Positions 1-64,000 of a stretch of 64,000 nt of DNA are shown here, one piece after another (positions within the stretch are counted from its first letter, which is position 1; each line of letters starts with the position of its first letter). The stretch is taken from assembly GCA_027604185.1 (NCBI GenBank), contig JADGKB010000018.1:103497-167496 (forward strand), given 5' to 3'. The notes beneath the pieces were generated by a model. That model ran no database searches and was not told where the DNA came from. It saw only the letters and a list, made by a program, of their open reading frames with translations. Origin of the DNA: Boothiomyces macroporosus. Taxonomy: Eukaryota > Chytridiomycota > Chytridiomycetes > Rhizophydiales > Terramycetaceae. A program made the position numbers and the translations under genes.

Positions 1-126
1 AAAGAAGCTATCGCAAGTTGGAATAGGTACTCTATAACTGATGTAGAAAATGAAACCGAAATTTCATTCTTCAAGCTTGCCGACTATAATGTGTTTAAAG
101 CCAACCCGGAAATTAAATGGGAATGA
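1..126 (+). CDS. 3' end of an unknown protein-coding gene (partial)
   Basis: The window opens inside a gene. Reading frame 2 gives KKLSQVGI, then a 20-nt GT-AG intron at 27-46 (starts GTACTC, ends ATGTAG), then ENETEISFFKLADYNVFKAN and PEIKWE to a TGA at 124-126. Removing the intron is required, because the unspliced frame stops at once. The intron length and shape match the others in this window, which supports the splice. The C-terminal stretch is not one I recognise, so no function is given. Confidence 0.5.
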   Translation, partial: KEAIASWNRYSITDVENETEISFFKLADYNVFKANPEIKWE

Positions 127-313
127 GAACCCATTCCAAGTAATAAAATTAAAATTATTGATTGATGGCGGTGTAGTTTTAATTTGGTATTGGCTATGAA
201 GGGCTTTGAATCAATCACAAACACCACGTCTCCTCTTTTGCCTCGTAGGCGGAGTAGGGGATCACAGCCAAAATGCCGAATGGGAATAAAAAGACAGACA
301 ATTGACACTTGAC

Positions 314-781
314 ATGCCTAAAGTAACTCTCAAAAAACCATTAAACAGCTTCTTTTTATATCGCAAATCAAAGAAGCAAGAAATAATCCGCAATTACCAT
401 ATTACAAAAAGCCATGAAATCAGCAAGAAAGCAGCAGAGTTGTGGCAGTTGGAAAGTAGAGAAGTCAAGGACTATTATGCAAAGCTGTCACTTGAGGAGC
501 ATAATAAATTCAAGGAAATGAATCCGGATTTCGATTGGCAGCCATGGAAAAAGAAAAGAAATGATACCAAGAAGGATGAAATCAAATCTAGTCTACCGCC
601 ATTAATTGATCCTGTAAATCTCAACAGTTATTATCCATCACCAGTAGAATCAGCGATTTACTTTCCGTTGGTAAAAGAGCTTGATATTACTGAATTATTT
701 ACACAAGAGTTTAACCATTCGCAGGCGAATCAAGTTGAACCATTTAACTTTGAAGAGTTTCTTGATTTCAGTATATGTTGA
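314..781 (+). CDS. MATA_HMG-box transcription factor, copy 1
   Basis: A 155-residue protein with one HMG box at about residues 5-78, running from KKPLNSFFLYRK to the NPDFDWQPWKKK ending typical of fungal MATA_HMG proteins, followed by an acidic, low-complexity tail. Such boxes bind the DNA minor groove; in fungi they include mating-type and sex-locus regulators. The first in-frame ATG is at 314; the longer frame begins at a TTG and was not used. An AATAAAAAG stretch about 30 bp upstream may act as a TATA element. It is the first of three related genes in 3.4 kb (1552 and 3198 are the others), which suggests local duplication. The C-terminal acidic motif FNFEEFLDF resembles the acidic ends of copies 2 and 3. 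A role in mating is possible but not shown. Confidence 0.88.
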   Translation: MPKVTLKKPLNSFFLYRKSKKQEIIRNYHITKSHEISKKAAELWQLESREVKDYYAKLSLEEHNKFKEMNPDFDWQPWKKKRNDTKKDEIKSSLPPLIDPVNLNSYYPSPVESAIYFPLVKELDITELFTQEFNHSQANQVEPFNFEEFLDFSIC

Positions 782-1280
782 CTTGGCCCGTCAACCTCTC
801 CATATCAATTCTTTTGTAATAAATATTCCTGAACCTTACTATGAATACGAGTGGGATCAATGTAGTATTTCTTGGAAATAAACTGTAATATTTTGGACTG
901 ACTTTACCGTCTGAAAGATAATTGTAGTGATTTCATCAGTCGTACATAAATATTTCTACCGATCGTTTATAATTTTGCTGCACAAAGAAAGAACAGGTGA
1001 TTGATAACCATTTGAGCCTTCTGGTGACAGCAGTTGCAAAAATAGTTGTATGACTCGATGAATCACCAAACTCACAAGCAATGGAAAAATGTTCAGCCCA
1101 AACTGTGGAAAATGTTCAATTTACAGTTATGTCGACTTGGCTGGCACATAGATTTCAATAAAACACTGTCCCAAAAGCTTTATGGCACTATAGGCCTTAT
1201 AGGCGGTATTGCTTTTTTAAAACTTAACTGCGTACACGATTCGCTAAATCCCCTTACTCTTTAGTACGTGAAGCACAAAT

Positions 1281-1286
1281 CACGTG
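1281..1286. promoter_or_regulatory. CACGTG E-box (TCACGTGAT context)
   Basis: The palindrome CACGTG lies in TCACGTGATT. The same extended motif occurs at 20159-20164 and 53984-53989, each time in intergenic DNA close to gene starts. Cbf1/USF-type bHLH proteins bind this core in fungi and animals. Its use here is inferred. Confidence 0.4.
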
Positions 1287-1516
1287 ATTATAAAGAAGAC
1301 TTGCCGAGATGACAAATATACGAGTAGTGGAGAAAAGTGTGTTGTTTTTTCCACATCTGTAAGGTTCTAGGAGTAATTGGCTATCCAATAAGACTAATTT
1401 TGGTGGGATTGGGTAAATAGCTGTCCGAATAAACGCACTCCGAAGATATTTTTTTCGGTTTCCGAAATTTCAATTCCCTTACTCCTTGCTCAGCGGCCGC
1501 TTGTTAATGAATCCCC

Positions 1517-1524
1517 TATAAATA
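1517..1524 (+). promoter_or_regulatory. TATA box of HMG copy 2
   Basis: TATAAATA lies 35 bp before the ATG at 1552. With the usual spacing of about 30 bp from TATA to transcription start, the 5' UTR would be only a few bases. The same arrangement recurs across the window. Confidence 0.6.
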
Positions 1525-1551
1525 AGACAGAAAAGGCGTGCCTGATCAATA

Positions 1552-2133
1552 ATGTCAAAAGGTGTCGACCTAAAGAAGCCATTAAATTCATTCTTTCTAT
1601 ACAGAAAACATATCAAAGAAGAAGTCAAATTAAAGTATGGAATAATCAAAAACCAGGATGTAAATAAAAAGATAGCAGAGTTATGGGCTAAAGAGAGCAA
1701 GGAAACAAAGGATAGATACCAGGAGCTATCTCTACAAGAGCATCTTCGATTTAAAGAACAAAATCCAGATTTCGATTGGCAGCCATGGAAAAAGAACAAA
1801 CCTAAAGCAGAAAAGAGACGTCTACGGAAAACCTCTGCCTCACCGACTATCTCTAAGGAAGAAGCATGTTGCCCATCTCCAGAATCCAGTCACTCACTCC
1901 CAAACATCCAATCACCAAAATTTTCTTCAGTGAGACTAACCAAATCTTACAATTCACTTGAAATATATCCTCAGCCGCCAATAATGTCGCCAAGTCTCTT
2001 TTATAAAGTATCTCCAGACGTCTTTCAAGCAACTTTGTTGGAAACTGACACACCTGAAATGGAACTGAACATGGATGATTTTATAAGCGAAGCATCTATA
2101 GGTTCGCCACTATCAGTCAACTTTGACTTTTAA
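1552..2133 (+). CDS. MATA_HMG-box transcription factor, copy 2
   Basis: A 193-residue protein. The HMG box occupies about residues 5-80 (KKPLNSFFLYRKHIKEEVK to NPDFDWQPWKKN). It is followed by a basic stretch (KAEKRRLRK), a Ser/Pro-rich linker and a C-terminal block, SPDVFQATLLE, which recurs as SPDVLEATLLE in copy 3. That shared tail marks copies 2 and 3 as closer relatives and may be an interaction or activation motif. The start ATG follows a TATAAATA by 35 bp and no intron is needed. Likely a sequence-specific nuclear DNA-binding protein; a mating-type or sex-locus role is conceivable for this cluster but inferred only. Confidence 0.9.
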   Translation: MSKGVDLKKPLNSFFLYRKHIKEEVKLKYGIIKNQDVNKKIAELWAKESKETKDRYQELSLQEHLRFKEQNPDFDWQPWKKNKPKAEKRRLRKTSASPTISKEEACCPSPESSHSLPNIQSPKFSSVRLTKSYNSLEIYPQPPIMSPSLFYKVSPDVFQATLLETDTPEMELNMDDFISEASIGSPLSVNFDF

Positions 2134-2234
2134 ACAGCACATATTAGTAATACACATCTTTTAATTTCCAATTTGTTCATCTCTCAAAGGCATTTACAAA
2201 GTCAATGATGATTTACAGCTCAAAAATTAAAAGG

Positions 2235-2654
2235 TTACTTTATCACTCTGCGTTGATTTTTCGCAACATTTTCAAATTTGTGGGTCGTCAAGATTGATTG
2301 TACAACCTGCTGAATGGGGCTCCTTAAGTTTAACTGTCTGATGCCAATGCTGACACAAACAGAAGGCTCAGCAGTGACAATTGTGAGTTGAGGCACTCCA
2401 GAGCCCACTTTAGTAGTGTTGACTATTCGAATGAATTGTGGCTCTAATGAGATCACTGATCCCATTTGCATTCCTTAATGCTTTCTATTTCACAAACGGA
2501 TCAAGCTCACTGACCGTGCGGTGAAAATGCTTTTTCGAAATGCTTTTCGACCACTCTTTTTGGAATCAATCGACTTTTCCTGGTTCGTTATTCCTCCTAC
2601 AAGCAAAGGCCTCTTACCGGAACATGACTCTGACTGTTCAATTTTGTTTTCCAT
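2235..2654 (-). CDS. Tentative small two-exon gene of unknown function
   Basis: On the minus strand an ATG at 2654 opens a frame of 58 codons (MENKIEQSESCSGKRPLLVG then a basic Ser/Lys-rich stretch). Removing a 24-nt GT-AG interval (2474-2497) joins it to a second frame ending at 2235, giving about 131 residues. The 24-nt length is slightly outside the 18-22 nt range of the well-supported introns here, and a 20-nt alternative splice gives a different, shorter C-terminus. I do not recognise the protein. The long reading frames on either side argue for something real, but the model is uncertain. Confidence 0.3.
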
Positions 2655-3160
2655 AGTGAATATTAAATCAAATCAGCCCATGGTTTCAAGAAATTTTGCA
2701 GTTGGATCTGAAACAAATTCACAGTCCAAATTAGGAAACTAAAGAGAATCTTGTGAAATTAGTGAAAAAAATTAAATAACTGCTCATAGATACACAGTGG
2801 AAGTGAATTTCTTTCCTGCAGCAAATGTATATAATGTCGCCGTAGCAAATTTATTTTTTTTGTACTTTTGTTTATCCATATCAACACCTCGGTAACTCTT
2901 CACTGTGCGGCCAGGCTGTGCGCGAAAAACACCCGAGCTATCAACTCGTTTTTGTGATCATGCTTTGAGAAAAAAAAGCACAGACAATATTAGCGATTAT
3001 TCTCCTACTACTATGGCTACCGAGCTCATTCGAGATAGAGACTGTACATATTATCGGCAGAAACAGGGCTGATGGGTATGGAGGCTGCAACCATTTGTTT
3101 CAATCATATGTGGTGGCGAGCCATCCGCTCTGACGGGCCCCATGAAAGTACGAATTGCAT

Positions 3161-3168
3161 TATAAATA
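3161..3168 (+). promoter_or_regulatory. TATA box of HMG copy 3
   Basis: TATAAATA lies 37 bp before the ATG at 3198, matching the spacing seen at HMG copy 2 and the lipoxygenase gene. Confidence 0.6.
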
Positions 3169-3197
3169 ATTGGGAGATTTGCATGAGTGATTAGGAA

Positions 3198-3725
3198 ATG
3201 TCCATCAAAGTCAAGAAGCCTCTAAACTCTTTCTTTCTGTACAGAAAACAGAAAAAGAATGAAATTGTTCGCAAATTCAAAATCTCAAAGAGCCATGAAA
3301 TCAGTAGGAAGGCTGCAGAGCTGTGGAAGGGCGAACCTGCCGATGTAAAAGAATACTATAACAAGCTATCATTCAAACAGCACGAACAATTCAAGCTGGA
3401 GCATCCAGACTTTGACTGGCAGCCTTGGGTACAAAAGAAAAACAAACTACCGCCTTCCCCTGAAAACACTTTTTGCAATATCGCATCTCCAGCTACAATC
3501 ATACCCCTATCACCAGAATCCATCGTGTCTGATGTAATCAAGCTAGAGCCCTCATCTACTGAGCAGCTCCAGCATTTCTGTAATAATATCCAGCCACCAT
3601 TCAGAATAATAACTCCCAAATTGAAAAGACAGATAGTTGCCGAAGCCGCTCAGGTGTCTCCAGATGTGCTGGAAGCTACACTGCTGGAAAACTACTTTAA
3701 ATTTGACGAATACCTTTGCGCTTGA
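3198..3725 (+). CDS. MATA_HMG-box transcription factor, copy 3
   Basis: A 175-residue protein with an HMG box at about residues 3-76 (KKPLNSFFLYRKQKKNEIV to HPDFDWQPWVQKK). The box is closest to copy 1 (both share ISKSHEIS and RKAAELW/KKAAELW), while the C-terminal motif VSPDVLEATLLE matches copy 2. The middle is Pro/Ser-rich. The start ATG follows a TATAAATA by 37 bp. The next gene's ATG (TRM6) is only about 90 bp after the stop. Function beyond DNA binding is not visible. Confidence 0.9.
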   Translation: MSIKVKKPLNSFFLYRKQKKNEIVRKFKISKSHEISRKAAELWKGEPADVKEYYNKLSFKQHEQFKLEHPDFDWQPWVQKKNKLPPSPENTFCNIASPATIIPLSPESIVSDVIKLEPSSTEQLQHFCNNIQPPFRIITPKLKRQIVAEAAQVSPDVLEATLLENYFKFDEYLCA

Positions 3726-3814
3726 TTGCTCCTATTTATATTACACTAGTACTAATAATAAAAAATTCTAGTAATTCCAACTTTTTGAATTTTTATTTTT
3801 TTTTTCAAATCAAA

Positions 3815-5119
3815 ATGACTCGCAATTGGGACATTATCCAACAGGGAGACTGGATAGTTATTAAAATGCCATCTGGAAACCAAAAATTAATCCAGCTACA
3901 ACCAAATGTACAAATTGAACTTGGAAAGTTTGGAAAGTTTCAATCGTCAGAACTGATTGGAAAATATTACTCTGTTCCATTGGAAATATACGATAGAGAT
4001 AAACTGAAACGAGTCGAGAATACGGATTACTTATTAGACTTTGAAATAGATCCTAGAGTTGAAACTGATGCTACCAACCAAGAGATTTTCGATGATGCAA
4101 ATTCCCAAAAACTAACTCAAAAAGATATTGAAGAAATGAAGCTAAAGAGCTTGGATGGCAGCGTTCATCACCAAACCATAATCAAAGAAATTGTGTCCAA
4201 TAATGAAAAGTTTAACGAGAAAACCGAGTTTGCCAAAGCGAAATATATCAAGCGCAAAGTCAAAAAGTAATATTTGCTAATTCAGGTATTCCAAAATCTT
4301 TATCCCACTGTTTCCTAACGCACGCAATTTGATCGAGTATCACAACTTGAAAAATCCTGAAAAGATTCACGAATTACGAATTGATTCTTTATCTCAAATA
4401 CTGACATATGCCAATGTGCGTGCTGGTAGCCGGATGTTGGTTTGCGATGACACTGGCGGTCTGTTGGCGACTGCGATTTTGGAAAGAACTCATGGACTTG
4501 GAACTTGTTACTTTTTCCATGATGGTCAGAATGCTAGTTTGGAAATAATGAAATGCTCCAACTTTTCAAATGAAGTATTATCCTCTTTCAAAACCTTTGC
4601 ATATCAAAACATTGGAAAACAGCCTGAACTACGAGGTGTGTAGTGTTAATAATAGAAATTGAAGAGGGCGCTGATGTAAAGCCAGAGTTAATTGAGAAAA
4701 TCAACGCCAGAAATGCCAATATCAAAGAAACTTTTTCTACTCTAGAGCAAGGAGGGTTTGATTCGTAAATTTCGACTAAATCTAGTTTAATAATATCAAC
4801 TAAATTTGATACAACTGAAGTAATTAAAAAGCTGGAGCAGTTTTTAGCACCATCTGCTATAGTGGTTGCATACTCTGCCAGAAAAGAGTTGATTTTGGAA
4901 GCTTATGAATATTGTCGCAAGTCTCCTTCATATGCAAACACTTTCTTGACAGAAAGTTGGTTGCGTGAATATCAAGTTCCCGTATTCACTTCAGGAACGC
5001 ATCCAAATATGATGATGTCTGGTTCTGGTGGATTTATATTCAGTGCAACAACAGTGACTACTCCCGAAGGCTTGGTTATTGACAAAACTACAAAGCGAAG
5101 AAAGACTAGTAAAAACTAA
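3815..5119 (+). CDS. TRM6: tRNA (adenine-58-N1)-methyltransferase non-catalytic subunit
   Basis: TRM6/GCD10 is the RNA-binding partner of catalytic TRM61 in the nuclear complex that makes m1A58, needed for stable initiator tRNA. The spliced product is 414 residues, starting MTRNWDIIQQGDWIVIKMPS, with the family features GKFGKF and YANVRAGSRMLVCDDTGGLL, and the C-terminal block WLREYQVPVFTSGTHPNMM and SGSGGFIFSA. Three introns are needed and all restore the family frame: 4267-4285 (19 nt), 4636-4655 (20 nt) and 4765-4785 (21 nt). The ATG at 3815 is chosen because the longer upstream frame begins in T-rich leader DNA. It is somewhat shorter than yeast Gcd10, and the C-terminal part is compact but complete. 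Confidence 0.93.
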
Positions 5120-5497
5120 TTATTCTCAATATTTTAATTTCTTTTGATACTGTAACTTTTGAACCATTGGTGAGAATCAAATAAAGGAATGAAATCAAAT
5201 CAAAGTATCACGAATTTAACTACTGGTTGATAATAATTTCATGGACAGTTACATTATATCAGTTTCGATATCCCCATTGTTTCTTTCATTTTGTGTTTAT
5301 CAAATGGTTCTTGGACTGTTTCCAGACGTTCAGCATGCAATAGTATTCAGCATAGCCACCCTAGTATCTTTTAGCATCATAACATTTACCAATGGTGCAT
5401 TCAGCTCAAGCGCGATGGTAAAGTTCATTCACCTTTGATGAGCCCAGTTCGATTAACCATTGAGGCCCTCAAAAACTATGGAAAATAATTTCAATAA
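5120..5497. other. Intergenic region with a possible small membrane-protein ORF
   Basis: A 65-codon frame runs from an ATG at 5241 to a TGA at 5438 on the + strand and contains two hydrophobic stretches. No family match is evident and no TATA element or polyadenylation signal clearly belongs to it. A seven-codon upstream ORF begins at 5478, just before the next gene. I do not call a gene here. Confidence 0.3.
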
Positions 5498-6883
5498 ATG
5501 ATTTGCCTAACAACCCTTCCATTCGATTTATTGGAATGTCGCATATTCGTATATTTGGACGGCGAGAGTATTCACAACCTCTCACTCACAAACCAAGAAA
5601 TGAAAAACAGAATAGTAGTTCCAGCAATTCTCTGGCGATATTTAAAAATACAACCAAAGCATACATGGCCAACATTACAATTGGTTGATCAGGATATCAG
5701 AGAAAACGATTTCCATATGATTTCAAAAATACATTGGGTGTTCCCTTCAATTAGAATATCCGCTAAACATTCACGCTTCTTTCAATATCTGCCAGCCGCT
5801 CATGTGGTAGAAGTAGTTGTTTGTCAATCTGTAGATATTGAAGTGCTTGTATGCAATTTACGAAAATTGATATCCAATTACCGATTAACAAGCGCAAATC
5901 CTAATTTATTATCATATTTGGATATCATACTTGAGGATGGAAATCTTTGTCAATCAATACGTTTGTCTGACTTGTCGCTGGGGAATTCTCTCAACCTTTT
6001 GGCAGGAATTCAGTGTAAAAACCTCGTGGAATTACGGTTAATAGACTGCGGACTAAGGGGAGAGGATTTGCAGTGCCTGGGGAAGACTATCACTAATTTA
6101 ACACTACTGGATTTGCATGCAAACAGAATTATGGACACAGGATCACTTTACTTGTCAAAACTACTACCAAACTCTAAACTGACTTACTTGAATGTTGAAA
6201 TGAATGGAATTGGTCGTACTGGGTTACGTAATCTGTGTAAAGCGCTGCCAAGTTCCAAGATTACTGACTTGAAGGTCAATTTTAACGATTTCGACTCTTC
6301 TGCTTATCAATATCTCCTACAAGTTTTACCACAAACAAGGTTAGAGATCTTGGATATTTATCGAATATTAAGCAAGGATTTGCAAATGATGTTTATCAAT
6401 AACTGCGCGAAATCAAATCTATCCAAGGCGACTGTGTATATCAAAGGAAGTCTACTCGAGCAGTTTGCTATATTATCCAACACAAGAAAGCTTGATGAAT
6501 TTTGTTTCTTTTTAGCAAACGACTATGACTGCAATTGTTTTGGAGATGAAGTCTTCAAATTCAAATCGATTAAGCTAAATTTTGGAAAGTATGTCACAAT
6601 ACCCGGAATAAAGAGAGCACTTTCCAACAGTCACTTGTTTGGAATCACGCACTCGATAGGTTTAGCTAATATTAAGCTGGGATCTGCCGGATTAGAAGGA
6701 ATTGTAGATTTCATTGGAAATATTGAACCTTTACAAATTGATTTATCTAATTGTGAATTGGATTGCGCTGCTATAGGAATACTGAAAACCCACTTATCCG
6801 ACAAAACAAAGGAAATCCTGCTGCACGGGAACTATATTGGAGCAAAAAGCGCGGACATGGGAGCAATATTTTATTGCGATTGA
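5498..6883 (+). CDS. F-box-like leucine-rich-repeat protein 1
   Basis: A 461-residue intronless protein. Residues about 5-45 (LTTLPFDLLECRIFVYLDGE) look like an F-box. From about residue 160 onward come ribonuclease-inhibitor-like LRRs (LTLLDLHANRIMDTG, LTYLNVEMNGIGRTG). F-box/LRR proteins usually recruit substrates to SCF ubiquitin ligases. A related gene lies on the opposite strand at 8999-10414, and the shared F-box start (LPFDLLE / LPFELLE) shows they are paralogues. The stop codon TGA runs directly into AATAAA. A short upstream ORF (5478) precedes the ATG. Confidence 0.72.
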   Translation: MICLTTLPFDLLECRIFVYLDGESIHNLSLTNQEMKNRIVVPAILWRYLKIQPKHTWPTLQLVDQDIRENDFHMISKIHWVFPSIRISAKHSRFFQYLPAAHVVEVVVCQSVDIEVLVCNLRKLISNYRLTSANPNLLSYLDIILEDGNLCQSIRLSDLSLGNSLNLLAGIQCKNLVELRLIDCGLRGEDLQCLGKTITNLTLLDLHANRIMDTGSLYLSKLLPNSKLTYLNVEMNGIGRTGLRNLCKALPSSKITDLKVNFNDFDSSAYQYLLQVLPQTRLEILDIYRILSKDLQMMFINNCAKSNLSKATVYIKGSLLEQFAILSNTRKLDEFCFFLANDYDCNCFGDEVFKFKSIKLNFGKYVTIPGIKRALSNSHLFGITHSIGLANIKLGSAGLEGIVDFIGNIEPLQIDLSNCELDCAAIGILKTHLSDKTKEILLHGNYIGAKSADMGAIFYCD

Positions 6884-7105
6884 ATAAAGCAAAGCAAATA
6901 TTTACTCATTTCCACCAAATCTATATGCTTGCCGTTTGAATATATTTGTACCATGTAATCCGCTTTTGGCTATTGTCCTTTGGTTTCAAACTAGTATAAA
7001 CAAATTGACCAATCACAAATTATATTATCAATCCACGATATATCCATGAGGAAAGTAATTTTAAATCCACCTTTTATTAATTACATCTCCATGATAGAGA
7101 ACCTC

Positions 7106-7113
7106 TATAAATA
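7106..7113 (+). promoter_or_regulatory. TATA box of the lipoxygenase gene
   Basis: TATAAATA lies 34 bp before the ATG at 7140. An out-of-frame ATG at 7130 lies between them and would open a short overlapping upstream ORF if it is inside the transcript. Confidence 0.6.
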
Positions 7114-7139
7114 CACGTAAAATAATAACATGTCATACC

Positions 7140-8912
7140 ATGCATCTATCTGCCAAACTAGTCACTTTACTAGCTGTTCCTACTGCTTTTGCAGGATTAT
7201 TCAACCTGATTCCGCCTGTGCAAGACTACTTGTGTCTTCCAAAGAATAGCCCAAACATTACTGCTCGTAACCAACAATTAGCCATCCAACAACAAAACTT
7301 TATTGACGGCCCAGGATTTTTTACTATTGCTAACCAACCAGGATACTTTCCAATGCCAAATGGTCCACAATTCACTCCAACCTGGTACCAATTGATGCTT
7401 TCTGAAATTGGTGAAATTGCTTATAGATCAAATGCATCTGCTTTCCAAGCTGAACAACTTATTCCGTATGACTTGGTGGCTGCTGGTATTCCAATCAATT
7501 CTCTAACTGATTTGACAAACATGGTAGACTTTGAACTGACAATAGTACTACAACTTTACTTCAGCTATCCGTTTTCCTTATTCAATCATCAACTGGGAAG
7601 CCGATTCGTCATTTGGCCAAGACAGGTTATCATGGGGTGGATACTCTTTGAAAGCTGAAACTGCCAATGTGTTGAATGTCCCAGACACTATCACCGTACA
7701 ACTCACTGGCTTAACTTTTGCCCAGTTATTGTCCCAAAATAGAATCTACAAGGTTGATTATTCCAACATTGGTAGCCATATCTAACTTTAGGCAGCTATT
7801 CCAAATCAAACGTTGGTCAAGCAAATCCACTGGGACAATCCATTCCAGGTACTTATTTGAATTTGTACATTGATGCATCCGGAAATCCTTACCCTCTTGC
7901 TATTAAAGTAGTTGACACTGGTTTGGTTTACACTCCTTTGGATGCTCCTGAAGATTGGATGTTTGCCAAGCTGGCTTTCTCCACTAGTGAAGGATTCTTT
8001 TTACCAATGGAACACTTCCTGATTAACCACATGAGCCTTATCGCTGCCAGAGTAGAACTGATGCGCCATGTCTCTGTACAACATCCAGTATACGCTTTGC
8101 TTAGCCACCACTTTACTGATTCCTATGGTAACATCATCTTTGGTGTACAAGCCTTGTTGCAAAATGGAACTGCTTTTGATACCATCTATGGTTGCGGTGG
8201 TTTGGGTGCTTCTAGATATATTGGTGATCGCACTTTGACCTACAACTTTACTGCCCAAAAGATCAATAACTGGTTCGCTGCTGCTGGAACTACAAATGTC
8301 CCAAATTACAAGTACATGACTGATTTGCTTGCTATTCGCGCAGCTGTTGGCTCGTTTGTCCAAAACTATTTGAGCATCTACTACAGAAGCGATGCTGATG
8401 TTCAAAACGACCCAGAAATCCAAGCTTGGGCTGCAAACACTGCTTCACCATCTGGTGGAAATATGGTTGGTTTCCCATCATCCTTCTCCACTTTGTTCTC
8501 CCTTTCTGATACTATTGCTGATCTAATTGTTTTCTTGACCGCTCAACACAATGTAATGAATGGTGAAGCTTCTTGGGATGGACAAGTTTTCCCAGCAAAA
8601 CCTCATGCTATGTACGGCCCTTTACCAACTGCTAAAGGCATTCCATCATCTAGAGCCTACCTAGCCCCTGTATCGCAATTGATTGCTGCTGAATTGGCAT
8701 TACACTCTGCATTCTTGATTCCAACTCCCCAATCTGCTAAATTAGGTTTCTCCTACGGATCGACCCTTGGTCCATATAGCACCATCCCAATCACTATCTT
8801 CCAAATAGAATTAGATATAATTTCAGATATCATTAACTTGAGAGAAGCTAAGAATGCTCGTAAATTCCTCAACTTGGATCCTGCTCAAATTCCATTCCAA
8901 GTTTGGATTTAA
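7140..8912 (+). CDS. Secreted lipoxygenase
   Basis: Lipoxygenases dioxygenate polyunsaturated fatty acids to hydroperoxides using a bound iron or manganese. The spliced protein is 576 residues with an N-terminal signal peptide (MHLSAKLVTLLAVPTAFAG). The signature region reads EHFLINH then VQHPVYALLSHHF. Predicted metal ligands are H278 and H283 (H-x4-H), H456 and N460 in AQHNVMNG (H-x3-N), and the C-terminal Ile576 carboxylate (ends PFQVWI). Introns at 7524-7545 (22 nt) and 7772-7791 (20 nt) are required to keep the frame. The length is near that of secreted fungal manganese lipoxygenases, many of which end in Val rather than Ile, so the metal cannot be read from the sequence. AATAAA follows the stop by a few bases. 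It probably acts outside the cell or in the secretory pathway. Confidence 0.92.
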
Positions 8913-8998
8913 ATCTGAATAAAGTTTGTCCTTTCCCACGATTTTGAATAATCATCTTTCCAGGCTTTCTATTTATTGTACCCGATTCTGTTTCGCTT

Positions 8999-10414
8999 TC
9001 AAAGTAATAGATGGAAATTGAATTCTATAGATGCAATTCTGAATTTTGCAATACAAACTTCACTGAATTTGTTGTCACTAACTTGAAGGTATTTCAACTT
9101 GCCAGTGGAAATAATATGGAAAAAGTAAGGAAAACTGTCATCATCCAATGTGCCGTCAATTATCGATAAGCTGCTTATTGCCGTATCCCCAAAATATCTC
9201 GATATTTCTTTGACGCCAGTATTTCCAATTTTTCCTGGTAGAATAATTGTGGTTAGAGAGCTATTTTTCTGAAGTGCTTGGAAGAGCATACCAACTGATT
9301 TGGCAGTCATGTGGGTGTAAGATAGAAAAATAATTTCTGTAAAGTAAAGATTATGGATATTTTCAGCAATTTTGCTGCAGAGGCTGTCCCCATCATTACT
9401 CCTAAAGCAAATGGCGGTTAATTTAGAGTTTGCCGATGCTTCAAGGAGCGACGGTATCATAATTGGTGTGATATTGAGATCCAAGTAAGTAAGCTGAGAT
9501 GATGCCAGATTGTCAATCAGCTTTTTTTGAGTAGCGATAGTAATACTTCGGTCTTCACTCCATCTGTTTAATTTACAATTTGGCAACATTTGAAACACCA
9601 ACTGGATATCATCTGCGTTGTATTCATTACCCAACATCGCAAGCTCAGTCAATTTAGTTTTGGGCAGTGAATTAATTAATGCTTCGAATCCCAGTCTTCC
9701 AATTTGATTTTCCATCAATTCCAACACCTCCAACTTGGACTCTATGATTGCGGATGCAATAGCTACCGCACCATCGTCCATAATCTTGTTGAAATTCATC
9801 TTCAACTTGACTAGGTTTTTTATCCCTTTTGCTATTAGACTGACATCACTAGACGTCAGATCTAGGTTTATTAGCCATAGAGATGTAATATGGGTGAACT
9901 GTAACCTGTTTGCCAAAATAGTGCCGATGTTGCTGCACTCGCATTCAATCAGTTTCAGTTTCTCCAATTTGTTTGTATTTGCGAGAAGACTGTCCAAATA
10001 TCCCTGCAGGCTGAGATCATGCAGCATTAAATAAACAGGACGATGGAGATTGGAAATTGCTGCCAGATATGGTTCAAAGCTGTCCTTGATTTTTATATCT
10101 ACAATTCGCGACTTTGGCAAATGCGACAACAGAACACGAGGTTGATATTCCAAAACTGCACGTTCAAACTCCCAATTAATCATTTGCAAATATTTGATAG
10201 CACTTTCCTCTTCCATTCCATCTGGCACTGCCAAGAATAAATCTGGCCAAATCTGATTAATTCCGAGCTGAAAGTTCCTTGACAGAACCCAAAGGGGCTG
10301 AAATCGACGATGTATCTCTCGGTTGCCATGTCCCAAATTAAACACATCTTTTGCGGTTAAATATTTACAAATTTTCCCCTCTAGCAGTTCAAATGGTAAA
10401 GTGCAGATTGACAT
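8999..10414 (-). CDS. F-box-like leucine-rich-repeat protein 2
   Basis: A 471-residue intronless paralogue of the gene at 5498-6883. The N-terminus MSICTLPFELLEGKICKYLT is F-box-like; the rest is LRR of the ribonuclease-inhibitor type (LVKLKMNFNKIMDDGAVAIA, LEVLELMENQIGRLGFEALI). The ATG at 10414 is used because the longer frame starts at a TTG. It is divergent from 7TM gene A, with only 77 bp between the two start codons, so they share a promoter. Probable SCF substrate adaptor; the target is unknown. Confidence 0.72.
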   Translation of the reverse strand: MSICTLPFELLEGKICKYLTAKDVFNLGHGNREIHRRFQPLWVLSRNFQLGINQIWPDLFLAVPDGMEEESAIKYLQMINWEFERAVLEYQPRVLLSHLPKSRIVDIKIKDSFEPYLAAISNLHRPVYLMLHDLSLQGYLDSLLANTNKLEKLKLIECECSNIGTILANRLQFTHITSLWLINLDLTSSDVSLIAKGIKNLVKLKMNFNKIMDDGAVAIASAIIESKLEVLELMENQIGRLGFEALINSLPKTKLTELAMLGNEYNADDIQLVFQMLPNCKLNRWSEDRSITIATQKKLIDNLASSQLTYLDLNITPIMIPSLLEASANSKLTAICFRSNDGDSLCSKIAENIHNLYFTEIIFLSYTHMTAKSVGMLFQALQKNSSLTTIILPGKIGNTGVKEISRYFGDTAISSLSIIDGTLDDDSFPYFFHIISTGKLKYLQVSDNKFSEVCIAKFRIASIEFNFHLLL

Positions 10415-10450
10415 GAAGAAATTTTCAAGTTGGATGGGGATAGTTGGAAA

Positions 10451-10458
10451 TGACGTCG
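10451..10458. promoter_or_regulatory. CRE-like TGACGTCG before 7TM gene A
   Basis: TGACGTCG lies in the 77-bp divergent promoter, 41 bp before the ATG of 7TM gene A. TGACGT is the half-site for ATF/CREB-type bZIP proteins and recurs before six other 7TM genes here. Confidence 0.45.
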
Positions 10459-10491
10459 CCAACGAAAAAAGCTTTGATTTAATAGTCCTCG

Positions 10492-11976
10492 ATGGACATC
10501 TTCCAGTCTGGCTTCGTTACTGAAGAGTGTTCTAACGCGCCATTAACCATGTATTATTTGAACTCTACGAACGCGCAGTTGTACAATGTTTGGGCAGAGG
10601 AGATTACCGGTTTTGGTAATTGCGGTAACGATCCGCTTCCAGATGCAAAGGGATTTGGATGCTGCTCTTCATCGTTGGATCTCTCAGTGTCAGGAGGTTA
10701 TCGATCGCTGTCGTTTAATCAAGTGGATAATTCTCAAGATTTGGCAAATTCAATTCCTAATTCAGCAAATAATAGAAACTATTGCCATATTGTCTCTGGC
10801 AATAGTACAAATACAGGATTCTATGAAGGCTATTTCCTAGACACAAATAGTTGTCTAGACGGATTTATTCTTTGTACAACTTCCGAAATCAAGATATTCC
10901 CTCAAAGTCCGTGCAATGGATCCTATGAAACCTTTCCATTGACCTTTTTTGGTCAAAATGTATATTCCAACACCCTCGGCAACATCACGATTTCAATAGA
11001 CACTGTCTTATCTGGGACTGTAGCGTTTACCTGGACCACCTACTATCCAGGATCGATGATGGTTCCAGTGAACAAGTGTCCTATGGAAATTTTACAGCTT
11101 ATTACCATCATATTGGGGATCTTGGGATGGGTGTACGTGATTGCCATCCGACTGTATAAATTTTCAAAAGAACGGAAATTCATAAATGTATTTCTTCCTA
11201 TAGGACAAGCGATACTTCTTACAAAGACAATCATGTACACTTATGAAATTTACTCTATTATTGATAACCCACAAGCAGTTATCAATTTAGAAATTGCAAA
11301 TACTCTATTGTTTCTGGGACATTTGATACTGAGTTTGACAACTGCAAATATAGTTAATGAGATGCTTTTTCTAGGAAAAATTGGTAGAATCGTCATGTAC
11401 GTTGCAGTTACAATCGTTCACTTTTCCCTTGCTGGATTCCAGTACTTGTTTGCGATTGTTTACCTTTTCAATGTTGATCCTACCTTCTTGTTTGGGTTGA
11501 TAAAGTGGGAATCTACTGAAATTTGGCTGATATTTTTTGAAATGATATTCGACTGTATTCCACCAGGGCTACTACTTTACAAAGTATTCATATTCTCTCA
11601 AAACAAAACCTTTGTGAAAGGCGGACAACAGAAATTTGACAGCTTTCAAAAAAAACTCAAAATTCTTTTTTCAGTCCAGTTCCTAGTTGTTGCGCTATAC
11701 TTGATTATCCAATTTACATCAAGCTATACACGCATATATAGAACAGATAGAAATGCGTGGGCAACATTTGGCTTGGTCCAATTTCTAATCACCGTCCATT
11801 CGTGGGTGATTTTCAATTATTTTGAAGAGCTAAAAATGATTACTAAAGAAGTTTTCATGAACAAATCATCCTATGTTCCAAAAGCGATTTTAGATGAAAA
11901 TAGGACTGCCGTCAGTAAAGGCAAATCCCATAGCAAGTTATTGGGAGAATCGCAAAGGGAATTAAAAAGTAAATAA
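10492..11976 (+). CDS. 7TM protein A, Cys-rich ectodomain family
   Basis: A 494-residue intronless protein. Residues 1-200 form a Cys-rich, N-glycosylation-rich domain with the family marks FQSGFVTEEC, NCGNDP, GCCSSSLDLS, YCH and the exit motif VPVNKCPMEI. Seven hydrophobic helices follow at about 202-222, 230-256, 265-290, 298-322, 338-362, 388-410 and 420-445. Helix 5 contains FDCIPPG, and YRTDRNAWATFG precedes helix 7. There is no signal peptide, so the Cys-rich part would need helix 1 as a reverse signal-anchor to reach the outside. A receptor role is inferred from topology; no known GPCR family is recognised. Its AATAAA overlaps the TAA stop, and the convergent oxidoreductase gene ends only 10 bp away. 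Confidence 0.8.
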   Translation: MDIFQSGFVTEECSNAPLTMYYLNSTNAQLYNVWAEEITGFGNCGNDPLPDAKGFGCCSSSLDLSVSGGYRSLSFNQVDNSQDLANSIPNSANNRNYCHIVSGNSTNTGFYEGYFLDTNSCLDGFILCTTSEIKIFPQSPCNGSYETFPLTFFGQNVYSNTLGNITISIDTVLSGTVAFTWTTYYPGSMMVPVNKCPMEILQLITIILGILGWVYVIAIRLYKFSKERKFINVFLPIGQAILLTKTIMYTYEIYSIIDNPQAVINLEIANTLLFLGHLILSLTTANIVNEMLFLGKIGRIVMYVAVTIVHFSLAGFQYLFAIVYLFNVDPTFLFGLIKWESTEIWLIFFEMIFDCIPPGLLLYKVFIFSQNKTFVKGGQQKFDSFQKKLKILFSVQFLVVALYLIIQFTSSYTRIYRTDRNAWATFGLVQFLITVHSWVIFNYFEELKMITKEVFMNKSSYVPKAILDENRTAVSKGKSHSKLLGESQRELKSK

Positions 11977-11986
11977 AGCAGATTTA

Positions 11987-13068
11987 TTACGCTTGCTTTT
12001 TCCAAGATGAGGCGCTTTCTTTTGTAGGGACAAGAATAATTTTCCCAGTGTTTTTACGGTCTTCCATGTATTGGTGAGCGGCACCAACATCTTCAAAGGC
12101 AAATACAGAGTCTACGACTGGTCTAACCCAACCGCTTTCAACTCCATCCAGTATACCTTGAATTGCACCACGATATTCTTCAAGCATATCAAACATGTGT
12201 CCCAGATTCACACCAAATACACCTTTGTTATCATCCATCAGTTTTAGAGGGGACCATTTGGGCATGTTGAACAAGAAATTGAGGAATGCAAATGCCTTGC
12301 TAATGATGTTCATCTCACCCAAGTCACTTAATGATGAGGCTCCAAACATTCCTAACCTTCCAGTCTTTTTCAAAAGAGAGTAGTTTACATTCCATTCCTT
12401 TCCACCGATAGGGTCGATAATCAAATCTACACCTTTGCCTTCAGTGATAGCCAGCACTCTATTTCTGACATTTTCAGTTCGGTAGTCAATAGCATGATGC
12501 AATCCGTGTGATTTTAAAAAGTCGTGCTTTCTTCCAGACGCAGTTCCGATTGTTTTTGCGCCTAAATGAAGGGCAATATCAATTGCGGCCAATCCAACAC
12601 TACCGCCAGCATTTTGAATGAGTACAGTTTGATCTTTGCGCAAGCCTCCCATTTCGTAAATCAATACCCAAGCTGTGGTGTATACAACCAAAATACTAGC
12701 AGCATCAATAAATGAGAGCGAATCTGGAATAACAAACGTGTAAGATTTAGGTGTGACTGCGTATTCTTGTTGGCTGTTGAATCTTGTAAACGCAACTACT
12801 CGCTTGTTCAAAAGTTCAGTTGCATCAGGGCCTTGTATTAATAGATATTACCTGTCTTGTCTACCACACCTGCTACTTCATATCCCATCGTGGTTGGGAA
12901 AGATGGAGCATCAGGATATAATCCTTTTCTCGCCATAATATCTGCAAAGTTCAGCCCAGCAGCTTCAACCTTGATTCTGATTTCACTTCCAGATGGTTCT
13001 GGTATTGGCTTATCCGCATTCTGCAAGATTGAAGGGGGGCCAGCTTTTGGGATTACAATGCTTTTCAT
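11987..13068 (-). CDS. Zinc-less MDR quinone oxidoreductase-like protein
   Basis: A 353-residue medium-chain dehydrogenase/reductase of the quinone oxidoreductase/VAT1 type, expected to use NADPH to reduce quinones or enones in the cytosol. The GroES-like half is N-terminal (IVIPKAGPPSILQ, GLNFADIMARKG). The Rossmann half carries NAGGSVGLAAIDIALHLGAK, corresponding to the family's (A/S)GGVG nucleotide loop. One 20-nt intron at 12832-12851 joins DKTG to PDATELLN. The ATG at 13068 is used; the upstream extension begins with GTG. The catalytic-zinc ligands of alcohol dehydrogenases are not apparent. The TAA stop overlaps AATAAA. Confidence 0.88.
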
Positions 13069-13268
13069 TGATTTAAAAATAATTTTTCCCAGCTTAAATA
13101 CTGGCCGAAAAAAGGGCCACAAGTGTGCAAGAAATGCCGCAGACTTTCGCACACATTAAGTTGCCTCCGCCCGTCGGGTTTGGTGAAACAAAGTCCAGCT
13201 GCACTAAATAGAAATGTGTCGCAATATCAAGTGTATGAATTGCATGTAGTTTATTACTGTTTATATAT

Positions 13269-13811
13269 TCAGTCACAATCGATTTGATGGCCTATCAGGA
13301 CTGGTTTGTAGTTGAAATCCAATGCAAAGAGCGCTTTGCTCAGGGCAGTATCATCAATGGCAGCATCAAGGTTGTTCCACAGATGAATTGTCTTTGTCGA
13401 AAAATCAACAGCGACCTTGGGGTATAGCTGCTCCAAACTGTTTTTAACTCGATTGGCGCACCCTTCGCACTTTATCCCATCGAGCTTGTAATCATATTTA
13501 TTGAAACATTTACCAGGTTGATTGTGTTTGAAGTTATTGTAGAATGAAACAATGTCTTGCGAAAGCATGATCAGAATAGTTAAAAGAAGCTGTGTGTATT
13601 TCCTATTTTTTAGCTGCATGAACAGGAACGGAAGAACTAGTAGTGAGAATTCCAGTCGGTAGGGAGTTAGTACCGCAAATCCGGCACAGTTGAGTGAAAA
13701 GTAGTTGAATATCAGTTGAATCATGCAACACGAACTGCTTAAAATCGCCAGCCCAAATGCCACGAAATCTTTCATTAAAAAAGGAATCAAAATTGGTTGG
13801 ATAACGTTCAT
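13269..13811 (-). CDS. MerT-MerP-like metal transporter fusion
   Basis: A 180-residue protein. The N-terminal two thirds has about three hydrophobic helices and the vicinal-cysteine motif SSSCCMIQLIFNYFSLNCAG, closely resembling bacterial mercuric transporter MerT. The C-terminal 70 residues form an HMA domain (KLDGIKCEGCANRVKNSLE, with the metal-binding CxxC as CEGC), like the periplasmic MerP. In bacteria, MerP hands Hg(II) to MerT for import to MerA; fusions of the two parts are known in some eukaryotes. The metal here could be Hg or Cu and cannot be told. No mercuric reductase is visible nearby. It is divergent from 7TM gene B with 79 bp between start codons. Confidence 0.78.
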   Translation of the reverse strand: MNVIQPILIPFLMKDFVAFGLAILSSSCCMIQLIFNYFSLNCAGFAVLTPYRLEFSLLVLPFLFMQLKNRKYTQLLLTILIMLSQDIVSFYNNFKHNQPGKCFNKYDYKLDGIKCEGCANRVKNSLEQLYPKVAVDFSTKTIHLWNNLDAAIDDTALSKALFALDFNYKPVLIGHQIDCD

Positions 13812-13827
13812 AAAAATCAGTATGGTG

Positions 13828-13835
13828 TGACGTCA
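13828..13835. promoter_or_regulatory. Perfect CRE (TGACGTCA) before 7TM gene B
   Basis: The palindrome TGACGTCA lies between the MerT-MerP-like gene and 7TM gene B, 63 bp before the gene B ATG. This is the canonical ATF/CREB site. Confidence 0.5.
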
Positions 13836-13890
13836 TACTGAACGGAACAATAGATTAAGACGTGAGCGTTATTTTGCTTTTCTGTTTAGT

Positions 13891-15345
13891 ATGCTCGTAT
13901 TTCAGTCAGTGTTTAATAGCGAACAATGTTCAGATATTCCAATATCCATGTACACCCTTGACAGTCGACAGTCGCGTTTGTTTAAACTTGCCAGCATATA
14001 TAATCCGCCGTTTCCTAGGTGTGGGTTGGAAACCTATTCAGATCCAAATGGAGTGGGGTGTTGTTACTCGTCTTTTGATTTGACACTTTCGATGGGATAT
14101 CCATCATTCTCCTTTGCCAAGATTCTCGACCCGACAACCTACTCTAATCTAATGCCAAAATCTTCTATCAATCAGAATTACTGCCATATTATATATGGCA
14201 ACAGCACAATTTATGAAGGCTACTACCTTAACTCTGGAAATTGTCTTGATAATCGTATTACTTGCACCAATGGAATTTTGAATATTTATAATGCTTCATC
14301 AGGTTGCAATGGGGCTTACGAATCATTTGCAATTACTCCAATTGCAAACAATGTGGTTTCAAATTACTTTGGCAATCTGACGATTTCTTTTGACTCTATC
14401 CAGTCAGCGTCTCAGACTTATCAATGGACTACTTTTTTCCCATTAGCACTAATGGTTCCAGAAAATAAATGCCCCATGGAGATAATACAAACCGCTGGTT
14501 TGGCGATAGCTTTTCTTGGTCTTATTTACGTGATTGCAATCCGATTACTCAGGTTTTACAAAGATAGAAGGTTCAGCAATGTTATACTACCGATTGCGCA
14601 AATGATGCTTCTAGTTCGAATTATCCTCTATGTGTATACAACTTATGCCGATTATATTCCTGACAGCTCCATCTTGGCCATTACGATCGTCCTGTCCTTT
14701 TTCTTTTTGGGCCACCTGGTACTTGGATTGACATCCGCCAATATTATCTCCAAAATTTTGTTTGGAAACAAGTGGCAAACATTTTCATTGTACCTTTTGG
14801 TAGTAATTGTTCACTTTGGGCTCATGGGATTTCTATATGTTGAAACTGTGTATGAAGCTGAACATTTGAATATGTCCTTCTTTGCGAAAAACAGTGTTGC
14901 AATCAACTCATTGCAGACATATTACATATTTGCAGAAATGATGTTTGACTGTATTCCTCCTGGTGTTCTACTGTATAAAGTTTTGAAACTCACCAGATCA
15001 AAAAAGATGACTACAGTAGCGAAAAGTAAATATGGCTATTTTAAAAAGAAGCTGCTCATCCTGTTTGGAGTGCAATCCTTGGTAGTTATAGCCCTTTTGA
15101 TTTTCCAACTTGCGAAAACATATACTAATTGGTATCGAACAGATCGAAATGCCTGGTGCGTATTCGGTATATCTAACTTCCTGATTGTAATTCACGCTTT
15201 GGTTATTTTCCACTATTTTGAAGAATTAAAGATTATTACCCAGGAAGTGTTTGTGAAGAAGGCTTCTTTCACACCAAAGTACAACGACCACGCTACATTA
15301 GCACATCCAATTAAGTTGAATGGTAGCAAAGAGTTGCTCGAATAA
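13891..15345 (+). CDS. 7TM protein B, Cys-rich ectodomain family
   Basis: A 484-residue intronless protein, closest to A and C. The ectodomain marks are FQSVFNSEQC, RCGLETYS, GCCYSSFDLT, YCH and VPENKCPMEI. Seven helices begin at about residue 200; helix 5 holds FDCIPPGVLLYK and YRTDRNAWCVFG precedes helix 7, followed by HYFEELKIITQEVF. Like A it starts almost directly at the FQ motif and lacks a signal peptide. The stop TAA lies within AATAAA. It stands immediately before a decayed copy of the same family (15401-15660). Confidence 0.8.
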   Translation: MLVFQSVFNSEQCSDIPISMYTLDSRQSRLFKLASIYNPPFPRCGLETYSDPNGVGCCYSSFDLTLSMGYPSFSFAKILDPTTYSNLMPKSSINQNYCHIIYGNSTIYEGYYLNSGNCLDNRITCTNGILNIYNASSGCNGAYESFAITPIANNVVSNYFGNLTISFDSIQSASQTYQWTTFFPLALMVPENKCPMEIIQTAGLAIAFLGLIYVIAIRLLRFYKDRRFSNVILPIAQMMLLVRIILYVYTTYADYIPDSSILAITIVLSFFFLGHLVLGLTSANIISKILFGNKWQTFSLYLLVVIVHFGLMGFLYVETVYEAEHLNMSFFAKNSVAINSLQTYYIFAEMMFDCIPPGVLLYKVLKLTRSKKMTTVAKSKYGYFKKKLLILFGVQSLVVIALLIFQLAKTYTNWYRTDRNAWCVFGISNFLIVIHALVIFHYFEELKIITQEVFVKKASFTPKYNDHATLAHPIKLNGSKELLE

Positions 15346-15400
15346 ACCTTTTCATTACCCTCTGCTGCGAACAATGACTTTTTACTAAGCTCCAACGAGG

Positions 15401-15660
15401 GCATTTCAAACCAGGAAGATTGCCCAAGTCTTCCAAGCGCCGTATACTATCTGGAACTAAATCAATTCGTTGTGCTTGATCTGGTTACCGATTGCAATCC
15501 CCAATTAATTGATGTGGATGACCCATAGCCAAATAGTTTCGCTTGCCGCACATCATCTTTAGATCTGTCACCCACTCCTAGTTTTCCATTAATTTTAGTT
15601 AACATGGTTAAAGGCATATTCCATTTTGTAGAAGTAACACAAATTCTCGTTGTATGACTA
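15401..15660 (+). pseudogene. Decayed 7TM family copy (ectodomain fragment)
   Basis: Between intact genes B and C, the + strand still encodes family blocks. FQT is read at 15404 in one frame. A shifted frame then reads EDCPSLPSAVYYLELNQ, a stop codon (TAG at about 15526), and then ACRTSSLDLS. These align in order with gene C: FQAGYFTEEC, PPSTVYYLPSNQ and ISCCTSSLDLS. There is a frameshift near the start, an internal stop, loss of one cysteine of the CC pair, and no transmembrane part. It is a dead or truncated duplicate and marks tandem expansion of this family at the locus. Confidence 0.7.
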
Positions 15661-16098
15661 TGCTCTCATTATTTTCCACTAGTACAAAGAGTTGAAAACA
15701 GCTACTTTGAAAGTTACTATTATGAACCAAAAGCGCAAACCAAATAGGTTCAGGCCGAGGTAATGCAAAGGTCAGCAGGCAAAGTGGAAGTGTTTGGAAC
15801 TGATAAATCCTCTGGTACCGAGTTAGTATAGTATAAATTTGATTAACTGACTATCACCGAATATATGATTGTGTAAACCCGTTTGACAGCGCGATAACTT
15901 CCCCTGCATCTAGTATTTGGATACTTCCAACTTTGCAAACAGAGTTGTACTACAATCAACCAAAGTATGCTTTTACCAGTTGCGAGCATTATAATTGATC
16001 GGTAACACATGTTTTCATTATTAATTTTTCCATTATTCACGACATAAAGTAAACAATGGCAGTTTTCTTTTGCTCATTCGAACACATTCTTTAATATA
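15661..16098. other. Intergenic region before 7TM gene C
   Basis: About 440 bp without a supported gene. It follows the pseudogene and may be the remainder of that lost copy, but I see no further alignable blocks. No TGACGT motif is present here, unlike the promoters of most family members. Confidence 0.4.
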
Positions 16099-17541
16099 AT
16101 GAATATATTCCAGGCAGGATATTTTACCGAAGAATGCGGAGATCCCCCTAGCACAGTATACTACTTGCCCTCTAACCAATCAGCTCTGTACGGTCTGGTT
16201 ACGGAAGAATATGAACCACTTGGTTACTGTGGCTTCAATCCAAAACCACAGTCAAATGGAATCAGCTGCTGTACCTCCTCATTGGATTTATCTATGACTT
16301 ATGGTTACCATTCCATATCAATGAACTATGTACTGAATGACAATCTCGAGCAATATTTCCCAGCAAAGTCCATAAACCAGCAATACTGCCATGTAATTTC
16401 ATACAATAGTAGTAAGAGCGGATACTATGAAGCTTTTTTTCTCAGCTCGGGTGAATGCTTTGACAAGCATTACAGATGTACTCCTCAAGAATTCCAAATA
16501 TACCAAAATGAAAGCTGTTTCGGCAATACCGAACGTTTTCAAATAGATGGACAGGTAGGAAATGTTACTTCTGCAATACTGGGCAATTTAGGACTTTCCT
16601 TGATGACTATTACGGAGGGTCAAGTTTATTTTACCTGGACTACATATTTTCCTCCATCATTGTTAGTACCCTTAAACAAATGTCCAATGGAGATTATTCA
16701 GACCACATGCATTACTATTAGCATTGTCGGTTACATTTATGTAATCTTTATACGGTTAATTCGATATGCAAAAGTACGAAAATCAATGAACCTATTCATG
16801 CCCCTCGCACAGCTCATGCTACTAACGCGTATAATCCTTGCGACGTGTACACAGTATGCTCAAAATTGGAGTCAAATGCAAGTGCTCATAGTCGAATTTT
16901 TGATTGACATTTTCCTTTTGGGACACTTGATCCTTGGATTGACGACATGCAACATAATTGTAGATATAATATCTCCAAAGAAAATTTATGTGATCGCGCT
17001 ATACACACTAGTCGTCTTGGAACACTTTGCGATATTTGGATTGACCTATGTATATGATATATTGAGCTTTTTTGACCCAGCCTCAATCTGGACATTTACT
17101 CCAATTCAAAATCTGCCAACCGTACACTATTTGATTGAAATATTATGGGATTCGATACCGCCTGGACTGTTGCTGTACAAAATTACAATATTAATCAAAG
17201 ACAAAAAATTACCAATGAATTCCAGACAAAAATACTCGCAATTTCAAAAGAAACTGATTGCACTCTTTGGAATCCAACTACTAGTCCTCCTATCTTATTT
17301 ACTTTTGTTTGTCACTTCAACTTGGACTTTAGTCTTTCGAACAGATCGAAACCAATGGTCAACTTTTGGAATTTCTCAGTTTCTTTTATCAATTCATGCA
17401 CTGGTGATTTTCCATTACTTTGAAGAATTGAAATCTATCACGCAAGAAGTTTTGGTCAGAAAACCTACTCCAATACCAAAAGTGAGGGAAGATAGAACTG
17501 CAGCTAATATCTTTAGTGAGGATTATTTGAATAAAGATTAA
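16099..17541 (+). CDS. 7TM protein C, Cys-rich ectodomain family
   Basis: A 480-residue intronless member of the A/B/C subgroup. The ectodomain has FQAGYFTEEC, YCGFNPKP, SCCTSSLDLS, YCH and VPLNKCPMEI. Seven helices start near residue 200, with WDSIPPGLLLYK in helix 5 and FRTDRNQWSTFG before helix 7, then HYFEELKSITQEV. There is no signal peptide; the ATG lies three codons before FQ, as in A and B. It is the A-C subgroup member without a TGACGT element upstream. The function is unknown; a cell-surface receptor or sensor is inferred. Confidence 0.8.
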   Translation: MNIFQAGYFTEECGDPPSTVYYLPSNQSALYGLVTEEYEPLGYCGFNPKPQSNGISCCTSSLDLSMTYGYHSISMNYVLNDNLEQYFPAKSINQQYCHVISYNSSKSGYYEAFFLSSGECFDKHYRCTPQEFQIYQNESCFGNTERFQIDGQVGNVTSAILGNLGLSLMTITEGQVYFTWTTYFPPSLLVPLNKCPMEIIQTTCITISIVGYIYVIFIRLIRYAKVRKSMNLFMPLAQLMLLTRIILATCTQYAQNWSQMQVLIVEFLIDIFLLGHLILGLTTCNIIVDIISPKKIYVIALYTLVVLEHFAIFGLTYVYDILSFFDPASIWTFTPIQNLPTVHYLIEILWDSIPPGLLLYKITILIKDKKLPMNSRQKYSQFQKKLIALFGIQLLVLLSYLLLFVTSTWTLVFRTDRNQWSTFGISQFLLSIHALVIFHYFEELKSITQEVLVRKPTPIPKVREDRTAANIFSEDYLNKD

Positions 17542-17559
17542 TCGCAGATATTTTATTGT

Positions 17560-17808
17560 TCATTTGCTGGTGTAACAAGTAGTTGCGTTGACTTTGGAGC
17601 GATAGTTGCTACATCCAGCACGACCGCAAGCAGCATAACAAGGGTAATTGTGGACACACTCTCCAAAGCAGTTGTTGTATGGATTGTTCCATTGATAGCC
17701 TACTGGGCGACAAAAGGTTTGGCCAGGATATGGGGTGCAATCTACGGTTAGTTGACCTTGATTGTGGTTAGCGGAAACGATGGCAAAGAGACCAAACAAG
17801 TAGTGCAT
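17560..17808 (-). CDS. Small secreted cysteine-rich protein
   Basis: An 82-residue protein with a signal peptide (MHYLFGLFAIVSA) and a mature part of about 69 residues carrying eight cysteines (CTPYPGQTFC, NNCFGECVHNYPCYAACG, GC, TTC), consistent with four disulfides. It is chosen to start at 17808 because a TATAAAAATA element on the minus strand (17829-17838) lies 30 bp before that ATG; the longer upstream frame would place the TATA inside coding DNA. No family is recognised. Small secreted Cys-rich proteins in fungi include effectors, antimicrobial peptides and wall proteins, and none can be chosen here. The gene is convergent with 7TM gene C, 18 bp apart. Confidence 0.68.
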   Translation of the reverse strand: MHYLFGLFAIVSANHNQGQLTVDCTPYPGQTFCRPVGYQWNNPYNNCFGECVHNYPCYAACGRAGCSNYRSKVNATTCYTSK

Positions 17809-17828
17809 TTGGAGATACTCAATCCTCC

Positions 17829-17838
17829 TATTTTTATA
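17829..17838 (-). promoter_or_regulatory. TATA box of the small secreted Cys-rich gene
   Basis: Reads TATAAAAATA on the minus strand, 30 bp before the ATG at 17808. It decides the start choice for that gene. Confidence 0.55.
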
Positions 17839-18361
17839 GTCTTTTGAAGCATGTGGAACACACGTTGGTTCCCTAACTGTGCCATTTTCGTGCTTTATTT
17901 CAATGCACAGCGCAGCAGAAGCGTGATCTTGGTATTTCTCTCTTGCAATCAAGAAATCTTGACTGTTACCGTTCTTTTAATGCTGCCAATGTTGAGCGAG
18001 CGGTAAAGCGAAATCAAGCATTCCAGAGATGCAATGTTCTTTTAAAAACAGAAACTAAACGGTCCCAAAGGTGCGATTTCGAAATTATATCTGTACTGTT
18101 AGTTTGAAAAAAGTAGTAAATTGTATGAGTGTCTTTGACGAGGCGGACCCGGCATTGGTTGTAGGTAATTTTAATCCATTCAATGATTCTGATGTGTTTA
18201 CAAAGAATTCCAATCGATTATAGAAAACCATTATAGGGAATTATTGTATCTGTAGTTTATCCATTCGGCGAAATGAGCTCTCGGCAATGACGAATTGGCT
18301 GAGACCTTAACAGGAAATCAAAGGATGATTAATATTCGGGCATTCCGAATTAGAATGTATC
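17839..18361. other. Intergenic region with a 33-residue NPF-containing ORF
   Basis: An ATG at 18125 opens a short + frame (MSVFDEADPALVVGNFNPFN then 13 more residues) that ends at 18223. The acidic, NPF-containing start recalls the N-terminus of SCAMP-type membrane proteins, but no membrane helices follow, so it could be a gene remnant or chance. Nothing else is supported in this stretch. Confidence 0.25.
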
Positions 18362-18369
18362 TATATAAA
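18362..18369 (+). promoter_or_regulatory. TATA box of the GATase gene
   Basis: TATATAAA lies 36 bp before the ATG at 18398, supporting the very short first exon of that gene. Confidence 0.55.
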
Positions 18370-18397
18370 CTAGCACCAAGACAAGTCTCTAAATAAG

Positions 18398-19139
18398 ATG
18401 AAATTAGCCCTTTTCGTTTGTGTACCACTTTGTTAATACTAGGATCATCCATATAAAAGTCCAGCAACAGATAATATAGACTATGGTACTCGCGCCTAAT
18501 TATAGTTGAGCTGTTCACCAATCTGTTTGGCGAATTGACTGTCTTTGACGTTACGAAAGAAGAATACCCATCAAATCCTACAGACTATGGCCTTATTATC
18601 ATAACTGGATCGCGCCATAGTTGTTTGGAGACTTTGCCTTGGATTAATAGACTAAAGCAGTTTGTAAAGCAGTACGACAACAGTCCAATTAGGTTTGTTG
18701 GGATTTGCTTTGGGCATCAAATAATTGCGTTAGCCTTAGGTGGCAGTGGTATGAAACAGCTAATTTAGCAATCAGCAATCCAAAAGGTTGGGAAATTGGG
18801 CGAATATCAGTAGAGTTGAACAAAAACAGTCAAACAATACTTGGAAGAGAGAGTATTGCGATTCAAGCAATACATAAAGATCATGTGGTACAACTCCCAC
18901 CAGGGTTTATGAATCTAGGTTCAACAGATATGACAACTGTCCAATGCATGTACAAACCGCGTAAATATTTTACCCTTCAAGGACATCCTGAATTGGCGGC
19001 TAAACATATACATGCACTCATTGATAGAGCTGTTTGTGCTGGAGTATTGACATCTGAACTTGCGTCATCTCTTGCAGATATGGATCTGCCTTTGGATAGC
19101 GAATGGATTGCACATGCTGTTCAAGACCTCCTGCTTTAA
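18398..19139 (+). CDS. Class I glutamine amidotransferase-like protein
   Basis: A 226-residue single-domain GATase1 of the type of yeast YLR126C; such stand-alone proteins are predicted hydrolases of glutamine-like or peptide substrates. The triad is visible: Cys in GICFGHQ (nucleophile elbow) and His-Glu in LQGHPELAAKH. Three introns are required: 18422-18442 (21 nt), 18486-18505 (20 nt) and 18749-18768 (20 nt). Exon 1 is only 24 nt (MKLALFVC), joined to DHPYKSPATDN and then VELFTNLFGELTVFDV, which restores the expected family N-terminus. Without the introns the frame is broken three times. AATAAA follows the stop directly. It is convergent with the proteasome gene. Confidence 0.87.
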
Positions 19140-19297
19140 AATAAATTACTGCACCCTTTGACGTAATAGCATTCGTTCAGCAGTCTAGATTTCTTGAAAG
19201 AATCTAGGTATTTTAAAACGTTAAATATCTCACAGAACAAGCTAATCCGTCATCTGTAATGCCAAGGGCAACTCCTTAAAAACCCGGTTAAAACTAT

Positions 19298-20174
<877 letters not shown>

Positions 20175-20999
20175 TTAGACTTTATTCAAAAAGTGGTAGA
20201 CAGCGTCCATAAATTCGTTTGGTCTACTCGCATGAACCCTAGGATCAGTATTAGTTACCAATGCCCGGCGTCTATCTTGGCAAACTCGCTGTTTGGAAAC
20301 AGTTTCGTTATCTCTGGGTAATCCTCATCCTTAATGTAATCGCTTCTAGTTCCTTGAATGAACAGCGTATCGCCTGTATAAGTGCCTGTTCTATCGAATC
20401 CCCAAACGCTATCAATAGCATCATTCAGCGCTTCCAAGTTTATCCTAAACTTGTAGTCTCCTTCATCTTGTTTAAGATTAGTCAGCAGGAATTGCCGAAC
20501 AGCTAATTCTGGGATAGTACGCGCTAGGAATTCATCTGCCTGCTTTACACTAGTAATTCCAAGCTCAGCTAAGCTAATCATTTCCTTGATGTATTGTTTA
20601 AATAAGGACCCAGATTTAATTGGAAGAGGAGAGACATCCACCACAACCAGTTTGTTTAGTAATTGCGGTTCATCTAATGCTACATACATGGACACTTTTC
20701 CTCCCATACCTGGATTAACACTAAATACTGTGTCCCATTAAATTAACCGGCCCAAGCGGTTTGATGAATTCTTGAACATCCAAGGCCATGAGGTCATAAG
20801 AATGTAGAGCTGTGTGAGGCGAATCTCCGTGGTTTCTTAAATCCAGGGCAAACACTTCAGAATTCAACTTTTTGGTTAGTGATTTGGAGAGCGATGTCCA
20901 GTTTTGCTTAGAGCCAAACAGTCCTGGGAGAATAACTAGTGGTGGATTTTTTATTACTGCGGGTGTGTATTTGTTGAATGCCAGCTTTACAGTGTTCAT
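20175..20999 (-). CDS. Alpha/beta hydrolase, ABHD11/IMO32-like
   Basis: A 261-residue alpha/beta-hydrolase. Visible are the HG-type loop region (PPLVILPGLFGSKQNW), DLRNHGDSPH, the nucleophile elbow GHSMGGK (split by an intron), an acid in the VWGFDRTG to IQGTRSDYI region, and the catalytic His in DAGHWVHASRPNEF. ABHD11 and yeast Imo32 are mitochondrial; no clear targeting peptide is visible here, so location is uncertain. Introns: 20710-20728 (19 nt) and 20239-20258 (20 nt). The only nearby AATAAA lies inside the last codons (N-K-V-stop), upstream of the stop, so the 3' UTR must be minimal. Confidence 0.88.
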
Positions 21000-21043
21000 T
21001 TCAAAGATTCAAAATTTTCAAAAGAATGTTTATTTACTTTAAA

Positions 21044-24000
21044 TTATTCGGGATTGGTACCCTCTGGCGGAATGCTTTGATCATTTACTCCCGTTGCGAT
21101 TATAGGAGCCCTATCCTGATTACTTGCATCTGTGGAAGGATTGGTATTTGACACACTGGTATATTCAGTGGCAATATTCACAGCTTCTGTTAAAGTAACT
21201 CCTGGTTGAATGCTAGGCTGAGTCTTGATTGTTGAAATCAATTCACTGTTTGAACCATTAGAATTGTTCTCATCTGTTACTTTCGCGTCTTGTTTCACTG
21301 GACTGGAGGGTCTCGCTTCCTGTTTAGCTGGGCTTACTGGTACAGTGGTAGGCTTCCCAGGGCTGGATCTAACCAACCTTACAGGACTGCTCTGTCTGAG
21401 TGTCTCTTTAACAGGGCTGCCCACTCTCCCTACAGATTCATTTACAGAATAGCTGCCACGGTGATCTTTTTCAACAGGAGATAAAGCGGGCTGCAATTTA
21501 GTTGGGCTGGATGGTGAGATGCTCTTTTCAGTGGTAGGTAACGTTTCATTGCTGGAGGGTAAATTTTTGATTTGAAGAGTAGAAACCAATTCGCTTTCAA
21601 CCACAGATCCATCTCCTGGATTCCTTACTGGGCTTGATTTCATTGAAGCGTCAACTTTAGGACTTTTAGGCAAAGATACATTAATGGGACTGCTTCCTCT
21701 GGAAGGAGAAGATACTTTCTTGGGAGGGCTTTTAGGTACCAAACTATCATTTACCGGACTATCATTTACCAAACTATCATTTACCGGACTATATAAACTA
21801 CCTTTCATCGGGCTATTTCGTTTTGTATCTACAGTGGTTGCACTTTCCTGAATGATTGGTTTTGCTGGACTTGAAGAGTTAGTAGGTGGCTGCGGGCTGT
21901 CTACTTCCATTTCTTCATTTGAGGTATCAATAGTAACTGAAGCATTTTCTAGATTGTTGTCAATTTCTGAAACAGGTGATTGTACGCTAGATTCATCTTG
22001 AGCCACTTCATATTTTGGTTCATCTCTTTCAGGCGGCTTTTCAGTATTGTTGAGAGGAGGAGGATTCACCGATTTCTCTGGAAGTGGATCAATTAAATCT
22101 ATTAAATTGGATATTCTACTCCCGACATGCTCTGAATTGTGCGATTTCCTTGCTCCAAGAGTTGGGGTTGTGCTTTCTGATTTAGAATCAAGTTTTGGTC
22201 CGTGAGATAACTCCATCAGGGCCTGCACTGGATCAATATCTGCTCGAGAAAGTATGGCATGATCAAAGCTGTTGGATTTTCGCATCCCTAAATCAGGAGA
22301 GTCGGAATGTGATAGTAAGCTATTCAAAGATCCAGGCCTTTCATTCTGAATGTCATTGGACAGATTTGGTAAATACATACTGGAGCTTCTACCAGAATAA
22401 ATAGATGATATGGGCCTCAAATGATCGGAAGTGCTGTCTTCTTTGAAATCTTTCAACTTTGGCAACACTAGATCGTCTAAGTTAGCAAAAGCACTACCTC
22501 TGATCCTAGTGGATGAGGATTCATTTATCACAGGATCCACCCGTTTTAAAACTGGACTGGAAATATGAATGCTATTTGATCTACTAATTTTTTCGCTTAA
22601 TCCGCCGTATTGTTTTAATGCTGGTGTCTGGATGACGGGTGGGGTTTTCTCCCTATCATTCGAGGACTCAAGTAAATCAGAATTCTGTTTCTTCATGTAG
22701 CTTTGCAAAGAAATTCTAGGTTTATCATCGACTTTCTCCACAGATTTGACTTTGGTTGGCTGATCTTGCTGTGGAAGCCCCATTTTAAACTTTAGAATAA
22801 TAGGCTTGTGCTTTTGTTCTTCAGGCTTTTCTAAATGGAATTCCGCTTGATACTTTTTTGACTCTTCAGGAGATTTTGAAACTATAGATTTTCTTTTTCC
22901 CTGTGGAGCTGCAACAGGATTCTCCATGATGAACTCCCTTTGAGGAAGTGGGGTAGAATTTGGAGACACATTCTGAGGGGTCCTGATATTTGGAGAATCC
23001 AAAAGGTCTTTGCTTTTGAAGACACTGCTCCTTCTTCCTTCTTTGGGATTTTCCATAATAAATTTATGCTGCTGAACATCATTTATCTTGAAAGTTTCAC
23101 CTTTGTTTGGTTCTGGTGCAGCGCCTTCAGCCTTTGTGGGGTATTCATTCGGATTTTCCATAATAAACTCGTGCTTGGCTTGCCCATCGTCTCTTCCAAT
23201 ATCAAAACTTGGTGAGCGACTTTTCACATAACTCGACCAATTAGGATTTGGTTGTTGTCCAGGCGGGTAGCTTTGCTGTAACGGCGGCTGGGCGAGAGCA
23301 GGCAAGCTCATTCTTCTATAAGGATCTAGTAAGGCGGAATTTGGCGAACTAATCAAGTTTTTGACAGAGGCAGTTACTGAGGAGGGCGGATGATGCTCTG
23401 TTTGCTTCACAATTTCAGAAATTTGGGGTAACTTTGCAACCAACGATTCAACTAATTTTCGACTGTGAGCCATAGGAGTTGTAGGCTGCTTTACGATTCC
23501 AAATTCAACAACTTCCTCTTCGTCCTTTTCGCCGGCTACATTATCAACCGACGGCTTTTCATCCTGCCCATGTCCAGCTTCATTCAATACTTCATCCAAT
23601 TTCAACTTTTTTCGTGAATTATGGAAATAATTCCGTACTTGAATTGCAGATTTGCTTTGCAATACTTTGGCAATAGTATCCCAGTTGCGTCCATACTGTG
23701 CCAAGGCTTTGAGGAACTCTGATCTTTCAGAAACGGACCAGTAAGAAACAGTTCTACGAGCGGTTTCAGTACTGTTCTCAGTTTGAACGGTTCCTTCTTC
23801 CAGAACTTCTCCCTCTTCGCCAACAGTTTTCTTTACTCTCTTTGCTTTCTTTTCTCCGGGCTCCTTTATCTTTCTCTTTTTCTCCGTTGGCTGATTAGAC
23901 ACTTCATTTTCATTCTCTTCATCAACAACTTCTTCCTCTTTTTGCTCACCCTTCTTTTCATCAATAGGTCCTGACTCTGACCGCTTTCTAGGTTTCGCAC

Positions 24001-26465
24001 CAGGTTTTCTTCCCGGTCCTTTCTTTTTAGGTACTTCTTCGTCCCCTTGTTGTTTGCGGTTATTGTTGAAAAAGAATTTACATTGGGCAGCCGTTTTTGA
24101 GCCCAGCATACTGGAAACCGCAGCAAAATCCTTGCCAAAAAGATCGAACCCACGCAAAGCTCTGGTTTTTTCGTCCTCTGACCACAATGCCAATTGCGCA
24201 TTTACTTTTTCAGCGTCTTCTGCAATATTAGGTGAATTTGGGATTTGATTAAGCTCTGCTTCGGTTGTATGAGGTTTGTGATAAAGCTCCTCTTCGGACT
24301 CTTCCACATCTTCGTCTTCATTTGGGTACTTTCGAGGAAGTCTGACTACTTCCTCATCCTCGTGCAATCTGTAAGTTCTAAACAAACATGGAGCCTCTTC
24401 CTCTTCTGTTTTTTCCTTTCTCCTTCTCCCTCTTCCTGGCATACTACTTCTACGTAAAAGATTCTTGAATCGAAGGTTGATTTTTTCACGATAGTAGTAT
24501 TGAACACAGTCTTGAGTAGATTTCTGTTCCAAGCAACCTGCAATTTTGTAAAAATCTTTGCCATATTTAATTAGATTAGCCTTGAAAACACTTCGGTCAT
24601 TCTCAGACCACTTATAGTCCATCAAGCTATTAAATGCAGCTAAATCTCTTTCAGGATCCTGCACTAGATTATTGGTGTTGTGGAAAGACATTTGACGACG
24701 AATTTCGGGATCTGTAATCATCGGCACATCCTTTGCACAACGTTCTGCAATTGATAATTTAGATTCGTCAGGGACTATACCCAAGAAAGAAAGCGCATTC
24801 TGCCATTCTTCTTCACTTCGAACAACATCAGATCTAAATCCTGTTCTTCTCGTCGACCTTGTACCAGAGGCGGATTGCAGAGAATCTTCATTGTTAGCTA
24901 ATGGTGCTGAAGGTGCAGTTGGGGTAGAAGATGCTTTTTCTCGTTTACTTTCTAATTTCTTTACCTTCTTTAACCAAATATCTTTGTATGAACTAAACTG
25001 CTCCTGAAGCTCTTCTTGTTCAGCGATATAATCTAGCTTTTGATTACGCAAAAATCGCACAACAGCAGACCGTAATTTAACATCAACTTTTGCAGCTTTT
25101 TCAAAAATTGCAGGGTCATATGATGGAAAGGTTTGATTTTCAGGTTCTGCAAGGTTGTACAGTGTAGTGTCCCTCTCTCTGCTTTTGACTCTAAACGTTT
25201 TGTTTAATTTTCTATTTGCACTGTAGATCTCAGCTATAAGTTTAGCATTTGACTCTGGTTCTTTGGAATTATGCTGAATATATTTCGGCCTGAACTCTTC
25301 CATGAAGTATTCTGGTAATTTCTTTGCAATATCGGGTACTTCTTCAACAACTGACTCGGAAGAATTAACTCCACTCTTTTCCAAAGCTGCAGCAATTTTG
25401 GTACGAACATTTGTAAGCATTCGTTCTTGCTTTGCAATTTCATTATCAATTCGATCGATTTGTTCTTCTATATACTCTTGATCATACATATCATCACTTT
25501 CGGAGCTGGAGTTGTTGTCACTTCCAGAGAATTCCTGCGGTGTCTCCTTTTTAGCAGCTAACAGAGACACTTTTTGACTGGTTGGAGTTACACTGGCTGC
25601 TTCCTTGTCATCCACTTCCATTTTTGTGTCATCTTCATTCATGGAGAAACGGCCAGGTGTCAATCCAGGAATAGATCTTCTCCTTTTTTGAATCCCCATA
25701 GAGGCCATTAAACTCGGGCCATTCGAATGAGGATGTGCTGGTGGGTATAGTCTTTGATATGGAGGCATTTCACGTCTATCAAAAGGGGGTTGTTCTGGCG
25801 GCCACCTTTGAGGAGATCTGGGACGGTTTTGAAAGAAATCTCTTTGAGGCATTCCAGGAGCTCGATAATCTCTTGGTGTATTCGGCTGGTCTCTTTGATA
25901 TCTAGAGTTAGTTTTCAAGTACGGTCTTTGATATTGATGATGAAAGCTTTCTTCTCTGCGGATATATGGCTCTCTATCCCGCTCAAACCTAATTCTATCT
26001 CTGTTCATCCACCTATCATTTCTGATATCCCTGTTTCTCTGCCAGTCTTGCTCCATGTACCTAGGATCCCGTTCAAACGGTCTGCTCATATTTGGAGATT
26101 TTTGAAACCTCTCTCTATTGAAACGAGGCTAGTTTAGAATACAAATACATCTTTTTGCTCTGGTGAAACGATATCACTGCGGTATCGTTGGTGTCCGCTA
26201 TCATCGTCAAATTGCTCGTTTCTCCCAGCTCTGAATCTATCCGAATCTATCAAAGATGGTGGAAATCGTTTGTAAGGCTTTGGAGTGCCGTCTGGTGGAA
26301 ATCTTTGACCTTCTTCCCTTCTGAAATCATTCCTGAATGGCGGTCTATTATCCTGCGACTGCGTACGCTTCCTAAAATCACTAGAGTTAATATGGCGTAC
26401 CGTTGAGGATCTTGTCTCATATATTCAGGCGGGTTTGGTCTGCGGTTGAACTGATTGTTCTGCAT
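21044..26465 (-). CDS. SNT1/NCoR-like SANT-domain corepressor scaffold
   Basis: A 1793-residue nuclear protein after removal of two 20-nt introns (26381-26400 and 26129-26148). It has three SANT/Myb-like domains at about residues 595-645 (WSENDRSVFKANLIKYGKD), 735-785 (WSEDEKTRALRGFDLFGKD) and 885-935 (WSVSERSEFLKALAQYGRN), with basic blocks between. The order resembles fungal Snt1 (Set3 deacetylase complex) and animal NCoR/SMRT, which activate class I/II histone deacetylases. The N-terminus is Arg-rich and the C-terminal 800 residues are low-complexity with many SP sites. Four copies of a short motif, (E/K)FIMENP or the variant EFHLEKP, recur after the third SANT domain. It is the largest gene here. 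Orthology to SNT1 is likely but rests on domain order. Confidence 0.82.
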
Positions 26466-26759
26466 TGCCGATTTGTTTTTGTCAAATTTTCACACCCACA
26501 AATTCAAGAAAGCTGAGGCAATATTTCTTTGTTTCTTTTCATTGAAAATCGACCAGCTGTTAACTGTACTTTACTCGAGCCAAGGAGACTGTATTTTCGT
26601 GAATTTGTAAATCCAATAATTTTTGAATGGCGGAATCAAGCTGAATATTTGCAGCGTATTCGCTCTGTTTCTAAATACCGACACCAGTATATCTATCTAA
26701 TTTATGGCTAGTGGCTGGTATTTTTCGGGATGCTGATTGGCCACATTTAATCTTCCGTC

Positions 26760-26767
26760 TATAAAAG
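26760..26767 (+). promoter_or_regulatory. TATA box of the uS10 ribosomal gene
   Basis: TATAAAAG lies 47 bp before the ATG at 26807, followed by a pyrimidine-rich stretch (TTTTTTACTTTCACTCC) as often found at ribosomal-protein gene starts. Confidence 0.5.
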
Positions 26768-26806
26768 TCAAATTTTTTACTTTCACTCCAAGTCACCTCT
26801 AAGAAA

Positions 26807-27192
26807 ATGTCTTACGGTACCTATCAATTAATCTAGTCGCTCCAGCTAAAAAGGACCAAGAAAACTTTGTTGAACCAACCATTCACCGCATCAGAATCAC
26901 TTTGACCTCCCGTAACGTCAAGAACCTTGAAAAAGTTTGCGCTGATTTGATTCAACGTTCAAAGGACAAGAACCTTAAAGTTAAGGGTCCAGTCCGTTTG
27001 CCAACCAAGCACTTGAGAATTGCCACCCGTAAGACTCCTAACGGTGAAGGTTCCAAGACCTGGGATGCATGGACCATGAACATCCACAAACGTTTGATTG
27101 ATTTGTACTCTCCATCTGAAATCGTCAAGCAAATCACTTCCATTGCTATCGAACCTGGTGTAGAAGTTGAAGTCACTGTCCAAAACAACTAA
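26807..27192 (+). CDS. 40S ribosomal protein uS10 (S20)
   Basis: A 121-residue protein of the small-subunit head. The first exon is 10 nt (MSY plus one base), followed by a 20-nt intron at 26817-26836, then [20 protein letters not shown] and the conserved [20 protein letters not shown] and [20 protein letters not shown]. The length matches eukaryotic S20 (about 119-121). Codon use is strongly biased to C-ending codons, as expected for high expression. The next gene (PP2C) is convergent, with 27 bp between the stop codons. Confidence 0.97.
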
Positions 27193-27219
27193 TATAATTA
27201 TTTGTTTCATTAATAATTT

Positions 27220-28571
27220 TTATTCGAAACTCTGATTAAGCTGAATAACAATTGCAGTTAGATTATCGGTGGAGAAATTGTCGAGCGCATAATCAACTAG
27301 TGTGTCTGCGGCTTCTTGCGGATCTTTGATATCTGCTATCAAGTCGATTGCGCTTTGATCCGAACAAACATCCCAAATCTAATTTAAAGATAAAATACTC
27401 CATCGCATGCTAGTATAATTACACTATCCTCTTCTGTAATTTCCGTTTCAACGGTATATGGCGATCCAATTACCCAGTCCTTCATACTTAGATCGCCTAG
27501 GGATCGGGTGACTGCCAATACACCTGAATTAATTCGAGGTACCGTTTACTCGGTTATTCATCATGAAGCCTCCTGATTCAACAATTCTCCTGGATTCATT
27601 TACATCAGATCCTTTGTGGTCATATGAAAGCCTGACAGCCTTTCCATTACGCCTGTATAAGCACAAAACTTACGAAATAACTGCCCGAGCATCCCCAACG
27701 TTTGCTGTATATAATACACGCTATATTAGCCACCCAATACTTTTTTCTTGCCGTCCCGCACTTCCATATTCAAAAATGCTACTACTGCCGTACACCCACT
27801 GTGTAACCCTTTTTTCTGCGATAGCTGTTTGTCCGTTTGTAAAAAGGCGTCATTCAATATCTCTGAAACAGATTTTTGAGGATTTTCTTTCAACAAATTG
27901 CTGAAATTCTACATCAGCAATCAGATACCTTGTGAAAATTGTCACCGCAATAGTCTGCCGCTGTTCTACCAGCATGTCCGTCGAAAACGGCAAAGAAGCC
28001 TACATTAAATCAAACATGCCATTTCCAGCCATATTTGCAAAGTCGTATAATATGGTGTGAGAATCCTAGAATAAGAATTATTTACTTCCATCGTACGTCT
28101 ATATTTTTTGTTTCTATCTTCAGAAAACCCAGCTTTAAATCCAGATTCAAGAAAATCTTTGTCAACCGCAGGGTTAAATCCTTCCTCCTCTTCCTTGGCA
28201 GGTTTAACAATCTTGTTTCCATGTTCATCTTCGTCTTCTGAATCACTGTCATCCCTATTGGGAGACCGCTTTGATTTCCTCTGTGTTTTCTTTGGCAAGT
28301 CGTCGTTATCATCGGAAACAGTCAGCAAAATAGAAGAATTTGTAATGGTACTCCAACTAACTGGGGTATCTGTTTCGCTCTCCGAGTCCAAAACTGTTTT
28401 CTCTGTTCCTGGATCTAATCCCATCGGTTTCGGAGCTTTGTTTAGCGAATTTGATGGTGATTTTGGTATTAAACCTGCCTTAAAGACTCCTCCCGGTGGA
28501 GTTAATAATTTATCATTATTTTCTGCTGGATTTTTGTTATTTACAGAAGAATTCTCTGGGCTTGACTCCAT
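27220..28571 (-). CDS. PP2C-family protein phosphatase
   Basis: A 403-residue Mn/Mg-dependent Ser/Thr phosphatase. An acidic, disordered N-terminal 150 residues precedes the catalytic domain: [71 protein letters not shown] and the metal-binding DNLTAIV. The metal Asp residues are all present. Seven introns of 19-21 nt lie at 28066-28085, 28000-28019, 27909-27928, 27721-27740, 27653-27673, 27524-27542 and 27379-27398; the second is GC-AG. With all seven removed the frame is continuous over 404 codons. It is closest in layout to fungal PTC-type phosphatases. The TAA stop is inside AATAAA. Confidence 0.93.
28000..28019 (-). other. 20-nt GC-AG intron in the PP2C gene
   Basis: On the minus strand the interval starts GCATGT and ends ATGTAG. 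Only this choice joins MAGNG to [10 protein letters not shown] in frame; a GT start 4 nt later gives the wrong frame. It is the only non-GT donor among about 54 introns here. Confidence 0.75.
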
Positions 28572-28752
28572 TTAAAAGTTCTTGATTTTGAAAGATTAGA
28601 AAAGGTGGGGCGCGCCCATCAATCTCCCATAACCTGAATCCATCTTTGAAGAGGCCCGACTAGAGTTGCTATTTGCAAAAGCAGTTTTATATCCGGTACC
28701 GATTTGAGTGTATAGCCAATACTACCTTGAAGCGGATAAATTACAAGTGTCT

Positions 28753-30186
28753 TTACTTTTTATTTTTCAATAGGTTAGCGTAATGCTCTCCAATCCAATT
28801 AACGCCTTGCATTTCAATCAGCCTTGATACCGCTCTTTGGAAAGCAAAGACTTCTTCGTTACCAGTAAACATTGGGCTATTCAACTACAATCAACATCAA
28901 TTTACCTGTTTGGTATCCAGTTTTAAATCATCAAACAAGAGTCTATCCGCCTGCTGAAATGATACTTGGCCCTCTTTTCCTGAAAACAATTCCTTTAATG
29001 ACGATTCAAAAGAGGCGATTAGTCTTACTTTATGATCGTATAAAGCATCGATTAGTGTGATGAATCTCCTTGCTTCACTTCTATGTGACATGTTCATTTG
29101 CGGAATATTCTTGATGATCACTACATCAAAATGCTTTGCTAATTCTAAATAATCCGCAGCACTATGAGGTTCGCTACACAGCTGGTGAAAAGTGGCTATT
29201 GCAACACGCCCAGAACTTGTAATTGACATTTGTCTCCCCCAAAACTCTAGTACTTTTTGTTCCACTATATTAGTAATAGAAACCTTTGGTAGTGGTAAGC
29301 TTTTTGAAAATATTCTCCAGTTGCAGATCAGAATTAGGATCGCTAGAGTCAAAATAAACTTGAAGTCGCTCTTGCTCAATAGTACGGAAATCCACTCCAG
29401 AATCAAGAGAATGAACGTTACACTTTTGCTTTAGCAAATCAATGGTTGGTAAAAAGGATTCTCTTTGAATTCCATTCTTGTAGAGCTCATCTGGATGTCT
29501 GTTTGAAGTAGCAACCATTACCACCCCGTTGTTGAATAACTCAGAACACAGTCGTTTAAGTAACATTGCATCTGCAATATCAGTTACCTGAAATTCATCA
29601 AAACACAGCAACCAAGCATCTTTAGCCAGGTCTTGTGCAATCAATGGGATAGGATCATACGTGATGCCTTGTTAATAATATATACCATATTGGGTACGCA
29701 GCTGGTGGACTCTTGAATGGACATCCTGCATGAATTGGTGGAAATGAACTCTTCGTTTTTCCTTTATAGGCATGTTTTCATAGAATAGGTCCATAATCAT
29801 TGACTTGCCTTCATTACCACTATTTACCTGTCCCAACGTTCCCATGCAAATACAATCCAATCGGCCCGTCAATCTTTTTACTCTTTTCTTTTCTTTTAAA
29901 CATATTTTGCAACTTGGTTATAAAGAATTACTTTGGTGATAAAATTCCCTTCATCCTCAATCCACTTGAAATCAGGCGACTTTAAATCATCCTGATTCTG
30001 CTTTTTCTGGTGCTGTTTTATTTTGTTCAAAGTGATATTTGGTTTATAATTCAACAGCTTCTCATGTAGCTCTTGGAGCAATTTTGCAGTTTCTAGTTGG
30101 TGATTGTTTGGCTTGAGCTTGTTTGCAGCGATCAGTTTTTTGTAAGCTTGAATTGGTCCATGTTCAGTAGTATATCTCCTGTACAT
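28753..30186 (-). CDS. AFG1/LACE1-like mitochondrial ATPase
   Basis: A 445-residue P-loop ATPase of the AFG1 (ZapE-like) family, which in yeast and animals acts in mitochondrial protein quality control. It has Walker A in YLHGNVGTGKSMIMDLFY, MPIKEKRRVHFHQFMQDVH, Walker B in LLCFDEFQVTDIADAML, and the sensor block VVMVATSNRHPDELYKNGIQ. Five introns, 18-21 nt: 29913-29931, 29809-29827, 29668-29685 (18 nt, the shortest here), 29265-29283 and 28885-28905. The first ~20 residues (MYRRYTTEHGPIQAYKKLIA) carry positive charge but only a weak targeting signal. Confidence 0.93.
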
Positions 30187-30804
30187 TTTTTTTTCTTTTG
30201 AAAGCGTGGATTGCTTAGCATGTGCCCTTTTTGATGGTGATTTATATCCCCACTTTGAATGACACTAAACTTTTAATTCCCATGAATGTAGGCGACTACC
30301 CAAATTCTGTTCCTTGCTCTATAGATCATTCCGCATGGTATTTCCGCAGACAATTACAAGTATACCCAGACACTATAATAGCCATTGCGGAATAATTATC
30401 CAGTGACTAGCTGTTCCATTACTATCTGTTCCGTTGTTAATCCAGTTTATTATTACCACCAGTAAACAAACCCAAGACAATTCTCAAAAGTAATAGACAA
30501 TTATTATTTATTCAAGAAAGTAATACGAGTATAATCTACCAAACGAAGTAATCGAGGAAGGGAAATAGGAAACAAAAGAGTAAAAGCCCATGAAAGCAAA
30601 CAGCAAGAAAATGGAATCTAACATTAATCAAAAGTACTGAGAATGATTTTTTCTAATGGTTCCAGCATGTATAATCCAGTTGTGAGTTCATATTGGTATA
30701 CCTTGAGCTTTAAAAATTCAACGACAGACATTTTTAGGAAAGAAAGGTGTGGCGGAGTAATTAAATAAGCTTCTAGGAAAAAGTAAACTTTAATCCAATC
30801 TAGT
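30187..30804. other. Gene-free region
   Basis: About 620 bp of AT-rich DNA between the AFG1-like and VDE-like genes. I see no supported coding region, RNA gene or repeat. Confidence 0.45.
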
Positions 30805-31551
30805 TTATTGTGATTTCAATGGACAGAGCTGGGTAAAGTTCAATCCAGTGCCGGCAGATACCAAAACGGCATCAACTTGATGAGTCTCATCTGCAGTCAA
30901 AGGAGCGAATGAATCTCTACGTAGTACATACCCTCCTCTGTAGTTGGAAAGCTTGTTTTGTCCCAGATACTCTACGACAAGCAAGTCATTGTTCAACCCC
31001 AAGATATACCAGTTATCATGGCCGCCACCACCAAGTGTGTAATCCAATCCAAAATGCCCTGGTGTTTGTGACGTAAAAGTGGAATTGATAGTCTTGACTC
31101 CTTCTGGGAACACGAATTGCAAATCATGGTTGTAGTCACCATTTCCTAAATCACTGATTGTCATTGTTTGGTAGTCATAACAGTCCAAGCCCTTGTCCAA
31201 ACCATACAAGACGTGCCAGTGGCCAACAAACTGATCCAAAGTAAATGAATACGATGAGGTTGGAGTAGGATAGTCCTTGTGCGGGTAAGGAGTAATACAG
31301 TTGTTGTTTTGGATACATACTGTCAAGCTATCAAATTTGGGAGTACCATATTCAGTAACACACCTTTCTGAACAAGTCAAGTTTCCTGATTGGCAGGCTT
31401 GGGAGCAATCCAATACTTTTTTGCAACTTGCATCGTTTTCACAGCCTAATGCTTGTCCACCACAATGAAGACCGATGCAGAGAGTGTTTGGAGAGCCAGG
31501 AGCTGCTGATAGAACACTTGAAGTGGTTAATAATACAGAGAGGAAGTGCAT
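30805..31551 (-). CDS. Secreted violaxanthin-de-epoxidase-like lipocalin
   Basis: A 248-residue protein with a signal peptide (MHFLSVLLTTSSVLSAAPG), a Cys-rich N-domain (LGCENDASCKKVLDCSQACQ, LTCSERC, then CIQNNNC) and a lipocalin domain (FTLDQFVGHWHVLYGLDKGL then DCYDYQTM). This order is that of the VDE/VDE-related family, known mainly from plastids of plants and algae, where VDE converts violaxanthin to zeaxanthin. A secreted version in a non-photosynthetic organism is unlikely to have that substrate; a small lipophilic ligand is more plausible. The ATG at 31551 is chosen because a TATA-like TATTTATA lies 30 bp before it, with earlier ATGs at or upstream of that box. The TAA stop lies within AATAAA. 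Confidence 0.75.
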   Translation of the reverse strand: MHFLSVLLTTSSVLSAAPGSPNTLCIGLHCGGQALGCENDASCKKVLDCSQACQSGNLTCSERCVTEYGTPKFDSLTVCIQNNNCITPYPHKDYPTPTSSYSFTLDQFVGHWHVLYGLDKGLDCYDYQTMTISDLGNGDYNHDLQFVFPEGVKTINSTFTSQTPGHFGLDYTLGGGGHDNWYILGLNNDLLVVEYLGQNKLSNYRGGYVLRRDSFAPLTADETHQVDAVLVSAGTGLNFTQLCPLKSQ

Positions 31552-31574
31552 TGGAGGGAGCATGCAAATTCTTG

Positions 31575-31582
31575 TATAAATA
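31575..31582 (-). promoter_or_regulatory. TATA-like element of the VDE-like gene
   Basis: TATAAATA on the + strand (TATTTATA on the coding strand), about 30 bp before the ATG at 31551. It supports that start over ATGs at 31563 and 31650. Confidence 0.45.
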
Positions 31583-31829
31583 GTAAAAGGAGGGGCCGCA
31601 GATGATTGTATTCCAGATTTAGTAGTATCATGATTCTGTGTAACATTCAAATGTTAAAAGTTGAGCAAGAGCTGGTTCAATCATCCGGCTGTAAAGACCC
31701 AACTACAAGCAAAGAATGATACCAACACCAGATCATTTGCGGTTCAACCCATTATACAAAAATCAAACAAGCATGATGTCTGTTCAAAAAAGGCTTGGCG
31801 TATGCAAAAGGATACATTCAAACACTTTA

Positions 31830-34481
31830 TTATACCAACTGATTCAAAATTGAATCATAGTGTACACCATAGACAGCTTTGTTATGCTTTGCAAAAATAG
31901 CAATCTTATTGGCAAGCATTTCCAATTCTTCATCTACGGTATCAAGACCGTTCTTGCCCAAAGAATCTCTTCTGAACTTGGATTCCATGGTAACCCGAAT
32001 AACCTTTTCAATTCTTCTGTTCAGCACATTGAATAATGGATCTTTATAAGACAGGGTCTTTTGAACCATTGAATTCAAGAGTTCGCATTGCTCTGGAGTC
32101 AATTCTTTCAACTTTTGGTCTCTTGTTGCAGATGTCATGCTTGAAAGGCTCGATACCAACTTTGTTTGTTTATGATACATAATGTTACAGGTTTCAATGA
32201 TTTCGTTTGCAAGAGATTCAACATTCGTGTCTGCTTGCTTCAAAAGCTTGAATAGTCTTGTGGACATTTCTCGAACTAGTTCATTCTCCAAGCGTAAATC
32301 AGCAACAATGTTCTTTGACAACATTACCATTGCAGAAACGATAGTAATTGCTTGGATTTCATTTTGATAGTCGAATAATCGTTTACCATCCATAATTAAG
32401 GTTTCGGCAAGAGTAGATTGCTCTACAGGAGTAGTAGAGAATAACAGTGAAAGAAGCGCATGGCTGAATACTTGTTCAAAGCGTAACTTGATTCCATTTT
32501 CAATATTTTCAGGGTTTCTTTCATCTTTAACTTGAGTCAAAGCTTGCACAGACTTTAGCAGCCACAACTTGGTTTTTTCCAAAGAAACGGTTTTTTGTTT
32601 CAGTGCTTGATTAAACTTGTTCTTTTCATATTCAACTGCTTGCTGTCTTAAATGAGGCTTGATTGATTGGAGACGGAAATTAGCCAAATCGAGCTTCATC
32701 ATCTCCAAAATTGCGACCATCTTGATTAAAATAGTTGACAATTGCGGTTCATTGTTCAATGCTCTGATTTCAGCATCTCTAATCGGAGCACAAAGTTTCA
32801 GCATCTTTTCCCCGACATATTTAATGACTGCCGAAAGATCAAATACTTGCTTTTCCATTTGATGAACCAAGTATTCTTTCTCTAGCACTTCCCCAACTTC
32901 TCGTGCTACTGCACCTTTTTCATCAACCATTCCAATTAATGCCTAATATTATACATCAACTACTTGTCTAATCTCCATCAGGATATTTAGTACATTCTTG
33001 TGATAAATCTTTTGATTCAGCTCTTCTTGAATCGCGTCTGCGTAAGCTTTCTTTGCAATTTCTTCGACTCTGGCTTCAAAAGGAGTCTTTTCTTTAGGTT
33101 TCAAACTGAATTCTGGATCAAGGATAAGCTCATGGGCTAATTGTTCATTACTAAACAAATCGCCAAATGAGCCCAAGTCTTTTTGAATTTCTTGCTCTGG
33201 TTCACTTACTAATGAATCTTGGTTTTGTGGCTGCTCAAACACATAGAACTCTACAGCGGACACAAACAGTTTCATTTCTTCCGGTTCAATCAACTTTGGT
33301 TCTTGATCTGTCAATGATTCGCGGAATTCCATCCTTGCACTTGCTAATCTTTGAATAGCTGCATCGCCAAACTTTTTGATTCTGTTCAAGTGTGTTTGTT
33401 GCTGTTCCTTGATAGCAGGTGCCCATTCATTTATAGCATCAATTTGATGGTGCACAGACACCCAAAGACGATCCAACTCCATAAAGTGTCTGATAATATC
33501 ATCAACAATCTTCATTGTATCTCTTGATTTCCAAGCTTCAAACGCTTCATAAAATTCAACAAAAGAGGCTAAAAATGTGTTACCCAAGGCTCCAATAACA
33601 TTTGAGTTTGCAGCAGCAATCCAATGTTCCATATCAGACAGAAGTTTATCAGCCAAAGCAGCGATATCTTCTTCTTGAGCATCCATATTTTGCAGAGTTT
33701 CTGACGGATAACAAGCGATCAAATATGCGCTTAAAAGCACCCTAGCTGGATTGTTCCACTTTTTAGGTTTCTTGATTGACATCTTCTTTGCACGCAGCAG
33801 CAAAAAGTTTGTAGCTTTGATCAAAATCGCGGATTGTATCCTGGAAACCAATGCGTCAAAGGACATTTTGCTAGCCTTTTTCTTTGTCAATCCTACTTTT
33901 CTGTAGACCTTTGCCAATGGAACAAACTTTACCCTTCTCCACCAATGTTGGATTACTTGAGCCGATTCATCCTGCACTGCTAGAGACTCCTGCAATTCCC
34001 ATGATTGGCTGTCCAGTAATCTAGATCTTGGAATTTCTTGTAACCTTTTCCTTCTGAATTCAGAAATTCTTAGTCGAGTGTCAATTGCATTCTTTAAAAT
34101 CGCCTTGTCTTCAATGGACCTTTGGAGTTGTGTTCTAGCAATTTCCTGAGCCCTCTTGACCTGCTTTCCATGAAAGGCAACTGATTTATCTAGACGAGTT
34201 TGACGTTTCTGATTAGCTGATTCCATAGTCTGTTCAATCATTGATAATTTAGTTTCCCTGTTTTTTGACATTTTGGATTTATGCACATCGACTACTTTTT
34301 TTACATGAGCTGTTCGGTTCGACAACTTTTCCCTCCTAGCAGCTAGAAATGCCTCATGGCGAGCTAATCCGTCACTTACATCAGAAGTAGGGCGGGACTT
34401 TAGTCTCTTTTCTACATGCTTTGGTTTGCGGGAGCGTTTGACGAGCGGTGAAGCATCGATCGTAAAAAATGTTGATTCCAT
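31830..34481 (-). CDS. T-complex protein 11 (TCP11/SOK1-like)
   Basis: An 876-residue protein with one 21-nt intron at 32943-32963 that joins LMEIRQ to ALIGMVDEKG. The N-terminal 200 residues are basic and coiled-coil-like (VHKSKMSKNRETKLSMIEQ). The TCP11 domain follows (NPARVLLSAYLIACYPSETL onward) and extends to the C-terminus. Yeast Sok1 and mammalian TCP11 modulate cAMP/PKA signalling; mammalian TCP11 acts in sperm. The ATG at 34481 begins a sensible N-terminus (MESTFFTIDASPLVKRSRK); an ATG at 34565 would add 28 residues and cannot be excluded. The TAA stop is followed directly by AATAAA. Confidence 0.88.
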
Positions 34482-35054
34482 GTTAAAGTTAATTTCAAAA
34501 AAGGAAAAATTGGACCATCGATTGTGTGACAAGCCATGCCCGTGCGGTTTGTTTTGATGTTTCATCTTGATCTGCGTGAAAAGATTTTTGAGGACAATGC
34601 AAGCGATGACTCGTTAAAAAGAATGATTTAGAACCTTGAAAAATGCTACCTCGTAAGAGTGGATTTATCCGTCGGCTTTTCCAAGCTAGAGCAATCATCT
34701 TTTACCTGTATTGTTTATTTGTGGTTCTGCTGACTCTCCACGAAACATTTCAAGAAGGCTGCTTTGTTTCAGTATTATCACATGCCAGATGTCAAACATT
34801 TAGGGTTAAGGCAAATTATGTAAGATTGACTTTGGCAGTTCTTTGAAGAAATGCTTTGAATCAATTAAAAAGTCCAAGTTGCCTCTGCTCTAGACTTTAT
34901 TCTTCAAATTTTCCAATTGGTCAGTTTGTTTTAGGTTATTCGATATTTTATTGGCATGAGATAACGCAAGATGCGGGCTAAATCAATCATAAAATAGAGG
35001 TGCTAGTTAATTCCAAAAAGAATAGTATTATATTTGTCGAATAAAGCTAACAGA
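34482..35054. other. Intergenic region with a possible small membrane ORF
   Basis: Upstream of the TCP11 gene, an ATG at 34643 on the + strand opens 67 codons with a basic start (MLPRKSGFIRRLFQAR) and one hydrophobic helix (AIIFYLYCLFVVLLTL), ending at 34846. It could be a small membrane or mitochondrial protein, but it is divergent from and close to the TCP11 start and has no recognised relative. It is held as tentative. Confidence 0.3.
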
Positions 35055-36655
35055 TTACTGTTCTGATAATATTCCAAAGGCGTTATCCTTTAGATAGCCT
35101 AAACAAGATTGGATGTCAAGTGAATCTGCCCTGTAGCCAATGTATCCATCAGGTCGAACAAGTAAAACAGCAGTATTCTGAACTTGAAAGTCCTTGTAAT
35201 GTTCTTCTTTGGCTACTTTCACCATGCCAACCACACCTGTTCTTTTCAACTCATTTGTAAATTTATCGTCCTTTGAGCCAAAGATAACAGCAGTGTAACC
35301 CTTAATTGCTGATGGCGACAACCCCAGTTTTTTGAACAGCATTGGCGACAACTGTCTTCCGGCAAGTATTGTTGTAGCAGTAGATTTCCCGTAATTTAAA
35401 GTCAAATCTCCTCCGTACTGAATTGAAGTTAATGCTCCGATTCTAGTTCGCTTTGCTTTGAAACCAGGAACAAAATTAACAAATGTATACATTGCAATAT
35501 TGCGAATATACTTGGCAATTCCAGTTAGTTCAGCTGAATCTTGCTGTTGTTGCAATGATTTGATTAATCGCTCTCCTTCTTTCCTTCTTTCAAGGGCATA
35601 TGTTTTCAACAGTTCTGGAGAAGCAAGGTTGTTAATTACAAAAGCGAGTTTCCACCCAATATTCACTGCTTCGTGAACCCCATAGTTCAATCCAAGACCA
35701 GCTGATGGTGAACTATATTAGCATTATTGTACCTAGAGTGACCAGCATCACCAGCCAAGAAAATTCTATTGTCATTGGAGTATTTGTCAGCTAATCTGTG
35801 ATGAACTCTGAACCTGGTTGTCCAAACAACTTCTTTAGCTTTGAATTCAACGTTGAATCTCTCTTGAATCAATTTTTCAATTTCTTCCAGTGGGATTGGA
35901 AGAAGATATGGAAGACCATGAGAATCCAATTCCTTAGTTACGTATCCTCGTTCTTCTTCTTCAGATAAATCCAGTGCAATTGCCATGGTGTTATCAGGAA
36001 GCCCAAGCATGTATCCAACTCCTTTGCTGGAATAAAACAATCCAAGATCAATGCCAGAAGGTAATTTGGAATCAGTAGAACAATGAATACCAACAGAGCC
36101 ATGCTTTAGGGTCGTTCCTGTGTACCCAATCCCCAACTCCTTTCTTACTCTGGATTTGGCTCCATCACACGCCACCATGTAATCCACCTTGATTTCCTGT
36201 CCGTTTGACAAAGCAACTTGAATATAATCACCCAAATCTTTAAATGACTCGAGAGCAACACCTCTGGTTAATTGAACCCCACGAGCTTTCAAGTAGGTGG
36301 TCAATTCCAGTTCTGTCTTCCATTGCTCAACATTGCAAAAGAATGGATAATCCGTTAGCCTCTTTAGTTCCGCACCAAATTCAATTGACGTGAATTTGTA
36401 GTTTTCAGAGTGAAAATTCACACAGGTCCATCGAGTCCCTTGTTCTGATAGCCGTTTGCCAACTCCATCGTAAAGATCAAGCAATTCCATGGTTCTTGGC
36501 ACCAAACTTGTTCCTTTGGTCAGCTTTTGTGGTTCATCCAAGCTGTCAATAATAAGAAATTCGGATGCATCAACTCCTTGTCGTGCAAGTTCAGCAGCAA
36601 CGGTCAAACCAGTAGGCCCTGCACCAACTATTAAGGCTTTATATTGAGATTTCAT
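35055..36655 (-). CDS. FAD-dependent aromatic monooxygenase-like protein 1
   Basis: A 526-residue flavoprotein of the PHBH/phenol-hydroxylase class, which hydroxylates aromatic substrates using FAD, NAD(P)H and O2. It has the FAD Rossmann motif IVGAGPTGLTVAAELARQG (GxGxxG), the middle DGAKSRVRKELG motif and the GD motif FLAGDAGHSRSPSAGLGLNY (split by a 20-nt intron at 35713-35732), plus a thioredoxin-like C-terminal domain. It is a tandem paralogue of the gene at 37084-38706, with the intron at the same codon. The substrate cannot be read from the sequence. A 23-bp minisatellite lies in its upstream region. Confidence 0.9.
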
Positions 36656-36889
36656 TTGTGCGATTCAGATTTCATCTGGCTTTAAATAGTAATACACAAG
36701 AACGGCAGCAACGTAACTCGTTTTCGGCTTGGCCGATATTGGTGGGGGTAAATTTCGGGAGGCGCCAGATTTTTATCCGACAGCAATGTTTTGAAAGTAC
36801 TATAAAGATGTTGTAGTTCAATAGGTAATTCCCAACTGGAAATGTTATTCTTTGGTCAAATCTCTTGATATCTGTTTTCCTTATCGTAA

Positions 36890-37004
36890 GAACACACTGT
36901 GCGAGCTTACTGGAACACATTGTACGAGCTTACTGGAACACACTGTGCGAGCTTACTGGAACACATTGTACGAGCTTACTGCAACACATTGTGCGAGCTT
37001 ACTG
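36890..37004. repeat. 23-bp minisatellite, five copies
   Basis: Five head-to-tail 23-bp units between the two monooxygenase genes. The unit is gaacacactgtgcgagctta followed by ctg. Odd and even units alternate at two sites (CACTGTG / CATTGTA), suggesting a 46-bp higher-order duplication. The unit phase: 36890, 36913, 36936, 36959, 36982. It lies about 235 bp upstream of the monooxygenase 1 start and could affect its promoter. Confidence 0.9.
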
Positions 37005-37083
37005 CAATTAGGTAGAAACAGTTGGGCTTCCCTAGGAAGATGAATTAGCCCGTTAGTTATTCAATAAATTGTGTTTATTTGCT

Positions 37084-38706
37084 CTATAATTCTGCTAGTA
37101 TCGCGGCAGAGTTCAACTTCAAGTAATTCAAACATACTTGAGCATTAACAGACTCTGAGCGCAAACCGATATGCCCATCTGGCCGGATAATGAGCAATTC
37201 AGGTTTCGATACTTCAAATTCTCTGGCCAACTTTGAATCACCCGCAATCACATTTCCAATCAAACCAGTAGACTTCAAGTGGGGTTCCAAGTTTGAAGGG
37301 TCTTTTCCAAATACAATAACAGTGTATCCTTTTGTTTTCCCATCAAAGCCCAGCGCTTTCAGTAGCTGATTTGGAACATGTCTTCCTGGAGCCATTCTCT
37401 TTAATTCGGTTTTTGTCGATTTGGCTGTCAAAGTACTTTGATAGTGAACATCCATCAAAGATCCAGTGGTATTGTTCTGACCAATAATTTCAGGGTACAC
37501 CTTGTACAGTTTGGAAACCAAAGCGACACCAAAATTTCTAATATAACGAGCAAACCCTTTCATATCTCCAAGATCTTGTTGCCCTTGGAGGAACTTTATC
37601 ATTTTTTTGATTTCCTTTACTCTTTCAGTGTCATAAGTTTCCAATATCGAAGGATTTGTTAGGTTGAGCATTGTAAATGCCAACTTCCAGCCCAAATTGG
37701 ACGCTTCATAAATACCAATATTTAATCCCAAGCCAGCAGAAGGCGAACTAGGTTACTTGTAACTACCTTGAATGGGCTGCATCTCCAACTAAAAATACTC
37801 TGTTCGCAACAGAGTACTTTTCTACGAATCTATGATGGACTCTGTAGCGAGTTTCCCAATCTACTTGTTTCACAGATACTTTAAAGCCTAATCTATTGTG
37901 GAACAACTCTACAGCTTTCTCAGTTGGAATGGGTAGCATTTTCTTTTGGCCATAAGCGTCAGTCTCGTCTGAAATGTATGGGGTTTCCTCTTCCTCTGTC
38001 AAATCCATGCCCAAAACATACACGCCATTTGCCATTTCCATCATGTAAGCAATGCCTTTTTCAGAATAGTACATATGCAAATTCCTATCAATTGGAACCT
38101 TCCCGTCTGTAGTGAAATGAAGACCCACTGAGCCTGATGTTAATTTGATTTACCATTTTTAAGAGAAGTTCCATCGTATTTGAGTCCAAGTGATTTTCTA
38201 ATTTTGGATTTGGCACCATCACATGCAACCAAATACTCTACTTTTAAAGATGAACCATTGGATAGCAGGACTTGAACATGATCCTCTTTGATTTCAAATG
38301 ATTCCAAAGATATACCTCTGTTGATGTTCACACCGTGGGATTTTAAATAGTTGGTCAACTGTAATTCAGTTTTCCATTGTGGGACGTTGTACATGCGATG
38401 ATATTCAGATTGCTTTTCCATTGCTTTACGGACATCGAGAGAAGCAAAATACTGATTCTCTGCATAGAACCTGACTTCTGACCAACCAGCTTCATTTTCC
38501 ACAAGTTTAGCTCCTAAATCATCATAGTAATCCAGTAGTTCCAGTGTCCTAGGAAGAATATTGATCCCTTTGTTTGCTTTAACTGATTCCAAGTTGGTGT
38601 CAATCAAAAGAAATTCTTTTGGATCCACGCCTTGACGAACCAATTCAGCAGCGCAAGCGAGTCCACATGGACCAGCACCAACAATCAGAGTTTTGTACTC
38701 TTGCAT
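37084..38706 (-). CDS. FAD-dependent aromatic monooxygenase-like protein 2
   Basis: A 527-residue tandem paralogue of the gene at 35055-36655, with LIVGAGPCGLACAAELVRQG, DGAKSKIRKSLG and FLVGDAAHSRSPSAGLGLN. Two introns: 38134-38153 (20 nt) and 37748-37766 (19 nt). The second is at the same site as the single intron of its paralogue, so either gene 1 lost the first or gene 2 gained it. The ATG at 38706 is used; the longer frame begins at GTG. It is divergent from 7TM gene D (241 bp between starts). AATAAA lies 4 nt after the TAG. Confidence 0.9.
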
Positions 38707-38927
38707 TAATAAAATTGAAACAAAAAGCACAGACTATCAGGCCCAAAAGGTCTCAGCCAAATCGGGGAATCCGGGATCTTGGCACAAATCTCATCTACAA
38801 AATCAGCTTCAATCAACTGGAAGTAAAATGTTGGATTTCTTTCCCACTACTTTGTTCTTGTTTTTCAATCCCTAGTTAATGTTAGAAATGTAAAATTCTA
38901 CAGAAATATTGTTGGCAATTTACTTGG

Positions 38928-38933
38928 TGACGT
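38928..38933 (+). promoter_or_regulatory. TGACGT element before 7TM gene D
   Basis: TGACGTAT begins 20 bp before the ATG at 38948. It is one of seven TGACGT sites close to starts of this family. Confidence 0.35.
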
Positions 38934-38947
38934 ATACGCTTTTCAAT

Positions 38948-40411
38948 ATGGGTAGTGTATTTCAAAGCGCATGGCTGCAAGACACTTGCTACGGTCCTCC
39001 AAATTCGATGATGATATTCTCAAAAAACAACCCATCACCACTTTACAATTTTGAGAATACGGATAGTCCAGTACCACTGTGTGGGAACGATCCTTTTCAT
39101 ATACCAGTAGGCTGTTGCCTAGCATCAATAGATCTACAAATGACGCTAAATTACCAATCGTTCACAAGGCACTACTTGACAGATTCCTGGACTGTCCAAA
39201 ACTCTCCTCCAGTAACTGCAAATAATTACTTGTACTGCCAGTTGACAAATGTGGGCTCTACCAATAGTTGGCTGTACACACAAGCATTTATATTAAATTC
39301 TAATACTTGTACTGAAGGAATACTATGTAGCAATGAAGACTTGTACATTTTCAACAGGTCAGACTGTTCTGGTCCCTACGAGCACTTTACAATTTCAACA
39401 ACAGAGTCGACAGTCAACTCTAGCTTTTTGACGACATTAAAGGTTAAAAATACCATTATTGAATCTGGTCAATTAAATTTCAGATGGACCGCTTACACTC
39501 CTGGCTGGGAACTAGTACCTACACACAAGTGCCCTATGGAAATAATAGCCTTAATTGCTTATATACTATCAGTTTCAGGCTCGTTTATTGTGTCTTTATA
39601 TTATTTCCGCGAATACCATTTGGAACGCGGAACCAAAAACCTTTATTTATCCATCACTCAAATGTCGTGGGCGTTGTACTCGGGGTTCTACTGGGTTTAT
39701 ATATACTACATCTTTCCGTCGGCCAACAGTTTATTCATATTCGAGTTCATATCTTGTGTTCCAGAAGTAGCGACTTTGTCAACAGCAATTATCAGTTCAT
39801 TCACACTAATGGAAATAATCAAACCCAAATCCCGACAAATTATTCACACTGCATTGATTACCTTCCTATGTGTGCTCTACGTTGCTCTCTGCTTTCCGTG
39901 GTACATTAGGATTCTCATTGAATTTTTCGATTATGAATTAGGGTTCCTGATATACAGCATTACTTATCAAATCCATTCGATCTGGATTGTATTTGTGTTT
40001 ATATTTGATGCCATACCAAACTTGGCGCTGCTGCTCTTCATTAAATCATACTATCATCAAACAGATCAAAATTTGTTGACTATCTATCAACTAAATTCCA
40101 GACTGTTTTACTTGATTGCAGTCCAGCTAAGCAATACATTATTGTATGCCATACTGTCTTTGATTCAAAACCGCACTGATTGGGTAGGCTCAGATCGCAA
40201 TTTCCTCGCTATTAATGGGATCAATCAATTAATCTATATGATACACTCAGTGACTATTGTATGGATATACAACGAGATGAAGGTTATTGCTCAAAGAGTG
40301 ATTTCAATGAAGACGATTCAGAAATACGAATTCAAGGACAAGGAGCAAGAAAGGGCCGTGGTGAACCACTATATATACGGTATCACATCAAAGGAAAAGA
40401 ATTCTAAATAG
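38948..40411 (+). CDS. 7TM protein D, Cys-rich ectodomain family
   Basis: A 487-residue intronless member intermediate between the A-C and H-I subgroups. The ectodomain has FQSAWLQDTCYGPP, PLCGNDP, VGCCLASIDL, YCQ and VPTHKCPMEII. Seven helices start at about residue 198; helix 5 has FDAIPNLALLL, and GSDRNFLAINGINQ precedes helix 7, followed by YNEMKVIAQRV. The frame is open upstream of the ATG and reads a hydrophobic stretch (AIYLVTYTLF), but no in-frame ATG is present there, so a signal peptide would need an unseen exon. A receptor-like role is inferred. Confidence 0.78.
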   Translation: MGSVFQSAWLQDTCYGPPNSMMIFSKNNPSPLYNFENTDSPVPLCGNDPFHIPVGCCLASIDLQMTLNYQSFTRHYLTDSWTVQNSPPVTANNYLYCQLTNVGSTNSWLYTQAFILNSNTCTEGILCSNEDLYIFNRSDCSGPYEHFTISTTESTVNSSFLTTLKVKNTIIESGQLNFRWTAYTPGWELVPTHKCPMEIIALIAYILSVSGSFIVSLYYFREYHLERGTKNLYLSITQMSWALYSGFYWVYIYYIFPSANSLFIFEFISCVPEVATLSTAIISSFTLMEIIKPKSRQIIHTALITFLCVLYVALCFPWYIRILIEFFDYELGFLIYSITYQIHSIWIVFVFIFDAIPNLALLLFIKSYYHQTDQNLLTIYQLNSRLFYLIAVQLSNTLLYAILSLIQNRTDWVGSDRNFLAINGINQLIYMIHSVTIVWIYNEMKVIAQRVISMKTIQKYEFKDKEQERAVVNHYIYGITSKEKNSK

Positions 40412-40605
40412 TCGTAATAAACGTGTACTTTCAATTCGAATTCTATTTGCAGTAAGCATATTCTTGACTCAACTTATCCGCTAACCCAAGATCTCTTCTA
40501 GGTTTCCTACACAGCAAACCCTATATAAGGTTTACCAAACCTAAATTGTACCGAAATTTAAAAATTTCTAATCTCTCAAATCCACATTCGATCCCATTGA
40601 ACGAA

Positions 40606-42235
40606 ATGGATGTTGAATCACAACTTGCACATGACGAAGGAGATCGCCTTATCCAGGAAGAAAATAGAAATCCCACAGAGAACCTTACGGTCTGGGGAGT
40701 CCACGTTTCATTCCCAAAAGCGCAGCGGTTCTCTGTGATCCTATTCACTTCAATTATTATATTCTTTACAGTAGTAGTTGGATTCTTAATTGGAATTCTT
40801 ATTCCTAGAATGAAAGCAAATCCTAAACCAAAGAATGTAATCTTGATGATCAGTGATGGGTTTGGGCCAGCTTCACAAACTATGGCTAGAAATTACTATC
40901 AATATATCAACAAATTACCAAATGGGACCATGCTGCCTCTGGATGAAATACTGGTTGGATCATCTCGCACTAGAAGCGGATCAAGTCTTGTAACAGATAG
41001 CGCAGCTGGTGCTACTGCATTCGCATGTGGATTAAAGGTAGTTTTTACTTTATACAGTCTTATAACGGAGCTATCGGTGTTGACTTGAGCGGTAAACCTT
41101 GTGGAACTGTTTTGGAAGCTGCCAAAGAAATTGGGTATTACACTGGATTGGTGGCTACATCAAGAATCACCCATGCTACTCCTGCATCGTTTGCTGCTCA
41201 TGTCGTCGGAAGAGAGGATGAAGTAATCTATCCTTAATATAGGCTGCAATTGCATTACAAGAAATTGGAGATTATACCTTGGGAAGAAGAGTTGATTTGT
41301 TATTTGGAGGCGGAAAGTGTTATTTCTTGCCAAATTCAAGTACGGGAAGTTGTAGAAATGATAGTATTGATGTTCTTGCAAAAGCAAGTTCTGCTGGATG
41401 GAATATCGGAAATGGCATGGAAGAATTCAAGAATTTGAAATCAAATCAGTTGCCAACGCTAAGTCTATTTGCTCTCGATCATATGAGTTATGATATTGAT
41501 AGAGATGAAACCACGCAGCCAGCTCTATCAGAAATGGCAGAAAAGGCATTAGAATTATTGGGAACCGCTGCAAGAAACAATAACAAGGGCTTCTTTTTGA
41601 TGATTGAAGGAAGTAGAATTGATATGGCTGCTCACTCTAATGACCCAGCCACCCATGTTCATGATATTCTAGCTTACAACAATGCAGTTGCCAAAGTAAA
41701 AGAATATTGCAAACGTAACCCAGACACTGTCATGATTTCTGTTTCCGATCATGAAACTGGTGGTTTCTCTGTTGGACATCAGCTTGGTGCCGCATATCCT
41801 GGTAATGAAAATTTAACGGTAGAATATTTATGGTATCCAGAACAATTGACTACTGTTTTGCACTCTGGAGAATATATTGCCAAACAATTACTGACCCAAA
41901 CTGTACTAACACGCAAAGATTTTATCCAAGATATTATTTTCAAGAAGTGGATGGGGATTGCAAGTCCTAATGTCGATGATGTTAATTACTTGCTCAACAC
42001 TTCTATTACTGCGACTGAAATTGAATACAAAATTGGACAGATTAAGAGCGATCTTGCTGGATTGGGATGGGCTACTCATGGTCACTCGGCAGTTGATGTC
42101 AATTTGTACGCATATGGCCCTAGGGCTGACGAGTTGAGAGGAAATCATGAAAACACTGATATTGGTCATTTTATCATCCGCAGCTTGGGCTTGAAATTGA
42201 CTCCTCTAACAGATAAACTAGCAAATCTTTTTTAA
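40606..42235 (+). CDS. Vacuolar-type alkaline phosphatase (PHO8-like)
   Basis: A 529-residue type II membrane protein: a cytosolic tail of about 46 residues, one helix (FSVILFTSIIIFFTVVVGFL), then a lumenal alkaline phosphatase domain. Visible active-site parts: MISDGFGPASQ, VTDSAAGATAFACG (Ser nucleophile in DSAAGAT), HATPASFAAHV, FFLMIEGSRIDMAAH, VSDHETGG and the late His in ATHGHSAVDV. Introns at 41038-41057 and 41223-41242 (20 nt each) are required. The ATG at 40606 is the first in frame; the upstream extension starts at TTG. In yeast Pho8 acts in the vacuole on phosphomonoesters. The TAA stop overlaps AATAAA. Confidence 0.95.
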
Positions 42236-42268
42236 ATAAAGCATTTGTCGAGAATTTTCACCTCAAAA

Positions 42269-43483
42269 ATGGAAGTCGTAAAAATCAATCACGACGGGCT
42301 TTTGGCGTTGGAACAACCGCTTATAAAAGTGATTACAAAGTAACCGCTAGGTGCCGTTAGAACGCTTGAAGCGCTCCTTTAGAAGCTCACAAAAAGTAAT
42401 CGAGAAGGAAATTTCATCACTCGTCAACAAATTAAACGATATCTGCGCGTCGCCAGAAATAGATCAACAGGCGCTAAAGGATCTTGCAGGAAGGCTCAAA
42501 CTGCTTAAAGCGAAACTTGCAGAGTTACGGAAAGAAGAACAAGAAAGTATCCGAATTACAAAAGTACGACTGGATTACTTGAATTCTCTTGTAAAAATCA
42601 CAAACGTTGATTCTGATGAATATGTAAGATGGAGTACAATCCGGCTGAATACAATGCTGGTTGATTATTTATCACGTCACGGATTAAATGAATCTGCCAC
42701 TAAATTATCTAAAGACTGTATGATTGAAGATCTAGTTGACCTTGAATTATTCAAACAAGCACAGAAGATCCAGGACTCATTAGCGAGACATTCTTGCACT
42801 GAAGCGCTGCAGTGGTGCAACGAAAACAAGAGCAGTTTAAAGAAAATTAAGAGCCCGTTAGAGTTTAATCTGAGGCTGCAAGAATATATAGAACTGGTTA
42901 GAGAAGGTAAAATTCCTACTGCGATTCAATATGTTCGCAAGTACTTGACACCTTGGTCGGATTTGTACTTGAAGGAAATTCAACAAGCGATGGGGTTACT
43001 CGCGTTCAATAGCACTACCAAATGCAGCAATTATAGACAGCTGTATGACCAAAAGCGATGGAATTTCTTGATTAATAGCTTCCAAATGGATAATTTCACA
43101 TTGAATAATTTGACAAAGCAGCCAATGTTGAATCTAACCCTCCAAGCTGGCTTGACTGCCTTGAAAACCCATTCTTGTTACCAAAGCGACGGAAAGAATA
43201 TCAACTGCCCGGTGTGCTCTAGTGAATCGTTTGGAAAATTGGCTCCAATGCTTCCGTATTCCCACCACGTTAATTCTTCGCTAGTTTGTAGATTAAGCGG
43301 GAAAATAATGGATGAAAGTAATCCCCCATTAGTCTTACCTAACGGCTACGTGTACTCGGCAATGGTATTTTAATTTAATATTAGGCATTAAAAGAAATGC
43401 AAGAGAGGGATGGATATATTATTTGCCCCAGGTCTGGTGCTACATATACACTAATGGATACACGTAAAGCTTTTATCTCGTAA
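42269..43483 (+). CDS. FYV10: GID/CTLH E3 ligase subunit (FYV10/MAEA-like)
   Basis: A 390-residue protein with the LisH-CTLH-CRA-RING order of the catalytic-module subunit Gid9/MAEA, which pairs with RMD5 in the GID ubiquitin ligase that degrades gluconeogenic enzymes in yeast. LisH is at about 100-130 (LVDYLSRHGLNESATKL), CTLH at about 150-205, CRA follows, and a C-terminal degenerate RING has CPVCSS, SHHVNSSLVCRLSGKIMDES and YIICPRSGATY. Introns: 42329-42350 (22 nt) and 43365-43384 (20 nt). The first exon (MEVVKINHDGLLALEQPLIK) is needed to give the expected N-terminus. The stop TAA overlaps AATAAA. Confidence 0.93.
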
Positions 43484-43798
43484 ATAAACAATTTCTTGTC
43501 CTATATCCAATATTAATATCATTATGCTTACGGTATGATGAAATACTCTAAGCACATGAATTTTGCAATAACTCAATGATACTCATTGCAAAGCAATCAT
43601 TGTTCGAACGGTAAAGTTTCGTTAGACCAAGATTGTATTGATGGAAGTTTGTGTTGTTATAAAGAAACAAATTCCTTAGCAATGTAAAGATGGTTTAAGG
43701 ATGGTTTGAAGGGTAGCAGGAGATTCCTATTCCAAACACCTCACGCCACTCTCCAAGATTCTTTGATTTTCTTTTTCAAGTAAAATTTATAAGTTGAA
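43484..43798. other. Gene-free region
   Basis: About 315 bp between FYV10 and the P-loop gene. No coding region, RNA gene or repeat is supported. Confidence 0.45.
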
Positions 43799-45073
43799 AT
43801 GGAAAGAGAAACCAAGAATATTTCGGACGTACAGATTGATTCAGGAAAAGTTAATGGGAGCACATTGGAACTTGCGGATGCCAGTACTTGCTGGAAGGAT
43901 GGTATTACAGTAACCGACCAACAGCACAGTGCAGATATTATGGAAGAACAGGATTACACAAATCCAATTACTTGTCCTGTTCCTCCAATTACCTGTCCTG
44001 CTTCTCCAATTACCTGTCCTACTCCTCCAGTTATTCGTCCTGCTCCTCCAATCCCTCCTCTGATTAATGATCTTAACAAGGTAACAATGTCACAATTTCG
44101 CACTTTCCGAAAAGATACTATCTCTGGGTTTTACGATTTATTGTTTCCAAAGTCTGGTAAACCAAAAAAAGTCTTGATGATCAAGGCACCGGAATTCTCT
44201 GGGAAATCTGTGATTGGACATCTGTTAGTTGAGCGATTGCTGGAAAATAGAAGTCGCTCTGTTGTTTATTTACGATGTTACCGCTTGGAGGAGAATGAAA
44301 GTGTTGCCTCACTGGTTTTCAAGACAACGGGCAGACGATTGACGGAGGTCTTGGAAATGAAAGATTGCGTTCTAGTGATGGATGAAGCTGAATGTTCATA
44401 CAAGGACGATTACTTTTGGAAAACCATAGTCCAAGAATCTTTAAAGGATGATGTATATCCTGGATTGCGATTGGTTTTCTTGTCATCTACCGGGTACTGT
44501 GAACGCTTCCAGATCAATATTATGCATGATCTTCCCATTGATCTTCCTCCACAAAATATCTTTGGTCTTGAAACTACTCCCGGTCTATATTTGAAATACA
44601 AAGAATTTGAAGAAATGGTAGCTGGGACAATTTTTGAAAGAGCAAAGGATATTATTTATTTGGTTTGCTCGAACCATATTGTAGTGGCTATTAGAGTTCT
44701 TGATTTCCTGTATGACGCTTTCAAAAATTATCCTAGCACTTCACTACAAGAGATACAGTCTGCTTTGTACAGCAAAAATTTGCTTAATTATATGGGCAGT
44801 TGGTTGGCAGCCAGTAAATCGTGCCTTTCCATGGTTTTTTCCGTACAAAATCTTGACAAGAGCACTAGATTAAGAATCAAATCAACATTTCATAAGGTTG
44901 CATATGGTGCAGTCGTTAATCTGAAAGACGACTCTTTGAATGAGGAATGTAGAAATGATGCCAAATGGCTAGTCAAGAATGGATTTCTCTATGAAAATAA
45001 TGAAGGCGAACTGCAATTTCCTTCACAGATGCATCTGAAAGTATGGCTGAATTCTACTCGCGAAGAAGAGTGA
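43799..45073 (+). CDS. P-loop NTPase-like protein with Pro-rich N-terminus
   Basis: A 424-residue intronless protein. Residues about 60-95 carry a repeated ITCP-x-PP motif (three near copies). A P-loop-like segment, VLMIKAPEFSGKSVIGHLLV, follows at about 125-150, in which the first Gly of Walker A is Ala (A-x4-GKS). CVLVMDEAECSY fits Walker B. The layout recalls the NTPase domains of Crinkler-like and STAND-type proteins abundant in some early-diverging fungi, but I do not see a definite family signature and no N-terminal LxLFLAK-type domain. Function unknown; an ATPase or degenerate nucleotide-binding protein is inferred. Confidence 0.6.
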   Translation: MERETKNISDVQIDSGKVNGSTLELADASTCWKDGITVTDQQHSADIMEEQDYTNPITCPVPPITCPASPITCPTPPVIRPAPPIPPLINDLNKVTMSQFRTFRKDTISGFYDLLFPKSGKPKKVLMIKAPEFSGKSVIGHLLVERLLENRSRSVVYLRCYRLEENESVASLVFKTTGRRLTEVLEMKDCVLVMDEAECSYKDDYFWKTIVQESLKDDVYPGLRLVFLSSTGYCERFQINIMHDLPIDLPPQNIFGLETTPGLYLKYKEFEEMVAGTIFERAKDIIYLVCSNHIVVAIRVLDFLYDAFKNYPSTSLQEIQSALYSKNLLNYMGSWLAASKSCLSMVFSVQNLDKSTRLRIKSTFHKVAYGAVVNLKDDSLNEECRNDAKWLVKNGFLYENNEGELQFPSQMHLKVWLNSTREEE

Positions 45074-45197
45074 ACAAAAAAGTATTTGCTTCCATGATGA
45101 TGAATTTTAACAAAGTTTGTGGGTATTTGAGAGATGGTACTTGAGCAATTTGGGTAATAGTGCAACCCACTCTATTGAATTGAGAAGCACTCCAAGT

Positions 45198-46352
45198 TTA
45201 TTGGATATCATAAGCTATAACATCATAAAGATCATGCAAGATCAACGAAAACGTTTCTACCATTTCAACAGTGTATTTGACTGGTGTATTTAATCCTGGA
45301 ATATTAGAAGGTATCCCAGCATGATAACCGTCAAGAATAGCTTCAAACAACAAGGTTATATCTGAATCTGTTGTCCCCAAATTAGAGTTTTTCTCACAGT
45401 TGTATCTGACAGACCAAAACAGTGCACCTAGGTCATATCTGGCATCCCCAACTCCACAATCTCCCAAGTCAATCATTCCTGTAACTGTGGGAGCATTTAT
45501 AATAAAGTCATCGACTATGAAGTTAGGAAGCATAGCGTCGCCATGCACTAACACAAGAGGAAAATTGGAACTGTTCTTTTCAAATTCCAATTTGCATTTC
45601 TCCAGCAATTCTTCAGCCAATGTATATTCTTCAGGCGGATTTGCTTCTTGCTTTGTGTTCCAAATCGACTTGAAGTATTCCAGGTGGTGTGAAAGCCATT
45701 CCAAAGAGTTTGAAGCAGCTGTATTTGGATTACAACGAAGCAGTCCTATTTGGGTAGGTAAAGTGGGGTAGGTGTACAAGCTGTAATGAAATGCCGCCAA
45801 CTGCCGTCCAATTATTTTCATTATGGATAATAACTGATCCAACTTGTTTTCCTTGTTTGGTGGAGACGGCATTGCCAAAATAAGTGATCCAGCATCTTTT
45901 CCTCTAAGCATCTCCATAATTTCTATGGTGTATGATAGTGTATTACTTTCATTTGACCCATTTTCATCCTCATTTGCAAATACTCGAGGGATGTTCTCTC
46001 CATAATACAATAATTGTGGGATGCGTACTCGATTTTCAACAGCAAATACTTTGGTATCCTCGGAATACTGCTTTTCTACCTGTGTAAGGGTTTGTAAGGC
46101 TTGTTTCTCCCTTTTCATAGCATTTCTAGAGTAATTGTTTCCATTTGACAGTTTCACAACAAGCGAGATGCCATCCTTTTTTGCTGGTATCGGAAGGGTT
46201 ACAATAAACACTCTGGAATTCAATCCAACCTTGATTTCTCTATATTCAACATTTTTCCACAATTCTTCCACAGAGAGAGTTGGAGCATTTAACAAAGTAG
46301 CGACAGTATTCTTTAAAATCAAAGTTACTTTAGGAGTTAGTGTTAGCGTCAT
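45198..46352 (-). CDS. APH-fold phosphotransferase
   Basis: A 384-residue protein of the aminoglycoside-phosphotransferase/choline-kinase fold. The catalytic loop LVHGDAMLPNFIVDD (HGDxxxxN) and the metal motif MIDLGDCGVGDARYDLG (IDxGD) are intact; the N-lobe has LVVKLSNGNN with the ATP-binding Lys. In eukaryotes such proteins phosphorylate small molecules or proteins; the substrate is not visible. The ATG at 46352 is chosen because TATAAAAG lies 31 bp upstream and the longer frame starts at GTG. No intron. Confidence 0.82.
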   Translation of the reverse strand: MTLTLTPKVTLILKNTVATLLNAPTLSVEELWKNVEYREIKVGLNSRVFIVTLPIPAKKDGISLVVKLSNGNNYSRNAMKREKQALQTLTQVEKQYSEDTKVFAVENRVRIPQLLYYGENIPRVFANEDENGSNESNTLSYTIEIMEMLRGKDAGSLILAMPSPPNKENKLDQLLSIMKIIGRQLAAFHYSLYTYPTLPTQIGLLRCNPNTAASNSLEWLSHHLEYFKSIWNTKQEANPPEEYTLAEELLEKCKLEFEKNSSNFPLVLVHGDAMLPNFIVDDFIINAPTVTGMIDLGDCGVGDARYDLGALFWSVRYNCEKNSNLGTTDSDITLLFEAILDGYHAGIPSNIPGLNTPVKYTVEMVETFSLILHDLYDVIAYDIQ

Positions 46353-47118
46353 TCCAGTTTGAGAAGGTAATAGGTCTTTTATATCCAATAATATAGCCAC
46401 AAAGTACAGAATGAGTCACCAGTTTGGGAAGGCAGAAGAAAATTTATTACTGTTTCCGGCTGGTAGACCATTCAATTCTTTCTAATTGCACTCTTCACCG
46501 ATTTTATCGTTAGAATATTATCTTTGAAGAGACAGATTTATTTTTGGGATGATCACATTTTGAGCTTTTTGAATTCTTGCTATTTTGATTCCTAGATATC
46601 CCTGTATGACTAAAGATCAGGTGCAAATCTTTAGCAAAGTGTAACAGCGAGATTATGAATCAATTTGGCGTTACGTTTTCCTTGGAATAAATACTTGAGC
46701 TATTTACAAAGATAAATTGGAATGATTTTTACTTTGAATATTGTAGCATTGAGTCTACAATATAAAAGACAGATTGGATTTTATTATTCTTTTGTAATAT
46801 TAGAGCCAGTTCTTTATTGGCCAATTTAATGTTGATCCCTATGAATGGTCACAATCTGACGCGTCTTTTGAGGATTTAGATAGTTGCAATTGAGGCTCTC
46901 TTGGATTATAGAATAACCGAAAGGAGAGTATAGCTAGAGACTGTTTTAATTGAGGTTTTTATCAGATGGGCTGTTAAAGTTTTGGATTGACTCCCATTTC
47001 ACATCTTTCATTTAGTTGACATTCTTAATCCACTGTAAATGATACAGATATTGATGGTTATTTGGAAATAGTGAAAAGTCTAATATGTGTCATTTTTCAT
47101 AGTCAAGGTTTTCAAAAA
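46353..47118. other. Gene-free region with a short inverted repeat
   Basis: About 765 bp of very AT-rich DNA between the APH-fold gene and 7TM gene E. A minus-strand TATAAAAG (46376-46383) serves the APH gene. A perfect 9-bp inverted repeat, ATATTGTAG / CTACAATAT with an 8-nt loop, lies at 46738-46763 and runs into TATAAAAG. No gene is supported. Confidence 0.45.
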
Positions 47119-48635
47119 ATGTACGTAATACTCCTATTACCTCAATACCAGTCATTAATATTCGAATCAGTCTGGAAATATGGAGAATGCAATGGACCCC
47201 CTAATTCCATGTCAATATATGATGAAAACATAGTTTATAATGTGTTGTATAATTTCGCATCCAATGACTACATTTTACCAGTGTGTGGCTCCAATCCAAT
47301 CAAGATTTATTCAGGTTGTTGCGGGTCATCTCTTGATTTATCATCGTCATTAGGTTATCAGAGCTGGAGTGAGTCTCCTATCGACACTGCTGATTTAGCA
47401 CACGCACCGCGCTCAGCAATATCGAAATCATATTGTGCTTTGTACCCTATTGAACCGAATTCTCTGCAAAACTACACCACAATTATGGCCCTTGCGGATG
47501 GAAGCTGTACTATAAATGGAATTAGATGCTTTTCGAATCAGACGATTGGCATTTATGACAACCACAACTGTACAGGCAAAGTCTCACATTCGATATTACA
47601 AAGCCCACAGATTTTGGAAACTACAGTATATGGAAATATCACGGGCAAAATGCTATCAATATGGAATGGAAGTGTTGTTTATACATGGGTTGCTTATTCT
47701 CCGGAAGTAATCGAAGTACCAAGTGAGTACAGTCATTTGATACCGATTGAATATCTAGCTTTTAGCTCTATAGGCCTAGCGGCAATTTTATCACTGGTAA
47801 AAACCGGATATATAGCCACTTCATACATTCAAAGCAAAAGTAAATTAGCGTTATATCAATCATTCAACTCCGCATTGTGGTTCATATGGATAATATTGTG
47901 CTACTTTTACTACATTACTATATTTGCTACAAACGACGGATGGATGATTCTTTCTCAATTCCAGAACTTTGTGTTCAACTTGGCGACCTACATGACCTCT
48001 GCTGGAACTCTGATGTTTTTCTTGGAAATTAAAAGAAAGTCAGAGTATTACAAGTATGGTCTTGGCGGCCTGTTGCTCTATCAAATTATATTTGCAGGAA
48101 GTAATTACATTGCATTCTTTAAATTTTATCCTTCTACCACAGTGTATGTGTCTTACTGGGCGTATCTGAATCCAGTTTGGGTAAGTCGGCATTAAACTAG
48201 ATTATTTCAGTGTATCTGTTTGACACTATGCCGCAAATCATTCTGGTATGCGATCTTATCCACCACGAACAATTAAAAAAGAAAACCAATTCATTTGCAG
48301 TAGAATGCAGGATGTTTCTAAGAGAGCACAAAGTATATTTATCTCTCGTAGTCATGCATATATGCAATATGATTTCTTTTTTTATCACAATGTATGTAAC
48401 CTCCTACTCGGATATCTTGGGTAATGACAGAGCAGCCCTGGCAATGTGCGGCCCAGTTACTCTAGTCGATGCATTGCATTCGATACTAAACACATCAATC
48501 CTGGCTGAACTAAAGCTGATTCTGGCTTCAAAGATAAACAAAACCAAAGTGCCGTCGATTGTCGACCGAGTGAAAGGACGAGCAAGAGCGAGCACTATTC
48601 AGCGAAAACCTAGTGCAATGGAAAATAAATCTTAA
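47119..48635 (+). CDS. 7TM protein E, Cys-rich ectodomain family (signal-peptide subgroup)
   Basis: A 498-residue protein, first of three tandem copies E-F-G. A short hydrophobic leader (MYVILLLPQYQS) precedes LIFESVWKYGECNGPPNSM. The ectodomain has PVCGSNPIK, SGCCGSSLDLS, YCALYP, CTINGIRC and TWVAYSPEVIEVP. Seven helices begin at about residue 210; helix 5 holds FDTMPQIILV, and LGNDRAALAMCGP precedes helix 7, then LAELKLILASK. One phase-0 20-nt intron, 48181-48200, lies just before helix 5 (NPVW / IISVYLFD) and is at the same codon in F and G. Proposed secreted N-terminus outside, basic C-terminus inside. Confidence 0.8.
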
Positions 48636-48695
48636 TACTATCCCATTAGAATATCAACAAAGTTGATTGAAATTTGTCTGCAAACTAAAGTTGGG

Positions 48696-50295
48696 ATGAC
48701 GTTTCGTAATTTTTGCCTAATGTATGTCCTTGTGTTGACTCGTTCTATATATGCCCTAATGTTTGAATCTGTATGGAAAAGTGGAGAGTGCCAAGGTCCT
48801 CCAACTTCCATGTCCATCTACGACGAGACGGTGGTAGCCAACTATCTTTACACCTTTGCGTCAAACGATTATATTTTACCAATGTGCGGGAGTAATCCAG
48901 TAAAAATATACTCTGGATGTTGCGGAGCATCATTAGATTTAGGTTTGACGATGGGATACCAAAGTTGGAGCGAGCAACCAGTGGATACAACTACAATTGC
49001 AAACGCACCAAAAAGCTCCAATAATCATTATTACTGTGCTTTATATCCGCACAGTAGTTTTTCTCTGTTTAACTATACATCGATATATGCGCTAGCAGAT
49101 GGAGAATGCACAATTAATGGAATAAAGTGCTACCCTAATGGTACTGTGCAGATATACGAGCAATTGGAGTGTCAAGGTAGCTATATTACATCAAATCTCA
49201 ACAATTCTCAACTAATATCCTCTACTTTGCTTGGAAATATTACAGGGGAGCACATCAAAATTACAGATGGGACAGTTGCATTTACGTGGGTAACATACTC
49301 ACCAGAGATTATTGAATACACAGAGTGCTTTGCAGTATGGTTGCCAATAGAATACGCCGCTTATGCTTTGATGAGCGTTGCATCGCTGTTATCCTTGATC
49401 AGAACAGTGTACTTTTCAATCCAATATACAAAGCACAAACGCAATTTGGATCTTTACAGGGCAGTAAACACTGGACTATGGTTCCTGTGGGTGGTGTTCA
49501 ATTTTCTTTATTATACCGTGATGTTTAGTACAAACGAAGGCTGGATGATTCTCGCACAACTGCTTTATTTTGTATTCAATGCAGCAACATACATGACAGC
49601 TGCTGGCACACTCATGTTCTTTTTGGAAATTCAAAGAAAGGAAAAGCACTATACTTTAGGGTTGGTGATGTTATTCGCATACCAACTTGTCACGGGAGGG
49701 AGCAACTACTTGGCTTATTTCAAGTGGGTAGACGTTACATCGTTATTTTTTGATTATTGGGCGTATTTGAATCCAGTTTGGGTACGTGTTCCTAATTTAG
49801 ATTGTTTCTGTGTATTTGTTTGATACCTTTCCCCAGCTGATTTTGGTATACAACTTGATTAGGGCTCGAAGACGTGGGCAAACAACATTGTTCCAGGAAT
49901 TTATGATCTTTTTAAACCAAAACTATATCTACTCAACCTTGGTATTCCTCCATTTTTGCAACATGGTTTGCTTTTACACAATAATGTACTTGACCTCATA
50001 TTCGGAATTATTAGGAAACGACAGGGTGTACTTGGCAATGTGCGGTCCGTTAACCATGGTTGACACGCTCCACTCTATCTTGAATTCATCAATCTTGTCG
50101 GAATTGAAGCTAATACTAGAAGCAAAAATCAAAAAGAGGCAGGTTCCGTCACTGAAGGAACGGTTTGATAAATTCTTTAGCAAAGATAGTCGATCCTCCG
50201 TTACCGCTCTCCAAGATACAATCCACACAAGCGCAGCAACCAAAAAAATTAACCATGACGTGTCTGTAAGCAGGCCAACAGTAATAAACAACTAG
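48696..50295 (+). CDS. 7TM protein F, Cys-rich ectodomain family (signal-peptide subgroup)
   Basis: A 526-residue tandem relative of E and G. The leader MTFRNFCLMYVLVLTRSIYA is a good signal peptide; an internal ATG at 48720 aligns with the starts of E and G and would remove eight residues. The ectodomain marks are FESVWKSGECQGPP, PMCGSNPVK, SGCCGASLDLG, YCALYP and CTINGIKC. Helix 5 has FDTFPQLILV; LGNDRVYLAMCGP precedes helix 7. A 19-nt intron at 49782-49800 occupies the shared site. The TGACGT at 48697 overlaps the first ATG. It starts 60 bp after the stop of E. Confidence 0.8.
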
Positions 50296-50355
50296 GATAT
50301 ATACTTTTTTAGTTATAATTTACCCAAATGCAAGACCAAATGATTTTCTTGTGAG

Positions 50356-50361
50356 TGACGT
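50356..50361 (+). promoter_or_regulatory. TGACGT element before 7TM gene G
   Basis: TGACGTTG starts 19 bp before the ATG at 50375, in the 79-bp gap between genes F and G. Confidence 0.35.
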
Positions 50362-50374
50362 TGACACTTTTCTT

Positions 50375-51929
50375 ATGTTTACTCTAATTCTAATACCAGC
50401 ACATGCATCTCTTACTTTTGAATCTGTATGGAAAACAGGAGAATGCGGAGGACCTCCGTTGTCAATGTCAATCTACGATGAGAATATCGTTGATAATGTT
50501 TTACTAGCAGTTGCTTCGAACGACTACATTCTACCTGTATGCGGATCCAATCCAATCAAAGTGTACACAGGATGCTGCGGATTTTCACTGGATTTAGATC
50601 TGACTCTGGGTTACTCTAGCTGGAGTGAGCAGCCAATTGAATCTCCAGATTTGATAAACGCTCCAAAGAGCGCAAATGCCAATTACTATTGCGCACTATA
50701 TACAAACAGCATTACTTCATTGTACAATTATTCATCTATATATGCATTAGCGAATGGTCAGTGTACGATAAATAGCATGCGCTGCCAACCAAATGGAACC
50801 ATAACCATATATGAAAATTTTGGGTGCTCTGGAAACCATTTCACCACTGTACTAGGTCAAGCCGCGAACTATGAATCTTCAATAGTGGGCAATTTTACTG
50901 GCGAATTCATAAAGATTCTTGATGGAACAGTGACTTATAGTTGGGTTGCCTATTCGCCAGAGAATATAGAAGTTACGAGCACATATGCATACATGATTCC
51001 ATTCGAGTACATTGCTTACACCCTAATATTCCTGGCTTTCTTGTTCTCATTCATTCGAGCAGTCTATTTCACAATCTTGTACATTAAATTCAAGAAACCA
51101 GCAGACCTGTACAAATCCATCAACACAACACTATGGTTCATATGGGTAATCTTGTGCTACTTGTACTACACGGTGGTTTTTACATCGAATCAAGGCTGGA
51201 TGATTCTGGGACAATTCCAACAGTTTGTATTCAATGCGGCAACTTATATGACTGCAGCAGGCACACTGCTGTTCTTTCTAGAAATCCAAAGAAAAGAAAA
51301 GTATTACAGTTTGGGGTTGACTATTTTGTTTATTTACCAGATAATCTTTGGCGGAAGCAATTACCTGGCTTATCTAAGGTTCTATCCCGAAACAACTGTA
51401 TTTTTTGCTTATTGGTCCTACTTGAACCCTGTTTGGGTATTTTATGTTAATCTAGATTATATCTGTCTATTTATTTGATACAATACCACAGATTATCCTT
51501 GTTCATAATCTGGTGCAGTCTAGAAAAGGCGCAACATCCTTTTTTAAAGAGTTTACATGTTTTCTTGGGGAAAACAAGGTTTACACCACACTAGTAGTGT
51601 TACATTTTTGTAACATGATTTGCTTCTATGTGATCATGTACCTTACTTCTTATACTGATATTCTCGGAAGCGATCGCGTAGCTTTGGCGATGTGTGGACC
51701 GCTGACTATGGTTGACATTTTGCACTCTATACTGAATTCAACGATTCTTGCGGAATTGAGAATGATTCTGCAGGCGAGGATAAAGAAAATCAAAGTCCCT
51801 TCACTAAGCCAGAGGATTTATCTGTTGTTCCAAAGACAGAAATCTTCAAGCACGTCGCAACAAATATCAATCAACCGCTCGCTATCTCAGACCAAGAAGG
51901 TTGATCAATCCATAAGCCGCCCATTTTAA
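50375..51929 (+). CDS. 7TM protein G, Cys-rich ectodomain family (signal-peptide subgroup)
   Basis: A 511-residue third tandem copy. The leader MFTLILIPAHASL leads into TFESVWKTGECGGPP. The ectodomain has PVCGSNPIK, TGCCGFSLDLD, YCALYT and CTINSMRC. Helix 5 has FDTIPQIILV and LGSDRVALAMCGPLT precedes helix 7, followed by LAELRMILQARIK. The 19-nt intron at 51437-51455 is at the same codon as in E and F. The C-terminal tail is Ser/Gln-rich with possible phosphorylation sites. The stop TAA lies inside AATAAA. The gene is convergent with uL15. Confidence 0.8.
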
Positions 51930-51978
51930 TAAAGCTTTTTTCTTTAGGATACTAATGATATGGTTTATTCAAAAAGAA

Positions 51979-52447
51979 TTAAGCAATCAATTCTACACGA
52001 CCACCAGCAGCAAGAATCTTTTCTTCAGCAAGTTTGGAAACAAATCTGGCTTTGACGATGAGTGGAATTTGTGGGAGCTTTCCTTTTCCTAAAACTTTAG
52101 TGAATCCATGTGCCAAAGTGTCAATAACAGGAACTAAACCTTCAGGGTTTTGTTCAGCCTTCTTTCTTTGTTCTTCAGAAACCAAATCCCAAATCTTTTC
52201 AATATTTAAAACGTTGTTGTGGAATTGGTTCATGGTTTTGTGGAAATAACGCATACCAACTTTACCAAAGTAACCTGGATGGTACATGTCAAAGTTGATT
52301 CTGTGGTGGTGTTGACCACCAGCTAAACCTCTACCTCCCGGATGTTTTCTGTGTTTACCTACACGACCATGACCTGCGGATACATGACCTCTCTTTTTTC
52401 TGTTCTTTGACAAATGAGTTGGCTATTGTTATTTCATCATTTACCAT
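51979..52447 (-). CDS. 60S ribosomal protein uL15 (L27a/L28)
   Basis: A 148-residue large-subunit protein. The first exon contains only the ATG (52445-52447); a 22-nt intron at 52423-52444 follows, then [20 protein letters not shown] and [20 protein letters not shown]. Splicing restores the conserved MPT start and the exact family length. AATAAA is 13 nt after the stop. Codon bias is strong, as expected for ribosomal genes. Confidence 0.96.
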
Positions 52448-52840
52448 TTTGAATGTAAAGAAATTTCCTCTTTTTTTGCAATGTACATTTTTTACATGCG
52501 CCACATGAGTTATTTTTTTGATTGGATGAAATTAAATTCTCCATCCATTGCTTGAATTGGAACGCGATTAGCTAAAGGTTTTGAAATTAAATAGTGTTGT
52601 TGATATTTCCCTTATTAAATTGCTGCTGATTAATTCTTTTCTGAATATTTGGTTATTGCAGTTGGATCTGATAGTAAACTAGAATAATAGTGTACGAGAA
52701 TCAAGAATTTCTGCCAAAGAGAATTCAACTTTAGAGAAATAATTCAACTTTATAGAACCAACTTTGGAGAAATAATTCAACTTTTGAGAATCAGAAATAA
52801 TTCAACTCTTGAGAATCAACTTTTTCGGACAAATCTCCAA
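52448..52840. other. Intergenic region with imperfect short repeats
   Basis: Between uL15 and the AlkD-like gene. From about 52723 to 52825 there are four imperfect copies of a block around AATTCAACTTT followed by AGAGAAAT or similar. No gene is supported. The repeats lie in the presumed promoter or leader of the AlkD-like gene. Confidence 0.5.
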
Positions 52841-53645
52841 ATGACTAAACGAGTAAAACTTGGCAATGTGTTTGACGCCTTACAAGCTCTGGAAGATCCA
52901 AAATACAACGCATGGAGATTCTTTAAACCCGTGTACACCCATCCTTCCTCCATGTTTGTTGGGATCAGAGTACCACAGAGCCGCCAAGTAGTAAAAGAAG
53001 TAGAATGCAGCGAAAAAGACATGATTGAACTGATTAAATCAAACAAGCATGAATACAGAAGAACCGGACTTTTCTACCTGAATGAAATCTACAAGAATGG
53101 GGATAAACAGAGAGCAATTGACCTTTACTTGGAATTAATTGAGCATGTAAATAACTGGGATTTAGTGGATGGCTCAGTCGTTGTTCCAGGAAGATGGCTC
53201 ATGGAGAATTACACTCCCAAAGAAGGTCATCAGATTTAACCCAGGCTTGATTAAAGAATACAATTCAGACAAGCATTTAGAGTTGATCAAAGAGCTTCCT
53301 GAATGGTACCAAAAGCTACTAAAATCTAAAGACCTCTGGGAGATGCGTATATCTATTGTCTTGTTACTCTCCTGCAAAGAGCACCCAGACTTTTGCTTTA
53401 ACATCTTGAATTATTGCTCAGCAAGGAAAGAGATTTACTTGTACGGAAAGGAATTCAATGACCATGACTTGATTCATAAGGCCATAGGATGGTTGATTAG
53501 GGACACGGGCAAGACAAACAAAACAAAGATGCTCCGGTTTCTCGATTTGTTTGCCATGCATCTCCATCCAACAACCATCTCTTATTCTACCGAACATTTG
53601 AATCCTTCTCAAAAGCAGAAATACAAAAAAATGGCTAAAAAGTAA
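52841..53645 (+). CDS. AlkD-like DNA alkylation repair HEAT-repeat protein
   Basis: A 261-residue all-helical protein of the AlkC/AlkD DNA glycosylase family, which removes positively charged alkylated bases. It shows the family core NWDLVDGS and SKDLWEMRISIVLLL (W-x-x-R-I-(A/S)-(I/V)), and a C-terminal ILNYCSARKEIYLYGKEFND followed by KAIGWLIRD. One 19-nt intron, 53226-53244 (donor GTCATC), joins TPKEG to LIKEYNSDK. The ATG at 52841 is the first in-frame ATG; the longer frame begins with TTG. Catalytic competence cannot be judged. Confidence 0.85.
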
Positions 53646-53702
53646 AACCTCCATTCTAATCCAGTAAAACAAAATCCAATAATATATCACAATATATTAA
53701 GT

Positions 53703-53902
53703 TTAAGCTGATCTTTCGGCCAAAGCAGCAAAAGTACCTCTGAGGTTAATAGCAGTTACCTTGCAGCATATCTTTGGTTTCTACGGAACTTTGGGCAAAC
53801 ACCCTTTAAGGATACATGTACTTGCTTCTTTTGCTTTTTGATTCCGTTACGGTGAGCTTTTTTGTTTTGGTTGTGGTTGGTATGGTTCTTTGACTTGGCC
53901 AT
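53703..53902 (-). CDS. 60S ribosomal protein eL29
   Basis: A 59-residue basic protein: [20 protein letters not shown], then a Lys/Gln-rich stretch, then [19 protein letters not shown], with one 20-nt intron at 53740-53759 between AAR and [11 protein letters not shown]. The start and the KNHTNHNQ motif are diagnostic of eL29, a eukaryote-specific 60S protein near the exit tunnel region. It was too short for a simple ORF scan. A CACGTG box lies about 80 bp upstream. Confidence 0.93.
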
Positions 53903-53983
53903 TGTAAAAGTAAAAATTAGGTTTTGATTTTTTTTGATTTTGTTTTTTCAATTCAACCAGAGCCAATTAAATTCTCCGATGGT

Positions 53984-53989
53984 CACGTG
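53984..53989. promoter_or_regulatory. CACGTG E-box upstream of eL29
   Basis: TCACGTGATT context between the eL29 start and the small + strand ORF at 54133. A CCAAT pentamer (AGCCAATTAA) lies about 20 bp closer to eL29. Confidence 0.4.
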
Positions 53990-54132
53990 ATTAAATAACC
54001 TTAATTACATTTCAACTTGTAATATAAATACTATACTATGTTATCTTTGTTATTTCTTTTGTTTTTGTATGTGTGTATTTCATATCCATAAAAAGAAACA
54101 GTTATACATTTTTCCATAATTTTTACTTTTTG

Positions 54133-54309
54133 ATGGAGCACTTATCCATAGAAGTACCAGAAACAAATTTCCTAAGCAAAAACAATTTCAGAGACTCACA
54201 TACGTTTACGCAAGTCGTCTACAGGCTCAACACAATTCCTGAACCTCAATCAGCAACGACTGACTTGGACATACAGAATAAAGTGTTGGAATTATTCAAC
54301 TGTAAATAA
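54133..54309 (+). CDS. Small protein of unknown function
   Basis: A 58-residue ORF (MEHLSIEVPETNFLSKNNFR, then mixed polar sequence, ending LFNCK). Support: a TATAAATA at 54023-54030 upstream, and a TAA stop that directly abuts AATAAA, the standard end structure of genes here. No family is recognised. A competing short ORF begins at an ATG at 54038. Confidence 0.45.
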   Translation: MEHLSIEVPETNFLSKNNFRDSHTFTQVVYRLNTIPEPQSATTDLDIQNKVLELFNCK

Positions 54310-54382
54310 ATTGGAAATATGATATGATAGTATTGTCTTTTTTTTAAACTTTTTGTGTAAACTTAAGTTAATTTTACAAAAA

Positions 54383-54398
54383 TATAAATAGTACGTCA
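54383..54398 (+). promoter_or_regulatory. TATA box and inverted TGACGT element of 7TM gene H
   Basis: TATAAATA at 54383-54390 is followed directly by ACGTCA at 54393-54398 (TGACGT on the other strand). The ATG is at 54432. Confidence 0.4.
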
Positions 54399-54431
54399 TT
54401 CTACAACAGTACACAGTATTCTTTTTACAAG

Positions 54432-55838
54432 ATGTCTCTAGTATTCCAAACTGGATGGTACACTCAGTTCGACTGTCTAGGAGCACCAGATACGATCATT
54501 ATATTCAATGATACATTTCCAACCCCTGTTTATCAAAACACTTCTTGGTATGAAGTAATTCCAGTGTGTGGAGCAAACCCTGGTGAAGTACCAATAGGAT
54601 GCTGTCTATCATCTCTAGACCTGTCTTTGACTGTAAATTACAAATCAATATCTCGTAATTACTTTCCTGATTATAACTTTGTTCAGTCTACTCCTACTGA
54701 CGCAGTTTCTAACACATATTGCCATTTTACCACTAAAGCACAGGATATCTATATCAAGCAGAATAATCAGTGTTTAGAAAACTATAAATGTGGAACCGAG
54801 TTGACTGTATATAGTGATAATACCTGTTCGGTAGTGACAGATGTATTGCCGTTTAATGCCTTGACAAACACAAGCATGGGATTGGTTAACGCTACCCTGT
54901 ACAAGTTTACTCAAGGAGAAATGACAATAAACTGGATAGCTTATATTCCCCCAACGTTACTAATACCAAACTACAGCGAGAAATGGGAATATGTACAACT
55001 AATAGTGTTTGTGTTGTCTCTACTATTCCTGGGGCTAATTTCTATAAAGCAACTAGCAGAAGTATACAAGACAAGGAAACCTAGACAAATATCAATGTTT
55101 TTGTATGGGTTATTATTGCTGTTTAAAATGATTTACACTGTGTACTTTGATTACAATATTTTCAATGACTTCAATTGGCTGGGAATATCGCAATACACCC
55201 TATTACTGCTGGATCTGACTAGTTTATTCAGTTGTATCATAAGTAGTTTAATTTTGTTTGAAATTTTTAAACCAAACTACTATATAAAACTGGCAAGTAT
55301 CTTTGGATTAGTTGTGTTGCATTTAGGATTAGAGTTACCTAGTTATCTGGTTTACTTGACTATTATCGTGGATATACCAGCGTTAGGATCTGCGGATTTG
55401 TTTAATATTTCAACACCGCTTCGTAGTAGCTGGAGAATATTTGCAATGTTATTCGAGCTGTTGCCACCACTAACATTGTACTACATGATATACTTTAGAA
55501 CCAGTGCAAAGAAGCGGTTATCACCAAAATTATCAAGCATCCTTGTAGGACAGATTATAACAATTCTATTGAACCTTATAATCAATTTCAATGGTGCTTC
55601 ATTTTGTCACACTGATAGACAAGTGCTGGCAATCGGCGGAGTGGCAGATAGTTGTTTTATAGTCAATTCAGCGCTTGTCAATGTATTGTACCAGGAACTA
55701 GCGTGGTTTGTTCAAAGTATGGTCAACCCTAAAGTTGAAACTACTCCCAAAAAAGTAATGCTATTGGACGTCGTAAAGAAAGGAAATGAATCGGGCAACA
55801 AGACTGCTACAGATCAAACCGTTTTATTAAAGAAATAG
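54432..55838 (+). CDS. 7TM protein H, Cys-rich ectodomain family
   Basis: A 468-residue intronless protein forming a subgroup with I. The ectodomain has FQTGWYTQFDCLGAPDTIII, PVCGANP, IGCCLSSLDLS, YCH, YKCGTE and IPPTLLIPNYSEKWEY, in place of the CPMEI exit motif. Seven helices start at about residue 190; helix 5 has FELLPPLTLYYM (E in place of D), and CHTDRQVLAIGG precedes helix 7. There is no signal peptide. AATAAA is about 45 nt beyond the TAG, one of the longer 3' ends here. Confidence 0.78.
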   Translation: MSLVFQTGWYTQFDCLGAPDTIIIFNDTFPTPVYQNTSWYEVIPVCGANPGEVPIGCCLSSLDLSLTVNYKSISRNYFPDYNFVQSTPTDAVSNTYCHFTTKAQDIYIKQNNQCLENYKCGTELTVYSDNTCSVVTDVLPFNALTNTSMGLVNATLYKFTQGEMTINWIAYIPPTLLIPNYSEKWEYVQLIVFVLSLLFLGLISIKQLAEVYKTRKPRQISMFLYGLLLLFKMIYTVYFDYNIFNDFNWLGISQYTLLLLDLTSLFSCIISSLILFEIFKPNYYIKLASIFGLVVLHLGLELPSYLVYLTIIVDIPALGSADLFNISTPLRSSWRIFAMLFELLPPLTLYYMIYFRTSAKKRLSPKLSSILVGQIITILLNLIINFNGASFCHTDRQVLAIGGVADSCFIVNSALVNVLYQELAWFVQSMVNPKVETTPKKVMLLDVVKKGNESGNKTATDQTVLLKK

Positions 55839-55924
55839 AGTTTAGAGAGTCGGTTCCTGAAACTGATTGAAAAGTATCAAACAACTCAGAAATAAAGTAT
55901 CGAGTGAACGATGGCTTGAATTTA

Positions 55925-57070
55925 TTAACAAGTTATTCCACAAATTGTTTTCACTTCAGCTACACATATCTTGTCCCACTGTTCAACCCCGCAATAGCTA
56001 TCGGCAGCAATAATCTTTGCAACACATGGGTCGCAAGTTGGAACCAATTTGATACCTTGTACGCATTTGGAATGAGCACAACCAGTCAAAGTCGGAGTGG
56101 GTTTGGCAGTAGAAGTATGTTTTATAGTAGGACCAGGTTTGGCAGTAGAAGTATGTTTTATAGTAGGACCAGGTTTGGCAGTAGAAGTATGTTTTATAGT
56201 AGGACTAGGTTTGGCAGTAATGGTAGTTTTAGAAACTACAGTTGGTATAATACAGGCATTTGCCTTGTTTGACCATTCCTTTTGCACAACATAAGTTATG
56301 CCATTTCCTCCAACTATCTTTCCTTGCTTTGCGTTACAAATATCGCCAATTTCTCCGTTCATAGGATCGTACCAAGCTAATGGAGAGGCGTATGCTGTCG
56401 CCAAACCCACAGCTGGATCAGTTACCGCTTCCACTAGTTCATGGGACGACACTGAGCAGAGATTGTTGAACGGTAGCGGATCATTACCACAGCCAGTTGC
56501 GCAGTTACCCCCTTGGTCAGGTATAATTCCATAGTAAATGTACCCTCCTACATTTTTAATAGTTGAATGGTACGCGCAAAACTCTTCGCAGGAGGTATCA
56601 CCACCAGGTTGAACAATAGTTATTCCAGGTGCAAAATGAATTGCATAGTAAGTGTTTGCATCTGGCTTTGGTATTTTACACGCAAGAATCAAACTCTTGA
56701 GCGTTGTTTGAATGAGGGTGTCCGTAATAGTTCCAGTTACAGCTCCCACATAGTCGAAAGAGCCAATAAATGTACCTCTTCCAATTTTGTTGCCAACGGT
56801 GCTGTACTGAGATAGCATGTCAAACATTACTGAATTGGTGAATCCTTTGTAAAACCCGTTGATCTGATTGGCGTACTTTACTTTAGCTTTACCTCCCCAA
56901 AATATTGTATACACCTTTACTTTGGAAATAACTGGTCCTCCATAGTAGTTTAGGTGAGCTGAAATTATATTGTTTTGCGATGTGTTTCCAGCATGCGTCA
57001 AATGTTGGATATTATTTGGCTTTATTGCTGTTGCTGAAAGGGCTAGTGCTACCGCAATAAGGAATATCAT
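55925..57070 (-). CDS. Secreted EXORDIUM/zincin-like protein with Cys-rich C-domain
   Basis: A 381-residue secreted protein. After a signal peptide (MIFLIAVALALSATA) comes a domain with YYGGPVISKVKVYTIFWGGK, CEEFCAYHST, CATGCGNDPLPF and SVSSHELVEAVTDP, then GEIGDICN and VQKEWSNKANACI. The HELxEAxTDP segment resembles a zincin HExxH-type centre without the second His; similar proteins in fungi are grouped with EXORDIUM-like families. A Thr/Pro linker of 12-residue repeats (KPGPTIKHTSTA, about three copies; 36 nt each) leads to a Cys-rich domain (CDPCVAKIIAADSYC, WDKICV) common in secreted proteins of early fungi. The TAA stop overlaps AATAAA. Confidence 0.72.
   Translation of the reverse strand: MIFLIAVALALSATAIKPNNIQHLTHAGNTSQNNIISAHLNYYGGPVISKVKVYTIFWGGKAKVKYANQINGFYKGFTNSVMFDMLSQYSTVGNKIGRGTFIGSFDYVGAVTGTITDTLIQTTLKSLILACKIPKPDANTYYAIHFAPGITIVQPGGDTSCEEFCAYHSTIKNVGGYIYYGIIPDQGGNCATGCGNDPLPFNNLCSVSSHELVEAVTDPAVGLATAYASPLAWYDPMNGEIGDICNAKQGKIVGGNGITYVVQKEWSNKANACIIPTVVSKTTITAKPSPTIKHTSTAKPGPTIKHTSTAKPGPTIKHTSTAKPTPTLTGCAHSKCVQGIKLVPTCDPCVAKIIAADSYCGVEQWDKICVAEVKTICGITC
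56101..56210. repeat. 36-nt coding minisatellite in the secreted-protein linker
   Basis: About three copies of a 36-nt unit (core gtttggcagtagaagtatgt) encode the Thr/Pro linker on the minus strand. Near-identity between copies indicates recent duplication or homogenisation. Confidence 0.85.
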
Positions 57071-57090
57071 TACGCAGCAAGTATTGTGAT

Positions 57091-57104
57091 TTTATATTTA
57101 TATA
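57091..57104 (-). promoter_or_regulatory. TATA element of the EXORDIUM-like gene
   Basis: TATATAAATATAAA on the minus strand, about 34 bp before the ATG at 57070. Confidence 0.55.
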
Positions 57105-57496
57105 GCATGTTTAATCCCAAGTTTAATATCGCGATATTAAATTGCACAGACAAATCAATCGATTCAAAAATACTAATTTTGGTAGGTTTCCTGGACATAT
57201 GTGATTTGTTATTAAGAGTAATCTTTGGAATAATCTTGGTAGAGACTACCAAGTGGTTGCTGCTGCTAGACGTTTCTAAAACTAGATAAAATCTGATATC
57301 CCTATGCTCGAATTATCACCATGATATCCTAGTGGATTCTATATTCTTGGCAATCTGCATAGATCACAGAAAAATTTAATAATAGTAGCCCACTTGAGGT
57401 ACCAAACAAGAATTGCTACCAGCCACGAATGTCTGGCAATATTCTGATCAAAGTACTGGTTAGCATTGAAAATACACGTCACTTCTTTACTTTTGC
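57105..57496. other. Intergenic region before 7TM gene I
   Basis: About 390 bp without a supported gene. At its right end, ACGTCA (57476-57481; TGACGT on the minus strand) lies 16 bp before the 7TM gene I start. Confidence 0.45.
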
Positions 57497-58975
57497 ATGG
57501 CACAACTTGCTATTCAAACTGGGTGGTTTGAAAGCTTTTACTGCCAAGGAGCACCTGATTCAATTATAATATTCAATGAAACAAACCCGACACCAGTAGC
57601 CAGCATGACAATGCAAAATTACGACTGGATTCCATTCTGTGGTTCTGACAGTTACACTGTTCCTATTGGTTGTTGCTTGTCGTCTCTAGATTTATCATTC
57701 ACATACGGTTACCATTCGTTCTCCCGGAATTATCTTACTGATTATACATTTGATCAGTCGGTACCCAATGGAAGCGCGAATTATTGTAGGGTGTGGACTC
57801 TAAACAGCACACTTAGTAATGGATACCAGGAAATGTACTTTAGGCAGACTGGAACTTGCTTGGAAGATTACTTTATATGTAACCAGACTCACCTGCAAAT
57901 CTACAGTAACCAGAGCTGTGTGGGACTGACAAGTGAAATACCAATTTCATTTAATTTCGTCAATGCAGAATCTAGTTTATTAGGGAGCTTTCTAGTGTCT
58001 CTGTTTTCTAGTAGAAATGGCCAGTTGCAGATAGTCTGGACTTCGTTTCTTCCTCCAATGCTAATGGTTCCAAATTACAGTGAACCGTTAGAGATTGTAA
58101 TGCTCATTTCGTATATCTTTGCAATCGCTATTTATATAGTATTTTTTGCGGGTCAGGTTTATAGAATTGTAAAGATTAAAGAAACGAAATACGCTTTGCA
58201 ATTTGCAGTATCTACCTTCTGGGCCTGTAGATTGTCAATGTTGATATACTATACATACACTATTTTTGAAGATTTTCAGCTGCTGTCAATATTTACATAT
58301 GCTCTGATATTGACAGACACTGGAACACTTTTCAGCTCTATTATTACCAGCATAATGCTATTTGATATATTCAGAGTTACCCAAGTCTGGAAAAAAGCAT
58401 TAGCTTTAGCTATGCTGACAATTTTCCATTTATTTTGCGAGATTCCTAGTTATTTATACTGGAATCCTTGGTTGAATATGACTGAAGACATTAGCGCTTT
58501 TGCAATGTATACAAGGGCAACTTGGAAATTCTTTTCAATCTGTCTCGATTTAGTTCCAGTAATGTATATCTTTTGGATGATTTCAAGGGCTGCCAGGCTG
58601 AAATCTGCTAAAGCGGATCAAGATCAGCCTATGGAAAGCACCCAATACACACGGAAACTAATTGCAATAATGTCGGTGCAGTTTATAACCGGGGTACTAT
58701 ATATACTATTTTTCAATACGGACGATATCATTGGCAAAAGTGACAGGCAAATGAATGCGATTGATGGAATAAACACGTCGATTTTGCTGATTCACGAGAT
58801 ACTATTGCTGGTAATGTATCAATGCTTGCAAGATGTTACCAGGAAGCTTATTAGTCCTGATTGCACTAGACAGAAAGTTAACGGAAAGGTGGTTCTTTTA
58901 GCCGATAAGCAAAACAATATTGCTGTCCAAACAGCGCAAACTATTGCTGATAAAGATACAGTATTAAATAAATGA
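57497..58975 (+). CDS. 7TM protein I, Cys-rich ectodomain family
   Basis: A 492-residue intronless paralogue of H. The ectodomain has IQTGWFESFYCQGAPDSIII, PFCGSDSY, IGCCLSSLDLS, YCRVW and LPPMLMVPNYSEPLE. Helix 5 carries LDLVPVMYIFWM and GKSDRQMNAIDG precedes helix 7. There is no signal peptide. The only AATAAA near the end is formed by the last two sense codons and runs into the TGA, so the transcript end must lie at the stop. Receptor-like by topology. Confidence 0.78.
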   Translation: MAQLAIQTGWFESFYCQGAPDSIIIFNETNPTPVASMTMQNYDWIPFCGSDSYTVPIGCCLSSLDLSFTYGYHSFSRNYLTDYTFDQSVPNGSANYCRVWTLNSTLSNGYQEMYFRQTGTCLEDYFICNQTHLQIYSNQSCVGLTSEIPISFNFVNAESSLLGSFLVSLFSSRNGQLQIVWTSFLPPMLMVPNYSEPLEIVMLISYIFAIAIYIVFFAGQVYRIVKIKETKYALQFAVSTFWACRLSMLIYYTYTIFEDFQLLSIFTYALILTDTGTLFSSIITSIMLFDIFRVTQVWKKALALAMLTIFHLFCEIPSYLYWNPWLNMTEDISAFAMYTRATWKFFSICLDLVPVMYIFWMISRAARLKSAKADQDQPMESTQYTRKLIAIMSVQFITGVLYILFFNTDDIIGKSDRQMNAIDGINTSILLIHEILLLVMYQCLQDVTRKLISPDCTRQKVNGKVVLLADKQNNIAVQTAQTIADKDTVLNK

Positions 58976-59148
58976 TCATTAAATCATCTATTGAGGAATA
59001 TATTGCAAGTCTAGTCTGGCATTTTTGAATATGCCATCATGTTTTTTCCATTTTTAGCTGTCAAACAAAACAGGTCCTTTGTTCACTGTATAATTATTAC
59101 CATTGTTCACCCACAAATATTTACATTTCTAATTTTCAAATTGGAGCT

Positions 59149-60269
59149 ATGGAAGATCAGGCTGTATCTGAAACCACACAAGAATCTGTTCCTATGGCAG
59201 AGCCGGAACAAATTGAACAAATCGAACAAAATGAACCCGTGGAACAAAACAACGACCAGCTTACACCTGGACAGCCAAAAGAAATCCTGAGAGAGAGCAA
59301 TAAATCCATCAAGAGGCATTCATTAAAAAAAGATTCCACAAACTCAAAGTCTGAAACCAACAAAAAGGAATCAGCAGACAAAGTGGAAAAGTCCGAGTCT
59401 TTCTTTGCTATAGATCCTTTGGAAAAGATTGAATCTCCAGATCTTTCTCCCTCTATTGCCGAAGAACAAAAGAAACTGTTAGACCCATTTCCCCATCGTC
59501 ACTATATCACTTTTCATCCGTGTGTAAATAAGCTATTGGATATGAAGTGGGACCAAAACCTCCGCACGATGCATTTAAAGAAACTCAAAGGCATAAAATC
59601 AAATATAGACAACAAACCACCCAAACAGCTACCACACTTGGAACACAAATTAAAGAAGATACAAATGGAAAATGGTAGTCAATACTAATATAGATCGCCA
59701 AGCTGAAATTTATAGAAACAATAAAATACTATTGGAACGAATGTCTGCAATAATGTATTTAGAAGCGCACGATCCAGACATTCACCAAACCAAATATCCA
59801 CAAATATGCACAAACGCAACAGTTCGTGCAAGAGAGCAAACAAGAATATCTATAGAAAACAAAGTAGCAATTACTAATTTAGAAAATGTTGCATCGATTA
59901 GAAACGAAGCAGCCTCATATTAGTCATAGAGAACTCGACGTTGACAGGTACAAGAGCCTAGCTTATCTCGAAAACATTTCTGGTTTCCCACAAAAGTACA
60001 TTGAACAACGGCAAGAATATTCCGAAAGAATCAAGCAAAAGAAACCAAAGGTTGCGGCTGTAAATCCAGTACTGCGAAAAACATTTTTGAATACTATCGA
60101 TACAAACAAGTACTTGCGTCGGTTTGAAAAGAAAGTGTTGCCAGAGATACGGCCAAGGACTAGTAATGTTGTTGAGAGAACTATGATGGATGCCTTGAGC
60201 GATGCCAGTGATGATAAGCCTATCGAACAAGATACAGAAGCTCCAACGGAAGCCATACAAGAAGCATGA
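59149..60269 (+). CDS. CFAP97/Hemingway-like cilium-associated protein
   Basis: A 360-residue protein. The N-terminal 100 residues are acidic and Gln/Lys-rich; the rest matches the CFAP97 (KIAA1430/Hemingway) pattern: DRQAEIYRNNKILLERMSAI, then ISIENKKMLHRLETKQPHIS and YLENISGFPQKY. Animal relatives localise to or are needed for motile cilia. Two 19-nt introns, 59675-59693 and 59864-59882, are required; the second restores ENKKMLHRLE. The TGA stop overlaps AATAAA. If the assignment holds, the organism probably has a flagellated stage. Confidence 0.75.
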
Positions 60270-60448
60270 ATAAAACTGTTTAAATAATTCATAGTTGCCA
60301 TTCCTAAATGAAGCTCTAGGTGTCGAGCGATCACCAAGCTAATCAACTGTCCAACTAAAGCAGACTAAAAAAGTACATGTAGGATCGATCAGAGAAAAGC
60401 ATAAGTATCTGAATGATTAAACAAAAGTTTAAACTCTACAATATATTA

Positions 60449-60598
60449 CATGTCCAGCTTTTGGAAAAAATCCAGAACCAAATCGACTTTGTCCAGGTAC
60501 CGAATTTCCTGTTTCATTCTCGGATATTTCAGCCTGGTTGATACTTGGGTAAAGCTTTTTTCCTTTTCCTTAATCATTTGCTTTTCCAGGAACGACAT
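60449..60598 (-). CDS. Tentative 49-residue Lys/Glu-rich small protein
   Basis: On the minus strand an ATG at 60598 opens a clean frame to a TAA at 60449 (MSFLEKQMIKEKEKSFTQVS, then RLKYPRMKQEIRYLDKVDLV and a short tail). The charged, helical composition is protein-like, and the + strand frame over it is rich in Phe/Ser/Cys as expected of an antisense shadow. No relative is recognised and further upstream exons are possible. Confidence 0.35.
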
Positions 60599-60762
60599 TA
60601 GATTTTGTTTTTTTGCACAAAAAGAATGGCTGGAAAAGATCTATTAATACAAAAAGGATAATACAATGAGAAGGGCAGTATAATAGTAGAAATAAGGATA
60701 GTAGATTAAATTAAGAGCTAATCAAGCATATTAAAACCAAGATAATTCAAGTAAACTGTTTA

Positions 60763-61764
<1,002 letters not shown>

Positions 61765-62047
61765 TGACAAGGGTTTAAGATTGCAAAAAAATCAAAAAAT
61801 TATTCGTGTCTATTCTGCTTTCTATGTCACCTGTAGAGACTCGTTATTACTGTCTTGATAACTACCTCTTATATTTCTCTATTGTTGCTAACTATTAGAG
61901 TCTCTCTATTAGTCTATTACTGCTCCTATCCGCTCCCTCTTTGTCTGTCTCTGCACTAAACTGACCTAATACGCTTCCAAAGTCAACTACCAGTATTAAC
62001 CTAGCAATCTCTCCCAATATAAAATTATTAATCCATGGATATTTACT

Positions 62048-62819
62048 TTATTCAATTGGCTTTTTAGGGACTATTTTCTCTTGTATATTCTCTTGATTAA
62101 CGACTTTACTCTTTCCCAAATTGATGTAGACAAAGTAAAACACAAACAGAACGAGCACATACATTATTGCTCTAGTAAAAGTAAACCTTCTTGAAGGTCT
62201 AGATTAGTAACAATTACGATATGGTAGTAGTAACTCTTCTTTGTTTATAATCTTCATCGTCTGGATCAATAGTCAAACTGGTGTATTTCTTGTTTGGAAA
62301 AGTACTGGTTGGCTCTATTCCACTAGAGAAACCTGCTTCAATTTTAGGCTCTGGAATGATTGTCTGGTCCGACATGAACTGATTTGCCCAACTTGACTGT
62401 TTCAACTGTAGGCGCAACTGTTCCGCTAATTTACCTCCCTGATGGTTAGCTGGTATAATTCTAGCCTATATTAATAATAGTTACAGAACAAGTGGGACAA
62501 GAGTATCCATTCTGAGATGTATTTGCTGGTAATCCCTGACAATAACTATTCAAGCAATCCAAATGAAACAAATCCAAACAAGTTAACCTAACTAGTGGTT
62601 TTACATTTAACGGTAAAGAACATAATCCGCAATCCGGCTTAAAATCAGAGTCCTGTAACCACTGCAAATAACTCTTTACTGCATTAGTATAAAGCACCTA
62701 TACAAGATGGATGTGATTCCACAATACAAGTCTCACATACATTCTTTCTGTGTTCAAAGCAAACTATATTAATTTGAATTACATAGATTCGTTACGTTTC
62801 GACATTTGCATAATCCCAT
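62048..62819 (-). CDS. ZFPL1-like Golgi RING/B-box protein
   Basis: A 231-residue protein with the ZFPL1 layout: an N-terminal Cys-rich B-box-like part (MGLCKCRNVTN, CFEHRKNVCETCIVESHPSC), a RING-like domain (SYLQWLQDSDFKPDCGLCSL, LDLFHLDCL, GYSCPTC) and one C-terminal helix (AIMYVLVLFVFYFVYI). In animals ZFPL1 is a cis-Golgi membrane protein. Four 19-nt introns: 62764-62782, 62679-62697, 62466-62484 and 62199-62217. The stop overlaps AATAAA. Its ATG is only 17 bp from the divergent TGS1 ATG. Confidence 0.93.
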
Positions 62820-62836
62820 GATTGTTTTTTTTTAAA

Positions 62837-63751
62837 ATGATTAAATCAAAAGCTCAGAAACGGAGAGAACGGAGGTTCAAGTTGGTTAAAGCGAGGGGGG
62901 AATTACAGTCTGCTTTAGATAAATATAGTATATCTCTTGGAAATACAAACTCTCTTGGGAATACAAACTCTCTTGGGTTCTTGAATGACGATGAATACAT
63001 TCAGACTACTAGAGACGATGATTATATACAGACTACTAGAGACGATGAATATCTACAGACTACTAGAGACGATGAATACATTCAGACTACTAGAGACGAT
63101 GAATATCTACAAACTACTGAAAACAAAGAATCAAATACACTTGATAACTGGAGTCTGGATAGATTACCAAAAAATATGCACAAGTATTACCACCAAAGAT
63201 ACTCTCTATTCTCTCTATTCGACCATATAAAAATAGACATGGAAGGCTGGTTCTCTGTAACTCCTGAACAAATAGCTATTCATCTAGCAAACAGACTCAA
63301 GGGCGGAACCATTATCGATGCCTTTTGTGGAGTAGGTGGCAACACTATCCAATTCGCTAAAAAATGCGACAAAGTAATTGCTATAGACAACAACAAAACT
63401 AGACTAGAGTGTGCCAAGCATAATGCTAGAGTATACGGTTGTGAAAATATAGAATTCATTCATGGTGACTACATGCAACTAGATTTAAAAGCAGATAAAG
63501 TATTCCTATCTCCACCATGGGGAGGAATATCATACAACCAAAGTGAATTTAGTATTGATGACATGCCGATAAAAGGAACAGATATATTCAACAGAACCAA
63601 AAGAATTACGAATGATATTTGTTTCTTTTTACCAAGAAATTTGAAAAAGGAAGAGTTGATGTTTGAGGATGTCGAATTTGAGGAAACTTTTTTGGATGGA
63701 AAGTTGAAGTCTTACTCTGTTTACTATGGAAATCTAATAAATAGACACTAA
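62837..63751 (+). CDS. TGS1: Trimethylguanosine synthase
   Basis: A 304-residue methyltransferase that converts the m7G caps of snRNAs and snoRNAs to m2,2,7G. The SAM core is clear: IIDAFCGVGGNTIQFAKKCD, VIAIDNNKTRLECAKHNARV, IEFIHGDYMQ and the catalytic VFLSPPWGGISY. The N-terminus carries a basic start (MIKSKAQKRRERRFK), two tandem SLGNTN hexamers and five tandem nine-residue DDEYIQTTR repeats, which are not part of the enzyme family. The ATG at 62837 is the first in frame. No intron is needed. Confidence 0.95.
   Translation: MIKSKAQKRRERRFKLVKARGELQSALDKYSISLGNTNSLGNTNSLGFLNDDEYIQTTRDDDYIQTTRDDEYLQTTRDDEYIQTTRDDEYLQTTENKESNTLDNWSLDRLPKNMHKYYHQRYSLFSLFDHIKIDMEGWFSVTPEQIAIHLANRLKGGTIIDAFCGVGGNTIQFAKKCDKVIAIDNNKTRLECAKHNARVYGCENIEFIHGDYMQLDLKADKVFLSPPWGGISYNQSEFSIDDMPIKGTDIFNRTKRITNDICFFLPRNLKKEELMFEDVEFEETFLDGKLKSYSVYYGNLINRH
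62938..63115 (+). repeat. Tandem coding repeats in the TGS1 N-terminus
   Basis: An 18-nt unit (tctcttggaaatacaaac type) repeats two to three times, then a 27-nt unit encoding DDEYIQTTR or close variants repeats five times. Copies differ by few bases, so the array is young. Confidence 0.88.
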
Positions 63752-64000
63752 GATATACTTTTGTTACTTTGTACTACTTTGTTTGTCGGTATGGGTGTTG
63801 GTTGGTTGGTTCGTTGGCAGTTCGTTGGTAGTTGTTGGATAGTATAGGGTAGATAGATGCTGAGAGTAGATAGATGGATAGAGAAAAGCAGTTGGGGTAT
63901 GCTAAATACAATGGTAAAAGGTAGGAAATAACTAGTGTCAAAAAAGTCATTTGTGGTTGCTGTACAGATAGAGATCCTTGAGCAATTCAATAGAGATCCT
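63752..64000. other. Window end, G/T-rich low-complexity DNA
   Basis: After TGS1 there is a run of TTGG/TTGTTGG repeats (63786-63840) and short GATA-containing blocks. No gene is supported before the window ends. Confidence 0.45.

Follow-up and report, generated by a model that had tools for sequence, protein, structure and literature searches.

Putative U2-type introns of about 20 nucleotides with a near-fixed branch adenosine in a chytrid nuclear genome

Background

Introns comparable to those described here have already been published for chlorarachniophyte nucleomorphs and ciliates. The nucleomorph introns are 18-23 nt long with GT-AG ends, as they are here, and number 793-1,028 per genome (PMC4494063). 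Among ciliates, Paramecium and Nyctotherus likewise carry tiny introns across the nuclear genome, although theirs, at about 25 nt, are some 5 nt longer than those of the present genome (PMC5014332). Irimia and Roy associated short-intron lineages with weak splicing signals that lack a branch signature, intron-poor species excepted (PMC2483917). Searches of open-licence PMC papers found no report of fungal introns of about 20 nt, and the relevant parts of PMC13391722 and PMC10470594 make no mention of intron length. The genus Boothiomyces is represented by numbered culture-collection strains with the prefix JEL (PMC7537106), and is placed in the Chytridiomycota, order Rhizophydiales.

Results

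The window, a stretch of 64,000 nt, forms the end of a 167-kb contig in a nuclear assembly of 15.2 Mb. Three proteins encoded by this genome were compared with Boothiomyces proteins, and RPN11, PRP8 and ISY1 were 100%, 99% and 94% identical, respectively. Judged by these identities, the source is Boothiomyces or a very near relative, in agreement with the original prediction of a fungus-like nuclear genome. The assembly contains large near-identical duplications. A VDE-lipocalin match lies at 30.8-31.7 kb, near genes for FAD monooxygenases; this combination had raised a photosynthetic or algal origin, which the identity of RPN11 to its Boothiomyces counterpart rules out.

A gene finder that admitted introns of 16-26 nt and back-to-back pairs, with no length preference within that range, returned 56 rows in the window: one of 18 nt, 17 of 19, 25 of 20, six of 21, four of 22, two of 25 and one 39-nt unit. 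Doubtful rows (9025-9049, 30618-30637, 30800-30824, 42221-42241 and 50274-50295) were dropped from Table 1. The original prediction had counted 54 introns of a uniform 18-22 nt (one of 18 nt, 18 of 19, 27 of 20, five of 21 and four of 22), and both models with flat length distributions and the genome-wide pattern described below agree with it. It had also held that intron removal restores conserved frames, which was borne out for RPN11, proteasome alpha-4, PP2C and AFG1. Removal of introns 1-3 from RPN11 gives a protein identical at 299/299 residues to the annotated P0001 of Boothiomyces sp. JEL0838; PP2C without its seven introns scores 238.9 bits to PF00481, with the match running across all seven junctions; and the spliced AFG1 protein scores 328.3 bits to PF03969. 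Alignment of proteasome alpha-4 with its PDB match requires removal of all 39 nt of a stacked unit, which splits into 20+19 nt at AG|GT, as had been proposed. In uS10, exon 1 is 10 nt long and is supported mainly by its start codon. The RING-type gene, whose listed introns lie between 62199 and 62782, is one that we take to be ZFPL1-like. Within the tandem membrane-protein-like family, the intron at 49782..49800 is unlike those of the neighboring paralogues in sequence.

Table 1. Putative introns in the window, with the evidence for each
Gene	Length (nt)	Position	Strand	Evidence
RPN11, intron 1	19	61591..61609	-	Gap-free PDB alignment; identity to P0001
RPN11, intron 2	20	61320..61339	-	Gap-free PDB alignment; identity to P0001
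RPN11, intron 3	20	60891..60910	-	Identity to P0001
Proteasome alpha-4	20	19691..19710	-	PDB alignment through junction; motif-free set
Proteasome alpha-4	20	19836..19855	-	PDB alignment through junction
Alpha-4 stack, first half	20	20035..20054	-	Own 5' site, branch motif and AG
Alpha-4 stack, second half	19	20016..20034	-	Own 5' site, branch motif and AG
uS10 (RPS20)	20	26817..26836	+	Best PDB match from residue 4, at junction
uL15	22	52423..52444	-	Exon 1 is ATG alone; PDB alignment from residue 1
PP2C	20	27379..27398	-	PF00481 match across junction
PP2C	19	27524..27542	-	Gene model; PF00481 match
PP2C	21	27653..27673	-	Gene model; PF00481 match
PP2C	20	27721..27740	-	Gene model; PF00481 match
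PP2C	20	27909..27928	-	Gene model; PF00481 match
PP2C (GC-AG)	20	28000..28019	-	Gene model; PF00481 match
PP2C	20	28066..28085	-	Gene model; PF00481 match
AFG1	21	28885..28905	-	Gene model; downstream of PF03969 match
AFG1	19	29265..29283	-	Within PF03969 match
AFG1	18	29668..29685	-	Within PF03969 match
AFG1	19	29809..29827	-	Within PF03969 match
AFG1	19	29913..29931	-	Edge of PF03969 match
RING-type gene	19	62199..62217	-	Gene model
RING-type gene	19	62466..62484	-	Gene model
RING-type gene	19	62679..62697	-	Gene model
RING-type gene	19	62764..62782	-	Gene model
Perhaps TRM6 of the original prediction	19	4267..4285	+	Gene model
Perhaps TRM6 of the original prediction	20	4636..4655	+	Gene model
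Perhaps TRM6 of the original prediction	21	4765..4785	+	Gene model
Lipoxygenase-like	22	7524..7545	+	Gene model; motif-free set
Lipoxygenase-like	20	7772..7791	+	Gene model; motif-free set
Zinc-type alcohol dehydrogenase	20	12832..12851	-	Gene model; motif-free set
	21	18422..18442	+	Gene model
	20	18486..18505	+	Gene model
	20	18749..18768	+	Gene model
	20	20239..20258	-	Gene model
	19	20710..20728	-	Gene model
Myb-domain gene	20	26129..26148	-	Gene model
Myb-domain gene	20	26381..26400	-	Gene model
Tcp11	21	32943..32963	-	Flanking unspliced frames match Tcp11 profile positions 1-60 and 70-435
FAD monooxygenase	20	35713..35732	-	Gene model; motif-free set
Second FAD monooxygenase	19	37748..37766	-	Gene model; motif-free set
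Second FAD monooxygenase	20	38134..38153	-	Gene model
Alkaline phosphatase	20	41038..41057	+	Gene model
Alkaline phosphatase	20	41223..41242	+	Gene model; motif-free set
	22	42329..42350	+	Gene model; motif-free set
	20	43365..43384	+	Gene model
Tandem membrane-protein-like family	20	48181..48200	+	Gene model
Membrane-protein-like paralogue	19	49782..49800	+	Gene model; place matches 48181..48200
Membrane-protein-like paralogue	19	51437..51455	+	Gene model; place matches 48181..48200
	19	53226..53244	+	Gene model
	19	59675..59693	+	Gene model
	19	59864..59882	+	Gene model

Intron length was also examined with a motif-free frame test, in which GT..AG ends and an open frame were the sole requirements and 12-60 nt were allowed. 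Lengths of 18-22 nt accounted for 32/57 GT-AG skips, compared to 0-7 in the 14 control dinucleotide classes, with one duplicated region counted twice in every class; a peak at 18-22 nt was seen in GT-AG alone among the 15 classes. The length peak is all that sets GT-AG apart from the controls, as the total score gain was barely higher (230.0 vs. 221.6 for GT-AA, 218.8 for CA-AG and 213.4 for AT-AC). When motif matrices were combined with a flat length prior of 12-40 nt, 291/311 introns fell at 18-23 nt, while a TG..GA decoy under the same model gave 70 skips with 13 in that range. Apparent introns of 28 nt in PP2C and 35 nt in the RING-type gene under this prior came from faulty gene models, and their corrected lengths are 20 and 19 nt, respectively. 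With 12-150 nt allowed and a flat prior, 230/272 introns were 18-22 nt, 42 were 24-149 nt (partly resolved) and none of the 272 was 12-17 nt. The catalog from the finder restricted to 16-26 nt plus stacks holds 363/379 unique introns at 18-23 nt; 357 of these 363 begin with GT and six with GC, the finder admitting only GT/GC..AG, which accords with the earlier statement that nearly all are GT...AG. Across the whole genome, the pattern GTAATTN{2,32}TAATNTAG matched 445 times vs. 62 for the reversed pattern, and among the first 100 matches listed 80 were 19 or 20 nt long and eight were 24-46 nt, the latter not above the control prediction. The introns are thus GT-AG introns of 18-23 nt with a peak at 20 nt.

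Fully unguided skips gave no 20-nt peak, their penalties being too loose, and expectation-maximization, when given an empirical length prior, came to over-merge; both were set aside as evidence. Cryptic introns were not depleted from exons, where decoys carrying the full code numbered 16 in sense and 13 in antisense, with a codon-shuffled mean of 9.5. Thirteen of the 16 sense decoys are 21 nt long and may be missed introns.

Length is very uniform, as predicted, but not strictly so genome-wide. The ISY1 locus, outside the window, fits its annotated JEL0838 orthologue only if intervals of 49 and 46 nt are removed beside three of 19-20 nt. Provided that the annotated orthologue is right, this supports the existence of rare longer introns.

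The branch-like element had been placed close to the AG, and a yUnAy-like motif (TTAAT or CTAAC-like) scoring at least 6.5 of 8 was present in 361/363 catalog introns. Among these 361 unique introns of 18-23 nt, the branch A assigned from the motif is the 14th or 15th intron base in 307, and its distance to the 3' end is 6-7 bases in 309. The joint counts of the two spans, from 5' site to branch and from branch to 3' end, are near independence, and their sum is the intron length. The 3' matrix behind most of these introns itself favors an A at -7/-6; only the homology-anchored introns and the motif-free set are clear of that bias. All 34 motif-free introns (29 distinct) scored at least 7 for the motif vs. 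467/1,986 exonic decoys, and 26 of them have the A at position 14-15, rising to 33 when position 16 is included. No favored A position was seen in exonic GT..AG decoys. The branch sequence would pair with U2, to which it is complementary. The new observation is a branch A that is near-fixed relative to both intron ends.

The original prediction had called for inspection of the splicing machinery for changes linked to short introns. U1 (68.8 bits; gathering threshold 69.5) has an intact 5' end, AUACUUACCUG; U2 was matched twice (142.2 and 135.4 bits) and U6 once (62.2 bits), and the regions through which all three pair are canonical. The assembly also contains PRP8, Prp18, Slu7, U2AF65 and the Cwc25 N-terminus. 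U2AF65, matched before splicing as pieces of 230.7 and 31.1 bits, reached 342.7 bits once spliced (cut-off 310.3), and Slu7 likewise went from pieces of 154.6 and 94.7 bits to 293.9. The Cwc25 N-terminus, MGGGDLNLKKSWHP, aligns with human and yeast Cwc25 from residue 1. Work in yeast has linked a short distance from branch to 3' end with dispensability of Prp18 and Slu7. Loss of these two proteins, expected from a distance of 6-7 nt, is ruled out by their presence.

Intron removal also restores the PRP8 reading frame, giving a protein 99% identical to P0121. The public PRP8 of strain JEL0866 has a 7-residue insert exactly at the site of a 20-nt intron of the present genome, which seems to be a divergent 21-nt intron read through in the annotation. 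In a comparison of 82 PRP8 sequences of 2,250-2,450 residues, taken from 120 listed, 38 positions differed from at least 97% of the 81 others; this count is joint fourth of 82, behind Gorgonomyces (53), Allomyces (48) and one further sequence (40), and is not exceptional enough to mark PRP8 as the modified part. Residues 1870-2040, a region picked post hoc, hold 13 of the 38 changes, the most among the 82 (next 9 and 8), and this cluster is kept as a weak lead.

ISY1, which lacks its usual N-terminus, is the one clear departure found in the machinery inspected. The N-terminal motif (R-N/S-x-E-K/R-A/S) was absent from all three sense frames when the locus was read over its first 1,300 bases. 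Among the matches listed, it is present in 71/117 ISY1 homologues that start with M, and most of the others begin at an internal methionine. Some related Rhizophydiales lack it too, as the ISY1 proteins of Globomyces, Kappamyces and Gorgonomyces diverge at this end. ISY1 is a branching factor whose N-terminus is described as engaging the branch helix (PMC8022279), and in Stentor, which has 15-nt introns, this N-terminus is described as not conserved (PMC9505925).

Discussion

Very probably, these intervals are U2-type spliceosomal introns in the nuclear genome of a chytrid, most of them reduced to about 20 nt, and they would be recognized by intron definition. That the intron calls were made from sequence would also allow for sites of translational bypass, eliminated DNA or errors of sequencing or assembly, and the near-identical duplications invite some caution about assembly. 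However, such explanations are highly improbable, given that the length peak is confined to a single dinucleotide class out of 15, that the intervals have a branch-like motif in a constant position, that an identical RPN11 is annotated in a different assembly from this genus, and that JEL0866 PRP8 contains an insert of the size expected from retention of a divergent 21-nt intron. Contamination from a nucleomorph-bearing alga would account for the 18-23 nt range (PMC4494063), but it is scarcely credible for a 15.2-Mb assembly with three proteins 94-100% identical to those of Boothiomyces and with a clear branch motif, a feature reported as lacking from the Bigelowiella natans nucleomorph (PMC2483917).

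Introns this small with a near-fixed branch imply that ordinary-looking machinery has to operate at very close quarters. With intron definition, the whole intron would be recognized as one small unit. The 5' site would be held by U1 and then U6, U2 would pair with the branch around an A usually 14-15 nt into the intron, and the AG ending about 6-7 nt past that A would serve as the 3' site, so that two short rulers, added together, would give approximately the intron length. The 46-nt ISY1 interval suggests that the 5' ruler would be a strong preference and not an absolute limit. A polypyrimidine tract would not fit in such introns, and U2AF65 probably acts by way of proteins instead; the missing ISY1 N-terminus may open space for a tight lariat loop.

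The chance is about even that an ordinary fungal spliceosome simply tolerates 20-nt introns and that ISY1 has drifted in a segment it can do without. The canonical pairing regions of U1, U2 and U6, the core proteins present, the unexceptional rank of PRP8, the ISY1 divergence in three other chytrid genera and the apparent splicing of a 46-nt intron all fit this explanation; the wide occurrence of the motif among ISY1 homologues that start with M, the contact of the N-terminus with the branch helix and its absence in Stentor, the one tiny-intron nuclear genome for which such an examination was found, argue against it. The original claim of a modified spliceosome is accordingly no more than hinted at: ISY1 points that way, whereas the snRNA pairing regions are canonical and the core proteins are present. 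A stronger proposal, that Boothiomyces and neighboring Rhizophydiales have a two-ruler spliceosome in which loss of the ISY1 clamp, convergent with Stentor, admits a 14-nt lariat loop, is unlikely, and support for the 46-nt ISY1 intron makes it less probable. If it were true, splicing of longer introns would be inefficient or would proceed in pieces, in line with what the 20+19 stacks suggest.

A fungal nuclear genome from a cultured genus makes minimal spacing of 5' site, branch and 3' site testable, and the PRP8 of JEL0866 warns annotators that a 21-nt intron can apparently be read through. Compared to Stentor coeruleus, the present genome shares a fixed branch A (at the 10th or 11th position there), the presence of snRNAs (here U1, U2 and U6) and a non-conserved ISY1 N-terminus, but Stentor introns are 15-16 nt long without a strong branch consensus, compared to a peak at 20 nt here, and the Cwc25 N-terminal plug is divergent there and intact here (PMC9505925). 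The nucleomorph range of 18-23 nt holds here apart from the 46- and 49-nt ISY1 intervals, and the rare nucleomorph units of 40 and 41 nt with a central AG recall the 39-nt stacks (PMC4494063). However, nucleomorphs are relict endosymbiont genomes described as lacking U4, with U1 unseen in three of four (PMC4494063), whereas the fungal nuclear assembly here is 15.2 Mb in size and has U1, U2 and U6; in place of degenerate signals, the branch sits at a near-fixed place. PMC2483917 likewise reports no branch signature for Paramecium tetraurelia. Human introns that use SPF45 in place of U2AF65 also have too little polypyrimidine tract for U2AF65, although they are about 56-100 nt long (PMC8363638). 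Yarrowia, Trichomonas and Giardia do keep a short, constant spacing between branch point and AG, but they are intron-poor, with many Trichomonas introns at about 25 nt (PMC2483917), whereas introns are many here and the span from 5' site to branch is near-fixed as well. In contrast to the pattern described by Irimia and Roy, the present genome combines very short introns, a high number of them and a clear, near-fixed branch.

Intron lengths compared with chance

Seventy long open frames, taken from 286,611 bp, served to train a coding model, and a frame-following algorithm was permitted skips of 12-60 nt bounded by a chosen dinucleotide pair. With GT..AG, 57 skips were used and 32 of these, peaking at 20 nt, measured 18-22 nt, against 0-7 in this range among the 33-55 skips used by each of 14 control pairs. 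Because the total score gains of some control pairs were close to that of GT-AG, the evidence from this comparison is the length peak; since GT..AG alone peaks at 18-22 nt, the tiny uniform introns of the original prediction go beyond chance. Weight matrices, seeded with the 34 skips that were 18-23 nt long and refined over three rounds, placed 291 of 311 introns at 18-23 nt under a length prior kept flat from 12 to 40 nt (models with at least 300 coding bases); a TG..GA decoy set in that context yielded 70 skips across all models, of which 13 were 18-23 nt long. When 12-150 nt were allowed, 230/272 introns measured 18-22 nt, none 12-17 nt and 42 measured 24-149 nt. An apparent PP2C intron of 28 nt and an apparent RING-gene intron of 35 nt in the window were rejected as model errors concealing 20- and 19-nt introns.

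The final catalogue, restricted to 16-26 nt plus back-to-back pairs and covering 319,041 bp, holds 414 introns in 213 gene models (395 at 18-23 nt), a count inflated by a nearly identical duplicate stretch of 39 kb on this contig; 379 introns are unique, 363 of them of 18-23 nt.

Gene models were dispensed with in a whole-genome search for GTAATTN{2,32}TAATNTAG, in which the branch A must stand at -6 and length may vary from 16 to 46 nt. This pattern gave 445 matches versus 62 for its reversed control. Among the first 100 of the 445, 52 were 19 nt long, 28 were 20, five were 21, four were 22, three were 16 and eight were 24-46 nt; the last group is no surplus of longer introns in these 100 matches, because the control scaled to 100 gives approximately 10 in that range. 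That 80 of the 100 are at 19-20 nt speaks for the narrow length distribution. A genome total of about 23,000 introns, obtained by extrapolation, is very rough because only 6/363 unique introns conform to the pattern.

Intron signals and spacing

A yUnAy-like motif, mostly TTAAT, CTAAT, TTAAC or CTAAC, occurs in 361 of the 363 unique introns of 18-23 nt. Its A, by which the putative branch point was assigned, occupies position 14 of the intron in 161 unique introns, position 15 in 146 and position 16 in 32; counting the last G as 1, it is at 6 from the 3' end in 174 and at 7 in 135. Joint counts of the two spans are near those expected under independence (85 vs 77.6 for 19 nt, 75 vs 70.4 and 69 vs 60.2 for 20 nt, 48 vs 54.6 for 21 nt), so intron length is approximately the sum of two spans that each vary by about one base. 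Because the 3' matrix of the catalogue favours A at -7/-6, the 34 introns of the motif-free set, 29 of them distinct, were examined separately, and the A is at 14, 15 or 16 in 33 of them. The same positions, along with a distance of 6-7 from the end, are seen in 15 homology-anchored introns (RPN11, three; proteasome alpha-4, four; uL15 and uS10, one each; PRP8, six). A motif score of at least 7 is reached by 467 (23.5%) of 1,986 decoys, which are exonic GT..AG stretches 19-21 nt long; motifs in them show no preferred position. The 5' site is GTA, with A at +3 in 338/363 and G at +5 in just 81/363, and intron GC content is 28.6%.

Homology support

Once its three introns are removed, the RPN11 of the window is identical at 299/299 residues to the annotated protein of Boothiomyces sp. 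JEL0838. PDB alignments cross the junctions of two RPN11 introns and those of proteasome alpha-4; for uL15 and uS10 they begin at or adjoining the junction and lend support mainly to the start codons. PP2C minus seven introns scores 238.9 bits and AFG1 minus five scores 328.3 bits. U2AF65, split between matches of 230.7 and 31.1 bits, scores 342.7 bits once spliced, above the cut-off of 310.3; for Slu7 the change is from 154.6 and 94.7 bits to 293.9, with the whole profile covered.

PRP8, elsewhere in the assembly, has six introns (20, 19, 21, 21, 22 and 22 nt) and is 99% identical to the annotated protein of Boothiomyces sp. JEL0866 (P0121). The sole indel is a 7-residue insert, RLSFTNC, in JEL0866, exactly at the first intron here, and it is the expected reading of a retained 21-nt intron with an ACNAAY branch. 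In JEL0866 the orthologous first intron appears to have another sequence and another length, and to have been kept by annotation near the N-terminus. Where ISY1 has a 20-nt intron here, a metagenome ISY1 (P0287) shows a comparable insert of 7 residues.

Three members of a tandem family share an intron position, with introns of 19-20 nt that differ in sequence; the one spliced member tested had no Pfam match. The KKPLNSFFLYRK frames are possibly a transcription-factor or mating-type-like cluster.

Features in the window and at related loci
Feature	Location	Strand	Remarks
Consecutive frames, common KKPLNSFFLYRK start	314-781		Matches HMG box PF00505
Same	1552-2133
Same	3198-3717
Tandem family, membrane-protein-like	13891-17541; 38948-40411; 47119-51929; 54432-58975		Cysteine-rich N-terminus, GPPNSMSIYD...
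Secreted-looking protein	30624-31551	-	VDE (violaxanthin de-epoxidase) lipocalin match, 85.7 bits, in an evidently fungal host
Alpha-4 39-nt unit	20035..20054 + 20016..20034	-	20+19, internal AG|GT
Repeat of 39,325 bp, 99.964% identity	1-36935 and C18:53497-92821		Offset 47,610 bp upstream
ISY1 46-nt interval	1761-1806 of the ISY1 locus (L040)		Outside the window

Longer introns and stacked units

ISY1, elsewhere in the assembly, is 94% identical to that of JEL0838, and fitting the annotated JEL0838 protein to the locus gives intervals of 49, 20, 19, 46 and 20 nt. The 46-nt interval starts with GTAAGT and has a branch motif with A at 7 from its end; its removal leaves a segment as long as the matching part of human ISY1, whereas the gene model built in this analysis carried extra residues. 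The 49-nt interval holds two 20-nt units with one base between them, each with all signals. If the annotated orthologue is right, these two intervals show that longer introns occur. The full GTAAGT site contrasts with most tiny introns, which have no G at +5; a stronger 5' site may be a feature that longer introns retain. Both halves of the alpha-4 unit carry all signals, and a second stack of the 39-nt type was called beside PRP8 from a gene model alone.

Genome setting

The window, positions 103,497-167,496, is the terminal part of a 167,496-bp contig (C18), one of 216 contigs that make up an assembly of 15,203,306 bp. Boothiomyces belongs to the Chytridiomycota (Rhizophydiales, Terramycetaceae), and the next best named matches of RPN11 and ISY1 are mostly other chytrids. 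A protein labelled Dendroctonus ponderosae (P0002) gave the second-best score for the chytrid RPN11, its best local piece being just 64% identical, and is possibly a mixed gene model. The fetched part of the upstream copy of the 39,325-bp repeat begins within that repeat. Match pairs at constant offsets also occur on contigs C2, C10, C20 and C65, and C49 and C100 are identical across the 1,500 bases compared; either assembly duplication or recent segmental duplication would account for these and for the 39,325-bp repeat.

Splicing machinery and proposed mechanism

The original prediction of a modified spliceosome had named U1, U2AF and PRP8 among the genes to inspect for changes. PRP8 and U2AF65 are present, together with Prp18 and Slu7, and U1 is canonical at its 5' end, where no change is seen. 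U2 scores 142.2 and 135.4 bits, U6 62.2 bits, and U1 68.8 bits, slightly below the gathering score of 69.5; the U1 5' end, U2 GUAGUA and U6 ACAGAGA are all intact, as is the Cwc25 N-terminus (MGGGDLNLKKSWHP).

ISY1 starts with MAPKTLAQKQE instead of the usual MARNEEKA-like sequence, as it does in JEL0838, and its eight PDB matches all start at residues 32-41. Of 327 homologues the best 120 were considered: 117 begin with M, and the motif is present in 71 of those; the other 46 are mostly internal-methionine starts and uninformative. A full but divergent start is found in Boothiomyces, Globomyces, Kappamyces, Gorgonomyces and two unnamed sequences, which were aligned with 12 hand-chosen motif-bearing sequences. 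None of the three sense frames across the first 1,300 bases of this locus encodes the motif. According to cryo-EM work on the branching conformation, the ISY1 N-terminus sits on the branch helix (PMC8022279).

Most likely, these introns would be recognized by intron definition, the unit being too small for separate site recognition. The 5' site would pair with U1 and then U6, the branch would pair with U2, and, with nearly fixed spans, engaging one site would place the next. A polypyrimidine tract is excluded because 3-4 bases separate the branch A from the AG; either U2AF65 might contact the intron or an SPF45-like factor might take its role. SPF45 is reported to replace U2AF65 in human short introns (PMC8363638).

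Comparison with known systems

Tiny introns already established measure 18-23 nt in chlorarachniophyte nucleomorphs (PMC4494063), 15-16 nt in Stentor (PMC9505925) and about 25 nt in Paramecium and Nyctotherus (PMC5014332), as those sources describe them. No introns of about 20 nt in a fungus were found in the open-licence literature searched; a survey of 644 fungal genomes terms the Cryptococcus mean of 63 bp relatively short (PMC8476143, in the part cited). The novelty lies in the host, which is a fungal nucleus, in a branch signal kept amid a great many short introns, and in spacing that is nearly fixed on both sides of the branch. The 20+19 unit of alpha-4 can be set beside the 40- and 41-nt nucleomorph introns with a central AG, which PMC4494063 reads as fusions. 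The N-terminal stretch of ISY1 is described as non-conserved in Stentor in the relevant passage of PMC9505925, and it is divergent here; tiny introns and a divergent ISY1 N-terminus are a correlation in two lineages.
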